From: Paenibacillus sonchi
GTDB taxonomy: Bacteria; Bacillota; Bacilli; Paenibacillales; Paenibacillaceae
Reading direction: 5' to 3'
Length of the DNA: 64,000 bases
NCBI RefSeq assembly: GCF_016772475.1
Contig: NZ_CP068595.1
Location: 4,588,001 to 4,652,000 of the forward strand
Part shown: positions 1-64,000 of the stretch, in pieces
Position numbering within the stretch: the first letter of the stretch is position 1
How the letters are laid out: each line of letters opens with the position of its first letter
Program-made: the position numbers and the translations under genes
Notes under the pieces: model-generated
What the model saw: the letters and a program-made list of their open reading frames with translations, nothing else
Database searches by the model: none
What the model was told of the DNA's origin: nothing

Positions 1-1
1 G

Positions 2-943
2 CTCTGGCTGGAGCTGGAGGTCATGGGGATCAACAGTCCGAAGCTCACAGAAACCGACGACAGCTGGTTCTTTATGCGCCACGGCAAGCGGGTCAAGGAC
101 CGCAGCCGCTATCAGCTGGATTACCGGAATCCCAAGGTCATTGCCCACGCGGACGGAGTGATTTCAAGATTGGTGGAGCAGTATGGAGTGGGCTATATTA
201 AAATGGACTACAACATCAACGCCGGCATCGGGACGGAAACGGATGCCGACAGCTTCGGCGACGGTCTGCTGCAGCATAACCGGGCATATCTGGCCTGGCT
301 GGACAGCATCTTTGCCCGTTACCCGAATCTTGTAATCGAGAACTGCTCCAGCGGCGGCATGCGCATGGACTATGCCATGCTCAGCCGGCACAGCATCCAG
401 TCCACCAGCGACCAGGAGGATTACGTGCAGTATGCGGCGATTGCCGCAGGTTCTCCGGCGGCCCTGACCCCCGAGCAATCTGCAGTGTGGTCCTATCCGC
501 TGCGCGAGGGCGATGATGAAGAGGTTATCTTCAACATGGTCAATGCGCTGCTGCTCCGTGTGCACCAGAGCGGCCATCTGGCCGAGCTTGAGCCCCGGCG
601 CAGGGAACTGGTGAAGGAAGCGCTGGATTATTACAAATCGATCCGTGCGCATATCCCGCAGGCGACCGCCTTCTGGCCCTTGGGTCTGCCGGACAGCGAA
701 GGCGAGTGGGTGAGCTTTGGCCTGCGCCATGGCGATACCCGCTATCTGGCGGTCTGGCGGATTGCCGGAGAAGCAGCAGCAGTCAAGCTGCCGATTCCTG
801 AGCTGCAGGGCCAGGCAGCAGAAGTAAGCTGCGCATATCCTCAGCAGCATCATTCGGATTGGAGCTGGAACCCGTCCGGGGGTGTGCTGACCGTCTCAAT
901 CCCCCAAGGCAAGACGGCCCGGCTTTTTGAGATTCACGCTTGA
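2..943 (+). CDS. Alpha-galactosidase GH36, C-terminal part (5' end outside window)
   Basis: The frame is open from base 2, so the gene begins before the window; about 313 residues are visible of a family that is usually around 730. It hydrolyses terminal alpha-1,6-galactosides such as melibiose and raffinose-type sugars in the cytoplasm. Family landmarks are present: the YIKMDYN strand (about 190-225) whose Asp is the catalytic nucleophile in GH36, and the ENCSSGGMRMD segment (about 338-372) that lines the active site, followed by a C-terminal beta domain. No neighbour upstream can be seen, and a hairpin terminator follows directly. Family assignment is secure; exact substrate is inferred. 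Confidence 0.9.
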   Translation, partial: LWLELEVMGINSPKLTETDDSWFFMRHGKRVKDRSRYQLDYRNPKVIAHADGVISRLVEQYGVGYIKMDYNINAGIGTETDADSFGDGLLQHNRAYLAWLDSIFARYPNLVIENCSSGGMRMDYAMLSRHSIQSTSDQEDYVQYAAIAAGSPAALTPEQSAVWSYPLREGDDEEVIFNMVNALLLRVHQSGHLAELEPRRRELVKEALDYYKSIRAHIPQATAFWPLGLPDSEGEWVSFGLRHGDTRYLAVWRIAGEAAAVKLPIPELQGQAAEVSCAYPQQHHSDWSWNPSGGVLTVSIPQGKTARLFEIHA

Positions 944-960
944 CGCACGGCACAATTGAT

Positions 961-1010
961 CACCCTTTCTGAAGCGGAGATAAATTCATCTGCTGAGAGA
1001 GGGTGTTTTT
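961..1010 (+). terminator. Terminator of the alpha-galactosidase gene
   Basis: CACCCT at 961-966 pairs with AGGGTG at 999-1004, with an inner AGCGGAGAT/ATCTGCT stem, followed by TTTTT. It lies 18 bases after the stop codon. Confidence 0.7.
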
Positions 1011-1155
1011 GCTGCGGGAATATTCAGGTGAACGGCGGGGTTTCTTGTTCTGTAAATAGGTCTAATTAGTTTTGTAATACCTGTATTAATTTTTTAAAAT
1101 AAAAAACTGTTAATTGGGGCGGATTTTGGATAAAATAATCCCTAGACTAATATTT

Positions 1156-1195
1156 TGTCGAATTTACTCTGAATTTTGTCGAATTATTTGTCGAT
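1156..1195 (+). promoter_or_regulatory. Three Spo0A-box-like repeats
   Basis: TGTCGAA occurs at 1156-1162 and 1177-1183, exactly 21 bases (two helical turns) apart, and TGTCGAT at 1189-1195. TGTCGAA is the established core of the Spo0A box. The boxes lie just upstream of the -35 element of the abrB-like gene. In B. subtilis abrB is a direct Spo0A repression target, so the same logic is inferred here. Confidence 0.6.
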
Positions 1196-1221
1196 AAATA
1201 TCAAAAGATGTAGAAATAAAA

Positions 1222-1250
1222 TTGACAGGAAAGAACTAGCACTTTACAAT
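1222..1250 (+). promoter_or_regulatory. Sigma-A promoter of the abrB-like gene
   Basis: TTGACA at 1222-1227, a 17-base spacer and TACAAT at 1245-1250. This is a 6/6 match at -35 and 5/6 at -10, about 100 bases before the start codon. Confidence 0.7.
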
Positions 1251-1347
1251 GCAGATAGAGGTTAATCATTTCTACTATATTGAAGCATTGATAGCTTTTA
1301 ACACCACAAGATTATTTAAGGGTTATTTCAAGGGAGGATGCATAGTG

Positions 1348-1602
1348 ATGAAGGCAACAGGAATAGTAAGAAAAGTGGATGAACTGGGACGTATCGTGAT
1401 TCCGATTGAACTGCGCAGAACGATGGGAATTGACATAAAAGACCCTCTCGAAATTTTTGTCGACGGTGAAAAGATCATTCTCAGAAAATATGAGCCTACC
1501 TGCATCTTCTCCGGCAGTGCAGAAAACCTCATTAACTTCAAAGGCAAAATGGTCAGCAAAGATGTACTGGACGAATTGATTGCCAGCTTCGACCGCGTAT
1601 AA
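1348..1602 (+). CDS. abrB: AbrB-family transition-state regulator
   Basis: An 84-residue DNA-binding protein of the AbrB/Abh/SpoVT type. The N-terminal swapped-hairpin motif (TGIVRKVDELGRIVIPIELRR, residues about 4-24) is the family signature, and the C-terminal part forms the small multimerisation region. AbrB proteins repress stationary-phase and sporulation genes during growth. I chose ATG 1348 because AGGGAGG lies 10 bases upstream; GTG 1345 is an alternative. The promoter region has three Spo0A-box matches, which favours abrB over the paralogue abh. A strong hairpin terminator follows, so the gene is monocistronic. Confidence 0.85.
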   Translation: MKATGIVRKVDELGRIVIPIELRRTMGIDIKDPLEIFVDGEKIILRKYEPTCIFSGSAENLINFKGKMVSKDVLDELIASFDRV

Positions 1603-1635
1603 TCAGCAACCGGCATCCAGCGCTTTATAACAGCG

Positions 1636-1683
1636 GGGACCGGAGGACGGGCACCTTAACGGTGCTGCCCTCCGGTCCCTTTT
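1636..1683 (+). terminator. Terminator of the abrB-like gene
   Basis: GGGACCGGAGG pairs with CCTCCGGTCCC around a nested GGGCACC/GGTGCTGCC stem, followed by TTTT. A very stable hairpin. Confidence 0.85.
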
Positions 1684-1811
1684 GCATTGCACTTGAAGCT
1701 TGTGAACATGGACAATACCTGCTGAAATCCTATATTATAGGGCGTGAGACAAAAGCATCTGCCCGCAGAAGGCGGCATATGCAGAACACTACAGAAGGGC
1801 TGGGTCATCAC

Positions 1812-2495
1812 ATGAGTACGAAATTGAAGAAGCCGGAAGCGATTATTTTTGATATGGACGGAACGTTGTTCCAGACAGAAAGTCTGCTGTTGCCCGCTTA
1901 TCATAAAATGTTTGACATTTTGCGGGCGGAGGGTCTGTACGCAGGACCCACTCCACCGGAGGAACGGATTCTCAGCAGTCTGGGCATGCTGCTGTCCCAA
2001 ATCTGGAAGAATGTCATGCCGGATGCCGGTGAGGCTGTGCACCGCCGCGCGGATGAGCTGCTGCTGCAGCTGGAAGTCGAGGGGCTGGAGGCAGGCGGCA
2101 CACTGCTGTACCCTAAGGTTACCGAGACACTTGCGGCGCTTCATGAGCGCGGAGTCAAGCTGTTCGTAGCGAGCAACGGACTGGAAGACTACATTCACAG
2201 TATTGTAGTGGTGCACGAGCTGAAAGAGCTGTTTGACGGCCTGTATAGCGCCGGCGGACAGGGCACTGCTACCAAAACCGAGCTGCTGCGCATCCTGCTG
2301 GATGAGCACGGCATCAAGGAGGCTTGGATGGTCGGTGACCGTTCATCCGATGTCGAGGCAGGCAAAGGCAACGGGCAGACGGTAATTGGCTGCGCCTATG
2401 CAGGCTTCGGACGCCAGGATGAGCTGAAAGGGTCGGATGTTATCATTTCCTCATTTGATGAGCTGATTGGCCTCTACGACAACAGCACGGTGTAA
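1812..2495 (+). CDS. HAD-superfamily phosphatase, phosphoglycolate phosphatase-like
   Basis: A 227-residue haloacid dehalogenase-type hydrolase. Motif I FDMDGTLFQTE (about residues 13-23) supplies the Asp nucleophile and general acid, motif II is VASNG, motif III the Lys in TATKTE, and motif IV GDRSSDVEAG binds magnesium. A helical cap lies between motifs I and II, as in subclass I phosphatases. The start at 1812 follows AGAAGGG 13 bases upstream; ATG 1779 in the same frame also has a GAAGG-type site, so 11 extra residues are possible. The substrate cannot be read from sequence. It appears to be a single-gene unit between abrB and a gene-poor region. Confidence 0.8.
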   Translation: MSTKLKKPEAIIFDMDGTLFQTESLLLPAYHKMFDILRAEGLYAGPTPPEERILSSLGMLLSQIWKNVMPDAGEAVHRRADELLLQLEVEGLEAGGTLLYPKVTETLAALHERGVKLFVASNGLEDYIHSIVVVHELKELFDGLYSAGGQGTATKTELLRILLDEHGIKEAWMVGDRSSDVEAGKGNGQTVIGCAYAGFGRQDELKGSDVIISSFDELIGLYDNSTV

Positions 2496-3007
2496 GAGCG
2501 TACTGCAAAGGTGTACGAGCGTACAACAATCGAAAGGTTCTCCGTAATTACTGCCGGGTTATAGTCCAGGGCTGAATTGTCCATATTATAACAAGTAAGT
2601 CCACACGGGTGTCACTGCCGCCGCATAATCCGGCGTAAGGGCACCCTTGCTGGCGTTAAAGGTCCTTATTTTATTTGTATAGGAAAGCAATGTGTCCCAT
2701 TCTTGTGCTTAAGATATGTGTGGAGATCAGTCGGATTTGACCGCCTTTTTCCAGCTGGCGCTGGCGAAGTAGCGGGTGAGCGGTGCTATCAGATGAGCGG
2801 AGTTATCAGGTGAGTAGTGCTATATAGATTGAACTAGAAGTCCGTAATCTTCTTGTGGAATAACCATAGTAGATTTTTTTGCATGACTGCACTTCGTGCA
2901 ATAAAATACTTCTGGTTTTGCGTCGAACCGCCTTCTGCTGTATAGAATGCAATAGAATGTGAATTCTGATCTGATTAGAAAGAGATGTTCCTTCTGTCTC
3001 TCACTGA
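2496..3007. other. Gene-free region
   Basis: No convincing gene. An imperfect hairpin (GGGTG...GCACCC, about 2610-2651) may terminate the HAD gene. TGCAC-TTC-GTGCA at 2888-2900 is a small hairpin whose minus-strand surroundings share about 20 bases with a similar hairpin at 30241-30253. An 84-codon frame on the minus strand is rejected because its 5' part is the terminator hairpin of the next gene. Confidence 0.5.
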
Positions 3008-3042
3008 AACGGGTACCGTCCTTATAGGACGGTACCCGTTTC
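3008..3042 (-). terminator. Terminator of the interrupted yheC/yheD gene
   Basis: An almost perfect inverted repeat: AACGGGTACCGTCC pairs with GGACGGTACCCGTT around a 4-base loop, with T-runs. On the minus strand it lies 48 bases after the stop codon at 3090. Confidence 0.85.
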
Positions 3043-3089
3043 TGCTTATCGTATAATTTATATGCTTCACGCAATAAGTTATCCTGCTA

Positions 3090-4163
3090 TCAGTCCCCAA
3101 CCACCTTCGCCGGACTCGGCGCATTTTTGTTCTTATACACCCACATCGCATACTCCAGCGGGCGCGTTAACGCTTTGCGGTAAGTGCTGCTGTCGCCGGA
3201 GCGGGAGAAGACCTCGCGGGCGGGCTTGGGGTTGACCTCCAGCACGTAGATCTGGCCCTCGCGGTTAATGGCGAGGTCCAGGGCCAGCTCGCAGAGGGTA
3301 CCGAAGCTGTCCTCCAGATAGGCTGCGGCGTCGAGGCCCAGCTTCTCGGCGGTCTTCATCGTTTTCTCGGCCTTTTCCTGGCTGCCGAGCCATTGCTTCA
3401 GCAGAATCTCTGCGCGGATGGCGTGGCCGCCGCCGTGGAGATTGGAGGTGACGCTGCGGGCGGCGCCTACGCGGCCGGCCATGCCGGTCAGCTCCCACAC
3501 GCCCTGGCCGTTCTTTTGCACCAGCATGCGGTAGTCGTGGTAGCGTCCGCTGGGCAGGCGCAGCGGGATGCCCTGCTGCACGAGGAACCGCCCGCCGAGG
3601 CACCACTGGTGCACAATGGACTCCAGGCGGGTGAGCGTGACCTTGCGGGGGGCGATGATCTGCCGGCTCAGGCGGCGTCCCTGGATATCGTATAGGGACT
3701 TGCCTTCCTTCAGCCGCTCAATCCGCAGGATGCCGCGCCCGCCTGTTCCGCTGGCCGGCTTGACATAGACGACCGGGCTGGATTTCAGTATCCGGTGCAG
3801 ATCGGCGGAAGACTGGTATAACAAGGTTTCCGGCATATGCTGCCGGAACCGGCTTTTTTGCGAGAAGGTCTGGTACACGGTCCATTTATTGCGCAGCGGC
3901 CGGTTCAGAAAGGTCAGATGGCCGTAGCGCGCGCGGAAGCGCAGCAGCTGCTCGAACCGCTTGCTGCGCTGAATCCGGCAGCGGTCATAGATCATATTCG
4001 GAAAAGAGCGCCATTTGCGCGACCATGTTCCGCTTTTAACGTCATACACAAGTGCATGAATCTGATCCTTGCTGACGTGCACATCACCGGGTGTAAACAC
4101 AATAACACGTTCATTATAGACATGTATGTAGGAACAGCTTAAACGGCTCTTTATTTTATTCAC
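3090..4163 (-). CDS. YheC/YheD-family ATP-grasp protein, C-terminal portion of a split gene
   Basis: The open frame encodes 357 residues from a GTG at 4163. YheC/YheD proteins are ATP-grasp enzymes associated with the spore coat in Bacillus. The ATP-grasp core is seen: VYVKPASGTGGRGI (lysine and glycine loop), HDYRMLVQKN, and the metal-binding end LDLAINREGQIYVLEVNPKP. The family N-terminus (LGxLT... strand) is absent. The first 24 codons (MNKIKSRLSC...) belong to the inserted element. The genuine coding sequence starts at the 12-bp repeat 4091-4102, where GTG TTT ACA continues in frame from the N-terminal fragment at 22204-22333. Joined, the gene is exactly 1131 bases (377 codons). A strong terminator follows. 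Whether the truncated form is translated is unknown; the GTG has only a weak, distant GGAG. Confidence 0.88.
   Translation of the reverse strand: MNKIKSRLSCSYIHVYNERVIVFTPGDVHVSKDQIHALVYDVKSGTWSRKWRSFPNMIYDRCRIQRSKRFEQLLRFRARYGHLTFLNRPLRNKWTVYQTFSQKSRFRQHMPETLLYQSSADLHRILKSSPVVYVKPASGTGGRGILRIERLKEGKSLYDIQGRRLSRQIIAPRKVTLTRLESIVHQWCLGGRFLVQQGIPLRLPSGRYHDYRMLVQKNGQGVWELTGMAGRVGAARSVTSNLHGGGHAIRAEILLKQWLGSQEKAEKTMKTAEKLGLDAAAYLEDSFGTLCELALDLAINREGQIYVLEVNPKPAREVFSRSGDSSTYRKALTRPLEYAMWVYKNKNAPSPAKVVGD
4091..4102 (+). repeat. Attachment-site core, left end of the 18.1-kb element
   Basis: GTGTAAACACAA, identical and in the same orientation as 22204-22215. It lies inside the yheC/yheD reading frame (minus strand V-F-T codons). 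Left of it is the spore gene; right of it is element sequence. This is one hybrid attachment site (attL or attR). Confidence 0.85.
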
Positions 4164-4381
4164 ATGAAAATGCGAGCTCCAAAGTTAGTGTTTCAGCGGG
4201 GCATTCTTGAATGTGAATTGCTGCCCACGCAAGATTTATTTTATTGCATAGTTTATTGTATCCCTGGCCTTTTACCCAAGCGGTATATAGGCCGATTACG
4301 GCAGCTATAAGCAGGAGTATCGCAGAAATTAAGGCTAGTTTATCTAAATTTCTTGGGGAAACTGGAGGGGATCTCTTTGGT
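4164..4381. other. Left end of the inserted element, non-coding
   Basis: AT-rich sequence between the split gene and the glycosyltransferase. The part at 4103-4121 forms one arm of the proposed attP. GGAGGGG at 4364-4370 is the glycosyltransferase ribosome binding site. Confidence 0.5.
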
Positions 4382-5395
4382 ATGAAAAAGCTGATTAAGC
4401 TTCCGGAAAGCAGAAAATTAACCATCGCACAAGTGATTTCGAACTATCCAAACGCACAGCCGGTCCCTTCCATCAAAGGGGGGACTGAAAAAATTGTTTA
4501 TGAGCTGACGGAAGAGCTGGTTAGACGAGGGCATAAGGTCTATTTATTTGCAGCTCTAGGGAGCAGGAGCAGGGCAAAGCTTATTACCTATCCTAAGGGG
4601 CTCCGCCATGAAAGCATAGCAAGATTTGTGCTGAAAAAATTACCTGAGCGGGTTGATATTATCCATGACCATACTTTCCGTTCCGCGCTTGGCGTAACTA
4701 ATCCTAAGGTTCCAACGGTATGCACTGTGCATATCCCGGTCAAACGGCGGATTAAATACCCTGTATACGTAAGTAAACGCGCCCGCCGGCTGATGGGGAA
4801 CAACAAAGGCTTCTGTGTATACAATGGAATTAATACGCGTGAATATGAATTTAGCACAGAGAAACATTTATATCTGTTGTATATAGGCAGGATTATCCGG
4901 AATAAGGGTGTTTTGCAAGCTATACAAGTTGCCGAAAGGACTGGTAAGACGCTGATTATTGCGGGTCCCGTGAAAGCCTCCAGATTTTTTGAGAGAGAGG
5001 TCAAGCCGCGCATCCGGAACAATCCCAATATCCATTATGTTGGACCTGTGGGCGGGAAAATGAAGCAGCAGCTAATCAAGCATGCGGAATGTGTGCTATT
5101 CCCCACATTATGGGAAGAACCCTTCGGTCTGGTCCTGGTTGAAAGTTTAGGTTGCGGGACTCCGGTGCTGGCGCTCAGAAATGGTGCGGTACCGGAAGTA
5201 TTATCCGGATTTCCTAACCTGGTTTGTAATAACATAAGTGAGATGGCAGTTAAGGTCCGGCAGAAAAAATATCCTTCGCCGCACTTATTGAGAGCGTATG
5301 TTCAGAAACACTTCACCAATAAGCAGATGACTGACAGTTATTTAAGAATATACCATGAAGTTATTCAAAGAGAATCCGGTATGAAGAAATTCTAA
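4382..5395 (+). CDS. Glycosyltransferase family 4 (GT-B fold)
   Basis: A 337-residue retaining glycosyltransferase. The N-terminal Rossmann domain opens with IAQVISNYPNAQPVPSIKGGTE, typical of GT4 proteins, where the GG loop contacts the sugar nucleotide. The C-terminal domain has LYIGRIIRNKG and the E-x7-E motif (EEPFGLVLVE, about 264-273) that binds the donor. It has no signal peptide or membrane segment. Start ATG 4382 follows GGAGGGG by 11 bases. It is the leftmost gene of the element, points right, and is visibly AT-richer than the other cargo genes, hinting at a separate origin. Donor and acceptor are unknown. Confidence 0.85.
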   Translation: MKKLIKLPESRKLTIAQVISNYPNAQPVPSIKGGTEKIVYELTEELVRRGHKVYLFAALGSRSRAKLITYPKGLRHESIARFVLKKLPERVDIIHDHTFRSALGVTNPKVPTVCTVHIPVKRRIKYPVYVSKRARRLMGNNKGFCVYNGINTREYEFSTEKHLYLLYIGRIIRNKGVLQAIQVAERTGKTLIIAGPVKASRFFEREVKPRIRNNPNIHYVGPVGGKMKQQLIKHAECVLFPTLWEEPFGLVLVESLGCGTPVLALRNGAVPEVLSGFPNLVCNNISEMAVKVRQKKYPSPHLLRAYVQKHFTNKQMTDSYLRIYHEVIQRESGMKKF

Positions 5396-5450
5396 GCTGC
5401 CAAAGGCTGAGCTGAACGGACAGGAGTTTTTGATTTTCTTTTGCGCAAAG

Positions 5451-5487
5451 GAGCGTGCCTCCCATGAGGAGCCACGCTTCTTTATTG
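5451..5487. terminator. Bidirectional terminator between the GT4 and solute-binding genes
   Basis: GAGCGTGCCTCC pairs with GGAGCCACGCTTC (one mismatch), followed by TTTATT. It separates two convergent genes. Confidence 0.6.
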
Positions 5488-5514
5488 CCGGTATGGTGAT
5501 TGCTGTGACAGTGC

Positions 5515-7046
5515 TTACTTCTGCTTGGCGTACCATTCGGAAAATTGTTTCTGATATTCAGCGATGTATTTATCAATCCCCGCTGCTTTAAGCCTGTCCA
5601 GCGCTTTGGGGAAGGCGGTGTCATAATCGCTGAAGCCGCTGCCGATGGGTGCGAGGTATTCCGTGAATACGCCGTTCAGCTTCGTTTCTTCATTCTTGAC
5701 CGGTGTATTGTCAAAGTTGAAGCCGGCACCCTTGGAAATGATTGCCCCATCGTCCCAAGCCTTGTATTCAGCGATGAATTCGTCCGGAACGGTGTTGTCA
5801 AAACGGATGAAGTTTTTGTTCATCAGCAGCCAGTCGGGGATCAGCGAATCGGTGTTTATTTTGGTCAGACGCCCGTTCTCGTCCACCGTATAATCCGTTC
5901 CCTTTATCCCGTAGGCGAACAAGTCGTACAGCTCCTGGTTTTTTTGCAGCAGATTGAAAAACATCACATAGCGCTCAGGGTCTTTGGCTGCGGTAGAGAC
6001 GAAGAAGGCGGTGCTGTACGTGCCGCGGCTGATTTTTGGCCGGCCGCTGCCAAGGAAATAATTGACCAGCTTGGCCTCAGGCACTGCTTGTGAAATCGTT
6101 GCCGCCCCTTCAAAAGGGCGTGCCGCTGTACCGGCCCAGAACATCGCTTTGCCGGAGTTCCAGTCAGACTGCAGCTGCGGAACATTGGTGGCGGCATATT
6201 TCGGGATGATTCCTTTTTCATACCAGCCGCGCATCAGGTTCGCATACTTCTTGAACTCCTCGGTTTCAAACCAGCTGATGATTTTATCATCTTTCGCAGA
6301 CTCGTCCAGGGCAATAAAATCATTTTGCCAAAACAGGTTTTTGTCCGTGTAATCATATTGCAGAATCCGGCGGGCATCGGTGTTGGCGTACCCGATCAGT
6401 TCGGGATGAATGGCATGCACCTTATCATAGAACTGCTCCAGTTCCTTCAGCGAGGTGACCTGCGTCATGCCGGCTTCCTCCAGCAGATCCTGTCTGACCA
6501 GCGCGCTGTAGAACTCCGCAGAATTCGGCTTATTGCCGACTGGAATTGCATACTGCTTCCCATCTAGTTGAAAGGCCTTGAAGGAGGCCTCGTCGACATT
6601 TTTACTCAAATCGGCTGCTGCACTGACATAGGGGTAAGGTCGGCATAAAGCCCTTTTGCCACAGATTTCACCATGTAATTGGCATCCGTGTAGGTGGCGA
6701 AGTCCTCTCCCGTAGACAGCATCAGGTCGGTTTTGCCGCCGCCGTATTCTGTCCAAGGCAGAAAATGAAATTCAACCTCAGCGTTAATTTCTTTCTTGAT
6801 TACGTCGTAGAACTCTGTCTTCGCCAGTTCCTTCATCCGGTTCGATTCATCCCCGTACAGCACAATTTTCAGTTTGGCGGGAGCCAATGGGCTGCCGTCT
6901 TTACTGCCGTTATCCGTAACGGAAGGAGTACCTTCATTTCCGCTTCCGGTACTAGGGGCAGCGCTTTCATTGTTGCCCTGAGAACAGCCGCTTACCAGGA
7001 ATACCGCTGCCAGGAGCAAACTTAACCAACCTTTTTTCTTTTTCAT
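5515..7046 (-). CDS. Extracellular sugar-binding lipoprotein of an Lpl/Ytc-type ABC importer (frameshifted as read)
   Basis: About 510 residues when the two overlapping frames (7046-6606 and 6756-5515) are joined. It captures oligosaccharides outside the membrane for the permeases upstream. A lipoprotein signal peptide is clear: MKKKKGWLSLLLAAVFLVSGC with the lipobox Cys, then a Ser/Gly-rich tether. The mature part matches the family-1 solute-binding fold of LplA/YtcQ type. The frame breaks at the GGGG run 6631-6634; one more base restores ADLTPYVSAAADLSKNVDE. The operon order on the minus strand is permease, permease, binding protein. No ATPase gene is present, as usual for importers that borrow the MsmX ATPase. 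Start at 7046 follows AGGAGGG. Confidence 0.85.
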
Positions 7047-7185
7047 GATGAACCCTCCTGAATAGAATCATAATGTTTGAGGCATCTATTGCAAAGGTCG
7101 TGCTCCCTTAAGTCTTATTGTACATCAAGGTGCAGGGGAGCATAAACCCGGTGCAACCGGATATCATAGGGCATTTTGTTGGGAA

Positions 7186-8070
7186 TTAACCTTTGACCGA
7201 ACCCACAATAATGCCTTTGACAAAAAAGCGCTGGAGAAAAGGATATAATATGGCGATTGGCAAAACGGTCAGGCAGGTCATCGCCATTTTGGCTGTCTCC
7301 AGCGGCGGTGCGATGATAGCTCCACCGACCTGAGCCGCATTGCCGGAGGCCAGGAACTGGATGTTCGCCATCATGTTGTACATTAAATATTGGATCGTAT
7401 AGAGCTTCTGATCCGTTACCAGCATTAGCGGCAGATAGAAATCATTCCAGAACTGCAGCGCATAAAAAAGCGAGATTGTGACCAGCCCGACCCGGCCCAG
7501 CGGAATCATAATGCTGAAGAAGATCCGCAGATGTCCGGCACCGTCGATTTGCGCAGATTCCACGATTTCATGCGGGATGCTGCGGAAATAGTTTGCCATG
7601 AGAAACATCAGAAAAACACTGAGCACATAAGGGATGAACAGGCCGATAAGAGTATCGCCCAAATGATAATATTTGGTGCTGAGCAGATACCATGGCAGCG
7701 TTCCTCCGCTGAACAACATCGTGAAATAGGCGAAGAAGGCGAAGAAATTTTTGAGCCGGAAGCTTTTAACAGATATGACATAGGCGTAAGCGGTGGTCAC
7801 CAGTACGGCCGACACGGTGCCGAGCACCGTAACGATCACCGACATGGAATACGCCCGCAGAATCTGCTGCGCCTTGGAGCCAAACAGGAATTCATATGTT
7901 TCAAAGGTGAAGCCTCTGGGCCAGAACGAATATCCTTCCGCAGCGATTCGGGATTCGGTGGATAATGAGCCGGATACGGCCAGAATAAACGGCACCAGAC
8001 AGATGGCTGAAAATATAGCTATACAGCAATAAAAGAAAATGAGCAGGCCTTTGTTTTCGGTATTTAGCAT
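7186..8070 (-). CDS. Carbohydrate ABC transporter permease, LplC/YtcP type
   Basis: A 294-residue inner-membrane permease with about six transmembrane helices. The cytoplasmic EAA loop (EIVESAQIDGAGHLRIFFSI, about 181-200) docks the ATPase. The C-terminus FVKGIIVGSVKG is typical of the LplC/YtcP subfamily, which in B. subtilis belongs to importers of complex plant-polysaccharide fragments. It starts 12 bases after the upstream permease and is followed after 139 bases by the binding-protein gene, so the three form one operon. Start ATG 8070 follows AGGAGA. Neighbouring pectin enzymes suggest galacturonate- or rhamnose-containing oligosaccharides as cargo; that is inference. Confidence 0.9.
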   Translation of the reverse strand: MLNTENKGLLIFFYCCIAIFSAICLVPFILAVSGSLSTESRIAAEGYSFWPRGFTFETYEFLFGSKAQQILRAYSMSVIVTVLGTVSAVLVTTAYAYVISVKSFRLKNFFAFFAYFTMLFSGGTLPWYLLSTKYYHLGDTLIGLFIPYVLSVFLMFLMANYFRSIPHEIVESAQIDGAGHLRIFFSIMIPLGRVGLVTISLFYALQFWNDFYLPLMLVTDQKLYTIQYLMYNMMANIQFLASGNAAQVGGAIIAPPLETAKMAMTCLTVLPIAILYPFLQRFFVKGIIVGSVKG

Positions 8071-8082
8071 CTTATCAGTCTC

Positions 8083-9063
8083 CTAGAATAGTTTGCTGTC
8101 CTTGTCATACCAGCCAGCCAGCTTGTTGGCTACCAGAACCAGAATGAAGCCAAAGACGGATTGATAGAGCGTGATCGCTGAAGCAAAGCCGAATTCTCCG
8201 GAACGGATGGCTGTGCGGTATACATACACATCGATAATGTCGGTAGTAGGCAGAAGCAGCGGATTCAGGAAGGTTACTCCCATAATCATGCTGAGATCGC
8301 CTTTCAGCATGCCCCCGATGCCCAGCAGCGTCATTAGAATGATCGACGGAATAAGCATTGGCACCGTAATCCTGGTAATAATCTGCCATCTGGAGGCACC
8401 GTCGATTTTTGCGGCTTCATAATAGGAAGTGTCGATGCCTTGCAGGACCGCATAATAGATGATGGCGCCGTAGCCGGCGCTTTTCCAGATATTCGCCAGC
8501 ACTAGAATGATGACGAACAGCCAAGGGCTGGAATACCAGTCGACCTGGGAGATGCCGAGCGTTTGGAGCAGCTGGTTCATAATGCCTTTGTCATAATCCA
8601 GCAGGGAGAACAGAATTGCCCCGATAATAATCCAAGAAATAAAGTACGGAAAAAACATGACGCTCTGCGTGATTTTGATAAACCACTTGCTGCGCAGCTC
8701 GTTCAGGATAATAGCGATGGCCACTGAAAAAAACGTACCGGTCAGCATATATAGCGCATTTAGCATGACCGTGTTGCGTGTAGCCCTGAGAGAGTCTTCC
8801 ATGCTGGAGAAGAAAAACTCGAAGTTGGAGAAGCCGGCCCACGGGCTGCCGAAGATGCCGTCGTTGAAGTTGTAATTCTTAAAGACCAGAATCAGACCGC
8901 TCATCGGCAGATAAGCAAAAAGAATCAGAATGACGATCCCCGGAAGAGCGAGCAGGTATAGTGTGCTGTCCTTCTTAAGGGATTTACGGAAGCTTTTGGC
9001 TCTGGCCGCCCTGATTCCCGGACTTAGCCGTCCCTGTGTTTCCGGTGTAGCCTCTTGCATCAT
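8083..9063 (-). CDS. Carbohydrate ABC transporter permease, LplB/YteP type
   Basis: A 326-residue permease and the first gene of the leftward importer operon. An N-terminal cytoplasmic extension is followed by six transmembrane helices, with the EAA loop YYEAAKIDGASRWQIITRIT at about 218-237. It pairs with the LplC-type permease to form the channel. Start ATG 9063 (an ATG ATG pair) follows AAAGGAG by 10 bases. A perfect CcpA-type cre sequence lies 89 bases upstream, suggesting glucose repression of the whole operon. Confidence 0.9.
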   Translation of the reverse strand: MMQEATPETQGRLSPGIRAARAKSFRKSLKKDSTLYLLALPGIVILILFAYLPMSGLILVFKNYNFNDGIFGSPWAGFSNFEFFFSSMEDSLRATRNTVMLNALYMLTGTFFSVAIAIILNELRSKWFIKITQSVMFFPYFISWIIIGAILFSLLDYDKGIMNQLLQTLGISQVDWYSSPWLFVIILVLANIWKSAGYGAIIYYAVLQGIDTSYYEAAKIDGASRWQIITRITVPMLIPSIILMTLLGIGGMLKGDLSMIMGVTFLNPLLLPTTDIIDVYVYRTAIRSGEFGFASAITLYQSVFGFILVLVANKLAGWYDKDSKLF

Positions 9064-9151
9064 TAACAGTCCACTCCTTTATATAGCGTTATCATTTCTG
9101 TCCCTTGTTTCAGGAGAACGCTTTACAGGGAAATCATAAATCGGCCCGGAA

Positions 9152-9165
9152 TGTAAACGCTATCA
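9152..9165 (+). promoter_or_regulatory. cre (CcpA) site upstream of the importer operon
   Basis: TGTAAACGCTATCA matches the cre consensus TGWAANCGNTNWCA at every defined position. Its location upstream of the leftward permease operon fits carbon catabolite repression. Confidence 0.65.
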
Positions 9166-9324
9166 TAATAAACGAAAAAAAGTTAAAAAAGCGGAAAAGG
9201 ACGGATTAAAAAAACAGAAAAGATATCACTTTTTTGTTATTTAGGCGTGAAAAAGCCTTATTTAAAGGGGGGATTGCACAGAATATGCGGGGTGAAGGGG
9301 TTTCATTAAAAGACAAACAAGGGG

Positions 9325-9359
9325 GATGCCCCCGGCTGTGAAAATGCTGCCGGGCATCA
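9325..9359. terminator. Hairpin at the edge of dispersed repeat copy A
   Basis: GATGCCCCCGGC pairs with GCCGGGCATC (one bulge). It immediately precedes repeat copy A; copy B at 45841 is also preceded by a small hairpin (CACCC/GGGTG). Confidence 0.45.
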
Positions 9360-9363
9360 CCTT

Positions 9364-9671
9364 TGTTCTTGTATAGGAAATTATACAGTGTAAAAAAATG
9401 TGGATATCTTGGAAGCCTTAGAGGATATAAGCGATGCAGAAGGATTGGGCTCCATCCGCGGACTGATGCGGACAGAGGAGCCCTTATTTCTCCAAAAATC
9501 CTACTTTTTCGGCAGTTACGGACTCAGGAGCCGTTAGATCGTTCGATGGAGCCTGGAATAAAGGGGAAAGGGATAAATAAAGGCATCTCTGTCCGTAGTC
9601 CTGCGGAATAGGCGAATCTTCTATCCATAACGGCTTTCCTGTCCGTAACGGCTGCGGATAGCTCGTGAAGG
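9364..9671. repeat. Dispersed ~310-bp repeat, copy A
   Basis: Aligns almost end to end with 45841-46150 at roughly 90% identity by eye, from TTGTTCTTG to GTGAAGG. It has long-range pairing: GTTACGGAC (9515-9523) with GTCCGTAAC (9641-9649), and AGCCGTTA (9529-9536) with TAACGGCT (9628-9635). No conserved reading frame is seen, so it is a non-coding element. Confidence 0.8.
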
Positions 9672-9773
9672 AATAGGGCGATCCGTCTTCAGCATGCCCC
9701 CGTTGATTTTGGAGCGGTGGGGAGCCGGCGTAAGATTCATGGGGAATCGTTCTCCAGGTAACGTTAGAACAAA

Positions 9774-9817
9774 GACGGCTGCGCTATCCCGTGGAGGATG
9801 GCACAGCCGTTTTTATT
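9774..9817. terminator. Terminator of the AraC sensor-regulator gene
   Basis: ACGGCTGCGC-ATCC pairs with GGAT-GCACAGCCGT around a short loop, with TTTTTA on the plus side and CTTTGTT on the minus side. It lies 21 bases after the stop at 9838. Confidence 0.65.
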
Positions 9818-9837
9818 CCTTGCTTATTGCGCGGCAA

Positions 9838-12068
9838 TCAGGAGGATTCCTGTTTCTGCAGAATATGATTCATTCTCCATTTGGAGGGGGTAACCCCAAA
9901 ACGCTTTTTAAACTGGGTTGTAAAATAAGTGCTGCTATTGTAGCCCACCTTCTCTGCAATTTCCCGGATATCTAAGCTAAGCTCAGTGACTAATAACATC
10001 TGTGCCTGCTCCAGGCGCAGCAGGTTAACGAAATCGGGAAAGCTGCAGTTGACCTCGTCGGCAATCAGCCTGCTGAGATAAGCGGGGCTTAGCGACAGCT
10101 TGTCGGCAAGCGCATTAAGGGAGAGTCTGGAGTCGTCATAATGATCCCTGATGTAACAAATGGCTTCTACAGCAATGCTCTTGGTCTGTACAGCGCTCAT
10201 GCTGGCAATCCGCTCAAGGGCGGTATTACAGCTGTCTACAATCCAATGCAGCAGCTTGTCATAGCTTTGAATCTGCCAGATGCGCTGGTAATTATCTAGA
10301 AAGCCGGATTGCTGAACGTCTGCATTAAGCTCAGCCGTGCGGCTGAGCTCAAAGGCCAGTCTCGCCAAAGCGATGGTGGCTGACTCGGCGCGGTAACTGC
10401 AGGCTACGGCCAGCAATCGTTCCACCGCCTGCGGAATATGGCCCGAAAGCTCCGTCTGCCTAACGGCTTGCAGCACCGGTTCAAGGGCGCTGTCAGGCAT
10501 GGGGCTGCTGTTGAGATGGATGGTATCATCCGCAAAGATGATGTTCTGGTGTACATGAAATTTAATATACTGCAGACTGTCCGCAGCCTCGTTGTATTTG
10601 GCCCTCAGCAGGTGTAAATCATCCGTCAGTCCGCTGATTCCTAAGGCGCAGCTGACATCTGAATGCTGAAGCCGGGCTGCAATGTCCTCCCATTTGCCGC
10701 GGAACAAGGCGTAATCGTCAAAGCTGCCGCTTCTCAGCTCACTTAGAATAAGCACAGCAGTTCCCTGATGCGGATGGAAGGATTGAACGGCCGCAAGTTC
10801 GGAGAAGGCCAGTTCAATCTGCTCAATGCCCTCCCCGAAGGTCTGCCCGGAGCCTTCAGATGGTTCGGACTCCAGCAAAGTTAGTACGCATACACAATAT
10901 GCTCCCCCGGAAGCGGCTATGCTCATCATCGGCGTACTGCTGTTCTCCGGGGTTCCCGGGGGGACAGCAGCCACCGCATCAAGGCGCTGTCATCGCTTTC
11001 TTTCTTGAGCTGCTCCAGCTTTACGCCAATCTGCTCCAGTTCCTGGCTTACGGTATCGAAATCACCGCCTGTCTTCAGCGCTTCTTCATTGCCGGACAGA
11101 TGAACGATATTGCCGAACAGCCGGCCAATCGGCTTATACATTCGCCGTGAGATCAGGTTGGCGGTTAGGGCAGCGGCAATAATCAATGCTAAGCACAGGC
11201 CGGTCATCAAGGTGCGGGCATTGGAGATATCGCGGATGCTGTCCCTGTAGGAAGTCTCCGACACAAACCATAGCTTGTCCGCAGCAGAATATACATAGGT
11301 AATCAGCTGCGGCTCTCCGCTCCCCCTGTAGACAAAGGAGCCTCTTTCCGGGGAGGAAGCCACTACCTGCTTCAGCATGCCCTCCTCCAGCGGGGTATCG
11401 AGTGCACTGTGCATGAGCACGGATGCATTTCCGTCCAGCACCGCGTAACGGGTGATTTCTCCCTCTTTTTGAGTGAACAGATTGTTCTGCAGCTTGCCCA
11501 GATTGACGGTCAGTGCTACCGCCCCGTAATATTCGCTGTCCGCAAACGCCCGGTCGTTATAGAACACGGTGAGCAGAGTGATTGGGGTACCGTTGTTCAA
11601 GGTTGCCTCCCACAGAAACGGTGACTCAACAATCACATTCTTCCGCATCCGCGAGAACAGCTCCAGCTTGGATTCCGGGCTTAGCGGCAGGTTCTCAAAC
11701 ATCGCAACAGGTTCATCTACCCCCATGATGTAGGCGTTCTCCATATACTGGTTAACAACCAGCGCCCCGCGGATTTGGCTTAAGGCACTGTACAGCTGGT
11801 CGCTCCAGCTCGTATCTCCGTTCATCATGAGCGCGTTGATGTTCGGATTCCTATAAAAGTCCATAGCGTAATTCTGGACGATCTCTTTATAGTTTATAAA
11901 AACGGTTTCAGTATTCACCAGCACATTCTGATTCGCCTTGTTGACATTATCTATCGTAATATTCCGGTACCAATAAAAGATCACAACGGCCAGCACAAGA
12001 ATGCAGCAGACTGAAATTGCGGTCAGGCTCATAAAAAAGCGGGTGTATAATTTCTTTCTTTTTCCCAA
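9838..12068 (-). CDS. Membrane sensor AraC-family regulator, YesS/YtdP type (frameshifted as read)
   Basis: About 743 residues when the frames 12068-10926 and 10974-9838 are joined. Order: N-terminal transmembrane helix (about 15-35), extracellular Cache-like sensor, second transmembrane helix (about 290-310), HAMP-like stretch, a linker, and a C-terminal AraC DNA-binding domain with two helix-turn-helix motifs (LSLNALADKLSLSPAYLSRL and IREIAEKVGYNSSTYFTTQF). The frames meet at the G6 run 10958-10963; one added base restores continuity. B. subtilis YesS and YtdP share this architecture and sit in pectin clusters, so it probably senses plant saccharides and activates the flanking operons. Start TTG 12068 has AAGGGG 8 bases upstream; GTG 12077 is the alternative. 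Confidence 0.85.
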
Positions 12069-12268
12069 GCTGCTCACCCCTTAAGGTAAATCTGTTACCC
12101 CCATTCTAGAGGGAAAAGCCATTCGCTGACAAGGAGTGAAATATCGGAAATATAGCATGAAAGTATAAAAACGAAGAAATAGAACATAGAAAATACAAGA
12201 AAGTTAAACATATACAAACTATAATTGGTGGTGCTTACATTTGAATTGTTTTGAGGAGGACTACTGCA

Positions 12269-13833
12269 ATGAGAACATTCCGCAATCCGGTGCTGCCGGG
12301 ATTTTATCCTGATCCTTCCGCGATCCGCGTCGGTGAAGATTATTATCTTGTGACTTCAAGCTTTGAGTTTTTTCCGGGCGTTCCTATCTTCCACAGCAAG
12401 GATCTGGTCAACTGGCGCCAGCTCGGCCATGTACTGGACCGTCCGTCCCAGCTCAATCTGGATCACACGATTCCCTCCATGGGCATTTGGGCACCGACGC
12501 TCCGCTATCATGAAGGAGTCTTTTATATGATTACCACTTATGTTGATAATGACAAAAACCAGCACAATTTCTATGTTACAGCAACCGATCCGGCCGGAGA
12601 CTGGTCTGACCCCATCTGGCTGGAGGATGCACCCGGCATTGACTCCTCCTTGTTCTTCGATGATGACGGTAAGGTGTATTATACGGGCAACCGGGTTCCG
12701 CCGGAAGGGCAGGATTATCCGAAGCATATGGATATCTGGCTGCAGGAGATCGATCTTAGCCAAGGCAGGCTGATTGGCCCGAAGCACAGCATTTGGCAGG
12801 GCGCCCTTAAGGTGGCTCACGCCCAGGAGGGACCGCATATCTATAAAATCGGCGCCTGGTATTACGTACTGATTGCCGAAGGCGGCACCGGGCATACTCA
12901 TGCGATTACGATCGCCAGAAGCAAGAGTATTACAGGCCCGTATGAGGGCCATAAAGCCAATCCGATTTTGACGCACCGCCATCTCGGCAGAGCTTATCCC
13001 ATCGTCAACGTCGGACACGGGGAGCTTGTGGAGACCCAGCACGGTGACTGGTGGATGTTCTGCCTGGCTTCGCGGACCTGCGGCGGCTATTACCGCAATC
13101 TGGGACGCGAAACCTTCCTGACACCGGTCCTATGGGAGAATGAGTGGCCGGTGGTCAACCCCGGCAAAGGCGTGCTTGAACTGGAGTCGCCGGCTCCGGA
13201 TTTGCCGGAGACAAGGTGGCCGGAGCTGCCTGCACGCGATGAGTTTACGGGCAGTGAGCTTGCACTGATTTGGAATTTCCTGCGGACACCGCGGGGGAAT
13301 TCTGGAGTCTTACCGAGAAGCCCGGCTTCCTGCGGCTTCATTTGAAGGCGGAGCGGCTCTCGGAGATTGCCAATCCATCCTTTATCGGCAGGCGCCAGCA
13401 GCATTTGAGCTTCCGGGCGGCGGCTGACATGACGTTTCGTCCCGCTGCCGAAGGGGAGGTTGCCGGACTGGTCCTCCTCCAGAATGCGGATTACCACTTC
13501 CGGTATGAATCGGGGCTGGAGGCAGGGGAACGTGTGCTGCAGTTGATTCAGCGAAAGGGCGGCAGCGAACAGCTGCTGGCGTCCATGCCATATCCGCAGG
13601 ATCAGGTGCAGCTTAAGGTGGAAGCCAGAGGACAGGAGTACAGCTTCTATTACAGATCCTCTGAAGCCGCCAAGTGGACAGCCTTCTTCGAACGGGCTGA
13701 CGGCAGAGTGCTCAGCACGGACCTGGCCGGAGGTTTTACAGGAGCTTATATCGGAATGTACACAAGCTCTCAAGGCGCGGAGAGTGAAAGCTATGCCGAT
13801 TTTGACTGGTTCAGCTATGAAGAACTTGAATAA
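12269..13833 (+). CDS. Beta-xylosidase / glycoside hydrolase family 43 (frameshifted as read)
   Basis: About 521 residues once the frames 12269-13345 and 13270-13833 are joined, the usual length of GH43 beta-xylosidases. The five-bladed propeller starts NPVLPGFYPDPSAIR (Asp general base), continues with APGIDSSLFFDDDGKVY (Asp pKa modulator) and AHAQEGPHIYK (Glu general acid). The C-terminal beta-sandwich typical of xylosidases follows. One base is missing in the G5 run at 13296-13300; adding it gives TPRGEFWSLTEKPGFL. It lacks a signal peptide, so it acts on imported xylo- or arabino-oligosaccharides. Start ATG 12269 follows GAGGAGGA. It heads the rightward pectin/xylan cluster, divergent from the sensor-regulator. 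Confidence 0.88.
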
Positions 13834-13851
13834 TAGGGGAGGTAAGGTTCA

Positions 13852-15306
13852 ATGTGCAGCAATCCGGAAACAATAGCTTACCCGGTTCCAGAGCTTCCCC
13901 GGATTCCCGAACGGACTTTTGTGATCACGGATTATGGGGCGGAAGAAGGAGGGTTTACCCTGTGCACCTCCGCTATTCAGGCTGCACTGGATGCCTGCGC
14001 TGCCATGGGAGGTGGAAAGGTTGTCATTCCGGCCGGCATCTGGCGCACGGGACCGCTTACTTTGCACAGCAGGATTAATCTGAGCGCAGACAAGGGAGCA
14101 TTGGTGCAGTTCGACCCTGACCCCGCCTTATATCCGCTGCTCTCTTCCCAATACGAGGGGAATGCCGGCTGGCGCTGTCAGGCTCCGCTCGATGGTGAAG
14201 GCCTAAGCGATGTGGCAATCACCGGAGAGGGGGTGTTCGACGGCAGCGGCGAAGGCTGGCGTCCGGTGAAGCGGTTCAAGATGACGGAGAAGCAGTGGAA
14301 CCATCTGATTGAATCCGGAGGCGTGCTTGATCCGCAGGGCGAAGTGTGGTGGCCTTCCCGGGAAGCCTTGGAGGGAGAAGGCTTTTGCCGGAAGCTGCGG
14401 GACAAGGGAGACACCCGCATGGAAGCGTTTCTGCCTGCCCGTCCGTATCTCCGTCCAACGCTGCTTAGCCTCCGCAACTGCCGGCGGGTGCTGCTGGACG
14501 GGCCGACCTTCCAAAACTCACCTGCCTGGTGTCTTCATCCCTTTGGATGCGAGCAGATTACCGTACGGAATGTTCAGGTCCGCAATCCCTGGTATTCGCA
14601 GAACGGGGATGGCCTCGATCTGGAATCCTGCACTCATGCTCTGGTTGAGCACAGCAGCTTTGATGTGGGGGATGACGCCATCTGCCTCAAGTCGGGCAAG
14701 GATGAGGAAGGCCGTAAGCGGGGGATGCCCTGCCGGTATATTACCATCCGGAATTGCACGGTATATCACGGGCATGGGGGAGTGGTGATCGGCAGCGAGA
14801 TGTCCGGAGGTGTGCATGCGGTTCGAGTTAGTGACTGTCTGTTCATCGGCACGGACATTGGCCTGCGGTTCAAAAGCACCCGGGGAAGAGGCGGTATGGT
14901 GGAGGATATTGTAATGGAGAATATCAGCATGACGGGAATCATCCACGAGGCCGTATCCTTTCACATGTTCTATGCAGGGGTCGAAGGATCGGAAGGGTAT
15001 GACGAGCAATACTTTTCGGTTACAGAGGAAACGCCGCAGTTCCGGAAGATTACGCTCAAGAACCTTGTGTGCCGTGGAGCGGCAACCGCGCTGCTCGTGA
15101 ACGGGCTGCCGGAGATGCCGCTTGCAGATCTGACCATTGAACAATTCCGCGCAGTGAGTGAACGGGGAATTGTGCTGCGGCATGCTACGGGGCTTACGCT
15201 GGACCGTATCTGGTTACAGACCACGGAAACGCCGGAGATAACGGCGCACCGATGCAGCCAAGTCGTTCTCACCCAGTCCGAAGGTTTGACGATTACTGAG
15301 AAATAA
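13852..15306 (+). CDS. Polygalacturonase-like glycoside hydrolase family 28
   Basis: A 484-residue right-handed beta-helix enzyme that hydrolyses alpha-1,4-galacturonosyl bonds in pectin or its rhamnogalacturonan relatives. The four GH28 signatures are in order: NGDGLD (about 257-262), GDDAIC (about 276-281), GHGG (about 308-311) and RFKS (about 343-346), giving the catalytic aspartates and the RxK pair. No signal peptide is present, so it probably acts in the cytoplasm on imported fragments, like YesX/YtxE-type intracellular members rather than a secreted pectinase. Start ATG 13852 follows AGGGGAGG. It is 18 bases downstream of GH43 and likely co-transcribed. Confidence 0.92.
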   Translation: MCSNPETIAYPVPELPRIPERTFVITDYGAEEGGFTLCTSAIQAALDACAAMGGGKVVIPAGIWRTGPLTLHSRINLSADKGALVQFDPDPALYPLLSSQYEGNAGWRCQAPLDGEGLSDVAITGEGVFDGSGEGWRPVKRFKMTEKQWNHLIESGGVLDPQGEVWWPSREALEGEGFCRKLRDKGDTRMEAFLPARPYLRPTLLSLRNCRRVLLDGPTFQNSPAWCLHPFGCEQITVRNVQVRNPWYSQNGDGLDLESCTHALVEHSSFDVGDDAICLKSGKDEEGRKRGMPCRYITIRNCTVYHGHGGVVIGSEMSGGVHAVRVSDCLFIGTDIGLRFKSTRGRGGMVEDIVMENISMTGIIHEAVSFHMFYAGVEGSEGYDEQYFSVTEETPQFRKITLKNLVCRGAATALLVNGLPEMPLADLTIEQFRAVSERGIVLRHATGLTLDRIWLQTTETPEITAHRCSQVVLTQSEGLTITEK

Positions 15307-15314
15307 ATCAATTT

Positions 15315-16199
15315 CTACGGATGATGGAAATCCGTCTTGACCTTCCGCGAAGGGTGTGACCTTGCTTCTTTCCGGTATTGGAGCGGGGTCAGACCGGTTG
15401 ATTTTTTGAAGGTTTTATTGAAATGGGAGAGATGTTCAAATCCGACAGCGGAGGCGATCTCCTGAATTTTGCCTGTGGACCCGGCAAGCAGGCGTTCGGC
15501 TTCCCTTACGCGGACATGAACGATGTATTCCCGAAAGTGAAAACCCGTCAGCCGGTGAAAGACCCGGCTCAGGTATGAAGGACTAATGTAAAAATTACTC
15601 GCTGTCGCTTCCAGAGTCAGGGCTTCACGGTAGTGATCGCGGATATAGGTGGCAACATCGGTTACCAGATGATGAAGCGGATGTTTGGTCCCGCCGGCCT
15701 GTGAGATGTTCTCTGAACGCTGGAGAAGAATCATCAGCTCGGTGAATAAAGTGATTATGCTGGTTTCGTAATAGGACCGCTGCAGCCGGCATTCTTCCAG
15801 CATGCGGTTCATCAGGCTTTCCGCTTCGTCCTGCTCGCGCAGGTTCAGCTTGAACAGGCGGTACCCGCGGCCATGAAACCAGATGGCTTCATTCTGCAGG
15901 GAAGGCGGCAGAAGAGCGGGGTCATAATTGATCAGAATCCGTTCAAATTCGGCGACTTCAGAGCTTGCTGTGGAATGAAGCTCCCGGCTGGAAATAAGAA
16001 TAAGCTCCCCCTTATGAACCGTAATGACCCGGTCGTCCACAAAGTATACGCGCTCCCCCTGCATCAGATAGTACAGCTCGGTTAAGTCATGGCTGTGGGG
16101 ACGCGGCATTGCGGTAATGCCTTTACGTTTCATATGCTGGATGCTGTAGCGGCCTTCTTCAATATGATATTTGTGATTGGGACTGGTCAGGCTGGTCAT
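15315..16199 (-). CDS. AraC-family transcriptional regulator with cupin sensor domain
   Basis: A 294-residue regulator. The N-terminal cupin region contains RPHSHDLTELYYLMQGE (about 34-50), where the ligand binds in this family. The C-terminal AraC domain has two helix-turn-helix motifs (LTLEATASNFYISPSYLSRV and IQEIASAVGFEHLSHFNKTF). It lies convergent with GH28 and divergent from pectinesterase with only 73 bases between start codons, so it probably controls the pectinesterase-esterase-GH105 genes. Start ATG 16199 follows AAGGGGAG. The inducer is unknown; a pectin breakdown sugar is the natural guess. Confidence 0.9.
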   Translation of the reverse strand: MTSLTSPNHKYHIEEGRYSIQHMKRKGITAMPRPHSHDLTELYYLMQGERVYFVDDRVITVHKGELILISSRELHSTASSEVAEFERILINYDPALLPPSLQNEAIWFHGRGYRLFKLNLREQDEAESLMNRMLEECRLQRSYYETSIITLFTELMILLQRSENISQAGGTKHPLHHLVTDVATYIRDHYREALTLEATASNFYISPSYLSRVFHRLTGFHFREYIVHVRVREAERLLAGSTGKIQEIASAVGFEHLSHFNKTFKKSTGLTPLQYRKEARSHPSRKVKTDFHHP

Positions 16200-16272
16200 A
16201 ATTCTCCCCTTCTCTTACGGAGCGTTACGGTTATTATAGAATAAACTTAGGTTGACAGGAAAGGAGCCGCAG

Positions 16273-17163
16273 ATGTTAATTACAGTCTCGAAGAGTGTCG
16301 GTGAAGGGTTCAGCAGTCTACAGGCAGCGCTGGATTCCATTCCGCAGGAATACAAGGAAGCAGTAACGATTCGCATCAAGCCCGGCATTTACGAGGAAAA
16401 GGTTACAGTAAAACAGGGAACACCTCCGGTTCTCCTGCTGGGGGAGGACACGAATTCCACTATCATCACCTGGTCAGACAACGCCCACACTTTAGGTCCG
16501 GACGGAGAGCCGCTTGGCACATTCAAATCCGGCACCCTGAATGTATTCGCCGAACATTTCACGGCTGAGAATCTGACCATCCGGAATGCCTCCGGTCCCG
16601 GCACCGGTCAGGCGGTGGCTGCTTTTGTAGATGCTGGTCATGCCGTATTCCGGCGTGTACGCCTGCTGGGTGACCAGGATACTTTGTACACGGGGCAAGG
16701 GAAACAATATTATAACGAATGCTACATTGAAGGCGATGTGGATTATATTTTTGGCGCTGCTACGGCTTTGTTTGAACGCTGCCGGCTGCATAACAAGCGT
16801 TCCAGGGGATATATTACAGCCGCATCAACGCCCGAAGGCACACCGTTTGGTTATGTGTTCCTCGATTGTGAAATTACCAGCGGTGAAGGGGTAAGCGAGG
16901 TGTATCTTGGACGCCCATGGCGGCCTTATGCCCATGTGGCCTTTATCCGCACTGTCATGGACAGTTCGATTATCGGGGAAGGCTGGCATAATTGGGGGCA
17001 GCCGGACAGGGAGGAAACCAGCCGCTATGAAGAATATGGCAGCAGTGGCCCGGGGGCCAATCCTGAAGCCAGAGCTGCCTGGTCGCGGCAGCTGATTCCA
17101 CAGGAAGCGGCGCAGTATAGGGTGCTGTCCGTGCTTGACGGGTGGCATCCCGAAGGCTATTAA
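16273..17163 (+). CDS. Pectinesterase (carbohydrate esterase family 8)
   Basis: A 296-residue parallel beta-helix enzyme that removes methyl esters from galacturonan. The CE8 catalytic set is visible: LLGDQDTLYTG (first Asp, general acid), GDVDYIFGAATALFE (second Asp, nucleophile) and YLGRPWRPYAHV (Arg that fixes the carboxylate). There is no signal peptide, unlike most secreted bacterial pectin methylesterases, so it fits cytoplasmic handling of imported esterified oligogalacturonides. Start ATG 16273 follows AAAGGAG; an in-frame TTG at 16252 would add seven residues. The next gene starts 17 bases downstream, suggesting one operon. Confidence 0.92.
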   Translation: MLITVSKSVGEGFSSLQAALDSIPQEYKEAVTIRIKPGIYEEKVTVKQGTPPVLLLGEDTNSTIITWSDNAHTLGPDGEPLGTFKSGTLNVFAEHFTAENLTIRNASGPGTGQAVAAFVDAGHAVFRRVRLLGDQDTLYTGQGKQYYNECYIEGDVDYIFGAATALFERCRLHNKRSRGYITAASTPEGTPFGYVFLDCEITSGEGVSEVYLGRPWRPYAHVAFIRTVMDSSIIGEGWHNWGQPDREETSRYEEYGSSGPGANPEARAAWSRQLIPQEAAQYRVLSVLDGWHPEGY

Positions 17164-17180
17164 GGGAAGGAGCACTTCGG

Positions 17181-18208
17181 ATGGAGCCTCTGGAACAATA
17201 CATGGAAAAACTGGTTCGGTCAACACAGCGCAATTCGGCATTCAGCAAGGATATCCCCTTTCAGCAGTGGCGCGACGGGCTTGCCGCAGCTTTTACAGAG
17301 CGGCTGGGCGGCTTTCCGGAAATAGCTGAAGAGCTGCGGCCGGTTTTTCTGGAACGTACCGTCTGCTCCGGGTATACCCGAGAACGTATAGAGATCACTA
17401 CCTATGAAGGACTTCGCATGCCGCTGTATCTTCTGCTCCCGGATCAGCCGCTATCTACCCCTGCCCCTGCCGTTCTTGCCATTCATGGACATGGCTACGG
17501 AAGCCGGGAGATCGTCGGCTTGGACCCGGGCGGAGCGGAGCGGCCGGGAGATCCCGGGCTGCATAAGGACTTCGCGGTTTCACTGGCAAGACAGGGCTTT
17601 GTAGTGGCTGCCCCGGAACTGCTCGGCTTTGGCGACAGACGTCTGGAAGAAGACCTGACCAGCGGCGAGCCTGGACGTAATTCCTGCTTCCGCCTGTCTT
17701 CGGCACTGCTGATGGCCGGGAAGACGATGGCCGGTTACCGTATCTACGAAACCATGAGAGCACTGGATTATTTGCAGACAAGGCGCGAGGTTAAGGGCAG
17801 TCACATTGGAATTATCGGTATTTCCGGCGGCGGACTGGTGGCTGGCTTCACAGCCGCGCTTGACCAGCGGATCGCCTGTGCGGTCGTAAGCGGGTATGCC
17901 AATACCTTCGCGGACAGTATTCTGACGCGCAATCATTGCCTCGACAATTATATACCGGGGATACTGCTGGAAGCGGAGATGCCTGATCTTCTGGGCCTCA
18001 TTGCCCCGCGCGGCCTGTTCCTCGAATCGGGCGATGCCGATCATCTGTTTGGCCCCCGGGGGCAAGAATTGCTTTAGCCCGGTTGGAGAGTATTTACGGG
18101 GCAGCACATCATTCCGGGCAGGTTGAGGCGGACTTCTTCACCGGAGGTCATGAGATTCATGGCGGACCGGCCTTTGCCTGGCTGCGGAAGCAGCTTGCCG
18201 GAGCATAA
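17181..18208 (+). CDS. Alpha/beta-hydrolase esterase of the pectin cluster (frameshifted as read)
   Basis: About 342 residues when joined across a frame break. The fold is a dienelactone-hydrolase/acetyl-xylan-esterase-like alpha/beta hydrolase: oxyanion region AVLAIHGHGYG (about 95-105), nucleophile elbow IIGISGGGLVAG (Ser), the Asp in LESGDADHLF, and the His in DFFTGGHEIHGG. The first frame stops at 18074; the C-terminal part ARLESIYGAAHHSGQ...LRKQLAGA continues in another frame to TAA 18206-18208. One missing base near the C5/G5 runs at about 18052-18061 explains it. It probably removes acetyl or similar esters from pectic oligosaccharides. Start ATG 17181 follows AAGGAG. Confidence 0.8.
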
Positions 18209-18245
18209 GGTTAGACTCATATGGATGATTAACGAAGGAGGAATA

Positions 18246-19376
18246 ATGGTGTCTATAACTGAAGCAACAAGCGTTCGCTGGTCCGCTAAAATCGCGGATA
18301 CGATTCTTGGAAGGTGCAATGAGCAGGGAGAGGATGAATATGTGCTGGAACGGTGGGCTTATGTTCCGGGCATGCTGCTGATGGCAATGGCCCGGGCGGG
18401 TGTCCAGCTCGGCCGGCCGGAGTATGTCTCCTATATGGAGCGGCATATGGACACATTCATTGGAGAGGATGGTTCCATTCGGACCTACAGGCTGGAGGAA
18501 TACAACCTGGACCAGATCAATGAGGGCAAAAATCTGTTCTTGCTGTACCAGAAAACAGGAGAAGACCGGTATGCCAAGGCAGCCGATCTGCTGGCCGCAC
18601 AGCTTATTGGACATCCCCGCACCTCCGAAGGAGGATTTTGGCATAAGAAGGTATACCCTTTCCAGATGTGGCTGGACGGGCTGTACATGGCATCTCCATT
18701 CCTGGCAGAATACGGCAAGGTCTTTCAACGTCCTGAACTGATTGACGAGGCAGCGCATCAGCTGCTGCTGGTCGAGCGGCGGACCCGCGATCCGCGTACT
18801 GGCCTGCTCTACCATGGCTGGGATGAATCCAAAGAGCAGGAATGGGCTGACTCGTCTACCGGATTGTCCTCCCATTTCTGGAGCCGGGCGATGGGGTGGT
18901 ATGCGATGGCTATGGTTGACTGCCTGGAGCATTTTCCGCTCGCTCATCCGAAGCGGGGGACAGTCACCGGTATTTTTCAGCGGATGTGCGGTGCGCTTCT
19001 GGAGGTCCAAGATAAGGAGACCGGCCTTTGGTACCAGGTGCTCGATCAAGCGGGGCGAAAGGGCAATTATCTGGAAGCTTCCGGCTCCTGCATGTTTGTG
19101 TATGTGCTGGCCAAGGGGCTGAGACTGGGTTATCTGGAACCGTCTTTTAAAGAGGCGATGCTGAAAGGTTATGGGGGCATTGTGGAGCATTTGACTGAAG
19201 AGGACGAACACGGCGTTCACTTGCATCATATCTGTCATGGGGCGGGTTTGAGCAAGGACCGCAATGGCTCATATGATTACTATATCTCTGAGGAGGTGCT
19301 GTCGGATGTGCCTATGGGGGTAGCTCCCTTATTATTAGCTTCCCTTGAAGTGGAACGGTACCAAGCAGACAGTTAA
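18246..19376 (+). CDS. Unsaturated rhamnogalacturonyl hydrolase, glycoside hydrolase family 105
   Basis: A 376-residue (alpha/alpha)6-barrel enzyme of the YteR/YesR type. It hydrates the 4,5-unsaturated uronic acid left by pectate or rhamnogalacturonan lyases, releasing a keto-sugar. The conserved VYPFQMWLDGLYMASPF (about 137-153) carries the catalytic Asp, and SHFWSRAMGWYAMAMVD is the second family block. It has no signal peptide, in keeping with the family. Start ATG 18246 follows AAGGAGG. It is the last sugar gene of the operon and ends before a strong terminator shared with the convergent recombinase. Confidence 0.92.
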   Translation: MVSITEATSVRWSAKIADTILGRCNEQGEDEYVLERWAYVPGMLLMAMARAGVQLGRPEYVSYMERHMDTFIGEDGSIRTYRLEEYNLDQINEGKNLFLLYQKTGEDRYAKAADLLAAQLIGHPRTSEGGFWHKKVYPFQMWLDGLYMASPFLAEYGKVFQRPELIDEAAHQLLLVERRTRDPRTGLLYHGWDESKEQEWADSSTGLSSHFWSRAMGWYAMAMVDCLEHFPLAHPKRGTVTGIFQRMCGALLEVQDKETGLWYQVLDQAGRKGNYLEASGSCMFVYVLAKGLRLGYLEPSFKEAMLKGYGGIVEHLTEEDEHGVHLHHICHGAGLSKDRNGSYDYYISEEVLSDVPMGVAPLLLASLEVERYQADS

Positions 19377-19411
19377 CGATAATCCCAGGCCAAGTGAAGT
19401 TCTGCCCGGAA

Positions 19412-19447
19412 GACAGACCGCCGGTTCTCAGCCAGCGGTCTGTCTTT
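19412..19447. terminator. Bidirectional terminator between GH105 and the recombinase
   Basis: A perfect 10-base stem GACAGACCGC / GCGGTCTGTC followed by TTTATA. It lies 35 bases after GH105 and overlaps the 3' end of the recombinase on the other strand. Confidence 0.75.
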
Positions 19448-20999
19448 ATAGACGCGGATACAGGAATATCTCAAATTGCTCTTTATACTGGCCAGGTCCC
19501 TTTTTATAAACGACTTTGTTCAGCACGGATTTCAATAACGCATTTCTGCTCATGGGATTGTCTGTCTGATAGTACGATTTAACTACAGATTCTGCAAGCG
19601 GGATGATCTTGCTTCCCGCTTCTTTCCGGGCCAATTCCAGATCCAGGTCCTTCTGCACTTTGTTGATTCCCTCGGTAGCTGCTGTTATCCGCTCGGAGAT
19701 ATCCTGTGAACGCTCCATAAACATCTCTTCCGTATAAATCCCTCTTTCCAGGAAATCGAATAGTTTTCCCCTCTGGTTCTCCAGCTCCTTTAATTCATTT
19801 TGCAGTGAGGCCAGTGCCCGTTCTTTTAACCTGATTCCGTTGTGTGGAGCCGGATGGTTTCTCTTTCCCCATTTAATCTTATAGCCGCTTAACCAAAGCT
19901 CAAGTCCTTCGATAATCCGGGCTTCAACGGTATCATATCTGCTGCTGCGCGTAGAACAGCCGGCTGTGCTGCAGCGAAAATGAGCCGGTTGTCTGGTGTA
20001 CGGCCGGTAAACCATGGTCCTTCCGCACTCGGAGCACTTTACAAGTCCGGCCAGAGCTGATGTCATTCTGGGTTTGCCATCCATATTGTATTGATGCGGG
20101 GAGTGATGATGCTCTGAGAGCCTCCGCTTTGCCTTCAGGAAGGTTTCGCTGTCGATAATGGGTTGATGTTTTCCGTGTACATCAATCCACTCAGCGCGGC
20201 TTCTATGGCGTGATGAGCGGTGTCTGCTTCCGTCCTTGCTCTTCTTTACCTCTTTCTTCCCCCATTGAATTCTTCCAATGTACACTTCATTTTTTAAAAT
20301 AGTTAAGACAGAAGAAGCTGACCAGCTGCCGCCTTTATAAGAGGGGACCTTAAGCCGTTCCAATTCAGCCGCAATTTTATTTCCGCCTTTTTGTTGTCCG
20401 GGATCTTCATGGGTGTACCAGGCGAAAATTTGTTTTACGATTTCCGCCTGTTCCGGGTGGGGCTTCAAAGTGCGGCCGCGACCCTCGGGGAGCTTCTCAA
20501 TCAAGTATCCGAAGGGCGGGCGGGTACCTATAAAGTTACCTTCTTCTGCAGCGCGCTTCCGGCCTCCCTGCATCCGGCGGGTAATAATTTTGAGCTCTTT
20601 ACGGGCCATAAAAGCTTCAAATTCACTGTATTCCTCATCAAATTCATCCATCAGGTCATAGGTCTTCCGCGGGGTTATAATCTTGGTCTTGGCTGAGCGG
20701 AACGTCTCCAGGATCAATCCCTGCTCCTGCATATTGCCGCGTCCAAAACGGTCAATATCCATTACCAGGACAGCATCGTATTCACCAGATCCGACCTCTT
20801 GTAATAGCTGCAGCATTTCCGGACGGTGGACTAAGGTTTCACCGCTGACGATCTCTTCGCGGATACGAATGATATTTAAATTTAATTGCTTGGCAAGTTT
20901 GAGCAGGGCGGCCTTGTGCTTGGCCAGGGTTTCACCTTCACCGCGGCGTTCCGCATCTTCATCTGCTCTGGATTTTCGCAAGTAAAGAGCTACATCCAA
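19446..20999 (-). CDS. Large serine recombinase (site-specific integrase/excisionase, SpoIVCA-like family)
   Basis: A 517-residue recombinase. The N-terminal resolvase domain starts DVALYLRKSRADE with the catalytic Ser at about residue 10, and includes VMDIDRFGRG with a catalytic Arg. The Recombinase domain follows (TRPPFGYLIEK...; WSASSVLTILKNEVYIG), then a zinc ribbon with CSEC and CSTAGC (about 335-360), and a C-terminal coiled coil that controls synapsis. These enzymes integrate and excise DNA between short attachment sites. It is 1.2 kb from the right repeat of the element, so it is the obvious agent. TTG 20999 is preferred because AAAGGGG lies 9 bases upstream; it abuts ATG 21008, too close to serve it. 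Confidence 0.92.
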   Translation of the reverse strand: MDVALYLRKSRADEDAERRGEGETLAKHKAALLKLAKQLNLNIIRIREEIVSGETLVHRPEMLQLLQEVGSGEYDAVLVMDIDRFGRGNMQEQGLILETFRSAKTKIITPRKTYDLMDEFDEEYSEFEAFMARKELKIITRRMQGGRKRAAEEGNFIGTRPPFGYLIEKLPEGRGRTLKPHPEQAEIVKQIFAWYTHEDPGQQKGGNKIAAELERLKVPSYKGGSWSASSVLTILKNEVYIGRIQWGKKEVKKSKDGSRHRSSRHRSRAEWIDVHGKHQPIIDSETFLKAKRRLSEHHHSPHQYNMDGKPRMTSALAGLVKCSECGRTMVYRPYTRQPAHFRCSTAGCSTRSSRYDTVEARIIEGLELWLSGYKIKWGKRNHPAPHNGIRLKERALASLQNELKELENQRGKLFDFLERGIYTEEMFMERSQDISERITAATEGINKVQKDLDLELARKEAGSKIIPLAESVVKSYYQTDNPMSRNALLKSVLNKVVYKKGPGQYKEQFEIFLYPRL

Positions 21000-21041
21000 T
21001 ATATACATCCCCTTTAGGTTAAAGGAAAATATTTATGGATG

Positions 21042-21050
21042 TATTATATG
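21042..21050 (-). promoter_or_regulatory. Possible -10 element of the recombinase gene
   Basis: On the minus strand CATATAATA. It contains TATAAT (sigma-A) and also fits the CATA-N3-TA form of mother-cell sigma-K and, with one mismatch, the CATACAAT -10 of sigma-E. No good -35 for any of these was found, so the sigma factor is undecided. Confidence 0.35.
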
Positions 21051-21158
21051 GGGGCTAGCATGAAAAAAACACATTCGCAAGATTAAAAATAGGAGCTGAC
21101 TACCGTGGTTGTCCCCCGGTCCTCCCGGCATACACATAATGCCAGGGGGGATGCCGGC

Positions 21159-21308
21159 ATGATTGTTGCAACCTACACATTAGGCGAGACAAAGGTTTAT
21201 ATCTGCGATGACCATCTTGTTACAGACCCGGATGAACGGGAGAGAGTGGAGATTGCTGTTGCTGATGCCGCCTGGGCATGCCTGCAGGACAAAACAGTGC
21301 TGGAATGA
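21159..21308 (+). CDS. Small hypothetical protein next to the recombinase
   Basis: A 49-residue acidic protein (MIVATYTLGETKVYICDD...). ATG 21159 has AGGGGGG 8 bases upstream; the frame could extend to GTG 21105 but that start has no site. It reads away from the recombinase gene, from which it is separated by about 160 bases. I do not recognise a domain. The position next to a serine recombinase suggests an accessory role, such as a directionality factor, but nothing in the sequence shows this. Confidence 0.5.
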   Translation: MIVATYTLGETKVYICDDHLVTDPDERERVEIAVADAAWACLQDKTVLE

Positions 21309-21472
21309 AGAAGCATTATCATTATGCCTCTACACATAGCTTCAACAAGAGGCTGATTCATAATCAGAATTCATTCCGCGTCAAATAATCAGATGGTTAA
21401 TCCATCAACCTTAGTGCTGTGAGAATGTTCCACATTTGGGTAATAACTATTAATCAGATGAGGAGGTATATC

Positions 21473-22153
21473 ATGAAAAAAATATGGTTTACAACAGCGA
21501 CTAGCATTCTTCTGTCCGCCTCAATCCTTGGTGCATGCAGTAACAATGAAACAGCGAATGAGGCGGAGCCTACAGCGTCAAGTGCAGCGGCTACGCCTGT
21601 TGTTGAAGCTACAGCCGCTCCTGAGCCTTCTGCTGCTCCCGCAGCCACGGAGGCGCAGGAGTCCGCCAGTCCGGACGATACGGGTCCTCAGGCATCCGAA
21701 CGTCCGAAAACCCGGACATTCGGTGAACAGGAGGGAGGGGTTTCAGGTCAGACAGGTACACTTGAGCAAGGTGACGGGTATTCCCTGTATGTGTTTGAGG
21801 ACTTCACATTAGATGCACAGTCCGGCCGTTTATCACTCACTGAGGACCCCGCCTATTATGCTGATATCGAACATCTGCCAGCCGGTTACGATCTCGCCGC
21901 TCTGAAGCAACAGGGACAAACTGAACTTTCTGCAATGGGTAAGGTAAGTGACCACAGCGGGGAACTGTTTGAACATCCTCTGGGTTTTGCAGATTTATAT
22001 CTGCAGGCTGCCGGTGATAAGGGAATAGAGGATTACATGGTGTGGAAGAATCAGGCGGGGGAAGCTTTTCTTTTCCGGATACACAATCCCAAGGGTGAAT
22101 TGTCGAATAAATTTGTTCCGTGGGTCATGGTTTCACTGGCAACACTGGAATAA
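21473..22153 (+). CDS. Hypothetical lipoprotein
   Basis: A 226-residue predicted lipoprotein. The signal peptide MKKIWFTTATSILLSASILGAC ends in a lipobox, and the mature protein starts with an Ala/Pro/Thr/Ser-rich spacer (about 23-75) before a globular domain of about 140 residues. The globular part (GYSLYVFEDFTLDAQSGRL...) is not one I can name. AGGAGGT precedes the ATG by 5 bases. It is the last gene inside the element, ending 50 bases before the right attachment core. Confidence 0.75.
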   Translation: MKKIWFTTATSILLSASILGACSNNETANEAEPTASSAAATPVVEATAAPEPSAAPAATEAQESASPDDTGPQASERPKTRTFGEQEGGVSGQTGTLEQGDGYSLYVFEDFTLDAQSGRLSLTEDPAYYADIEHLPAGYDLAALKQQGQTELSAMGKVSDHSGELFEHPLGFADLYLQAAGDKGIEDYMVWKNQAGEAFLFRIHNPKGELSNKFVPWVMVSLATLE

Positions 22154-22192
22154 AGTTAAGAGGTGCCGAAATCACTAGATCTGCAAATACGT

Positions 22193-22333
22193 CTATAAAA
22201 AACGTGTAAACACAAAGACATCCAGGTCCATTCGGCTGCCTTCAATAATCATTTTCCGGTATACGCTTTTCTCTTCGAGCTGTTTCGCATCGTTCATATA
22301 GAGCGTAAGGATGCCTAAGACGGGTTCTGGCAC
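22193..22333 (-). pseudogene. YheC/YheD-family protein, N-terminal fragment of the split gene
   Basis: Forty-six codons from GTG 22333 to TAG 22193. The sequence PEPVLGILTLYMNDAKQLEE...GSRMDLDVFVFT is the characteristic N-terminus of YheC/YheD proteins, and stops being homologous exactly at the 12-bp repeat. The last three codons (RFL) and stop are element sequence. AGAAGGTGA lies about 8 bases upstream. It overlaps the end of the GNAT gene by 19 bases, so it is the last member of the yhe operon. Joined to 4090-3090 it makes a 376-residue protein without any other change. Confidence 0.88.
22204..22215 (+). repeat. Attachment-site core, right end of the 18.1-kb element
   Basis: GTGTAAACACAA, identical to 4091-4102. 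To the right is the yheC/yheD N-terminal coding sequence; to the left 22191-22203 is element sequence containing one attP arm. Confidence 0.85.
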
Positions 22334-22836
22334 AGGAGTTCACCTTCTTGTAGAAGATTTGTGGGCAGGCTGGCTGGGTGCAGCGGCGAACGGAGCAGCA
22401 GTGTCGGCTTGCCGGTAGGCCCCCGGTTCAGCGCCACCGCTACAAGCCCTGCGTTGAAGCACATCTTCAGGCTGGCGGCATTGTCGCTCGCTACGGTGCA
22501 TTCGAGAGTGCCGAGGCGTTCCAGCTGTGCGGCCAGCAGCGCTGTCCCGGTGTGGCGGTTCCGGTAAAAGGGATGGACGGCGACAAGGCAGGCTTCCTTG
22601 CCGAAGCCGGACACGAAGCTGACGCCTGCAAGCTGGCGCCCGTTCTGGCCGCGTACGGTGGCGACCAGCAGTGACACGCCGGGCTGTGACAGCTGCTCCG
22701 GCGTCAGCCGGGCCAGCACTCTGCATCCGCGAAGTGTAAGCCGCTTCTCTCCATATTCCCTCAAGAACTCCAGCAGACCAGCCCGCCTGATCTTCCACCG
22801 TTCCGGGTTGCTGTCAAAGAGGGATGATATCTGCAT
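22315..22836 (-). CDS. GNAT-family N-acetyltransferase
   Basis: A 173-residue acetyltransferase-fold protein. The GNAT acetyl-CoA segment is CLVAVHPFYRNRHTGTALLAAQLERLG (about 85-112), followed by the motif B region VASDNAASLKMCFNAGLVAVALNRG. Start ATG 22836 has AAGGA about 10 bases upstream; GTG 22845 is also in frame. It lies inside the leftward yheC/yheD operon, between a complete ATP-grasp gene and the N-terminal half of the interrupted one, so it probably works on the same spore-related substrate. The acceptor is unknown. Confidence 0.8.
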   Translation of the reverse strand: MQISSLFDSNPERWKIRRAGLLEFLREYGEKRLTLRGCRVLARLTPEQLSQPGVSLLVATVRGQNGRQLAGVSFVSGFGKEACLVAVHPFYRNRHTGTALLAAQLERLGTLECTVASDNAASLKMCFNAGLVAVALNRGPTGKPTLLLRSPLHPASLPTNLLQEGELLCQNPS

Positions 22837-22867
22837 GGGTGTCACATCCTTTATCGGGTTTCATGGG

Positions 22868-23980
22868 CTATTTGCGGTGACGGTACAGATGCTGGCTAAA
22901 CTGGAAAATCCGTTCCAGCGACAGCTTGCGGATGGCCGGCTCATCGAATTTCATCGGACGGGAGTTGGCCTCAAAAAACCATAGTCCGCCTTCTTCATCA
23001 ACACCCAGATCCATCGACATTTCTCCAAGCATGGTTCCGGATGCCCGTTCGATCTGCCGGGCGATCAGCAGGGCGGTCATGGGCACACTCTTCAGAATGG
23101 CCGCCGCCCGCTCTGCCCCGAAGGTGCCTTCCAGCATGCTGGCCGGCTCTTCGATGCTGCCGCCGCGCGGCACATGGGTTGTTATGCTCCGGGCTCCGGC
23201 CAGCCGCGCCCCGATGCCGGTTACCGCCCAGGCCCCCTTGCCGTTCTTCTGCAGCAGCACGCGCAGATCGAAGGGGCGGCCGTGGTGTGCAGCAAGCTCA
23301 ATCGCCTGCTGCACAATATAACGTGAAGCTCCTCTTTCTTTGCCGATCCGTGCCCATACACGGTCCAGGGATGCCGCTTTATACGTCACGTTTTTTTTGC
23401 CGCTCTGAATTTGCAGCCGGTAAGGGAGGCTGGCATCAAGGCGGTATTTGAGCCGCATAATCCCTTTGCCCGCCTTGCCGTTCTCCGGCTTGAGGTAGAG
23501 GCTGTCATGATTTTTCAGCAGCGCCACCAGCGTGCTGGCGCTGCGCAGACGTCTCGTTTTGGGCACATGCTTCGAAGTGGCCCGTGATTCCTTTAACCAT
23601 TCAAAGAGATTCCATTTGTTAAAGAAGTTAGGGTTGTAAAGATGGATTTCGGGATGCTCCAGGCATTCTGCTATTTTGCGGGCGACCGAGGCCCGTTCCT
23701 CCTCTTCCCGGTTGGGAATCCGGTTATAAACGACCTGAGGCAGCGGCATGGGTGTGCTGTACCAAATCCTGCCGTTTGAGGAAGGGACGTAGCCGTTTAC
23801 CACCGGTTCATCCAGCTTCAGATCGCGGACGGTGACGACATACACCAGATATCCCATTTCCTTGCCGGTACGGATAATATCACGGAAGTTTTCGCGGTTT
23901 CCACGGAACTGCCGCAGCCTGTCGCTTGTTGTCAGAATGGCAATCACAGGTTTGCCAAGGTCAGGGATTCGGCTGTTCAC
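22868..23980 (-). CDS. YheC/YheD-family ATP-grasp protein
   Basis: A 370-residue spore coat-associated ATP-grasp protein. The N-terminal Rossmann-like part (VIAILTTSDRL...YLVYVVTVRDL) is followed by the PQVVYNRIPNR block and the ATP-grasp domain: LYLKPENGKAGKGIMRL (phosphate loop), FDLRVLLQKNGKGAW, and the metal site MDLGVDEEGGLWFFEANSRP. In B. subtilis, YheC and YheD are made in the mother cell and locate to the spore; their ligation substrate is not known. The ATG overlaps the previous gene's stop by 4 bases (ATGA), indicating translational coupling. Confidence 0.9.
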   Translation of the reverse strand: MNSRIPDLGKPVIAILTTSDRLRQFRGNRENFRDIIRTGKEMGYLVYVVTVRDLKLDEPVVNGYVPSSNGRIWYSTPMPLPQVVYNRIPNREEEERASVARKIAECLEHPEIHLYNPNFFNKWNLFEWLKESRATSKHVPKTRRLRSASTLVALLKNHDSLYLKPENGKAGKGIMRLKYRLDASLPYRLQIQSGKKNVTYKAASLDRVWARIGKERGASRYIVQQAIELAAHHGRPFDLRVLLQKNGKGAWAVTGIGARLAGARSITTHVPRGGSIEEPASMLEGTFGAERAAAILKSVPMTALLIARQIERASGTMLGEMSMDLGVDEEGGLWFFEANSRPMKFDEPAIRKLSLERIFQFSQHLYRHRK

Positions 23981-25350
23981 AGTTCATCCCTCCTGCGGAA
24001 TTTGCTGAGGTATAGACAATGCTCCAGAATATGCTCGATGGAAGCTTTGCCCTCAGCGCGCAGAGATGGATGACGGAAGATCGAGCGTCCCGGTTTGGCA
24101 TTCGCCTCGAACATCCAGATGTCCTCATCCTGGTCAATTCCAAGGTCAAAGCCAATTTCGCCGAGCAGATGCCGGTGCTGAAGCTCCAGGGATTCGGCCA
24201 GTTTCACAGCTGTCGTTTTGGCCCGCTGCAGCACTTCGTCGGCTCTGGCCCCGAAGACGCGGCCGAGCGCCTGCTGCGGAGTGAGCAGCGCACCGCCGTT
24301 CTTGAGATGGGTGGTGACGCTGCCCCGGCCGGCTTTTTTGGCTCCGATACCGACGACAACCCATTGATTGCTGCCGTTCTTATGCATGTGAAAACGGAAG
24401 TCGATCGGGCAGCTGTCGATTTCAATGAGCCGGATGCCCTGCTGGACCACGTAGCTTTGCAGGCTATTGCCATGCCGGCTCCGCAGCATCCGCATCAGGC
24501 TGTCGAAGCTGGCAAAGCGCAGCAGCACGTTTTTGCCGTTCTTCCGGTAACGGGCGAAGTAGCCCTTCTTCTGGAGATAGGTCAGCCGGTATATCCCGTG
24601 TCCCAGGCTGCCGGCGGAAGGCTTATAATACACGAAATGATGGCGGTCGAGCATATCGCGCATCTCTTCCGGGCTCGGGTTGCTGCGCGTTTCGGGGACA
24701 AAACGATTAGCCACGCCGTCATTCTCCAGCATCCGGTAAATATCTGATTTATTGAAAAAGCTCCAGTTGAAATAAGGAATCTTCTTGCGTCCGAACCGTT
24801 CGCGAAGCTGGTTGATGTACGGTGAAGTCTCCGCTCTGCGGCTGGGGAGCCGGTTGTAGACAACATCCGGCAGCGGAACCAGCTTGCGCTCGAATTTGCC
24901 GCTTGCGTTCAGGAAATAGCCGTTGACCCGCTCCTGCTGCCAGTCAATATCACGCGGCATAAACGCAAAGATATAGCATTTGTTGCTGCCTTCGCGCAGC
25001 AGCTGCTTGATGAAGCCGGTACGGGAGCCAAAAGGGTTCCCCGGGGAAGACGGCCCGTCGGATAACACGCCGACAAGCGGACCAAGCTGAACTTCGTCAT
25101 TTTGGAGGTTGCGGAGATAGACGCCTCCAGAGTTCGGAATTTTGATTGCGCTCTTCACTCCCGAAGCGAGGAACAGATGTTTCCCGGCACGTTTGATCGG
25201 CTTGATCGTTGCCGGAATCGCATCTTTGCCAAGCCGCAGGCGGATGTTTTTCTTGCCGGACAGTTTGAGGCTTTTCATCAGTTCGCCCGAAACGTATACA
25301 ACTCTTTGGGGCTGCTTGGTGAAATGCACATTGCAAAAAGTGAGACCCAT
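23977..25350 (-). CDS. YheC/YheD-family ATP-grasp protein with N-terminal extension
   Basis: A 457-residue member, longer than its neighbour because of about 95 extra N-terminal residues that form a small beta-rich domain (MGLTFCNVHFTKQPQRVVYVSGELM...) before the usual LGPLVGVLSDG strand. The ATP-grasp core has YYKPSAGSLGHGIYRL, IDFRFHMHKNGSNQW and FDLGIDQDEDIWMFEANAKP. The same N-terminal extension occurs in the paralogue at 26542-27908, so the operon contains long and short forms that may pair. It overlaps the next gene by 4 bases and follows the preceding one without a gap. Confidence 0.9.
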   Translation of the reverse strand: MGLTFCNVHFTKQPQRVVYVSGELMKSLKLSGKKNIRLRLGKDAIPATIKPIKRAGKHLFLASGVKSAIKIPNSGGVYLRNLQNDEVQLGPLVGVLSDGPSSPGNPFGSRTGFIKQLLREGSNKCYIFAFMPRDIDWQQERVNGYFLNASGKFERKLVPLPDVVYNRLPSRRAETSPYINQLRERFGRKKIPYFNWSFFNKSDIYRMLENDGVANRFVPETRSNPSPEEMRDMLDRHHFVYYKPSAGSLGHGIYRLTYLQKKGYFARYRKNGKNVLLRFASFDSLMRMLRSRHGNSLQSYVVQQGIRLIEIDSCPIDFRFHMHKNGSNQWVVVGIGAKKAGRGSVTTHLKNGGALLTPQQALGRVFGARADEVLQRAKTTAVKLAESLELQHRHLLGEIGFDLGIDQDEDIWMFEANAKPGRSIFRHPSLRAEGKASIEHILEHCLYLSKFRRRDEL

Positions 25351-26531
25351 TTATGAATCCTCCTTAGGAACCATTGATATATCATTTTCCCTATATAATG
25401 GAGCGGTCCAGCGGCGAACACTCGCACCCGCCGCAGATGTGAGCAGCAGATGCCGGGTATAGCGCAGCGGATTCTCGGCAGCGAGTCTAGCAGCCCGGCG
25501 GTCGCCCGTCAGCCGGAACACGGTGCGCCCTGGCTTGGAATTGGCTTCAAGCAGAAAGATTCTCCCGGCGGAATCAAGGCCGAAATCGAGACCCAGCTCT
25601 CCGAGTCTGCCGCAGGCTTCCTCCAGCAATGGAGGGAGATAAGCCGCTGCCCCGGACAGTTCCTGCAGCAGCTCCCTTCCAGACTCCCCATATTCTGCAA
25701 GCAGGAATGGCAGGGGAGCGACTGCAGTTCCTCCACCGTGCAGATTGGAGGTAAGGGAGCCGCGGCTGCCCAGCCGTACGGCCATGCCGGTCAGCATCCA
25801 GACACCGCGGCCGTTCTTCTGCATAAGCACGCGCACATCGAACGGCTGGCCGCAGCTGTCTGTAAGCTGTAAATAAGGCTGTATAATATAGCGGCGCAAG
25901 CCGATGAAGTCGTGGATCCAGCCCAGCCCTTCATCCACCGTGCCGAATACATGGTGAAAAGAGTGATTAGCCCCATCCCGCCCGCGCAGGTTAATCCCTC
26001 CGCCTTGGCTCCGGGGCAGTCTGACAGCATGCAGGGTGCGTTTGCCGTGCGAGCCGGCTCTGGGCTTCAGGAACACCCCGGCTTCTCTTTCCGCAAGCAT
26101 GGTTCCCAGCTCCCTGGTGTTCTTGTAGAGCCGGGTTTCGGGCAGAATCCCCGCAGCACGGCGGCTCCGCCGGAGAATTTCATAGACCCTCCACTTATCG
26201 GGCAGTCCGCGCGACCAGGGAAGGGAGCGGGATAGAGCGGCCAAGGCGGTGGAAGCTGCTTTTTTTCCTGAGGACCGGTGTTTAGACAGCGGTTGTACAG
26301 GACGTCGGGGGCTGAGGTCCGCGCGGGCTTCCACTCCCCGTTCTCCCAGGCATATCCGCTGACGGTTTGACCGTCGCCGGCCACGCCATCCGGGCAAAAC
26401 ACGATGACCTGGAGATTGTACAGCGGGGCAGCCCGGCATAGTTGGCTGCAGAACTCCCGTTCTGCGATTGGGGGATTCCCATGGCCCCGGCTTGTCATAA
26501 TGCCCAGGAACCCCATTGCTGTCTCCGTCAT
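25351..26531 (-). CDS. YheC/YheD-family ATP-grasp protein, short form (frameshifted as read)
   Basis: About 393 residues when the frames 26531-26067 and 26439-25351 are joined. The N-terminus has the family strand MGFLGIMTSRG and YNLQVIVFCPDGV, which aligns with the interrupted paralogue (DVFVFTPGDV). The ATP-grasp core is VFLKPRAGSHGKRTL, FDVRVLMQKNGRGVW and LDFGLDSAGRIFLLEANSKP. The break is at the T7 run 26260-26266; one more base gives GPQEKKAASTALAALSRSLPW in frame. Start ATG 26531 has AGGAGGA upstream. It ends one base before the next gene starts. Confidence 0.85.
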
Positions 26532-26541
26532 GATGTCCTCC

Positions 26542-27908
26542 TTATAATCCGGCCAGATAACGGCAGTATAAAATCATTTGTTTCACGGACGGCCGGATCT
26601 TTTGATCGTTCAGCGGGGTGTTGTCATTTTTGGATGGCTTGGAGTTGACCTCCAGCAGCCAGATTCTGCCCGATTGATCCAGAGCAAGATCGATTCCCAG
26701 CTCTCCGAAATGTGCGGGGATATACGTTTCTACACCCCTGGCAATGGCCAGGGCAGCCCGCGGAAGCAGAACCTGTGTGTTCTCTTTCACTCCAGAGGGC
26801 AAGCTGCTTTTCGCTATAGCCTCTCGTGCTGTGCTAAGCGTCCCCCCGCGGGCCAGATTCGAGACAAAATGGTTGCTGCCTGCAGTCCGGGCGACAATTG
26901 AAGTAACGCCCCATTTTCCGGTGCCGTTCTTTTGCACAAGGGCCCGGAAATCGACTGGCCGCCGGCCCAGCTCCAGCAGGGGCAGGCCCTGCTGAATCTG
27001 GTAGCGGGTGGTTTTCATTTTCGGAGCGACGGATTGGAACAGCTTTGCCAGACTGGGATAAGTTTGTTTGCGCGTGCCCATCGGCGTGGTGGACAGCAGC
27101 CGGTAGCCGCCGCTCTCATCCTTGGAAATGCGCAGAATGCCTTTGCCGAGACTGCCGCGAACCGGCTTAAGAAACACACTGTTATAGGTTCCGCACATTT
27201 TTTGAGTATCGCGAAACCCTTCAGGGCATGGGATTCCGGCAGATACCGCTGCAGGGTGGCGTCTTGGGCCAGCGCTTCAAACACCTCAGTCTTGTCAAGA
27301 AATTTTTCATTGAAAAAATGTGTCCCATAGCGGGATTTTACATCCGCCAGAAAATGCTGTACGCTAGGTTTGTTCTCCATCTTTCGCGTGGTAAGCCGAT
27401 TGTTGATCACATCGGCAATAGGCAGACTCAGCTTACGCCAGCCTTCGTCGTATACCCAGCCCTGAATGGAAGTGCTGTGCTTTTCGAGCGCTTCCGGGGT
27501 AAAGAAATATACATAGGCTCCTTGTGCATGGCAGGCATTGGTCAGCTCCCGGCAGAACATGGTGATCGGGCCGAACAGCCTGTCGGGTTGATCCGGATGG
27601 TCACGGCTCACCAGCACTCCGATTATCGGCCCAAGGCGCAGGATGCGGCTCCCTGAGCTGTAGGAAACATTGAGCGCCAGTCGTTGCCGGAGCCCCAGCC
27701 GCCGCGCCAGTCCTTCGCTGACGCGGAGAATGTCGGATTTGGGCACCGGAATGACCGTAACCTCCTGCCGGAAAGATCCGAAGGTGAGCTGGATGGTTCC
27801 ATGCGCCGGTATTTTGAGCTTCTTCATGGATTTGTCGCCAAGCATTACGGCGTTTTCCTGCAGGATGCCCGAGTGGACCGTTTGGACCGGGATCTTGAAC
27901 TTAGACAT
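26542..27908 (-). CDS. YheC/YheD-family ATP-grasp protein, long form, first gene of the operon (frameshifted as read)
   Basis: About 455 residues when the frames 27908-27015 and 27198-26542 are joined. It has the N-terminal beta-rich extension (about 1-95) seen in the paralogue at 23977-25350, then LGPIIGVLVSRDHPDQP and the ATP-grasp core VFLKPVRGSLGKGILRI, VDFRALVQKNGTGKW, IDLALDQSGRIWLLEVNSKP. The break is in the T6 run 27198-27203; adding one base restores AILKKMCGTYNSVFLKP. Start ATG 27908 follows AAGGAGAT. It opens a leftward operon of five ATP-grasp genes and one GNAT gene, divergent from yheA. Confidence 0.85.
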
Positions 27909-28104
27909 CGTGGATCTCCTTCCGGTAGGCAGCATGATGCCGGCTATTTGAATCTTAAGGGTTACATATCATTCATCATATGGAGACATCTGACCCTTGG
28001 TGATTGACCTATTTGCTAAAAAGCCGTACTGGGCGGAATTCTCCGCTGGCGGAGGGAACAGAACCAGCAGCACACTAGACAGGGAGCGGCTAACAAACTC
28101 AGGT

Positions 28105-28235
28105 AAAAGCTACCGGAGCGAGTTTTGTACGAAGTCAATGCAGGAAGAAATACTCACAAAACTTAAGTGAATGCTTTCGGAGCGAGTTTTGTGCGAAGTA
28201 CATTCAGGAAGAAATGCTCACAAAACTTTTAGGAG
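28105..28235 (+). promoter_or_regulatory. Tandem leader elements before yheA
   Basis: Two direct repeats of about 60 bases (28105-28164, 28165-28235) share GGAGCGAGTTTTGT, CGAAGT, CAGGAAGAAAT and CTCACAAAACTT. In the second, AGTTTTGTG (28185-28193) pairs with CACAAAACT (28219-28227) right before AGGAGG (28231-28236), and TGAATG (28168-28173) could pair with CATTCA (28201-28206), giving a pseudoknot-like arrangement. Related sequences precede icd and mdh. Confidence 0.55.
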
Positions 28236-28245
28236 GAACTCTATT

Positions 28246-28590
28246 ATGAACGTAATCGACAAGGCGCATGAATTGGCACGGGCCATTAAGGACAGCAGTG
28301 AGGTAGCCGATATCACAAGCGCGATGAGGGTGATTGAAGCGGATCAGGAGAGCAAACGGATGCTGGACAACTTCCGGCAGAGCCAGATCGAGCTGCAGCA
28401 GCGGATGATGAACGGGGAAATGCCTCCTCAGGAAGAAATGGAAAAGATGGAGAAGCTGTTCGAGGTGCTTAACCTGAATCTGGGTATCCGCCGTTTATTC
28501 GATGCGGAACGCCGTCTGAGCGTGGTTATTGAGGATGTGAACAAAATTATTACGGACAGCCTGTCGCAAATGTACGGCGGCGTACAATAA
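28246..28590 (+). CDS. yheA: YheA/YmcA-family (YlbF/UPF0342) small helical protein
   Basis: A 114-residue, almost wholly helical protein (MNVIDKAHELARAIKDSSEVADITSAM...) of the YlbF/YmcA superfamily, closest in length and sequence character to B. subtilis YheA, whose gene is also near yheC and yheD. Members form helical dimers; the function of YheA itself is not established. ATG 28246 has a strong AGGAGG site that is part of the repeated leader element upstream. It is divergent from the yheC/yheD operon and followed by a strong terminator. Confidence 0.85.
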   Translation: MNVIDKAHELARAIKDSSEVADITSAMRVIEADQESKRMLDNFRQSQIELQQRMMNGEMPPQEEMEKMEKLFEVLNLNLGIRRLFDAERRLSVVIEDVNKIITDSLSQMYGGVQ

Positions 28591-28634
28591 GTTATACAGT
28601 CTTTACGGATACAATGGATATACCGAAAAAAGCG

Positions 28635-28681
28635 AAGGGCCGCTCCACCAGCCATACGGCTGAAGGAACGGCCCTTTTTTT
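28635..28681 (+). terminator. Terminator of yheA
   Basis: AAGGGCCG pairs with CGGCCCTT around a nested CAGCCATACGGCTG hairpin, followed by TTTTTT. Confidence 0.85.
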
Positions 28682-28785
28682 GTAAAAATATAAGCATTTA
28701 TATGCCAACGGCAGAAATACCGTTGTTGGATCGCCATCGGCCGGGTTGCCCGGCAACCCGGTCAAGCTCGCGGCAGGCAGGCGCT

Positions 28786-29361
28786 TTAGTCCTGCTTACC
28801 TTCCACTGCGCAAAGCAGAATCCCGGCAGCCAGTGCAAGGCGGCGGTCAAGCAAACCTTTGCGGTCCTCGGAGAAGTCAGCGATAATCTTCGTGACAAAG
28901 GGATTGAAGTTCTGCCGGAAGGCTGGGATGGTGATGTCTCTGAGCTCAATATTATACTTTTGCGGAATCAGTGTAATGAACCTGCGCAGCAATGCCATAA
29001 AGGTGCTGTTTTCCTTGATCAGCCCGATTTCTTGATCCCGGTTGTCCAGCAGAATCCATTCATCCTTCACAATGGATTTAAGCCCTTTGCGTCGCAGTGC
29101 GCCGAGATGCTCACCGGTTTGTGAATCATGCACATCATACGTGGCGCTGAAATCAATCACATTGCGCGCCTTAATGCGCAGCAGTTCTGTTTCCATACCC
29201 TCATCGGTGAACAAAGCAATGTCTTCTTTCAGCTTGAAGGCTTTCATTTGGGAATACATAACCAGCTCCTCCGAGCTGTTGTAGATATGCAGTTTGGCTC
29301 CCATGATGGAAAATACTTTTTTGCGGATAATGTACTCGGAATAGTTAAATGCGTTGTTCAA
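28786..29361 (-). CDS. LURP-one-related / phospholipid scramblase-like protein
   Basis: A 191-residue protein whose pattern (YIIRKKVFSIMGAKLHIYNSSEELVMYSQMKAFKLKEDI...) is that of the LURP-one-related family, a Tubby-like beta-barrel wrapped round a central helix. The role of bacterial members is unknown. There is no signal peptide; the only hydrophobic stretch is the C-terminal helix (LALAAGILLCAV), which corresponds to the buried helix of the fold. Start TTG 29361 follows AGGAGGGGG. It is a single gene on the minus strand. Confidence 0.7.
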   Translation of the reverse strand: MNNAFNYSEYIIRKKVFSIMGAKLHIYNSSEELVMYSQMKAFKLKEDIALFTDEGMETELLRIKARNVIDFSATYDVHDSQTGEHLGALRRKGLKSIVKDEWILLDNRDQEIGLIKENSTFMALLRRFITLIPQKYNIELRDITIPAFRQNFNPFVTKIIADFSEDRKGLLDRRLALAAGILLCAVEGKQD

Positions 29362-29537
29362 TGAAAATCCCCCTCCTGAAATGGTTCCATCATCTCACAT
29401 GAGCGCACTCCTTTGCTATGAGTAAAAGCTCAGCCCGGCATGTTTTTTCTGACTTGTCTCATATTTCAGGCAGCCTGTTCATAGAGTAGAGATATAGAGT
29501 CAATTGAACAACCTTGTGGAAGAAGGAGCTGTTTTCG

Positions 29538-29825
29538 ATGAAAAAAAGAAACAAATTCAAGCATGTCATCTACATGCTGGCGGCACTGGCCATGCTGCTC
29601 TACGCGCTGCCGCACCTGTCTTTTCAGAACGGCCCCGGCTGGGTGCTTGGCTTTGGAGTGGTCTGGTGCATTTTTGCTTTTCTGGTCATTGCTGCGCATC
29701 TGCATTTCATTATCGGCGTGGATGAAGAGAAGCACAAACAGCTGGAAGCCGTCCGCAGACACAAGCTGGAGCAATGGCAGGGCAAGTGGAATAAAGAAAC
29801 AGCCAGAGCGTCACAGAGATCTTAA
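29538..29825 (+). CDS. Small hypothetical membrane protein
   Basis: A 95-residue protein with two transmembrane helices (about 10-28 and 38-60) separated by a short loop, and a charged C-terminal tail rich in Lys, Glu and Gln. ATG 29538 has AAGGAG nine bases upstream. I do not recognise a named family. It stands alone, divergent from the LURP-like gene. Confidence 0.65.
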   Translation: MKKRNKFKHVIYMLAALAMLLYALPHLSFQNGPGWVLGFGVVWCIFAFLVIAAHLHFIIGVDEEKHKQLEAVRRHKLEQWQGKWNKETARASQRS

Positions 29826-30623
29826 AACCGGTGTCTTATATCATTTAATCCTCTGAGACCGCTAAAAGCAGCGGGAACGGGGGATTTTTTCATGTAACCT
29901 GCTGAACCTGCCAGGAGCCGGGCCGTGGCGGTAAGCTGCCGGATGCTGATTTTTCTAAGCCGGTGGGACCGCGAAATCAGAAACAGAAGTGCGGAATCAC
30001 AGGGGAGCCGCAGAAGTGAAGCGGAATTAGCAGACTTAAGCTGGCGAAGCATATTCCTGAAGAGGGAGTAGAGAGGCTCTCTACCCAAGTTAGCTCAGAA
30101 CCCGGATTCTATCCTGGAATAACGATGTCCGATTCATACGACATGGTTATGGAAGCCTCGAATTTGGCGAAGCCGAATTGAGGGCCTTCTCCGAAATTTC
30201 ATCGTCTGAAGTGCCGCCAATGGGCGGCATGAATGTCTATTGCACAAAGTGCAGTCACCTATTATTCCGCTATTATGATCTACAATGAAGACTACCGATT
30301 CATATTTTATAATTCTCTTTTAAGTTTCCACTCTTAAAAATTGAGAGTCTACGCAAGTAGAAACGGCTACGCCGTGCTTATAAGGAGCCTATGCTTCCGA
30401 AGCAGCGATACAGAGTATCGCTTTCAGGTACTCGTTTCAGCGAGAAATAGAAAGAACATTTATAGTGCGAAGAATATAAATTTTGGCATATTTATACAAA
30501 AACAGGCTGCCCGCAGCCCTGTCCACCCTGATCAAAATGCCCCGTAAAACGGTTGTACTCCTGCGTTGGAACCGTGTATAATGGGTACAGAGTAGTACAG
30601 ATCGGAGCATGGGGGTGTAACAG
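29826..30623. other. 800-bp non-coding region with clustered mini-hairpins
   Basis: No supported gene. Between 30120 and 30444 lies a series of small perfect hairpins, listed separately. The end of the region (30611-30617 GGGGGTG) is the ytoI ribosome binding site. Confidence 0.55.
30157..30444. repeat. Cluster of mini-hairpins (repeat-like, non-coding)
   Basis: Consecutive stems: CCTCGAATTTGGC/GCCGAATTGAGG (30157-30183), GCCGCC/GGGCGGC (30213-30228), TGCAC/GTGCA (30241-30253), TCTAC-gcaa-GTAGA (30348-30361), ACGGC-tac-GCCGT (30363-30375), TGCTT-ccg-AAGCA (30392-30404), GCGATA-cagag-TATCGC (30405-30421), CTCG/CGAG (30431-30444). The segment TATTGCACAAAGTGCAGTCA is nearly repeated on the minus strand near 2880-2905. 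Confidence 0.6.
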
Positions 30624-31957
30624 TTGGAAGGTCAAGGCGATAACATTACCAAGCATGAACAACTGCTGCAGCACATCGAGAGCCTGAAGGTAGGGACCAA
30701 AATTTCCGTCCGCAAACTGGCCAAGGAAATGGGGGTCAGCGAGGGCACGGCTTACCGTGCCGTGAAGGAGGCCGAGAATCTTGGCATCGTCATTACGAAG
30801 GAGCGGATCGGCACGGTCCGGGTGGAAAAGAAACCACGCAACATCTCCGACCAGCTGACCTTTGGGGATGTGGTGGATATCGTAGAGGGGCATGTGCTGG
30901 GCGGTGCGAACGGACTGAACAAGCATCTGCATAAATATGTCATCGGGGCCATGAAGGTAGACGCCATGATCCGGTATATCGATGCGGACAGCCTGCTGAT
31001 CGTGGGCAACCGCGAGGATGTGCACTCGCTTGCGCTGGAGCAGGGGCAGGGGTGCTGGTGACCGGGGGCTTTGGGACAAGCCGTGAAGTCAAAATGCTGG
31101 CGGATGAACTGGATCTGCCCGTGATTTCCTCCAGGCATGATACGTTTACCGTGGCTTCGATGATCAACCGGGCGATATTTGACCGGCTGATCAAGAAGAA
31201 AATTATGCTGGTTGAGGATATTGTCGACAGCAAGCCGCGCCTGAACACACTCAAAATTTCGAGCACGGTTGCCGAGCTGCGGCAGCTGTCCCTGGACAGC
31301 GGGGAGCAGCGTTTCCCGGTGACGGATGAATGGAACCGGGTCATCGGCATCGTGGGCCGCAGGGATGCAGAGGAGCTGGCCGAGAGCCAGAGCATTGAGA
31401 AGGTTATGGTCCGCAGCCCGGTCACTGCTGCGCTTCAGACCTCACTGGCTTCGGCGGCGCAGATTATGATGTGGGAAGGGATTGACTTCCTGCCCATCGT
31501 TGACCGCAACCGGAAGCTGGTCGGTTCGCTGACCCGGAGAGAGGTGCTGCAGAGCCTGCGGGATGTCAGCAACCAGCCGCAGCTCGGGGAAACCTTCGAC
31601 CACCTGATCTGGAACGGCTTTGCCGACGAGCGGGACGAAGAGGGGAAATTGTTTTTCCATGGCTTCATCACCCCGCAGATGGCGACGGACCTGGGGACCA
31701 TTTCCGAAGGCGTCTTGTCTACCCTGATGACTCTTTCCGCCTTCAAGGCAGCCAAGGATATCACGGGAAATGATTATGTGCTGGACAATATGTCCACCTA
31801 TTTCATCCGTCCGGTACAGATCGAGCATTCCATTATTGTGATGCCGAAGCTGCTGGAAATCAGCCGCCGGACCTGCAAGCTGGAAATCGAAATCAGCCAC
31901 ATGGACATCCTGGTCGCCAAAGCGGTGCTGATGCTGCAGTCGATTGACCACGGCTGA
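30624..31957 (+). CDS. ytoI: YtoI: DRTGG / CBS / hot-dog domain regulator-like protein (frameshifted as read)
   Basis: About 444 residues when the frames 30624-31061 and 31052-31957 are joined, equal to B. subtilis YtoI. Order: N-terminal winged helix-turn-helix (GTKISVRKLAKEMGVSEGTAYRAVKEAENLG), a DRTGG domain, two CBS domains (nucleotide sensing; VMVRSPVTAALQTSLASAAQIM and the preceding repeat), and a C-terminal hot-dog domain. The biochemical role is unknown. The break is at the G4 run 31043-31046; one added G restores EQGAGVLVTGGFG. TTG 30624 follows GGGGGTG. Its place beside ytpI, ytrI and ytrH matches the conserved Bacillales order. Confidence 0.85.
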
Positions 31958-32077
31958 ACGGGGGATGCCGGCCCGGCAGGCATACCAGTACGGCAGACCG
32001 GCAGATAGCCGGTGCCGTTCAGCTTCTTCTGGGACGGGGATATTTAATTAACGGCGCCGCTGCTGTCAAATGCTAAT

Positions 32078-32122
32078 AAGACTATCCTGGACGCCTCCCG
32101 CGAAGCCCTGGATAGTCTTTTT
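32078..32122. terminator. Bidirectional terminator after ytoI
   Basis: AAGACTATCCTGG pairs with CCTGGATAGTCTT (one mismatch) followed by TTTTT. It separates ytoI from the convergent LRR remnant. Confidence 0.75.
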
Positions 32123-32135
32123 GCGATACGTCCGG

Positions 32136-32507
32136 TTACAAATATACAATACAGCCGTTGGCCTCCAGCTTGTGCAGCCACCCTGGAGGGTTCAGCTCAT
32201 GATTCCAGCGAAGATCCAAACGTTCCAGCCCCTTGATTTCCAGCAAGGATTCGGGGATTTCCAGCCGATGGTTGCTCCTTAGATCCAGCTCCAATAAATT
32301 TGTCAAAAATATTTCAGCTTCGATAGCTGTCCTGTGCCAGCTTTCCAATTTCTGCAGGCACCGATTCGATTTGATTATGGCCGAAATCTATCATTTTGAG
32401 TTTGTGGAGTGCTGTGATTTCCGGGAGAAAGGGTATGCAGCTTATTGACCGAGAGATTCAGGATTTCCAGATTAGGCATCTGGAGCACCTCTTCAGGGAT
32501 GTAGAGC
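32136..32507 (-). pseudogene. Leucine-rich-repeat protein remnant
   Basis: The minus strand encodes LRR units in shifting frames: LYIPEEVLQMPNLEILNLSVNKL, then EITALHKLKMIDFGHNQIESVPAEIGKL, then LLELDLRSNHRLEIPESLLEIKGLERLDLRWNHEL, ending in a stop at 32136. At least two frame changes within about 250 bases and the absence of an N-terminus (a stop precedes the first unit) indicate a decayed gene, although part of the damage could be sequence error as elsewhere in this window. It overlaps the end of ytpI slightly. Confidence 0.6.
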
Positions 32508-32509
32508 CG

Positions 32510-32824
32510 TCAATGAAGAGGTGTTCCGTTTTTCCGGTTCCGGCTGTAAAATCCATAGCTGCGCAGCCCGGAAAAGATATTGAACGCTCCGATCAGCAGA
32601 AACACCGCCTCGATTATCACATTGACCGTGGAGCCGCGGAACACAAACATGCAGATCAGGGAGAGCGAAACGAGCATGGCGCCGAGCAGAATGTTCATGA
32701 TGGAGCGTTTGGCTCCTTTGTCGAGCGGGTTCTGCGCTCTGCGGGAAGTGTAGCTGTAGACGGCGGCACCAATCAAACAGATGATCATCAGAATGAACAG
32801 CACATACTTGATGAACAAAATCAT
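32510..32824 (-). CDS. ytpI: YtpI-like membrane protein
   Basis: A 104-residue protein with three hydrophobic helices (about 3-22, 42-62, 68-86). Size, topology and place next to ytoI, ytrI and ytrH match B. subtilis YtpI, a membrane protein of unknown function. ATG 32824 follows AAAGGAG by nine bases. ytqI (nrnA), which lies between ytpI and ytrI in B. subtilis, is absent here. Confidence 0.75.
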   Translation of the reverse strand: MILFIKYVLFILMIICLIGAAVYSYTSRRAQNPLDKGAKRSIMNILLGAMLVSLSLICMFVFRGSTVNVIIEAVFLLIGAFNIFSGLRSYGFYSRNRKNGTPLH

Positions 32825-32889
32825 GGACAGGCAGCTCCTTTATGTAGGTTATAAAAAGCCGTTTTGCCCATATTGTATCATGATTGTCC

Positions 32890-33393
32890 TCAGCTGCGTC
32901 TATAGGGGCTGATTTCAACCCAAATCTGCAGCACCCCCTCCATAACAAGCATGGTGCGGATCCGGACAGCGTATTCCTTCTCGCGCACAATGTAGATTTT
33001 GCCGTCCAGCAGCAGCCGGGCCAGCTTGCCGTCGGTGTCGATATCGAACATGCTGCGCCCGCGCATCGGCTCCAGGTCTGTGCTCATTTTGCGGATGATT
33101 TCCTTCACGGTTACGGGATCAAGCGCGGCAGCGCCTTCCTTAACTTTGCTGTCTTCTGTGCGCAGCTTGATTTCCCGGATTACGGTAGAGGTGTTGTTGT
33201 ATTTTTTAAGTGTCTGGATATCCTTGCGGTACTGCTCAACCTGGACCCGCAGATCTTGATTGTTCACCCAGAGCACGTTATAGCCCATATGAAAAATGGC
33301 ATTGTACATGATGCTCCCGGCCACCATTCCCAGGACAAATATGGCGGAAAGCTGCGAAAAGCGGCGGTATTGCCGAAATGGAGGAACCCTCAT
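32890..33393 (-). CDS. ytrI: Sporulation membrane protein YtrI
   Basis: A 167-residue protein with an N-terminal cytoplasmic stretch (MRVPPFRQYRRFSQ), one transmembrane helix (about 17-38), and a coiled-coil-like segment (LRVQVEQYRKDIQTLKKY) before a small extracytoplasmic domain. This is the YtrI pattern; in B. subtilis it is a sigma-E-controlled gene needed for efficient sporulation. ATG 33393 is chosen because AAGGGGTG precedes it; the frame stays open another 23 codons upstream, but those overlap ytrH. It is 7 bases downstream of ytrH, so the two are one transcript. Confidence 0.82.
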   Translation of the reverse strand: MRVPPFRQYRRFSQLSAIFVLGMVAGSIMYNAIFHMGYNVLWVNNQDLRVQVEQYRKDIQTLKKYNNTSTVIREIKLRTEDSKVKEGAAALDPVTVKEIIRKMSTDLEPMRGRSMFDIDTDGKLARLLLDGKIYIVREKEYAVRIRTMLVMEGVLQIWVEISPYRRS

Positions 33394-33400
33394 GGCCGGC

Positions 33401-33724
33401 TCACCCCTTGCCGCACACCCATTTGACCAGCTCGCTGCCCATATGAGCGCCCAGAAACGCAAAGACTAAATAGAGGATTTGCTTGATGGCAGGGGAGAGA
33501 TTACCTCCCAGCATGTTGCTCTCAATGACCCGCATCGGGTCGATGGTTCCGCCGACGGCGGCGGCAAGCGCCCAGATTTTGATCCGGTCGGCCACATCCA
33601 GCATGGTCTGTGTAGGCGGCTGCAGCGAAAATACGGCCCCTATGCCGCCCAGCATGGCCCCGCCCATCACAATCCCGAAGGCGATAAAGAAATCGAGGAC
33701 GGCTTTGCTCAAAAAAACGTTCAT
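33401..33724 (-). CDS. ytrH: Sporulation membrane protein YtrH
   Basis: A 107-residue membrane protein with three hydrophobic segments, matching the YtrH sporulation family (FIAFGIVMGGAMLGGIGAVFSL and the conserved VGGTIDPMRVIESNMLGGNL). In B. subtilis ytrH and ytrI form a sigma-E operon required for sporulation. ATG 33724 has AAAGGGG upstream. It is divergent from dnaE, as in the conserved Bacillales arrangement. Confidence 0.88.
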   Translation of the reverse strand: MNVFLSKAVLDFFIAFGIVMGGAMLGGIGAVFSLQPPTQTMLDVADRIKIWALAAAVGGTIDPMRVIESNMLGGNLSPAIKQILYLVFAFLGAHMGSELVKWVCGKG

Positions 33725-33869
33725 AACCAGGCCCCTTTCTGAACCAGGCCGCTCTTCATCTCAGCCTGTCCTTGTGCTCTTTCTTCATTCTATGGGCGGC
33801 TCCCCCTCTAATATGATAAAATAGTTTCATCTTATGTTTTGATTTTGGAACCAGAAGGGAAGTGGGGAT

Positions 33870-36800
33870 ATGAGCCCTTTCGTGCATTTGCATGTGCACA
33901 GCGAATACAGTTTACTGGACGGGGCGGCGCGCATTACTGATCTTGTGCGCCGGGCCGGCGAATACGGCATGACGACGCTTGCGCTTACGGATCATGGAGT
34001 GATGTACGGGGCAATCCCCTTTTATAAAGCGTGCAAAGCCAGCGGCATCAAGCCGATCATCGGCTGTGAAGCCTATTTGACCGCAGGCTCGCGCCGCGAG
34101 CGGGGCAGCCGCAAGGATCAGCCGATCTATCATCTGATCCTGCTCGCAAAGAATGAGACCGGATACAGAAACCTGATGCGCCTGGTGACCATCGGCCATC
34201 TGGAAGGCCAGCATTACAAACCCCGGATCGATATGGAATCGCTGGCGGCACATGCCGAGGGTGTCATCTGCCTCAGCGCCTGTCTCGGCGGCGAGGTGCC
34301 GCAGCATCTGCTGCATGGACGGGAAGAAGAAGCGCGGAAGGCTGCGCTGCGGTATAAGGAGATTTTTGGCGGGGACTTCTATCTGGAGCTGCAGGATCAC
34401 GGCATGCCGGAGCAAAAGCGGGTCAATCCGCAGCTCATCGCCCTGGCCGCCGAATGCGGTATCCCGCTGGTGGCCACGAATGATGTCCATTATCTGGCCA
34501 AGGAAGATGCCGAGGTCCAGGATGTGCTGATCTGCATCGGCACCGGCAAAACGGTGGATGACGAGGAACGCCTGAAGATTGGCACAGACCAGCTGTTCCT
34601 AAAAAGCGGGGAGCAAATGGCCGCATTGTTCCCGCATGTGCCCGAAGCTATCGCAAATACGCTGATTATTGCAGAAAAATGCAATCTGGAGCTGACCTTC
34701 GGCGAGCATATCCTGCCTGCCTATTCTCCGCTCCCTGAGGGGATGGATGCGGCCGCCTATCTCCGGGAGCTGTGCTGGAGCGGGCTGGAAGCCCGCTATG
34801 CGGACACCCCCCGCTGGTCTTCGCCTGAGGAGAAGGATGCCGCCGGGAAGCGGCTGGCCTATGAGCTTGGCGTTATCGAGAGCATGGGGTTCAGCGATTA
34901 TTTTCTGATCGTCTGGGACTTCATTGCCTTCTGCCACCGGCAGGGCATCGTTACCGGTCCGGGAAGAGGCTCCTCCGCAGGCAGCTTGACTGCTTATTGC
35001 CTGAAGATCACCGATGTAGATCCGTTGAAGTATAATCTGCTCTTTGAACGGTTCCTCAATCCTGAGCGCATCACGATGCCGGATATCGACATCGACTTCA
35101 GCGATGAACGGCGCGATGAAGTCATAGCGTATGTGGTGGATAAATACGGCAAGCAGCATGTGGCACAGATCATTACCTTCGGAACTATGGCGGCGAGAGC
35201 GGCGGTGCGGGACGTAGGACGTGTGCTGAATCTGCCTTATAACGAGGTGGATAAGGCGGCAAAGCTCATTCCGGGCCAGCTCGGCATCAGCATTACCCGG
35301 GCGCTGGAGGGCACTCCTGAGCTGAAGGCGCTGTACGATGGCAATCCCAAAATCAAGGGACTGCTTGACATGGCGATGAAGGTCGAGGGCATGCCCCGCC
35401 ACGCCTCCACCCATGCGGCAGGTGTCGTGATCTCCAAGGGGCCCCTGACGGATGCTGTGCCGCTGCAGGCGGGCAATGAAAGCACGGCGCTGACCCAGTA
35501 TTCGATGGAGCATCTGGAGAGCATCGGACTGCTCAAGATGGATTTTCTCGGACTGCGCACGCTTTCCATTATTGAGCGCAGCATGAACTGGATTACGGAG
35601 ATGACCGGAAGCACTCCTGATTTCCGCATGATTCCGGATGATGATCCGCTTACCTATGAAATGCTGGGCGCCGGGGAAACCACCGGAGTATTCCAGATGG
35701 AATCCGCAGGCATACGCCGCGTGCTTAAGGATATGAAGCCTTCCGGCTTCGAGGATATCATATCTGTGGTGGCGCTGTACCGTCCCGGTCCGATGGAGTT
35801 TATTCCTAAATATATCGCAGGCAAACACGGCCAGATCGAAGTGGAATACCCCCATGCCGATCTGAAGCAGATTCTGGACGATACCTATGGCATTATCGTC
35901 TATCAGGAGCAGATCATGCAGATCGCCTCGCTGATGGCCGGTTTCTCACTTGGGGAAGCGGATCTGCTGCGCCGGGCCGTCTCGAAGAAGAAGCGGGAGA
36001 CGCTGGACAAGGAACGCGGCCATTTCGTGCAGGGCAGCCTCCAGCAGGGCTACACCGAGACGGATGCCAATGCTGTCTATGACATGATCGTGCGGTTTGC
36101 CAACTATGGCTTCCCGCGCGCCCATGCGGCGGCTTATGGCGTGCTGGCTTTCCAGACGGCCTACCTCAAGGCCCATTATCCCGTCCAGTTCATGGCAGCC
36201 ATGCTGACGGCTGTGATGGGCACCCACCGCAAGGTGGCGGAATATGTGCTGGAATGCCGCCGCAGCGGCATCGGCGTACTGCCGCCGGATGTCAACGAGA
36301 GCGGCGTGCTGTTCACTCCCGTTCCGGGGAGGGCATGGGAGCCATCCGTTTTGGGCTGGCGGCAGTCAAGAATGTCGGCACTCTCGCAGTAGAGAACATA
36401 ATAGAGGTCCGCAAGGAACGGCCGTTCGACAGCCTGCTCGACTTCTGCCGCCGCGTGGATCTCCGTATCTGCAACAAGCGGGTGGTGGAATCCCTGCTGC
36501 AGGCTGGCGCCTTCGACCAGCTGCCGGGCCACCGCGCGCAGCTGCTCGCCATGCTGGACGAGACGGTGGATGCCGCGCTGAAGTGGCGGAAGGAACGCGA
36601 TGAGCTGCAGATTCAGCTCTTCGACGATCTGATTGAGACGCCCAACTGGGAAATCCGCTACCCGGATATCCCGGGTTTCACAGTTACCCAGCAGCTGGAG
36701 CTGGAGCGCGAGCTGCTCGGGCTCTATCTGTCCGGGCATCCGCTTGACGATGCCGCCGCGCTGCTGGAGGAGCCGGGCCTGCAGCGGCTTATGGATCTGG

Positions 36801-37465
36801 GCGAAGCGGCGGATGAGAGCCAGGCCGTGACTGCGGGCATGGTGGTGTCCGTCAAGGAAATCACGACGAAGGCCGGCAAGGCGATGGCCTTCGTGGAGTG
36901 GGAAGACCAGATTGAGCGCTGCGAGGTCGTACTCTTCCCCGAGGTCTGGAAACGCAGCCGCACCCTGATCGTGAAGGGTGCGCTGCTGGCCCTGCGCGCC
37001 AAGGTGCAGCAGGAGGATGAGGGCTTCAAGCTGCTGGCCGAAGAGGTCGCGCCGCTTGGCGCCGACACGCTCCGCGGCCTGCTGCAGCGCCGCAGCGCAG
37101 CCGCCGCCCGGGCCGGTGGCCCGGGCCGGGCGGCCCCAGCCGGAGCGCCCGGCGGGGCTCCGGCCCCGCGGGCCGGCGGAGCTGCTGCGCCGGCCGCCGC
37201 AGAAGCCGCTGCCCGGGACTCCGGGGCAGCGGACAGCGGACAGCGTGTCTTCATCAAGATCACGCCGTCCGCCGAGAATCCGGCGCTGCTGTCGCGCCTC
37301 CAGGCGCTGCTGCAGCGCCATCCCGGGCCTGCCGCCACGCTGCTGTTCTATGAGCGGAACCAGAAGCTGCTGGCGCTCAGCGACGGCTACCGGATCAAGC
37401 CCTCGGAGGAGCTGGCCGCAGCCATTGAGGCCATGATGGGCAGCGGAACCGTAAGAATTAAATAA
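33870..37465 (+). CDS. dnaE: DNA polymerase III alpha subunit DnaE (frameshifted as read)
   Basis: About 1198 residues when the frames 33870-36392 and 36254-37465 are joined; B. subtilis DnaE has 1115. Order: PHP domain (FVHLHVHSEYSLLDGAARI, the H-x-H metal motif), polymerase palm with the catalytic aspartates in MPDIDIDFSDERRDEVI (about 402-418), fingers, tandem helix-hairpin-helix, OB fold (TAGMVVSVKEITTKAGKAMAFVEWED). In firmicutes DnaE extends lagging-strand primers beside PolC. The break is at the G4 run 36326-36329; one more G gives PVPGEGMGAIRFGLAAVKNVG. An Ala/Gly/Pro-rich linker (37080-37235) precedes a small C-terminal domain. Confidence 0.93.
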
Positions 37466-37535
37466 GAACATTTCCGCCTCTTTCCGCATACATTAGGAAA
37501 CCACAGGGCAAGGCCCGTGCGGAAAGGGGAATTCC

Positions 37536-38039
37536 ATGATGTCCTATCAAATGGCAGAAGAGCTGCTGAAGCGCAGGGGAGTATCGCTGGCGTCCATTGC
37601 TGAGATCGTATATATTTTGCAATCGGCTTATTATGCGGATTTAACGGAAGAAGAGTGCCTCTCCAGTGTGAAGGCGGTACTCGGCAAAAGAGAGGTCCAG
37701 TACACGCTGATGACCGGCGTCGCACTGGATGAGCTGGCAGAGCAGCGGCTGCTTCCCCAGCCGCTGCAGGCGGTTCTCGAAGCGGACGAATCGCTCTACG
37801 GCGCAGATGAGACGCTGGCGCTCGGCATCACAGGCGTATACGGGATGATCGGACTTACAGGCTTCGGTTATCTCGATAAAATAAAGCTGGGAATTATCGG
37901 CAAATTGAACGATGATAGAGGAAGAATTCATGTGTTTCTGGACGATCTGGTTGCCGGAATCGCGGCTGCGGCGTCGGCCAGAATCGCCCACCGGCATGAA
38001 GGGGCAAAGGTGTATCCCCATGTGACCGGAACGGAATAA
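37536..38039 (+). CDS. Phosphatidylglycerophosphatase A family protein (YutG-like)
   Basis: A 167-residue protein of the PgpA/YutG family. The conserved block GRIHVFLDDLVAGIAAAASARIAH (about 130-153) carries the acidic D-D-x-x-x-G pattern of the family active site. PgpA dephosphorylates phosphatidylglycerophosphate in the membrane; soluble firmicute members such as this have no clear transmembrane bundle and their substrate is less certain. ATG 37536 (ATG ATG pair) follows AAAGGGG. It is 70 bases downstream of dnaE. Confidence 0.75.
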   Translation: MMSYQMAEELLKRRGVSLASIAEIVYILQSAYYADLTEEECLSSVKAVLGKREVQYTLMTGVALDELAEQRLLPQPLQAVLEADESLYGADETLALGITGVYGMIGLTGFGYLDKIKLGIIGKLNDDRGRIHVFLDDLVAGIAAAASARIAHRHEGAKVYPHVTGTE

Positions 38040-38183
38040 TGGTTTGCTCAGGAATATAAGGATACGCCCCCTGGTCTGAATTCCTTCACCCTGATCCTGT
38101 TGCGGGAAAAAGAAAACTGTGTTATCATGATTCCATTATACGGGATACGGCTGGGAATTAAGATTAGGGAGGCTTTGCAGGGC

Positions 38184-38372
38184 ATGTGGACGGTAATCTA
38201 TATAGCGCCGACCGCCAGAGTGGCGGATATGATTCAGAGCAAGCTTACGGAAGAAGGATTTCTGATAAAATGCCGTCCGGTCAATATGTCCAAGCAGCAG
38301 TTTGAGATTCTGGTTCCTTCGGGTGAGCTGGAGGAAGTGCAGGAAGCCCTTAATCTGATTCTGCATCCCTAG
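38184..38372 (+). CDS. Small conserved protein upstream of accD
   Basis: A 62-residue protein (MWTVIYIAPTARVADMIQSKLTEEGFLIKCRPV...) with a beta-alpha-beta pattern and a C-terminal helix (LEEVQEALNLIL), which resembles small signal-transducing PII-like or DUF2007-type folds. I do not recognise a specific function. ATG 38184 has GGGAGG 11 bases upstream. It lies directly before accD and is probably co-transcribed with it. Confidence 0.65.
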   Translation: MWTVIYIAPTARVADMIQSKLTEEGFLIKCRPVNMSKQQFEILVPSGELEEVQEALNLILHP

Positions 38373-38421
38373 ATAAACATTAGATGGCATACGCAAATAA
38401 ACGGCTGAAGAGGTGCGACCC

Positions 38422-39315
38422 TTGTTCAAAGATTTATTTCAAAAAAAACGGAAGTACGCGACCATTCCTTCAGAACGTGTGGAGCGGACCGGCGGACCGG
38501 TTGAAGGCGAACGGCCCAAACGGGAGATTCCCGAAGGGCTTATGAGCAAGTGCACCAAATGCGGAACGATCCAGTACAGCAAGGAGCTGGAGAAGAACCT
38601 GAAGGTATGCCCTTCCTGCGGCTACCATATGCGCCTGAACGCTTCTGAACGGATCGCGATGACGCTGGACCCTGAAGGGTTTATTGAATTTGACAGTGAA
38701 ATGGCCTCTGTGGACCCGCTGCAGTTTCCGGGCTATGCGTCCAAGCTGGAACAGCAGCAGTCCAAAACAGGACAGGTTGAAGCTGTGGTCACAGGCCAGG
38801 GCACCATTGGCGGCCATCCGGTGATTGTTGCGGTAATGAACTTTGAGTTTTTTACCGGCAGCATGGGCTCGGTTGTAGGTGAGAAAATTACGCGTGCGGT
38901 GGAAGAAGCCACTGAGAAGAGACTGCCGCTGCTGATCTTTTCGACTTCGGGCGGGGCACGGATGCAGGAGAGCATTCTCAGTCTGATGCAGATGGCCAAG
39001 ACCAGCGCCGCACTTGCCAGATTCGGCGAGGTTGGCGGGCTGTATATCTCCGTCATTACCGATCCGACTACGGGCGGTGTATCGGCGAGCTTTGCCAGTC
39101 TCGGGGATATCATCATAGCCGAACCGGGGGCAGTCTTTGGCTTTGCCGGACGGATTGTGATTGAGCAGACGATCCGCCAGAAGCTTCCGGAGGATTTCCA
39201 GACCGCTGAATTCAACCTTCAGCATGGACAGCTGGATTTGGTGGTGCACCGCAAGGAAATGCGGGCAACTCTTGCCAAGCTGCTGGATCTGCATGATGTG
39301 AAAGGGGGATTTTAG
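38422..39315 (+). CDS. accD: Acetyl-CoA carboxylase carboxyltransferase subunit beta
   Basis: A 297-residue protein forming, with AccA, the carboxyltransferase that makes malonyl-CoA for fatty acid synthesis. The N-terminal zinc ribbon is [29 protein letters not shown] (two CxxC pairs, about 41-65), followed by the crotonase fold with [11 protein letters not shown] and [19 protein letters not shown], the acyl-CoA oxyanion region. TTG 38422 gives the typical [16 protein letters not shown] start and has AAGAGGTG upstream; the GTG three codons earlier is less likely. It is one base from accA. Confidence 0.93.
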
Positions 39316-39316
39316 G

Positions 39317-40317
39317 TTGGCGGGAGAGTTGCCTTTTGAAATGCCTCTGTTAGAGATGCGCAAGAAAATTGCCGAGCTGAAGCAGTTCGGTGAAGAAAAA
39401 GGGATTGATTTCAGCGATGAAACCGCCCGGCTTGAAGAACGGTACCGTGTGATGGAAGATGAAATATACTCGAATATATCGCCGTCCCAGAAGATGCATC
39501 TGGCCCGGCATCATAGCCGTCCAACCTCAATGGATCTGATAAGCCTGATGTTTACCGACTTCATCGAGCTGCATGGCGACCGCCATTTCGGTGATGATCT
39601 GGCTGTGGTTGGCGGAATTGCCAAGCTGAACGGGGCGCCCGTCACGGTGATCGGTCAGCAGCGGGGCAAGGATACGAAGGAAAACATCCTCCGTTTCTTC
39701 GGCAGCGCCCATCCGGAAGGATTCCGGAAGGCTTTGCGTCTGATGAAGCAGGCGGAGAAGTTTGGCCGTCCGATCGTTACTTTTGTCGATACCAAGGGAG
39801 CCTACCCCGGCAATACGGCAGAAGAAAGAGGCCAATCGGAAGCTATTGCCAGAAATTTGTATGAAATGTCGCAGCTGGCCGTGCCTGTGGTGTGTGTGAT
39901 CATAGGCGAAGGCGGCAGCGGCGGTGCTTTGGCTATGGCAGTGGGCAACCGCGTCCTGATGCTGGAGCATGCCATTTATTCGGCCATCTCCCCGAACGGT
40001 GCGGCGTCTATTTTATGGAAGGATGCCTCCAAGGCGGAGCAGGCAGCAGAAGCAATGAAGATTACAGCCGCCGATCTGCTGGAGATGGAGGTCATTGAAG
40101 AGATCGTTCCGGAGCCCGGGGCGGCGCTCACCGTGACTACGAAGAGACCGCAGCGGCGATTAAGGATGCCGTGTGGCGCCATTTGCAGGAGTTGTCGGGG
40201 CTGGACTCTGCCGAGCTCAAAGAGGACCGCTACCGTAAATTCCGCAAAATTGGCGTATTTGCCGAAGCAGAGGCTGAACTGGTCAGCGCTGAGGCTGAAG
40301 TGCACAGCGTCGACTAA
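39317..40317 (+). CDS. accA: Acetyl-CoA carboxylase carboxyltransferase subunit alpha (frameshifted as read)
   Basis: About 333 residues when repaired. Partner of AccD in the carboxyltransferase. Landmarks: [27 protein letters not shown], the biotin/oxyanion block [26 protein letters not shown], and [16 protein letters not shown]. The frame breaks at the CCC/GGGG run 40115-40121; with one more base it continues [25 protein letters not shown] to the normal C-terminus at TAA 40315-40317. As read the frame runs on to 40420 with a nonsense tail. TTG 39317 follows AAAGGGGGAT, immediately after the accD stop. Confidence 0.92.
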
Positions 40318-40410
40318 AGACAGGCCTCCATTTGCACTTTCAGACATAAGTATATTTTTGGCAGATCTCAATCCGGACGGGCTTCAGTATACTTTTATTA
40401 CCAATCCAAC

Positions 40411-40440
40411 AACCCTGTGATAGCTGCAGGGCTGTTTTTG
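40411..40440 (+). terminator. Possible terminator after accA
   Basis: CCCTG pairs with CAGGG around TGATAGCTG, followed by CTGTTTTTG. Short stem. Confidence 0.5.
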
Positions 40441-40647
40441 TTTTGCCGGCTTTTTTTGAAAATATAAAGTAAATTTACTGTAAAAAGTCGCAGCAACATT
40501 GATTTTGTGTCCAAGTTGCAGTAATATTCATTAGGGTGCAGTAAAAGGTACATGTGACAAAGTTCCTATGCAAATTGCATGCCTTATAGTAGATTTTGTA
40601 GTTGGAAAAAGTGAGACAGAGAGAACGAAAAAACGGAGGAAAACCTA
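40441..40647 (+). promoter_or_regulatory. pyk upstream region with an inverted repeat
   Basis: AT-rich. ATGCAA-A-TTGCAT (40568-40580) is a perfect inverted repeat just before TATAGT (40585-40590), a plausible -10; no convincing -35 was found. It could be an operator for a glycolytic regulator. GGAGG at 40637-40641 is the pyk ribosome binding site. Confidence 0.4.
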
Positions 40648-42072
40648 ATGCGGAAAAGTAAAATTGTATGTACGATTGGTCCTGCTAGTGAATCGTTGGA
40701 GAATATCAAAAAATTGATTTTGGCCGGTATGAATGTAGCCCGTCTGAACTTCTCCCACGGCGATTTTGAAGAGCACGGCAACCGGATCAAAACGATCCGT
40801 CAGGCTTCCCAGGAGCTTGGCAAGACTGTTGCTATCCTGCTCGACACCAAAGGACCAGAGATTCGCACAGGCAAACTGGAAGTAGAACCGATTGAGCTGG
40901 TACAGGACGAGTATCTGACACTGACTACGGAAGAAATCCTTGGTGACCAAAACCGTATCTCTGTCACTTACACCGACCTTCCTAGCGATGTTCAAGTAGG
41001 ATCTACCATCCTGATCGACGACGGCCTTATCGGACTTACCGTTGTTGACATTCAAGGCACCGAAATCAAGACCCGCATTGTTAACGGCGGTACGATCAAG
41101 AGCAAGAAGGGTGTTAACGTACCTGGAGTTGCTATTTCCCTGCCGGGCATTACGGAAAAAGACACCAATGATATCATTTTTGGGATCGAACAGGACATCG
41201 ATTTTATCGCCGCTTCCTTCGTCCGCAAAGCCAGCGACGTTCAGGAAATCCGTGCATTGCTTGAGAAGCACAACGCTTCCCATATCCAAATCATTTCCAA
41301 AATCGAAAACCAGCAAGGTGTTGACAACCTTGATGAAATTCTGGCAGTTTCCGACGGCCTGATGGTTGCCCGCGGCGACCTTGGTGTGGAAATTCCGGCT
41401 GAAGATGTGCCTTTGGCTCAGAAATTGATGATTCAAAAATGTAACATTGCCGGCAAACCGGTAATTACTGCAACACAAATGCTGGATTCCATGCAGCGTA
41501 ATCCGCGTCCTACCCGTGCTGAAGCGAGTGACGTAGCGAACGCAATTTTTGATGGAACCGATGCAATCATGCTGTCCGGTGAAACAGCTGCCGGGAAATA
41601 TCCGGTAGAATCCGTGCTGACTATGTCCCGCATTGCCGAGAAGGCTGAATCCGCACTGAATCACCGTGAGATCTTCATGAAGCAGCAGATCGCTCAAGAA
41701 ACTACTGTAACTGAAGCAATCAGCCAATCCGTAGCGATCTCCGCTCTGGACCTGAATGCCAAAGCTATTATTTCTTCGACAGTAACAGGCCACACTGCAC
41801 GCGTGGTTTCCAAATACCGTCCTAAATCACAGATTATCGCTGTGACCACACAAGAAAGAACTATGCGTCAACTCGCTCTTGTCTGGGGCGTAACTCCAGT
41901 TCACGGACTTGAAGCTACTTCAACCGATGAATTGCTGGAAACGGCCCTCAAAGGCGGCAAAGCTTCCGGTCTGGTTAAAGCCGGCGATCTGGTTGTAATT
42001 ACAGCCGGTATTCCGCTGGGACGTTCCGGTTCCACGAACCTGGTTAAAGTAGACACGATTCCAGCTGATTAG
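40648..42072 (+). CDS. pyk: Pyruvate kinase
   Basis: A 474-residue glycolytic enzyme converting phosphoenolpyruvate and ADP to pyruvate and ATP. It starts [15 protein letters not shown] and contains [13 protein letters not shown], the substrate Lys/Glu/Asp region [13 protein letters not shown] and [10 protein letters not shown], and [29 protein letters not shown]. It stops after the core C-domain, so it lacks the extra PEP-utiliser-like domain of the ~585-residue Bacillus enzymes. Codon use is that of a highly expressed gene. Its place after accDA matches Bacillales, but pfkA, usually between them, is missing here. Confidence 0.95.
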
Positions 42073-42112
42073 TCTTCTGGACATCTGTTCTTTGCCTTGA
42101 TGATTGAATGAC

Positions 42113-42149
42113 AAAAAAGCAATGGTGCAGGACGCCATTGCTTTTTTTT
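42113..42149 (+). terminator. Terminator of pyk
   Basis: AAAAAAGCAATGG pairs with CCATTGCTTTTTT around a 9-base loop, ending in a T8 run. Confidence 0.88.
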
Positions 42150-42200
42150 GCTAAAATGAATGCTTGTATACCGAAGCGAGTGCTTGAGGCAAAAATACCA

Positions 42201-42944
42201 TTAAGAGCGGACAATAATAGGGCTTCTGGAGTGAATCAGAGGTTTCCCTTTACGATAGACCCGTTTGACTATAAAAGCATCGCCGCTGGCATTGGGGCTC
42301 CCGGGTACACTTACTGTAATTTTCTTCTGTACCATGATTCCGCTGTCAGCAGGTGTCAGCCTTGGACTTCTCCCGTTGACACGGCAGTTGAAGAAGCGGG
42401 TGGTTGATACCTTAGCCAGCTTTCCGATGATACCGCCCACTAAGGGCGCTTCCATGATCCATTCGGCGGAGGTTTGAGGCCCGGTGTAACGCTGAAATGT
42501 GCGAAAGGTCCATGATTTGCTGAGATTGAAAAGCGTGATGCTCCATTTGCCGCTGCCAAGCTTAACGATAGAAGCCTGCATGTGATCCCCCGGTGATACG
42601 GGCAAAGGAATAACGGTCTCAGCGGCAGGGAGAATCTCCCACCAGGCATAATAGTGGACAACCCCGCCCATAGATTCATGACCGGTGCCTGTCTGAATCA
42701 GGCTGCTGTTTTTGAAGCCGTCGATCCCGATCCAGGCTGAAGAATAGGTGGGGCTGGAAGTGGGTTTGACCAAGGGGACAATCCATTCGCCGGATATCCG
42801 CCGAAACGCGCCTTTTTTTCCGTAGATGGCGTACCCGCTCCAGTTGCCGGAGGTCCAGCCAAAGCCGGTGCTTTGCGCTTTGCCCGAATGGACTTTGTCC
42901 GTTACGCAGGGCCGGGTGCGTTTTGAAAGCTCAGCTCTGTTCAC
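42201..42944 (-). CDS. Glutamic peptidase (G1/eqolisin family, Peptidase_A4)
   Basis: A 247-residue protein with the eqolisin pattern: GNWSGYAIYG near the N-terminus, GEWIVPLVKP, SSAWIGIDGFKNSSLIQTGTG (Gln of the catalytic pair), YYAWWEILPAAE, GDHMQASIV, and TSAEWIMEAPLVGG (Glu of the catalytic pair). These acid peptidases use Gln and Glu and are best known from fungi. No signal peptide is visible, so export is unexplained. GTG 42944 with AAAGGCGGTGG upstream is preferred; ATG 42965 is an alternative. It is convergent with pyk and divergent from the MFS gene. Confidence 0.8.
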   Translation of the reverse strand: MNRAELSKRTRPCVTDKVHSGKAQSTGFGWTSGNWSGYAIYGKKGAFRRISGEWIVPLVKPTSSPTYSSAWIGIDGFKNSSLIQTGTGHESMGGVVHYYAWWEILPAAETVIPLPVSPGDHMQASIVKLGSGKWSITLFNLSKSWTFRTFQRYTGPQTSAEWIMEAPLVGGIIGKLAKVSTTRFFNCRVNGRSPRLTPADSGIMVQKKITVSVPGSPNASGDAFIVKRVYRKGKPLIHSRSPIIVRS

Positions 42945-43062
42945 ATATCCACCGCCTTTTATCAATATGAGAAGTTAAGACTTGCTGCTCTATTAAATGC
43001 GGCGCAAAGTTATAAAGTATGGGTATTCCGTTAAAAAGGAATAGAGAGGACTTATTGCACAA

Positions 43063-44244
43063 ATGAAAAAACTGCTCAAGCTGCGCGGATTTTATCTGTT
43101 CTTGGGACTTGCCGGCGGTTCATTCGGCTCTTATCTTACCCTGCTGCTGAAGCAGGGGGGACTGGACAGCGGCCGGATCGGAATGCTCATGGCGACTGGC
43201 ACACTGATTGCCATCTGTATTCAACCTTTATGGGGTGTAATTTCTGACCGCTACAACCAAGCCCGGCTGGTGCTGATTTTAAGTGTGGCGGTTCCGGCGG
43301 TATTGGCAGTTTTTTACCAGTCGGATTATTTCATTGTTTTGCTGGTGGTTTATACTCTCTCGACCATCTTTTCCTCTACACAGGCTCCTATAGCCGATTC
43401 CTACGCCATTGTAGCGGCGAACAAGGCCGGCTCCACTTATGGGAGCATCCGGATGATGCTTAGCATAGGAGCGGCCGTAGGGGCCTATGCGGGGTCGCAG
43501 TATGTCTCGCATTTTTCCGTATCCACGATCTGGGTGCCGTTTCTGCTGCTGAGCAGTGTGGCCGTTGTGTTTGCGCTCACCCTGCCCAAGCAGGCGGAAG
43601 AGAACCGAATGATGAGCCAGTCGTTCTCCAAGGGCATCAAAACGCTGCTGGGCAACAAAATATTTTTGGCTTTTCTAGGCGGGAGTTTTCTCGTGAACCA
43701 GACGATGACGGCCTTTGGTACTTATTTTGTACTGGCCTTTCAATCGGTGGGGGGCTCGACCAGCCATGCCGGGATTGCGCTGTTCATCGCCTCGTTTACG
43801 AACTTTCCCTCCATGCTGTATGCCTCGAAGGTCATTAAGAAGCTGGGCAGGGAGCGCACGCTGCTGCTGGGTGCCCTCATCTATGTGCTGCGATGGGGAA
43901 TTCAGTTCGCTTTTCCGGCCCCAGAGGTGATGATCGGCGTCCAGGTGCTGCATGGCCTGTCTTTTGGGCTTTTTTATGTCGCTGCCGTGGAGTATGTATC
44001 GCATATTACGCTGCCGGAAATGCAGGCTACAGGCCAAAGTGTGTTCAACATCGTATTCTCCGGTTTTGCGGGGATTCTGGGTAATCTGCTCAACGGGATT
44101 TTGCTCAGGGAGGGTGGAGTGTGGCTGATGAATTTATCCTGCATGCTCAGCTCTGCGGTGGGAGTGCTGCTGATCTTTTACGTCTCCCGGAGCACACGCA
44201 AGCGCATTCTAATACCGGTAGCATCCGAAAGAGCAAGCCTTTAG
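43063..44244 (+). CDS. Major facilitator superfamily transporter
   Basis: A 393-residue membrane transporter with about 12 helices. The loop between helices 2 and 3 has WGVISDRYNQARLVLIL, the usual MFS G-x-x-x-D-R signature. The overall pattern (FYLFLGLAGGSFGSYLTLLLKQGGL; VYTLSTIFSSTQAPIADSYA) resembles the LacY/NupG-like MFS_1_like group of sugar and nucleoside transporters. The substrate cannot be read. The ribosome binding site (GAGAGGA) is rather distant from ATG 43063. It lies 59 bases before the thioesterase gene. Confidence 0.85.
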   Translation: MKKLLKLRGFYLFLGLAGGSFGSYLTLLLKQGGLDSGRIGMLMATGTLIAICIQPLWGVISDRYNQARLVLILSVAVPAVLAVFYQSDYFIVLLVVYTLSTIFSSTQAPIADSYAIVAANKAGSTYGSIRMMLSIGAAVGAYAGSQYVSHFSVSTIWVPFLLLSSVAVVFALTLPKQAEENRMMSQSFSKGIKTLLGNKIFLAFLGGSFLVNQTMTAFGTYFVLAFQSVGGSTSHAGIALFIASFTNFPSMLYASKVIKKLGRERTLLLGALIYVLRWGIQFAFPAPEVMIGVQVLHGLSFGLFYVAAVEYVSHITLPEMQATGQSVFNIVFSGFAGILGNLLNGILLREGGVWLMNLSCMLSSAVGVLLIFYVSRSTRKRILIPVASERASL

Positions 44245-44303
44245 GAGCTGCGGAAATCTAAGATTGGCGGAACAGTTTCTGCCTGGAAAGGGGCATTGTA
44301 CAT

Positions 44304-44843
44304 ATGAAATCACGCAATCCGGGATTGACCAGCCGCTGGTATGGCACAACGTTCCGCGTACGCTATCAGGAGACAGACCAGATGGGAGTGGTCTATCACG
44401 CCAATTATTTGAGCTGGTTCGAGAGCGGGCGTACGGAGATGTTCCGGGAGCTTGGCTTTGCCTACCGTTCGCTGGAAAATATGGGGGTGCTTCTCCCGGT
44501 AACCACAGCAGATTTGCAATTTAAAAGTCCGGCGCGATATGATGATCTTGTCGCTGTGTATGCACGGCTTACCACTTTCTCGGCACTCCGGGTTGTATAC
44601 GAATATGAAATCCGCCGGTTGGCCGGGATGGAGGAAGTAACGGGTGATCCGGAGGCATTTGGTCTTGCGGGGTTTTCTGCACCTGCTGATGTTGAGCAAT
44701 TGCCCGGAGAATTGCTGGTTACCGGTTCAACGAGCCATGTGTGGCTGAATACGGAGTGGAAGCCTGTAAGGCTGGACCGGGTGCTGCCGGAGTTGTTTTT
44801 GGCCATAACCATGGCGCTGAGGGAAGAAGGAGGAGCAGTATGA
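44304..44843 (+). CDS. YbgC-type acyl-CoA thioesterase (4HBT hot-dog fold)
   Basis: A 179-residue protein. RVRYQETDQMGVVYHANYLSWFESGRTE (about 18-45) is the 4-hydroxybenzoyl-CoA thioesterase signature with the catalytic Asp. Family members hydrolyse acyl-CoA or acyl-ACP thioesters. It is about 30 residues longer than usual because of an acidic insertion (GMEEVTGDPEAFGLAGFSAPADVEQL, about 112-137, given in outline) within the hot-dog sheet. ATG 44304 has AAAGGGG upstream. Its stop overlaps the fxsA start (ATGA), implying coupling. Confidence 0.85.
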   Translation: MKSRNPGLTSRWYGTTFRVRYQETDQMGVVYHANYLSWFESGRTEMFRELGFAYRSLENMGVLLPVTTADLQFKSPARYDDLVAVYARLTTFSALRVVYEYEIRRLAGMEEVTGDPEAFGLAGFSAPADVEQLPGELLVTGSTSHVWLNTEWKPVRLDRVLPELFLAITMALREEGGAV

Positions 44844-45238
44844 TCAGGAACAAATGGCTTTGGGCTGCATTGTTTGTTATCCCGGCCGTGGAATTATTCG
44901 GGTTTATTTACGTGGCGGGTTTTCTCGGAGCCCCCAAGACGCTGCTGCTCATGCTGGCCAGTTCCGTGATCGGCTTTTTGATGATGCGCTTCGAGGGCAA
45001 GAAGGTGCTGCTGGACAGCAGAACGCATATGCAGGAAGGCCGGGTGCCGGGGAGGACCATGCTGGACGGCTTGTGCATCTTTTTTGGCGGCCTGCTGCTG
45101 ATTCTCCCAGGTTTTGTGACGGATATCGTCGGCTTTTCGCTGGTATTTCCGCTGACCCGGCCGCTGTACCGGGTTTTTCTGTTGAAATGGATTGAGAAAA
45201 AGATGAAAAACGGCACCTTCACCTTTTACCGCCGATAG
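44840..45238 (+). CDS. fxsA: FxsA-family membrane protein
   Basis: A 132-residue membrane protein with three to four helices, matching FxsA (VIPAVELFGFIYVAGFLG, the GRVPGRTMLDGLCIFFGGLLLILPGFVTDIVG block). E. coli FxsA modulates exclusion of phage T7 by F plasmid; B. subtilis YtzA is the orthologue near pyk. ATG 44840 overlaps the previous stop. A long hairpin terminator lies downstream at 45397. Confidence 0.88.
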   Translation: MIRNKWLWAALFVIPAVELFGFIYVAGFLGAPKTLLLMLASSVIGFLMMRFEGKKVLLDSRTHMQEGRVPGRTMLDGLCIFFGGLLLILPGFVTDIVGFSLVFPLTRPLYRVFLLKWIEKKMKNGTFTFYRR

Positions 45239-45396
45239 GCTGGTAAGAGGCCGGGGCCAGCCGGACTTGCGTGCGCTAAAAGGTGAAATAAGAGGTAAAA
45301 GTACCTTTGATTTGGCTGGGTGTGTGCTAAAAGGTGAAATGAGTTTGAATTGGCCGGATGTGCGCAGGGTAATTTTGTCTCTCTTGTTTTGCCGGA

Positions 45397-45444
45397 GCGC
45401 ATTTCTATTGCAGATTCTGTATCTGCACTAGAAACGCTTTTTTT
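45397..45444 (+). terminator. Terminator of fxsA
   Basis: GCGCATTTCTATTGCAGAT pairs with ATCTGCACTAGAAACGC, followed by TTTTTTT. Confidence 0.85.
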
Positions 45445-45522
45445 AAAAGATAAGTTATATGTTTTGGGGGAAGCGAAGCTTACCCCTGATTAAAGCCGCC
45501 CCTTTCACCGGTAGCTGCATAC

Positions 45523-45570
45523 AAAGCTTGCGAAGATACCGTTACCGGTATTTAACCGCAAGCTTTTTTA
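45523..45570. terminator. Second hairpin terminator
   Basis: AAAGCTTGCG pairs with CGCAAGCTTT with a nested GATACCG/CGGTAT stem, followed by T-run. It borders the decayed repeat copy. Confidence 0.75.
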
Positions 45571-45575
45571 TCGCT

Positions 45576-45718
45576 TAGGAACTATACAATGTTAAACAAT
45601 GCGGGTATCTATGAAGCTTCGGATGAATAGCGGAATCAGTCCGCATAACCTGCTGAACCGCCTGAATCAGCAAAATAAAGGCTCTCCTGTCCGCAACAGC
45701 TGCGGATCGATCGTGAAG
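45576..45718. repeat. Dispersed repeat, decayed copy C
   Basis: The two ends (45576-45619, 45675-45718) resemble the start and end of copies A and B; the middle is replaced or deleted. Confidence 0.55.
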
Positions 45719-45840
45719 AGGCCGAATGACGCTAATTTTGCCTATGGTACAACCATCCGTGCCCCCGTCGATTTTAGGGAACGGTGGGGAAATGGGTGGA
45801 GTCATAAGCTCCGTGCTGTTTTTCACCCGCCAGGGTGATT

Positions 45841-46150
45841 TTGTTCTTGTTTAGGAAATTATGCAATGCAATAAAATGTGGATATCTTGGAAGCCGCAGA
45901 GGATATAAGCGATGCAGGAGGATTGGGTTCCATCCGCGGACTGATGCGGACAGAGGAGCCCTTATTTTGCCAAAAATCTTACTTTTTCAGTAGTTACGGA
46001 CTCAGGAGCCGTTATAACGTTCGATGGAGCCTGGAATAAAGGGGAAAGGGAGAAATAAAGGCATCTCGGTCCGTTGTCCTGCGGAATAGACGAATCTTCT
46101 ATCAATAACGGCTCTCCTGTCCGCAACGGGCTGCGGGTAGATCGTGAAGG
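45841..46150. repeat. Dispersed ~310-bp repeat, copy B
   Basis: Aligns with 9364-9671 over its full length. The long-range stems are kept: GTTACGGAC (45993-46001) with GTCCGCAAC (46119-46127, one mismatch) and AGCCGTTA (46007-46014) with TAACGGCT (46106-46113, perfect). Confidence 0.8.
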
Positions 46151-46179
46151 CGTACAACGGTGTGCAATGTTCCCTGCGC

Positions 46180-47295
46180 CTAATGCAGCCTCCCGCTCAC
46201 AATATAACTATGCAGGGCGCGGAACACACCGGCCCGGTGAAAGGCATCGAGCACGACCAGTAGGACGGGGCCGAGGAGCAGGCCGAGCATGCCGAACAGC
46301 TGAAGGCCGGCGAACACGCCGATCAGCATGGCAAGCGGGTCCAGGCCAATGCTGCTCGCAAGGACTTTCGGCTCCAGGATCTGGCGCGTGATGAGAATCA
46401 CGGCGTAGAGCACCGACAGCCCGATGCCGAGCGCCAGATTGCCGGTCATGTAAGAGTAGATTGCCCAAGGCAGCAGCACAATTCCTACGCCGAGATAGGG
46501 CACCAGATCAACCAGACCGATCGTCAGTCCGATGGCAAAGGCGGAGTTCACGCCAAGCAGCAGCAGCCCGGCGATGACAATAATGGCCGTGATTGAAATC
46601 AGCACCAGCTGCGCCCGCAGGTAGCCAAACAGCGCGTTGCGCAAATCGTGCCAAATCTCTGACACGGGTCTGCGCAGCGGCACAGGCACCAGTGCTCTCA
46701 GCTTGGCGTTGTGCCGCTCCCAGCCTGTGCTGAGGAAGAAGGCGGATAACATGATGACGATCAGAATGGAGCCCATGCTGGGCAGTGCGGAGATCAGCTT
46801 AAGGACCATATTGAAGAAGCCGGTGATGATCTCGGTCACAGCCTGGCCTACCGTCTCCGTGGTTCTGCTGATATTGCTGTCGATTGTGGCGTGATAGTCC
46901 GGGTTATCGTGATAAAACTGGTTGATTTGATTAATAATATTTTGAATGCTGGCATTCCGGCTGATGGACAGCAGCAGCTCCCGCCACTGGTCGGTGTGCA
47001 GATCGAATGTCTGAAGCAGCCCGATCAATTCTTTGACAAGGCGGGTGATCAGCGCAGTCAGCACCAGTGCGGTACCCCCGACATAAAAAAGCAGTGAAAG
47101 CGACACGGCCAGCCAGCGCGGAAGCTTGAAGCCCCTCAGAATCAGCACCAGCGGATGCATCAGATAGGCGAGCAGGTAGGCAAGCAGCAGAGGATACACG
47201 AGCGGCAGCAGCACATAGACCCCCAGCAGCAGCAATGCGGCGGCCAGTACGACCCAGAGGCCGCGCAGCACTCTTTTTAATACCAGCGAATCCAT
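46180..47295 (-). CDS. ytvI: Sporulation integral membrane protein YtvI (AI-2E transporter superfamily)
   Basis: A 371-residue membrane protein with about eight helices, of the PerM/AI-2E exporter superfamily. The conserved C-terminal block (GLVDLVPYLGVGIVLLPWAIYS ... ILITRQILEPKVLASSIGLDPLAMLIGVFAGLQLFG) is diagnostic. The YtvI branch is a sporulation membrane protein in Bacillus; the transported molecule is unknown. ATG 47295 follows GGAGGAGG. The neighbours fxsA and citZ match the Bacillales order. Confidence 0.88.
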   Translation of the reverse strand: MDSLVLKRVLRGLWVVLAAALLLLGVYVLLPLVYPLLLAYLLAYLMHPLVLILRGFKLPRWLAVSLSLLFYVGGTALVLTALITRLVKELIGLLQTFDLHTDQWRELLLSISRNASIQNIINQINQFYHDNPDYHATIDSNISRTTETVGQAVTEIITGFFNMVLKLISALPSMGSILIVIMLSAFFLSTGWERHNAKLRALVPVPLRRPVSEIWHDLRNALFGYLRAQLVLISITAIIVIAGLLLLGVNSAFAIGLTIGLVDLVPYLGVGIVLLPWAIYSYMTGNLALGIGLSVLYAVILITRQILEPKVLASSIGLDPLAMLIGVFAGLQLFGMLGLLLGPVLLVVLDAFHRAGVFRALHSYIVSGRLH

Positions 47296-47686
47296 GCTTC
47301 ATCCCTCCTCCTGATCCGGCTCTCCGGGCATAATAACGGCTCGTCTAATATATATTCAGAGATTGGTTTTTGAGACTACCCGGAAACATTTATCCCGCTC
47401 ATACGAGTCAAGCACTAAACTGAAAGCGCAAACATGAAACAGGGAAAACGGAAGTTTTTTTCTATCTGTCCGATAAAATCATTTGATCTTTTTCAAAGCT
47501 TCCACGTTGTTCACATAACCGTCAAAATCCGTTATGATAAATAAAGGCTATACGCGAAAAGTTCGTTGCAATCTCTGCAGGAGGCCAGAACGCCTAGTTA
47601 TTAAAGATTGGGATATATCAAAATGTAAATGTTTTCATTACGTAAAAACAGCTTTTATACCCTTGTTGGCAAAGGAGAGAGATACT
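47296..47686 (+). other. citZ control region
   Basis: AT-rich gap between ytvI and citZ. It holds the citZ promoter (47510-47538), an inverted repeat overlapping it, a leader of about 140 bases and the AAAGGAGAG ribosome binding site (47671-47679). Confidence 0.55.
47510..47538 (+). promoter_or_regulatory. citZ promoter with overlapping inverted repeat
   Basis: TTCACA (47510-47515), 17 bases, TATGAT (47533-47538): 5/6 matches to both sigma-A hexamers. CATAAC (47514-47519) and GTTATG (47531-47536) form an inverted repeat across the spacer, a natural operator position; B. subtilis citZ is repressed by CcpC at ATAA/TTAT dyads. Confidence 0.55.
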
Positions 47687-48800
47687 ATGACAGCTACCAA
47701 AGGATTGGAAGGCATTGTTGCCACTACCTCCTCGATCAGTTCGATTGTAGACGGCGTACTCACTTACCGCGGTTATGATATTGATGACCTTGCGGAGAAC
47801 GCCACCTTCGAAGAGACCGCTTATTTGCTGTGGTTCGGCAATCTGCCGACAACTCCCGAGCTGCAGGCGCTGCAGCGTGATCTCAGCGCTTTTGCTCCGA
47901 TCCCTGAACAGGTGATTGCACAAATGAAGCTGTATCCCAAAGAGGCCAACACCATGGCTGCGCTGCGCTCGGCTGTATCAAGCCTTGCCCTGTACGATGA
48001 AGCTGCGGACGATATGAGCCGTGAGGCCAACGAGATCAAGGCCGTGAAGCTGCAGGCGCAGATTCCGACAGTGGTGGCTGCGCTGGCCCGCATCCGCAAG
48101 GGACTGGAGCCTGTGGCTCCCAAAGAAGGCTTGTCGCTTGCCGAGAATTTTCTCTATATGCTCTGGGGCAAACAGCCGGATATCGTATCCGTCGAAAGCA
48201 CTCGATGCTGCGCTGGTGCTGCATGCCGACCATGAGCTGAACGCCTCTACGTTTGCCGGACGGGTAACAGTAGCGACCCTGTCGGACATTTATTCGGGTG
48301 TCACTTCGGCCATCGGTGCCCTGAAGGGGCCGCTGCACGGCGGTGCGAACGAGGCGGTGATGAAGATGCTGGAGGAAATCGGCACTCTGGATGCGGTGGA
48401 GCCGTATATCCAAGGCAAGCTGGAGCGCCGTGAGAAGATTATGGGCTTTGGCCACCGGGTCTACAAAAATGGCGATCCGCGCGCCAAGCACCTGATGAAA
48501 ATGTCCCACGAGCTGGGATTAATGAAGAATGACACTACGCTCTACGATATGTCGGTCAAAGTCGAGGAGCTGATTACTTCAAAGAAGGGCCTCAAGCCCA
48601 ACGTGGACTTTTATTCGGCCTCGGTCTATACGCAGCTTGGCATTGAGCGGGAGCTGTTCACGCCGATTTTTGCCATCAGCCGTACCTCCGGATGGACTGC
48701 GCATATTCTGGAGCAGTATGAGGACAACCGCATCATCCGCCCGCGTGCGGAATACACAGGCATGTCCGAACAAAAGTACGTTCCGGTGGACGAGAGATAA
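47687..48800 (+). CDS. citZ: Citrate synthase (frameshifted as read)
   Basis: About 371 residues when the frames 47687-48235 and 48138-48800 are joined; B. subtilis CitZ has 372. It condenses oxaloacetate and acetyl-CoA at the entry of the TCA cycle. Catalytic residues: His in LHADHELNAS, His in MGFGHRVYKNGDPR, Asp in NVDFYSASVY. The break lies at 48190-48198; SVEKALDAALVLHADHE is restored by two added bases (or removal of one). This is the only frame break here that is not a simple one-base loss. ATG 47687 follows AAAGGAGAG. First gene of the citZ-icd-mdh set. Confidence 0.92.
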
Positions 48801-48821
48801 GGCGGCCCCTTGCGGGCCGCT
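48801..48821 (+). other. Intercistronic hairpin between citZ and icd
   Basis: GCGGCCC-cttgc-GGGCCGC is a perfect 7-base GC stem with no T-run, just after the citZ stop. It is more likely an mRNA stability or processing element than a terminator. Confidence 0.5.
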
Positions 48822-48858
48822 GCACCCCTTTAGTAGAATGAAATATAAACCAAACTAA

Positions 48859-48930
48859 AGTCTATGCTTCCAAGCGGGCGTTGTCCGAAGACGAAACAAG
48901 GGAGCATAGGCTCACAAAACTTTTAGGAGG
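48859..48930 (+). promoter_or_regulatory. Leader element before icd
   Basis: CTATGCTTCC (48862-48871) pairs with GGGAGCATAG (48900-48909); GTTGTCCGAAG lies in the loop; CTCACAAAACTTTTAGGAGG (48911-48930) is identical to the end of the yheA leader. Confidence 0.5.
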
Positions 48931-48941
48931 ACTACCCACTA

Positions 48942-50237
48942 ATGTTGAAACTGGAAAAATACGATCTGCCGACAGAAGGCGAACAAATTACAATCGAAGA
49001 CGGCAAGCTGCTCGTTCCGGATCATCCGATCATCCCGTTCATCGAGGGTGACGGTACAGGCCGCGACATTTGGAAAGCCTCCAAACGGGTACTGGATGCT
49101 GCAGTAGCCAAAGCCTACGGCGGCAAGAAGCAGATTGCCTGGTACGAAGTATTTGCCGGTGAGAAAGCCTTCAATACATATGGTGAATGGCTGCCGAACG
49201 ATACGCTGGAAGCAATCCGCGAGTATATTGTAGCTATCAAGGGGCCGCTGACTACGCCAATCGGTGGCGGTATCCGTTCCCTGAACGTGGCCCTGCGCCA
49301 GGAGCTGGATCTCTATGTCTGCCTGCGTCCGGTACGCTATTTCGATGGTGTGCCTTCTCCGGTGAAGCATCCCGAGCTGGTGGATATGGTGATTTTCCGT
49401 GAAAATACAGAGGATATCTATGCCGGCATCGAGTACAAGGAAGGCTCCGCAGAAGTGAAAAAGGTTATCGAATTCCTGCAGAACGAGCTGGGCGTGAACA
49501 AAATCCGTTTCCCGGAAACTTCCGGGATCGGCATCAAGCCGGTATCCTCCGAAGGCTCGAAGCGCCTGGTGCGCTCTGCGGTGGAATATGCAATCAAGCA
49601 TGGCCGCAAGAGTGTGACGCTGGTGCACAAGGGCAACATCATGAAGTTCACTGAAGGCGCATTTAAGAACTGGGGTTATGAAGTGGCGGAGCAGGAATTC
49701 GGCGACCAGGTCTTCACCTGGAACCAATATGATGCCATCAAGGAGAAGAGCGGCGAGGCGGCTGCAAATGCTGCCCAGAAGGAAGCGGAAGCATCCGGCA
49801 AAATCATCATCAAGGATGCGATTGCGGATATCGCCCTCCAGCAGGTGTTGACCCGCCCAACCGATTTTGATGTGATCGCCACGCTCAATCTGAACGGGGA
49901 CTATCTGTCCGACGCGCTTGCTGCGCAAATCGGCGGGATCGGCATTGCGCCTGGAGCGAATATTAACTATGTTACAGGACACGCTATTTTTGAGGCTACA
50001 CACGGCACTGCACCGAAATATGCCGATAAAGACGTAGTCAATCCGGGTTCGGTAATTCTGTCCGGCGTAATGCTGCTTGAGCATCTGGGCTGGCAGGAAG
50101 CGGCGGATCTGATCTACAAAGGCATGAGCACGGCCATCAACAATAAGACCGTTACCTACGATTTCGCCCGCCAGATGGAAGGCGCAACAGAGCTGAAATG
50201 CTCGGCCTTTGCTGACGAAATCATCAATCATCTATAA
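48942..50237 (+). CDS. icd: NADP-dependent isocitrate dehydrogenase
   Basis: A 431-residue TCA-cycle enzyme forming 2-oxoglutarate, CO2 and NADPH. Landmarks: [16 protein letters not shown], the substrate-binding [14 protein letters not shown] with the phosphorylatable-Ser region [22 protein letters not shown], the metal Asp in [18 protein letters not shown], and [16 protein letters not shown] near the NADP site. Length and motifs match bacterial Icd. ATG 48942 follows AGGAGG in the shared leader element. It is 141 bases after citZ and 90 before mdh. Confidence 0.95.
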
Positions 50238-50251
50238 GACCAACCATCCTC

Positions 50252-50321
50252 AGCTTATGCTGCGAAGTCAGTTTGCCGAAGCTGTGTCAAGGCTGGATAT
50301 GCTCACTAAACTCTTAGGAGG
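50252..50321 (+). promoter_or_regulatory. Leader element before mdh
   Basis: GTTTGCCGAAG (50271-50281) and CTCACTAAACTCTTAGGAGG (50302-50321) correspond to the yheA and icd leaders, with AGTTT/AAACT able to pair. It supplies the mdh ribosome binding site. Confidence 0.5.
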
Positions 50322-50327
50322 ATAAAC

Positions 50328-51269
50328 GTGGCTATCAAACGTAATAAAATTACAGTCGTAGGCGCCGGTTTTACCGGCTCCACCACGGCGTTAATGCTTG
50401 CCCAAAAGGAGCTTGGCGATGTGGTGCTTCTGGATATTCCCCAGCTGGAGAACCCGACCAAAGGCAAGGTGCTGGATATGCTGGAGGCCGGTCCGGTACT
50501 GAAGTTTGATGCCCGGATTACGGGTACCTCCAGCTACGGGGATGCGGCGGATTCGGATATTGTCATCATCACGGCGGGGATTGCGCGCAAGCCGGGAATG
50601 AGCCGCGATGATCTCGTCAACACGAATGCGGGCATTGTAAAATCGGTGTGCGAGAATGTGAAGCGTGTGGCGCCTGAATCCATTGTCATCATCCTGAGCA
50701 ATCCGGTAGATGCCATGACTTACGTGGCCTTTAGAACGCTGGGCTTTCCCAAAAACCGGGTCATCGGCCAATCCGGCGTGCTGGACACCGCCCGTTACTG
50801 TACTTTTATCGCCGAGGAGCTTAACGTTTCGGTAGAGGATGTGCGCGGCTTTGTTCTGGGCGGCCACGGGGACGACATGGTTCCGCTGGTGCGGTATTCC
50901 AGTGTCGGCGGCATTCCGATCGAAACACTGATTCCGGCAGAGCGGATTGCGGAGATTGTGCAGCGTACGCGGGTAGGCGGCGGTGAGATTGTCAGCCTGC
51001 TTGGCAACGGCAGTGCTTACTATGCCCCTGCAGCATCTCTCGTGCAGATGACCGAAGCGGTTCTGAAGGATAAGAAGCGGATCATTCCCGTCATTGCCCT
51101 TCTCGAAGGAGAATACGGGTACGATGGTCTGTTCATGGGTATCCCGGCGCTGCTGGGTGCTGAAGGGATTGAGAAGATCTTCGAACTGGAGCTGACAGCG
51201 GAAGAAAAGGCGGCTCTCGATAAGTCTGCAGATTCAGTACGTGCGGTAACTTCAGTGGTTACTATCTAG
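50328..51269 (+). CDS. mdh: Malate dehydrogenase
   Basis: A 313-residue NAD-dependent enzyme of the LDH-like MDH group, oxidising malate to oxaloacetate. The NAD fold starts [17 protein letters not shown]; catalytic residues lie in [18 protein letters not shown] (Arg), [13 protein letters not shown] (Asn), [18 protein letters not shown] (Asp, Arg) and [22 protein letters not shown] (His). GTG 50328 follows AGGAGG in the leader. A strong terminator ends the citZ-icd-mdh group. Confidence 0.95.
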
Positions 51270-51283
51270 GTCCATACGGACGC

Positions 51284-51322
51284 AAGCCCTCATTTCCATA
51301 CTAGAAATGAGGGCTTTCTTTT
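51284..51322 (+). terminator. Terminator of mdh
   Basis: AAGCCCTCATTTC pairs perfectly with GAAATGAGGGCTT around 7 bases, followed by TCTTTTC. Confidence 0.88.
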
Positions 51323-51390
51323 CATAAGCTATGTGGTTGGGTATAATAAGAATGTAACTTATATCACAGCGAAAAATGAGGAGGCTAATT

Positions 51391-51816
51391 ATGGATCGGA
51401 TTTTCTTTTTCTTACATATGATCGGGACCTTGGCGCTCGGCTTCTATCTGGTGCTGCCGTTTATTCTGAGCGGTACGGCCAAGCTCTCTGCTTCAGCCAA
51501 AGAGGGAACGTTAAGCGCTATCGGCGGATTTAACCGGTTCGCCCAGTATGGTCTGGTCATTCAACTGCTGACAGGGGGCTATATGATTTCACAAGGGGAT
51601 TATACCGTAGCCTGGATGGTTGTGGTTGTAGTTCTCCTGCTGGCGATGTTCGCCCTGGGCGGCATCATGGGCAAGCCGCTGCGTCTGGCAGCTGCCGGAA
51701 TGCGTGAGAACCGCGATGTATCCGGCCATACCGCGAAGCTGCGCACCCTGAGCCTGCTGCTGATGGTTGTGCTGATCGTAATGATGTTTTTTATGGTGTA
51801 CAGACATATCATCTAA
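51391..51816 (+). CDS. Hypothetical four-helix membrane protein
   Basis: A 141-residue protein with four predicted transmembrane helices (about 5-27, 46-64, 72-92, 117-138). Its spacing resembles small DUF2269-type membrane proteins, but I cannot assign it. ATG 51391 follows GAGGAGG. It is monocistronic, between the mdh terminator and an SDR gene. Confidence 0.65.
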   Translation: MDRIFFFLHMIGTLALGFYLVLPFILSGTAKLSASAKEGTLSAIGGFNRFAQYGLVIQLLTGGYMISQGDYTVAWMVVVVVLLLAMFALGGIMGKPLRLAAAGMRENRDVSGHTAKLRTLSLLLMVVLIVMMFFMVYRHII

Positions 51817-52063
51817 GTTGAAATCTTGTAAAATGGCTCTGGCGGCTCCGGCTGCGTGGGCCTTTTTTTTGCGGGTATGCGGAGATAGGTGATGATGACG
51901 AGGTGCCGTCCCCACCCAAAACGGTTGGATTTTTTGTTTGGATCACCTGGAAGTGTGGTAAGTAACATAACGTAAAGCGATTGTATAATTGATGACGCAT
52001 AAGCCATCCTAATACGATGTGGTTACTTCCCAAAAAAGTTGCACAGCGAAAGGAGAATGGATC

Positions 52064-52933
52064 ATGCCAGACAACAAGCAATCCACAAAAACTTTGCCAC
52101 CTCAGGTGCAGGACCGGCAGCCCGGAATTGAGAGCGAGATGAAGCCGCGCCCGGAATTTGAAACCTCAAGCTATAAAGCGGCAGGCAAGCTGCTGGGCAA
52201 GGCGGCGCTCATTACGGGAGGCGACAGCGGCATTGGGCGCGCGGTTGCCGTTCATTTTGCCAAAGAAGGTGCGGATGTGGTCATTTCCTATCTGAATGAG
52301 CATGCCGATGCCGAGGAAACGAAACGCCAGGTCGAGCAGGAGGGCCGGAAGTGTATTCTGGTTGCCGGTGACATCGGGGTAGAAGCGTTCTGCCAGGATC
52401 TGATCAACAAAACGGTGGAAGGCCTGGGCAAACTCGACATTCTGATCAACAACGCCGCCGAGCAGCATCCGCAGGACAAGATTGAGGATATCACCTCGGA
52501 GCAGCTGGAGCGGACGTTCCGCACCAATATTTTCTCCATGTTCTATTTGACCAAGGCCGCCATGCCGCATCTGAAAAAAGGGTCTACAATCATCAATACG
52601 ACATCGATCACAGCCTACCGGGGCAGCCCGCAGCTGCTGGACTATTCGTCGACCAAAGGTGCAATTCTCAGCTTCACCCGCTCGCTGTCGATGAATCTGG
52701 CGGAAAAAGGCATCCGTGTAAATGCCGTAGCTCCGGGCCCGATCTGGACACCGCTGATTCCATCCACGTTTGATGCCAAAAAGGTCAGCGAGTTCGGCGG
52801 CACACAGCCGATGAAACGTCCGGGACAGCCGGAAGAGCTGGCTCCGGCCTATGTCTACCTGGCCTCGGAGGATTCATCCTATGTCAGCGGGCAGGTCATG
52901 CATGTCAATGGCGGAGAAATTGTCAACGGCTAA
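52064..52933 (+). CDS. Short-chain dehydrogenase/reductase, YhdF/YghA type
   Basis: A 289-residue SDR oxidoreductase with an N-terminal extension of about 45 residues (PPQVQDRQPGIESEMKPRP) typical of the stress-linked YhdF/YghA group. Motifs: TGGDSGIGRAVAVHFAKEGA (cofactor loop), NNAAEQHP, Ser in INTTSITAY, and YSSTKGA (Tyr and Lys of the active site), then VAPGPIWTPL. Substrates of this group are poorly known. ATG 52064 has AAGGAGA upstream. A hairpin terminator follows. Confidence 0.88.
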   Translation: MPDNKQSTKTLPPQVQDRQPGIESEMKPRPEFETSSYKAAGKLLGKAALITGGDSGIGRAVAVHFAKEGADVVISYLNEHADAEETKRQVEQEGRKCILVAGDIGVEAFCQDLINKTVEGLGKLDILINNAAEQHPQDKIEDITSEQLERTFRTNIFSMFYLTKAAMPHLKKGSTIINTTSITAYRGSPQLLDYSSTKGAILSFTRSLSMNLAEKGIRVNAVAPGPIWTPLIPSTFDAKKVSEFGGTQPMKRPGQPEELAPAYVYLASEDSSYVSGQVMHVNGGEIVNG

Positions 52934-52980
52934 GTGCTGGTGTGCAAACCAGGCTTGCTTAAAAATACAGCAGCAGTTTA

Positions 52981-53008
52981 AGAGCGTGCCCTCGCGGCCC
53001 GCTCTTTT
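52981..53008 (+). terminator. Terminator of the SDR gene
   Basis: AGAGCG-GCC pairs with GGC-CGCTCT, followed by TTTTT. Confidence 0.8.
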
Positions 53009-53116
53009 TGCTGCACATGCCAAGTGCCAGGGAAGCAGTTTTTCGGCAAAAGGGATAGCTTTTCCGAGGAATTATATGTTAATATGAACCACGTCAGCAA
53101 CTGAATATTGGAATTG

Positions 53117-53203
53117 TCCCTAGGGGTGCCGCAAGGCTGAGACGAACGTTCCGTTCGGACCCTTTGAACCTGATCTGGTTAAAACCAGCGTAGGAAAGCG
53201 GAG
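53117..53203 (+). ncRNA. TPP (thiamine pyrophosphate) riboswitch
   Basis: The THI-box consensus is present: AGGGGTGCC, GGCTGAGA, then ACCCTTTGAACCTGATCTGG, TTAAAACCAGCGTAGGAAAGCG. It lies upstream of tenI-thiS-thiG-thiH and is followed by an intrinsic terminator, so thiamine pyrophosphate should cause premature termination. Confidence 0.95.
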
Positions 53204-53260
53204 AATGAATGAACTGCAGCGGGGTTGTATCCATACGCCCGTATTCCTGTACAAATTTAT

Positions 53261-53290
53261 GACTGCCTCCTATCGGGGGGCGGTTTTTTT
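53261..53290 (+). terminator. Riboswitch-controlled terminator
   Basis: ACTGCCTCC pairs with GGGGGGCGGT (with G-U pairs), followed by TTTTTTT, 58 bases after the riboswitch core and before tenI. Confidence 0.8.
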
Positions 53291-53336
53291 GTGTGTCCGG
53301 CCTGCTCCAAGAATATAGCGAAAAGAAGGTGAAGCT

Positions 53337-53939
53337 GTGGCGGAGATTCATATGATCTCGGACGGGAAGCTGGAGCCGGGAAGGTTCATTAATCTTGCAG
53401 CGGCTGTATATCCGCTCGTGGACTACATCCACCTCCGGGAAAAGCACCGGCCCGCCCTGGAACTGCTGGGCATGGCGAAGCAGCTGCTGCTTGCGGGGGT
53501 TCCCGCTTCCAGCCTGGTCATCAATGACCGGCTGGATGTTGCGCTGGCCGCCGGTGCAGGCGCTGTTCAACTGGCCTGGAACAGCCTGCCGCCGGCCGCG
53601 GCCCGTGCCGCCGCTCCCGGCCTGCGGCTGGGAAGGTCGGTGCATTCCGCGGCGGAAGCTGCGGAAGCGGGCCGGCAGGGGGCCGACTATGGCCTGTTCG
53701 GCCATGTTTTTCCTACCGCCTGCAAACCCGGTCAGCAGGAGCGCGGTTTGGGGCTGCTGGCGGAAGCGGTGCGCCGCAGCCGTATTCCGCTGATTGCCAT
53801 CGGCGGCATAGAGCCGGGCAATGCCGCTCAGGTGATCCGGTTGGGCGCAGCCGGGATTGCGGTCATGTCCGGCATTTGCGGTGCGGAAGACCCTGTGGCC
53901 GCCGCGCGTGCTTACCGGTTGGCGGTCCGGGAGGCTTGA
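53337..53939 (+). CDS. tenI: TenI / thiamine phosphate synthase-like protein
   Basis: A 200-residue TIM-barrel protein of the ThiE/TenI family. LVINDRLDVALAAGAGAVQLAWNSLP and LFGHVFPTACKPGQQERGL ... IPLIAIGGIEPGNAAQVIRLGAAGIAVMSGI are the family blocks. TenI aromatises the thiazole product of ThiG; the residue pattern after the GHVFPT strand fits TenI better than ThiE, but I cannot exclude ThiE activity. GTG 53337 follows GAAGGTG. First gene of the riboswitch operon. Confidence 0.85.
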   Translation: MAEIHMISDGKLEPGRFINLAAAVYPLVDYIHLREKHRPALELLGMAKQLLLAGVPASSLVINDRLDVALAAGAGAVQLAWNSLPPAAARAAAPGLRLGRSVHSAAEAAEAGRQGADYGLFGHVFPTACKPGQQERGLGLLAEAVRRSRIPLIAIGGIEPGNAAQVIRLGAAGIAVMSGICGAEDPVAAARAYRLAVREA

Positions 53940-54004
53940 GTGGGAGTCAGTCTCATCCGGTTCGTGCTGCTCTGGATGTCATAACGCAAAGGAGGTGAGA
54001 AGGC

Positions 54005-54208
54005 ATGAATCTGATCATCAATGGCAAAGCCCTGGAGATTGCGGAAGACTGCCGGACGGTAGCAGATCTGCTCAGCCGGCCCGAATGGAGCGGACGGCTT
54101 GTGATCGTGGAGCGCAATGGGGAAATTGTGAACAGGGAGCATTACGCCGGGACATCGTTCAGCGAAGGAGACCGGCTGGAGCTGGTGCATTTTGTAGGCG
54201 GGGGCTGA
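54005..54208 (+). CDS. thiS: Sulfur carrier protein ThiS
   Basis: A 67-residue ubiquitin-like protein ending in VHFVGGG; the terminal Gly pair is the site where sulfur is carried as a thiocarboxylate for thiazole synthesis. MNLIINGKALEI and the hydrophobic core match ThiS. ATG 54005 follows AAAGGAGGTGA. No thiF, which adenylates ThiS, is present in this operon. Confidence 0.92.
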   Translation: MNLIINGKALEIAEDCRTVADLLSRPEWSGRLVIVERNGEIVNREHYAGTSFSEGDRLELVHFVGGG

Positions 54209-54313
54209 AACGATGTTTTCGGATGCGGGCCAATGCGGGTGTTTCAGTCCCATGGAGCTCTCGTTCAGCAAACCCGGAAGTTATTATCCTATTCTATACC
54301 AGGAGGCGAGTTT

Positions 54314-55078
54314 ATGTTAGATCCATTTGTGATTGGCGGCATCACATTATCAAGCCGGCTGTTCATCGGCACCGGCAAATACAGCCGGAATACGCTGATT
54401 CCCGAGGTGGTCGCGTCTTCAGGCTCACAGGTGATCACGGTTGCCCTTCGCCGCGTAGATCCCGAGAGCCGCGACAATATTGTCAGCCATATTCCTCCCC
54501 ATATGACCCTGCTGCCTAATACGTCAGGGGCACGCACCGCCGGGGAAGCGGTGCGGATCGCCCGGCTGGCCAGAGCCGCAGGCCTTGGCAACTGGGTCAA
54601 GATTGAGGTCATTAACGATCAGAAATATCTTTTGCCGGATAATCTGGAGACCATCCGGGCTACGGAGATACTGGCCGCCGAAGGTTTTGTAGTGCTGCCG
54701 TATATGAGCCCGGACCTCTCCGCTGCAATTCGGATGAAAGAGGCTGGAGCAGCCGCAATTATGCCGCTCGGCTCGCCAATCGGCTCGAACCGCGGCCTGC
54801 GGACCAAAGAGCTGCTCCGCATCCTCATCTCGGAGGTGGATCTTCCGGTTATTGTTGACGCCGGTATCGGCCGCCCGTCCGAAGCGGCGGAAGCGATGGA
54901 GCTGGGGGCCTCCGCTGTGCTGCTCAATACGGCTATCGCCACCGCCCGTGATCCGCTGCTGATGGCCGAAGCCTTTCGCGAAGCAGTTTCCTCAGGCCGC
55001 AAGGCCTATTTGGCCGGACTTGGTCCGGTGGAAGAGACGGCGGTCGCCTCATCGCCTTTGACCGGATTTCTGAAGTGA
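54314..55078 (+). CDS. thiG: Thiazole synthase ThiG
   Basis: A 254-residue TIM-barrel enzyme that builds the thiazole phosphate of thiamine from deoxyxylulose phosphate, dehydroglycine and ThiS thiocarboxylate. The Schiff-base Lys is in [16 protein letters not shown] (about 95-110), and [24 protein letters not shown] and [31 protein letters not shown] are standard. ATG 54314 follows AGGAGG. It lies between thiS and thiH. Confidence 0.95.
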
Positions 55079-55108
55079 TTCTAAGCCTAACCGAAAGGAG
55101 GGAGAACC

Positions 55109-56221
55109 ATGAGTTTTTATGAATCATTGGCCCGTCTGGAGCAGCTTCCTTACGAGAGCCTGTGGCAGCAGTTCCAAGTGGAGGATGTGAAGCGGGCACT
55201 ATGCAAGGACCGCCTGGAGGAAAGCGACCTGCTGGCCCTGCTGTCCCCGGCTGCGGAGCCATGTCTGGAGGAGATAGCCCGGCGTGCCCAGCGGCTGACC
55301 CGTACGCATTTCGGGCATGTGATGCAGCTGTTCACACCGATGTATCTGGCCGATTTTTGTGTGAATCACTGCACCTATTGCAGCTTCAGCTCCATTTATG
55401 ATTTTCCGCGAAAAAGATTGACGCCGGAGGAGGTCAGACAAGAGGCGGTCGCGATCGCCTCCACAGGCCTGCGCCATCTTCTGGTGCTGACCGGAGAATC
55501 GCGCAGTGAGAGCCCGGCTTCTTATGTGAAGGAATGCGTAGAAATTCTGCACGAGTACTTCCCTTCCGTAAGTATTGAGGTGAATCCGCTGTCCACTGCG
55601 GAATACCGGGAGCTTAGAGAAGCGGGAGTGGACGGTTTGACCCTGTATCAGGAGGTTTATCATCAGGAAACGTACCGGAAGCTGCATGTAAAAGGTCCCA
55701 AAAGAGTCTTCCGCAACCGGCTGGATGCCCCCGAACGGGGCTGTCAGGCTGGTTTCCGCTCTGTTAACATCGGTGCACTCCTTGGGATGTATGACTGGCG
55801 GCAGGAGGCGTTCATGACCGCGATGCATGCGAGGTATCTGCAGGACAAGTATCCGGAATGCGAAATCGGCTTGTCCGCCCCGCGTTTCCGGCCGTATTTG
55901 GGGGAGTTCAATCCGAATAGCGATGTTACGGACCGGGCGCTGGTGCAGATTATTTTGGCGTACCGCCTGTTTCTGCCCCGTTCCGGCATTACTTTGTCTA
56001 CCCGGGAGCCAGCCCCGCTGCGTAATCATCTGATCCACCTGGGCATCACCAAAATGTCTGCAGGCGTCTCCACTGAAGTGGGAGGACACTCCCAGGATGG
56101 CGGAACTCCGCAGTTCGAAATTTCGGATGAACGGAGTGTAGAAGAAATTACAGACATGCTTAAGGCAAACGGCCTGCAGCCGGTCTTCAAGGATTGGGAT
56201 CTGCTGAGGCTGCAAGCGTAA
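55109..56221 (+). CDS. thiH: 2-iminoacetate synthase ThiH (radical SAM)
   Basis: A 370-residue radical SAM enzyme that cleaves tyrosine to dehydroglycine (2-iminoacetate) for ThiG. The CVNHCTYCSF motif (about 84-93) binds the 4Fe-4S cluster, and VLTGESRSESPASYVKECVEIL, TLYQEVYHQETYRKLHVKGPK and GVSTEVGGHSQDGGTPQFEISDERS are characteristic. Using ThiH instead of the oxygen-dependent glycine oxidase ThiO suggests thiamine synthesis under low oxygen. ATG 55109 follows AAAGGAGGG. Last gene of the operon. Confidence 0.93.
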   Translation: MSFYESLARLEQLPYESLWQQFQVEDVKRALCKDRLEESDLLALLSPAAEPCLEEIARRAQRLTRTHFGHVMQLFTPMYLADFCVNHCTYCSFSSIYDFPRKRLTPEEVRQEAVAIASTGLRHLLVLTGESRSESPASYVKECVEILHEYFPSVSIEVNPLSTAEYRELREAGVDGLTLYQEVYHQETYRKLHVKGPKRVFRNRLDAPERGCQAGFRSVNIGALLGMYDWRQEAFMTAMHARYLQDKYPECEIGLSAPRFRPYLGEFNPNSDVTDRALVQIILAYRLFLPRSGITLSTREPAPLRNHLIHLGITKMSAGVSTEVGGHSQDGGTPQFEISDERSVEEITDMLKANGLQPVFKDWDLLRLQA

Positions 56222-56258
56222 AGAGAGGATCATTAGCGCGCAGCTTGTCTACTACTCA

Positions 56259-56897
56259 TCACGGTGTCCCGTCCTCCAGGGCCTGTCCGCTGTCTGTTCC
56301 GGCTGACAGTTCGTCCAGGGACAGCTCGAAGCCGGGGGCCATATGGGCCAGAAAATATTCCATTTCCGGCATCTCAAGCCCGCGCAGCTTCGCGGCGGTC
56401 TGCGCTTTGGCGGCGGCAAATTCGCGGTTGCCTGCGGCGACCTCCCAGACGCATTTCAAATAAGCGTCGAGATGGTCAGCCGCTTTGACATAACGCAGCA
56501 AACGGGCATCTTCGGAGCCGTAAGGGCTGTCCTGCGGCTGCAGGAGCGGCGCATAGACGGAGGTAAGCTCCGGCGGAATCATCCCTTTCAGCCGCTCGGC
56601 GGCGATCCGTTCCATGTCGCGGAAGCTGGACAGGAGATGCGGGTTGTTGTGCTTGACCGGCGTGGCGATATCGCCGGTAAAAACCTCGGTGGCGTCATGG
56701 AACAGCGCCATTGCAGCCGCCCGGTCGGCGTTCAGCGAACGGGCAAAATGGACGTTGCCGATGGAGCAGAGCATATGCGACAGCAGGGCTACCTGGAACG
56801 AGTGCTGCGCCACGTTCTCCGGTGCGGTGCTGCGCATCAGGCTCCAGCGCTGGATATACTGAAGCCGGTACAAATAGGCTGAAAAATGGTAATTCAA
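56259..56897 (-). CDS. HD-domain phosphohydrolase, YfbR-like 5'-deoxynucleotidase
   Basis: A 212-residue metal-dependent HD protein. The N-terminus NYHFSAYLYRLQYIQRWSLMRSTAPENVAQHSFQVALLSHML is that of YfbR-type 5'-deoxynucleotidases, with ENVAQHS supplying the first His, MALFHDATEVFTGDIATPVKH the HD pair, and VKAADHLDAYLK the last Asp. TTG 56897 is preferred because AAAGGGG lies upstream; ATG 56918 would add seven residues but has no site. It is convergent with thiH. Confidence 0.82.
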   Translation of the reverse strand: MNYHFSAYLYRLQYIQRWSLMRSTAPENVAQHSFQVALLSHMLCSIGNVHFARSLNADRAAAMALFHDATEVFTGDIATPVKHNNPHLLSSFRDMERIAAERLKGMIPPELTSVYAPLLQPQDSPYGSEDARLLRYVKAADHLDAYLKCVWEVAAGNREFAAAKAQTAAKLRGLEMPEMEYFLAHMAPGFELSLDELSAGTDSGQALEDGTP

Positions 56898-57000
56898 TTT
56901 TAAAGTAACCCCTTTCATGCGTGGTTTAATATGTTATGATAAAGTTAATTGTAACAGAGTTTGGACAACCACAAACGCATGGAGAGGAGCTGGACTGAAG

Positions 57001-58641
57001 ATGCAGCATTTTGAAGACAGCGTTTATGATCTGATTGTTGAAACCTCCACCAATCTGCCGGGCGATGTGCGCCGGGCAGTAGCCAAAGGACGCGCCCTGG
57101 AGGACCACGCCACCCGCTCCGGTCTCGCACTCACCACCATTGCGCAGAATATCGGCATGGCTGAGCTTCAGGTATCGCCAATCTGCCAGGATACGGGGAT
57201 GCCGACTTTTATTATTCATACGCCGGTAGGTGTGAATCAGATTGAGATGAAAAAGGATATTCATAACGCCATCATCCGTGCAACGAAAAACGGCAAGCTG
57301 CGCCCTAACTCCGTCGACTCCCTGACCGGCGAGAACAGCGGGAATAATCTGGGCGCCGGCACACCGGTGATTCATTTTGAGCAGTGGGAAGAAACAGGGG
57401 TTGATGTCCGTCTGATCTTGAAAGGCGGGGGCTGTGAAAACAAGAATATCCAGTACAGCCTCCCGGCGGAACTGGAGGGCCTTGGCAAAGCGGGCCGCGA
57501 TCTCGACGGTATCCGCAAATGCATCCTCCACTCCGTATATCAGGCTCAGGGACAGGGCTGCAGCGCAGGTTTCATCGGTGTGGGCATCGGCGGGGACCGG
57601 ACGACCGGGTATGAGCTGGCTAAGAAACAGCTGTTTCGTGAAGTGGAGGATGTCAATCCGAATGACGATCTCGCCAAGCTGGAAGAGTATATTATGGAGA
57701 ATGCCAACAAGCTGGGGATCGGCACGATGGGCTTCGGCGGAGAAGTGACACTCCTGGGCTGCAAAATCGGCGTAATGAACCGGCTTCCGGCCAGCTTTTT
57801 TGTCTCTGTGGCCTATAATTGCTGGGCATTCCGCCGCCAGGGCATCCTGGTTGATCCGTCCACCGGCCATATTCAGGAATGGCTGTATGAGAGCGGCACG
57901 GGAATCTCCGTGGGGGCTGAAGACAGCGCTGTACCTGCTGCTGTGCTTGAGGCCGTGGGCGGCGCTGCCGAAGGAGCAGACTGCGGTGTTGTATCCGAGG
58001 ATGCGGCGATCCCTGCTGCACCTGCCGTACTCTCGGCTGCTGAAGCTGCGGCGGGGGAATCCCGGGAGGTCCGGCTGACCACGCCGGTCAGCGAGGAAGA
58101 CATCCGCAGCCTGCGGGTGGGCGATGTAGTCATCCTGTCTGGAGAAATGCACACCGGCCGCGACGCGCTGCATAAGTATCTGATGGACCATGAAGCACCG
58201 GTGGATCTGAACGGAGCGGTAATCTATCATTGCGGCCCGGTCATGCTGAAGGACGAGGAAGGCTGGCATGTAAAAGCGGCAGGCCCGACTACCAGCATCC
58301 GTGAAGAGCCGTATCAGGGCGACATTATCAAGAAACTCGGCATCCGCGCTGTCATCGGCAAAGGGGGAATGGGCCCCAAGACGCTTAAGGCGCTGCAGGA
58401 GCATGGCGGTGTCTATCTCAACGCGATCGGCGGTGCCGCGCAGTATTATGCCGAGTGCATCAAGAAGGTGAACAGCGTCGACTTCATGGAGTTTGGAATC
58501 CCGGAGGCCATGTGGCATTTGCAGGTTGACGGCTTTGCGGCCATTGTAACGATGGATGCGCACGGCAACAGCCTCCATGCTGACGTGGAAAAGGATTCTG
58601 CCGCCAAACTGGCGCAGTTCCGGGAACCGGTGTTTAAATGA
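57001..58641 (+). CDS. fumA: Class I fumarate hydratase (alpha and beta domains fused)
   Basis: A 546-residue 4Fe-4S hydratase converting fumarate to malate. Cluster cysteines lie in SPICQDTGMPTF, KGGGCENKN and VTLLGCKIG; the C-terminal beta domain starts at about 370 with VRLTTPVSEEDIRSLRVGDVV and contains GPTTSIREEPYQGDII and GKGGMGPKTLKAL. An Ala-rich linker of about 60 residues joins the halves. B. subtilis uses the class II enzyme instead. ATG 57001 with GAGAGGAG upstream is preferred over a GTG/ATG further 5'. It is divergent from the HD gene. Confidence 0.92.
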   Translation: MQHFEDSVYDLIVETSTNLPGDVRRAVAKGRALEDHATRSGLALTTIAQNIGMAELQVSPICQDTGMPTFIIHTPVGVNQIEMKKDIHNAIIRATKNGKLRPNSVDSLTGENSGNNLGAGTPVIHFEQWEETGVDVRLILKGGGCENKNIQYSLPAELEGLGKAGRDLDGIRKCILHSVYQAQGQGCSAGFIGVGIGGDRTTGYELAKKQLFREVEDVNPNDDLAKLEEYIMENANKLGIGTMGFGGEVTLLGCKIGVMNRLPASFFVSVAYNCWAFRRQGILVDPSTGHIQEWLYESGTGISVGAEDSAVPAAVLEAVGGAAEGADCGVVSEDAAIPAAPAVLSAAEAAAGESREVRLTTPVSEEDIRSLRVGDVVILSGEMHTGRDALHKYLMDHEAPVDLNGAVIYHCGPVMLKDEEGWHVKAAGPTTSIREEPYQGDIIKKLGIRAVIGKGGMGPKTLKALQEHGGVYLNAIGGAAQYYAECIKKVNSVDFMEFGIPEAMWHLQVDGFAAIVTMDAHGNSLHADVEKDSAAKLAQFREPVFK

Positions 58642-58721
58642 GCACTCCGAATAAGCGGCCTAATTAGAGTGCTCGGTAAGCAATCCCAATAAGCGCCCAA
58701 AACTTGTCCATTAGTACTTTC

Positions 58722-58759
58722 AAGCCTTCTTCCATTTCTCATGGAGGGGGCTTTTTTTT
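58722..58759 (+). terminator. Terminator of the fumarase gene
   Basis: AAGCC-TC-TCCAT pairs with ATGGA-GG-GGCTT, followed by TTTTTTT. Confidence 0.8.
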
Positions 58760-58985
58760 CAATTATTCTAAAATGCGCTGGCAGCTGAAGCTTGTGCACC
58801 TACGCAAACGGACAGGCTTCAGCCCTCTGATTAGGCAGCTGGCAGGCCCCAGACAGAAATCAGAGGTGGCTGTGCATAAATATACATAAAAACCATAAAT
58901 TTCATATTATGTTTGGTGGTTGTAAATACCGTGAACCCAATAATCCATAGGAATTCTCCATTCCGGTGAGGGATATTTATTATGC

Positions 58986-59035
58986 TTGACAACGCATACA
59001 TATACATGGTAATTTTTATGAGGGAAACCGGTTTC
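58986..59035 (+). promoter_or_regulatory. Candidate amylase promoter and LacI-type operator
   Basis: TTGACA (58986-58991), 18 bases, TAATTT (59010-59015, weak -10). GAAACCGGTTTC (59024-59035) is a perfect 12-base palindrome of the kind bound by LacI-family repressors, placed where transcription would start. Which repressor binds is unknown. Confidence 0.4.
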
Positions 59036-59124
59036 TTTATCCAGCGGCATAGTTTTGTAAGTTATGTAAGGGTATTCACAGGCAGTAAAGTTCGACATGC
59101 GCTCTTATGAGAGGGAGATGAGGA

Positions 59125-62082
59125 ATGAAACGAAAACTATGGCTTATTCCGGCTCTAATTACGTCCATTGTTCTGTCTATTACAGCTAACTTGTTTGTGC
59201 TTCCGCCTACACAGGTTGAGGCAGCCAGCATTGGGACTGTTACTGAAAATGACACGATTTATCAAATTATGGTAGATCGCTTCAATGACGGGGATACCTC
59301 CAATAATGCTACCGGTGCGGCTATCCGCTACGGTGAAAACTCGGAGGAGGATTTCCGCTATATGAAGGGCGGCGATTGGCAAGGGGTTATCGACAAGCTG
59401 CCCTATATTCATAACATGGGGTATACCGCGATTTGGATCTCTCCGGTGGCAGAACCGCAGGTGACAAGCCGCGACAACAACGGTACAGGAAAAAACACAG
59501 CGTACCACGGTTACAATGTTAAGAACCCTAATGCTGCCAATCCTTACTTTGGAACCAAAGAAAAGCTTAAGGAACTGGTGGATTCCGCGCATGCGCTCGG
59601 CATAAAAGTCATTATCGACGTTGTGCCGAATCACATCGGAGACTATATGCTGGGCAGTCAGGCTTATTATGATATTCCAGGACTGCAGCCCGCAGCTCCG
59701 TTCAATAATCCGGCATGGTATCACCATAATGGCGATATTAACTGGTCACTGGCTGACGGAAGATATGATCAGTGGGCTCAGGATTATATGGAGAATCACG
59801 ACCTTGGCGGACTGGATGATCTCGACCTTGACGTCCCTGCGGCCAAACAGGCTATATTCAATTCCATTAAAGGGTGGTTTGACTACACGGGAGCAGACGG
59901 TGCGCGTGTGGATGCCGCCAAGCTGATCAAGCCGACGGATATCGGTGAACTGCAGAATCTTCTGGGAGTTAATACTTTTGGTGAGAATTTTGACGGCAAT
60001 GCCGAATTTGTCTCCCGCTGGGTAGGTCCCAACAAGGAGTGGGGCATGCTTGATTTCCCGCTGTTCTTCTCGGTGCTGAACAGTTTCGCTTACGGACAGT
60101 CCTTTGATTCCAACATTAAGAGCACACTTGCTCAGGATTCTTATTACAACGGGAATGCGAACCATATGGTTACTTTTATCGACAATCATGACCGCAACCG
60201 TTTCTTGACGGAAGCTGGAGGCAATGTAGACAAAATGCAGAATGCATTGTCGTTTATCTTTACGGTCCGCGGAACACCGGTGGTTTTTCAGGGGACTGAA
60301 CAGAATAAAGGCAACGGCAACGGCCAGATTATGACAGGCGGAATCGCCGATACCTGGAACCGCTGGTCGATGGTGAAGCGGGATGCGGGCGGCAATGTTC
60401 TGGAGAATTACTTTAACGAGAATACCAGCACTTATAAGCATATTGCCAAACTGAATGAAATCCGCAAAAATAACCCGGCGCTGCGCACAGGCACCCAGCG
60501 TGAAATGTGGTCAGCCCAGAATCTGTACGCCTTCTCGCGCCGTATAGACAGCGGAACCAATGTGGGACAGGAAGTCATTTCGGTTTTCAGCAATGCATCC
60601 GGCGGCTCACAGACAGTTACAATTCCGCTGCGCGCAGAAAGCTCTCTGACTGCAGGAACAGTTCTGATTAATCAACTTAATACTTCCGACAAGGTAACCG
60701 TGCAGGCAGGTGGAACAACCGGCAAGCAAATTACCGTAACAGTGGGAGCGAACTCGGCCAAAATCTATTCCAAAACACAACCGGTAGTAGATACCGAGGC
60801 TCCGTCAGTTCCAAGCAATGTAACAGCCACCGTGCAGAATGCATCCAGTGTGCTCGTAAATTGGACAGCTTCTACGGATAATGTCGGGGTTACCGGTTAT
60901 GAAATTTACCGCAACGGAGTCAAAATCGGCACATCAGCAACCACATCGTATACAGATAATACTGTAGCATCACAGACCAATTACAGCTATACGGTAAAAG
61001 CTTTTGATGCCGCAGGGAACCTGTCGGCATTCAGCGCAGCGGCTCTTGTGACCACTCCAGCCGGAAATAATGTAACGATCTACTATAAGCAAGGCTACAC
61101 TACACCTTACATCCACTACCGTCCTGTTGGCGGCACCTGGACGTCAGCACCGGGAGTAGCCATGCCGGCAGCCGAAGTGTCCGGCTATAACAAGATCACG
61201 ATTAATATCGGCTCTGCCACCCAGTTGGAGGCCGCTTTTAACAATGGCAGCGGCACCTGGGACAGCAACGGCGGCAGCAACTATCTGTTCGGCACCGGCA
61301 CCTGGACCTACACGCCTACAGGAAACATCAAATCGGGGGGACCGGTGACACCGACAGCCACGCCAACACCGACGCCAACGGCCACACCAACAGCAACACC
61401 AACGCCAACAGCCACGCCAACGGCAACACCAACAGCAACACCAACGGTAACACCGACTGTTACACCTACGGCGACACCAGTTGGCAATTCAGTGACCATT
61501 TATTACAAAAACACAGCATTTACGAACTCTTATATTCATTATAAGCTGGACGGATCGACAGTGTGGACCACTTCTCCGGGAGAGCAGATGCAGGCATCAT
61601 CTTACTCTGGCTACAAGGCGGCTACGATCCAATTGGGCAGTGCCGCAGGGCTGACCGCCGCCTTTAACAATGGCAGCGGGGTCTGGGACAACAATGGCAG
61701 CAGCAATTACCACTTTGGAGCAGGCACCTGGAGCCTGGTGAACGGCAGCATTGCTGCAGGAGAACCGCAGGCGGACAGCGTGACTTTCCGGGTGAGCGTG
61801 CCGGGTACAACTCCTGCAAACGGACCGCTGTACTTAACCGGCAGCTTCAACAGCTGGAACGCAGCGGACCCGGCGTACCAATTGACCAAAGGCAGCGATG
61901 GAGTCTATTCCGTCACAGTGAGCCTGCCCGCAGGCACGGCGGTGCAATACAAGATCACACGCGGAGGCTGGGACACCGTGGAGACCAGTTCAAGCGGTGC
62001 GGATATTGCGAACCGGACGCTGACACCAGCCGGTGGAGCGCAAACCGTTAACCTGACCGTACAGCGCTGGAAGGATCAATAA
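59125..62082 (+). CDS. Secreted multidomain alpha-amylase (GH13 with FN3, CBM25-like and C-terminal starch-binding domains)
   Basis: A 985-residue extracellular starch hydrolase. Signal peptide 1-34 ending VEA. GH13 barrel about 35-540 with the four conserved regions: DVVPNH, GARVDAAKL (Asp nucleophile), FGENFDG (Glu acid/base) and FIDNHDRNR. Then a fibronectin type III domain (about 553-645), a CBM25-like module (about 650-740), a Thr-Pro linker (about 745-785), a second CBM25-like module (about 790-872), and a C-terminal CBM20-like domain (VTFRVSVPG...LTGSFNSWNAADPAYQL). ATG 59125 follows GAGGGAGATGAGG. It is monocistronic. Close relatives include maltogenic and raw-starch amylases; product profile cannot be told. 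Confidence 0.92.
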   Translation: MKRKLWLIPALITSIVLSITANLFVLPPTQVEAASIGTVTENDTIYQIMVDRFNDGDTSNNATGAAIRYGENSEEDFRYMKGGDWQGVIDKLPYIHNMGYTAIWISPVAEPQVTSRDNNGTGKNTAYHGYNVKNPNAANPYFGTKEKLKELVDSAHALGIKVIIDVVPNHIGDYMLGSQAYYDIPGLQPAAPFNNPAWYHHNGDINWSLADGRYDQWAQDYMENHDLGGLDDLDLDVPAAKQAIFNSIKGWFDYTGADGARVDAAKLIKPTDIGELQNLLGVNTFGENFDGNAEFVSRWVGPNKEWGMLDFPLFFSVLNSFAYGQSFDSNIKSTLAQDSYYNGNANHMVTFIDNHDRNRFLTEAGGNVDKMQNALSFIFTVRGTPVVFQGTEQNKGNGNGQIMTGGIADTWNRWSMVKRDAGGNVLENYFNENTSTYKHIAKLNEIRKNNPALRTGTQREMWSAQNLYAFSRRIDSGTNVGQEVISVFSNASGGSQTVTIPLRAESSLTAGTVLINQLNTSDKVTVQAGGTTGKQITVTVGANSAKIYSKTQPVVDTEAPSVPSNVTATVQNASSVLVNWTASTDNVGVTGYEIYRNGVKIGTSATTSYTDNTVASQTNYSYTVKAFDAAGNLSAFSAAALVTTPAGNNVTIYYKQGYTTPYIHYRPVGGTWTSAPGVAMPAAEVSGYNKITINIGSATQLEAAFNNGSGTWDSNGGSNYLFGTGTWTYTPTGNIKSGGPVTPTATPTPTPTATPTATPTPTATPTATPTATPTVTPTVTPTATPVGNSVTIYYKNTAFTNSYIHYKLDGSTVWTTSPGEQMQASSYSGYKAATIQLGSAAGLTAAFNNGSGVWDNNGSSNYHFGAGTWSLVNGSIAAGEPQADSVTFRVSVPGTTPANGPLYLTGSFNSWNAADPAYQLTKGSDGVYSVTVSLPAGTAVQYKITRGGWDTVETSSSGADIANRTLTPAGGAQTVNLTVQRWKDQ
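61351..61480 (+). repeat. Thr-Pro linker repeat inside the amylase gene
   Basis: Imperfect ACACCAACGGCA-type units encode a (TPTA/TPTP)n linker between the two CBM25-like modules. Confidence 0.85.
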
Positions 62083-62126
62083 CAGCATTAGAAATGCTGC
62101 CGGTCATCGCATAAAACATCAAACAA

Positions 62127-62158
62127 GAAGCGGCTCTGAACGAGCCGCTCTTTGTTTT
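62127..62158 (+). terminator. Terminator of the amylase gene
   Basis: AGCGGCTC pairs with GAGCCGCT around 5 bases, followed by CTTTGTTTTG. Confidence 0.8.
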
Positions 62159-62356
62159 GCACATTGAAGGGTATCATGTCACTGAAGGGTTGCACGTCAA
62201 GCTGTGGCTCGTCAGATTGAGCGGATATATGCTGGACGCCAGAGCATCATGGTTCATTTTACACTGCGTTGATAATTGCTGCGGGAACTGGTATTTTGCC
62301 GGAAATGAAGGTAGGATGTTCTCAAGGACACATTCAGAGAAAGAGGATACATCCCA

Positions 62357-64000
62357 TGAGACCGTTTCGCATTCGTCTTACATTCATACTAATGGCCCTG
62401 ATCGGCATATCCATGATCGGCGCCGGGATCACCATGGCCAAGCTGTTTAAGGATTCGCATATTTCCGCGCTGGAAGAGAACATGTCCCGGGAAATAAAAC
62501 TGCTCTCCGGTACCTTTCAGTTTACAGACACGGACAGTCCGGGGGCTGTCAGCTACTATACGGAGCAGGCAGAACACATTGCCAAGCTAACCAGTTCACG
62601 GATTACTTTTATTACTAAGGACGGCAAGGTCATCGGTGACTCCGAGAAAAATCCGCTGGAGATGGACAACCATTCCACACGCGAGGAGGAAGTGCTGGCG
62701 GCAAAAGAGGGGATCGGCCGTGCGATCCGGTACAGTGACACGCTTAACCGCGAGATGCTGTATGTAGCCGGTGCCGTTGTTTCCGACCAGGGCTTTGATG
62801 GTTATATCCGTCTTTCCATGGCCCTCGATGCGATCACCGAAGGCTTGAACCGGGCCTGGATGATCATGGCGGGCGGACTGGTGCTGCTGTTCATAGCAGC
62901 TACCTTTGTAAGCTACAAGGTTGCCTCCGGCATGACCTCTCCGCTTGAACAGATTACAAGGGTAGCCCGGAGGATTACAGATCTGGATTATGATGCCAGA
63001 GTTCCAATGAACCGCAGGGACGAAATCGGGCAGCTTGCAACTGCGATTAATGCCATGGCCGACAGTCTGCAAGCCCAGCTCAAAACGATACGTGACAACG
63101 AAGACCTCCTGCAGAGCGTGCTGGATAATATGACAGGCGGCATTGTGATGATTAATGCAGAAGGTGAGATTGCGCTGTTGAACCGGGCGGCGGAGCAGCT
63201 GCTGGATGTGAAGAACAGCGAGATGGCCGGCCATTCCTTTAAGGAGCTGAAGCATCACTATGAGCTGAGCCGTTTGATTGAGGAAGGGGTCTCCCGCAAT
63301 GAGGCGGTTCATGAAGAGCGTAGTATCTATAATCCTACCGAACGGATCGTGCGGCTCGACGGTGTACCAATGATGCAGGACGGCTCCAACCGGGGCATGC
63401 TGTTTCTGCTGCAGGAGGTGACGGAAATCCGCCGTCTGGAAAAAATGCGCAGCGAGTTTGTAGCCAACGTCTCCCATGAGCTGAAGACACCGGTCGCTGC
63501 CGTCAAGGGCTTTGCGGAGACGCTGCTTGGGGGCGGGGTCAAGGATGAGAAGACCGCGCGCTCTTTTCTGCAGATTATTTATGATGAGAATGAGCGGCTG
63601 AACCGGCTGATTGGTGACATTCTGGAGTTATCCAAAATAGAATCCAAACGCGCGCAGCTTGAATGCTCACCTGTGCATCTGATAGAGTTCTTCGATTCCC
63701 TGCTGGAAACGCTCAGCAAGGTGGCTGAGAAGAAAAATATCAGCCTGAACGCAGCAGTTCCCGAAGAACTGTTCATGGAGGGGGATGAGGACAAGCTGCG
63801 CCAGATCTTCATCAATCTGATCTCCAATGCCATCAATTACACCCAGGATGGCGGAAGTGTAAATGTCATTGTGGTGAACGGCCAGAAGGCCGATGGTACG
63901 GAGACAGTCGTTTTTACCGTCAGAGATACCGGCATGGGGATTCCGCGCAAGGACCTGCCGCGCATATTTGAGAGATTCTACCGGGTGGACAAAGCCAGAT
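62357..64000 (+). CDS. phoR: PhoR-type sensor histidine kinase (3' end outside window)
   Basis: 548 codons are visible, open to the window end. Order: N-terminal transmembrane helix (about 7-30), extracytoplasmic sensor loop, second transmembrane helix (about 170-192), HAMP (about 193-245), PAS (about 252-355), HisKA with the phosphorylated His in FVANVSHELKTPVAAVKGF, and the ATPase domain with the N box LISNAINYTQDG and G1 box DTGMGIP. Only the last ATPase segment is missing. The layout matches PhoR/WalK kinases, and the Bacillales position near citZ-icd-mdh favours PhoR, which senses phosphate limitation. No response-regulator gene (phoP) precedes it. ATG 62357 follows AAGAGGA. Confidence 0.8.

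Follow-up and report, generated by a model that had tools for sequence, protein, structure and literature searches.

A probable skin-type element with predicted plant-polysaccharide cargo splits a yheC/D gene of Paenibacillus sonchi

The closest described systems include skin, which splits sigK and whose recombinase in B. subtilis is SpoIVCA. In C. difficile, the skin system (CD1231/CD1234; PMC5025042) comprises a recombinase and a small accessory protein whose gene also lies in the element, and CD1231 reportedly has a promoter of the sigmaA type. SPbeta interrupts spsM, and the recombinase SprA together with the small protein SprB is described as its minimal unit (PMC4191935). The gin element is a non-phage element in the mother-cell gene gerE of B. 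cereus, with three recombinases and a recombination directionality factor (RDF) (PMC5595907). In C. botulinum, a prophage-like element, yin, has been reported in yabG of one strain, and its excision has been shown (PMC10747680). PMC4191935 and PMC5595907 also name vfbin in spoVFB. Among the papers listed by literature searches that had most subscription papers outside their reach, none was seen to describe an insertion in either yheC or yheD. Here we describe an element at positions 4091–22215 of a 64-kb stretch of DNA (the window) that is probably a skin-type intervening element in a sporulation gene, excised through its recombinase and a small protein, most likely in the mother cell. As such it would extend the small class of developmentally spliced genes by a new target, yheC/D, and by a carbohydrate island.

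The split gene closes a yhe cluster on the minus strand, in which the other yheC/D paralogues are intact; the cluster gene at 22871–23980 also matches ATPgrasp_YheCD. The N-terminal part of the split gene (22204–22333, minus strand) consists of 43 codons from GTG 22333, aligns with intact homologs from codon 1 and ends in the 12-bp direct repeat GTGTAAACACAA. The C-terminal part (3090–4102, minus strand), which includes the other repeat copy, has 333 codons plus a stop, matches Pfam ATPgrasp_YheCD with an E value of 3.6e-74 and has homologs in relatives. When the repeat is kept once, 3090–4090 and 22204–22333 add up to 1131 bases, that is, 376 codons plus a stop, open throughout and translated as ...DLDVFVFT-PGDVHVSKD... 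across the join. Removal through the short repeat thus restores the frame of a spore-family ORF encoding a 376-aa YheC/D ATP-grasp protein. The repeat has exactly two copies in the 64 kb, whereas 100 dinucleotide shuffles gave an expectation of 0, and no longer word is common to 3090–5400 and 21000–22333. Beyond the stop of the gene lies a strong stem-loop (about 3007–3041, by eye), a likely terminator. The repeat, the exact in-frame join, the YheC/YheD identity and a large serine recombinase near the right end had all been named in a preliminary description of this DNA, and each was borne out.

That description had also proposed looking in relatives for the uninterrupted ORF and for the same insertion, and both were found. 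Among 30 loci compared with the joined protein, 24 align over its whole length, 5 (including the window's) are split and 1 runs off its contig. Of 100 genomes of the genus, 91 have the gene in one piece, 7 have it split and 2 do not allow an assessment. Both halves align to the one intact ORF and not to different paralogues. One could propose that the two parts are separate proteins and the split is the functional state, as the C part in the window has an in-frame upstream GTG, inside the element, that opens a 357-aa frame. The N part, with only 43 codons, stops three codons into the element when read onward, and the gene is continuous in the 91 uninterrupted relatives; we give this proposal hardly any credence.

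The seven split genomes are the window's and those of six more species, with the insertion at the same site. Their recombinases are 85–98% identical to that of the window, and within the genus these seven genomes, and no others, have a recombinase at or above 85% identity. All seven elements have att sites of the large-serine-recombinase type with a symmetric attP. In the window, the attL core GTGTAAACACAA occupies 4091–4102 and the attR core 22204–22215 (both plus strand). The P arm of attP, GTCTATAAAAAACGTGTAAAC (22191–22211, plus strand), is identified from attP symmetry, and the P' arm, AATAACACGTTCATTATAGAC (4101–4121, plus strand), is its inverted match. The symmetry axis falls at core position 9|10 in 7/7 elements, with 15–18 of 24 positions matching compared with a mean of 5.4–6.7 elsewhere; attB has no clear symmetry at this axis. 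Because of this attP symmetry, the crossover is predicted at the dinucleotide AC, core positions 9–10 (4099–4100 in attL and 22212–22213 in attR), the 12-bp identity being wider than the crossover. Two deviant single letters (position 8 of attL in G031 and position 11 of attR in G070) agree with this crossover if they are host letters, and so does the comparison with a sigK element. The P' arm is shared with a sigK element of P. barcinonensis at 28/28 bases in the sister element G032 and at 21/28 in the window; the dinucleotide that follows the arm is AC here versus GA in that sigK element. As one arm serves both sigK and yheC/D elements, the change of target could be tested directly in vitro.

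The recombinase (19446–21008, minus strand; 520 aa) contains the Pfam domains Resolvase, Recombinase and Zn ribbon. Its best match among solved structures is YokA (SprA), with an E value of 1.6e-49, while its identity to the SPbeta recombinase is 28.5%. Phylogenetic analysis covered 87 of 168 recombinases: three duplicates were removed first, then the closer or labelled ones were kept. The label yhe was assigned by hand, since in the cargo elements the recombinase lies far from the gene. The yhe recombinases form a clade with support 100, whose sister is the sigK recombinase of P. barcinonensis (support 92), and in the surrounding part of the tree every row with an assigned non-yhe target is a sigK row. 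Three family recombinases at 64% identity are all located at sigK. At 47 of 80 genome loci no sigK, spoVFB or yhe fragment lies within 900 bases, in some cases because the contig ends there; NCBIfam confirms the SigK and spoVFB fragments for the five loci checked. The element resembles skin in its large serine recombinase, which belongs to one family with the skin enzymes and has relatives that adjoin SigK fragments, and in splitting a mother-cell-type gene that would be rejoined in frame. Unlike skin, it is inserted in yheC/D, and the sigK gene of the same genome is an uninterrupted 233-aa ORF. The same family also includes six tree rows beside the gene for dipicolinate synthase subunit B, as in vfbin, but these form a separate clade (support 98) and have a different target. 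The relatives suggest that the yhe recombinase descends from enzymes splitting another sporulation gene. Since it is nested among sigK-splitting recombinases, the earlier placement of the locus with serine-recombinase elements in sporulation genes is supported; together with the matching P' arm, followed by AC in place of GA, this suggests a skin-type element that has switched to a new target gene.

Besides the recombinase, only one protein of 49–67 aa is found in all seven elements. In the window it is a 67-aa frame (21105–21308, plus strand), or 49 aa from an internal ATG at 21159. Homologs lie near the next four recombinases of the genus and in sigK elements as well. With flanks limited to 3–5 kb and a threshold of E ≤ 0.05, 21 of 170 loci had one, and none was found within the 1.5-kb flanks of 13 recombinase loci. 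The protein belongs to a family of 47 members with no assigned function, some of them located close to these recombinases. Its AlphaFold model has a mean pLDDT of 63; the best Foldseek match was not significant (E 4.3), and 2 of 13 sub-threshold matches were the SPbeta RDF. SprB has no homology to the small-protein profile detectable by hhalign, and PHROGs gave no match to the small protein; by eye, both it and SprB appear as a hairpin plus a helix. The pairing of a recombinase with a small protein resembles SPbeta (PMC4191935) and C. difficile skin (PMC5025042). The protein is a candidate directionality factor of the element, probably a helper for excision, which would give the 47-member family a testable role. 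The stretch CATACACATA upstream of the 49-aa start was first considered in the promoter search and then dropped, because an alignment of 17 relatives suggests that it encodes a conserved N-terminus. G031 and G015 lack 2 bp here, which puts this N-terminal stretch out of frame.

An inspection of the remaining genes points to a plant-polysaccharide utilization island. From the left end, these are a GT4-type glycosyltransferase by Pfam (4244–5395, plus; the frame common with G028 starts at about 4388), a DUF3502-type solute-binding lipoprotein (5515–7046, minus; two overlapping frames here, one 510-aa frame in G028), two ABC permeases (BPD_transp_1; 7186–9063, minus), and an AraC-type regulator with an adjoining frame that has no Pfam match and is sensor-like by eye (9838–12077, minus). 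They are followed by a GH43 glycosidase (12251–13345, plus), a GH28 polygalacturonase-type enzyme (13852–15306, plus), a second AraC regulator (15315–16199, minus), a pectinesterase (16252–17163, plus), an alpha/beta hydrolase (17142–18077, plus) and a GH88-family glycuronyl hydrolase (18123–19376, plus). The right end holds a small gene, lipoprotein-like by eye and of no named family (21473–22153, plus), common to G028 and G031. Among the 15 window-element proteins scanned (with PHROGs for 3 of these), there are no phage structural or packaging families and no transfer genes. A sugar cargo in place of a prophage, as put forward in the preliminary description, fits the window element; gin in gerE is an earlier example of a non-phage element that interrupts a gene (PMC5595907). 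The element resembles gin in being a non-phage element with a recombinase in a mother-cell-type gene and in having an RDF candidate. It differs from gin by its single recombinase, its carbohydrate island and a history common to four species. With yin it shares a new coat-related target, a recombinase, a putative RDF and a short att repeat; in contrast to the prophage-like yin, reported from one strain (PMC10747680), window-type insertions occur in seven species, and the window proteins scanned include no phage genes.

Four of the seven elements, in four species, are 18–28 kb long and carry the sugar cargo, and the other three (G032, G116 and G070) are 65–76 kb long with conjugation-like genes. 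The three encode FtsK-type ATPases and M23/M78-type peptidases, and G116 encodes TraG- and T2SSE-type ATPases in addition, among the best 25 families for each element in the matches listed. The scan covered 52 of 56 listed ORFs in G032, 38 of 45 in G116 (from a list that stops short of its far end) and 36 of 45 in G070. By these gene families the large elements resemble conjugative elements more than phages, with G116 the clearest case. We do not call them prophages because their PHROG “terminase” and “endolysin” matches probably reflect FtsK/TraG-like and M23 families, according to Pfam for G116 and G070. G070 also has matches of the tail-protein, tail-fibre and tyrosine-integrase type. These transfer-type genes, together with promoter scans that establish no sporulation promoter by consensus, would suit an ordinary integrative element that uses yheC/D as attB and is excised at random or under stress, free of developmental control, the gene staying inactive in most sporulating cells. 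We consider this unlikely: the window element has no transfer-like genes among its scanned proteins, yet its recombinase and both gene halves are under purifying selection in four species, and in the tree the recombinase falls within the enzymes that split sigK.

The joined ORF is open in 7/7 genomes, with no stop or frameshift in either half, and in the four cargo-sharing species purifying selection still acts on both. For the C part, three partly overlapping pairs summed give 83 synonymous versus 39 nonsynonymous changes (P 2e-24 against neutrality), and the pair G000–G031 alone gives 34 versus 14 (P 1e-11). The corresponding values for the N part are 6 versus 5 (P 0.019; three partly overlapping pairs summed) and 4 versus 3 (P 0.047). 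The w of the recombinase is 0.085–0.117 in the four pairs computed among cargo elements. Such selection on the halves implies that the gene must be restored often. The split-gene w within the cargo four, 0.12–0.24, is a little higher than in intact pairs (median 0.104, 5–95% 0.046–0.159, from the 29 of 30 intact loci other than G012, which failed the start pattern), so the constraint on the split gene may be partly relaxed. Between G000 and G031 or G015, the recombinase dS (0.28–0.42) exceeds the host dS (0.13–0.20), so that some parts may not have descended vertically. The slightly raised w, the intact paralogues in the same cluster and the altered small-protein frame in G031 and G015 could be taken to indicate a dead insertion, an immobile element in a broken, dispensable paralogue. 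The synonymous bias in the C half and the recombinase, and the open halves in 7/7, speak against this. Six other C-terminal yheC/D copies, a set drawn up without the distant yhe fragments G095 3558–3917 and G116 4685–4891, fared otherwise: three are frameshifted (two also with a stop), two truncated (one also frameshifted) and one open. With five of six such copies damaged or truncated and the split C parts open in 7/7, we regard a dead insertion as very improbable. One of the six copies, in G031 at 6.03 Mb, adjoins a recombinase frame of 41% identity.

The preferred reading, a skin-type element excised during sporulation, can be set out as follows. A large serine recombinase would have integrated an ancestral mobile element at codon 43–44 of the last yheC/D gene, and the element would now be a plant-polysaccharide island with a recombinase and a small putative directionality protein. 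During vegetative growth and along the forespore line the gene would stay split. Once the small protein is made, the recombinase would pair attL with attR, cut at AC and rejoin the ends, so that the 376-codon gene is whole again and a circle is set free. We infer that excision takes place, with the small protein as helper; neither an excised chromosome nor a circle was observed. The terminal mother cell is its most likely site, because yheC and yheD of B. subtilis belong to the mother-cell program: both are in the sigmaE regulon and raised by SpoIIID (PMC517825). The island would therefore not be lost from the spore. A sporulation role of the split paralogue is suggested by analogy, from the Pfam YheC/D family and these B. 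subtilis data; as the other yheC/D paralogues are intact, this one might be dispensable. More tentatively, and with rather less confidence than in the element itself, the recombinase, its small partner and the attP arms might constitute a portable cassette for splitting genes, which passed from sigK to a coat ATP-grasp gene with its arms kept and the dinucleotide changed from GA to AC. It could then have served conjugative elements and a metabolic island, mother-cell genes being germline-safe docking sites for useful cargo without a phage.

Promoters were scanned with consensus patterns (thresholds of at least 12 of 15 for sigmaE and at least 9 of 10 for sigmaK). Upstream of the small gene neither pattern reached its threshold in any of the seven elements. 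Upstream of the recombinase, a 12-of-15 sigmaE-like match occurs in 6/7 homologous sequences, with a background of 30 of 338 stretches. A sigmaK-like match there is complete (10 of 10) in G031, against a background of 1 of 338, and another reaches 9 of 10 in G015, for which the background is 9 of 338. A TATAAT upstream of the recombinase in 7/7 elements can also be read as sigmaA, similar to the sigmaA-type promoter reported for CD1231 (PMC5025042). Upstream of the yhe operon there is one 9-of-10 sigmaK-like match.

The 12-bp direct repeat reported at both junctions of the element (4091-22215) in the preliminary description is present as stated, GTGTAAACACAA, and is absent elsewhere in the window. 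The exact in-frame join proposed there also holds, as the N part (22204-22333) and the C part (3090-4102), both on the minus strand, give, through one copy of the repeat, a joined gene of 376 codons that belongs to the YheC/D ATP-grasp family. The large serine recombinase (19446-21008, minus strand, 520 aa) lies inside the element as described. With the left fragment as the query, 24 of 30 loci align end to end with the joined protein, five (the window's own included) stop at codon 36-43, and one is cut by a contig end. When an intact relative was used as the query against 100 genomes of the genus, the best match was uninterrupted in 91 and split in seven, namely the window's own genome G000 and G028, G031, G015, G032, G070 and G116; the state of yheC/D was not assessable in G025 and G029. 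Two of the 91 uninterrupted genes (G014 and G085) carry one in-frame stop.

Recombinases of at least 85% identity are found in exactly the seven split-gene genomes among the same 100, and the next best match has 54% identity. A family search of 394 genomes (E <= 1e-100) returned a recombinase match in 32, and the three family recombinases at 64% identity adjoin sigK. Of the 80 relatives kept on genome contigs, 26 have a sigK fragment and five a spoVFB fragment within 900 bases; two are yhe, and the other 47 are without a target assignment. An NCBIfam check of five loci identified SigK in four and dipicolinate synthase subunit B in one, all of them truncated. In a tree of 87 recombinase sequences, built by a quick method with SH-aLRT support only, the yhe clade has a support of 100 and its sister is the recombinase of the Paenibacillus barcinonensis sigK element (92); the rows next outward are sigK or unassigned. 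As the yhe recombinases are nested among sigK ones, we infer that the target shifted from sigK to yheC/D. The sigK gene of the window genome is uninterrupted.

The attP site was rebuilt with the P arm taken from attR and the P' arm from attL. In each of the seven elements its symmetry axis separates core position 9 from position 10. The attL core of G031 has at position 8 a letter not in attR, and the attR core of G070 has at position 11 a letter not in attL; provided that both letters stem from the host, exchange would take place between core positions 8 and 11. Over the 28 bases of the P' arm beside the crossover, G032 is identical to the P. barcinonensis sigK element at 28/28 (CACCCACGTCTATGATGTGGGTGTTATT), and the other six elements share 21-25 bases with it (the window 21). 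The arm doubles as coding sequence for the final residues and stop of the recombinase in both G032 and the sigK element; coding constraint therefore contributes to arm identity. After the arm, in the orientation of the window, all seven yhe elements have the two letters AC, whereas the sigK element has GA.

A protein-level search (E <= 1e-6) found only the recombinase and a small protein (21105-21308, plus strand) to be common to all seven elements, the other shared matches being frames that overlap these two genes, one of which extends into a large-element ORF. Core coordinates give sizes of 18.1 kb (G000), 24.2 kb (G028), 27.7 kb (G031), 26.0 kb (G015), 71.2 kb (G032), 64.8 kb (G070) and 76.0 kb (G116). 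The recombinase is directly beside attL in the last three, and the first four carry about 15 kb of sugar genes and more between attL and the recombinase. The cargo in the window comprises a glycosyltransferase, a solute-binding protein, two permeases, regulators, GH43, GH28, a pectinesterase, an alpha/beta hydrolase and GH88. The solute-binding protein gene (5515-7046) consists of two overlapping frames, either by decay or by sequence error; its G028 counterpart is a single 510-aa frame. A 444-aa frame in the G028 element (locus L032, 7612-8946) looks by eye like a group-II-intron reverse transcriptase, and this region is absent from the window element.

In the part of the ORFs scanned, the large elements each have two FtsK-type proteins, with Rha and a DnaD-like loader in G032 and G116, M23 and M78 peptidases in G116 and G070, and TraG-, T2SSE- and CpaB-type proteins in G116. 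We read these elements as conjugative rather than phage, G070 being the least clear. The elements of G031 (locus L035, 6228-9916) and G032 (locus L041, 1040-4772) each carry a full germinant-receptor operon (GerA, spore permease, GerC), and the G015 element has similar frames. Because GerA of G031 and GerA of G032 share only 32% identity, germination cargo was probably gained more than once. At the right end of the G031 element a second, partial recombinase (codons 455-520; L035, 10853-11050) adjoins the lipoprotein gene and is perhaps the relic of a tandem insertion.

The N-terminal stretch of the small protein is conserved, reading M.VP....H....RGDA in many relatives, and the core of the protein is predicted, with low confidence, to be a hairpin-helix. 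Its profile matched 47 proteins, of which the named ones are mostly "hypothetical protein". Homologs lie near the next four recombinases of the genus (E 1.8e-6 to 7e-4) and in sigK elements; the homolog in viral contig L203, which encodes a recombinase identical to the P. barcinonensis one, has 61% identity. We propose, from the parallel with SprB (PMC4191935) and CD1234 (PMC5025042), that the small protein is the recombination directionality factor. No sequence homology to SprB was found, and the structural resemblance to it is below significance. A TATAAT motif, sigmaA-like, is conserved upstream of the recombinase. Recombinase made from such a promoter could hold the element in place; the small protein, once made, would turn it to excision, and the joined yheC/D would then be expressed. 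The yheC/D regulon of Bacillus subtilis (PMC517825) and the kin of the recombinase suggest that excision would be timed to the mother cell.

Among the four cargo-element genomes, w (a dN/dS-type ratio) is 0.12-0.24 for the C half of the split gene, and the N half has six synonymous versus five nonsynonymous changes in three partly overlapping comparisons. The recombinase has w of 0.085-0.117 (four pairs). Between G000 and G031, dS on the host side is 0.15-0.20 in three neighboring genes and 0.16 in the C half; within the element it is 0.19 for GT4, 0.25-0.27 for three cargo genes, 0.28 for the recombinase and 0.35 for the lipoprotein. These values are in keeping with an old insertion common to both genomes, with some excess within the element.

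Six yhe C-terminal copies elsewhere were tested, of which five are frameshifted or truncated (loci L112, L113, L114, L115 and L076, in G101, G120, G110, G082 and G031); an intact yhe gene adjoins the damaged copy in G101 and G120. The region downstream of yheC/D looks like a hotspot. The sixth copy, in G095 (L111, G095:C1:2474000-2492500, 5754-13785), stands with attL and is followed by about 5.9 kb of other DNA, which holds a 1363-aa frame, and by an intact yhe gene with attB. It is 99.5% identical to this adjacent gene, whereas the closest match among 35 other genomes reaches 94.5%. This hints at, but does not prove, a past coexistence of interrupted and excised versions in G095.
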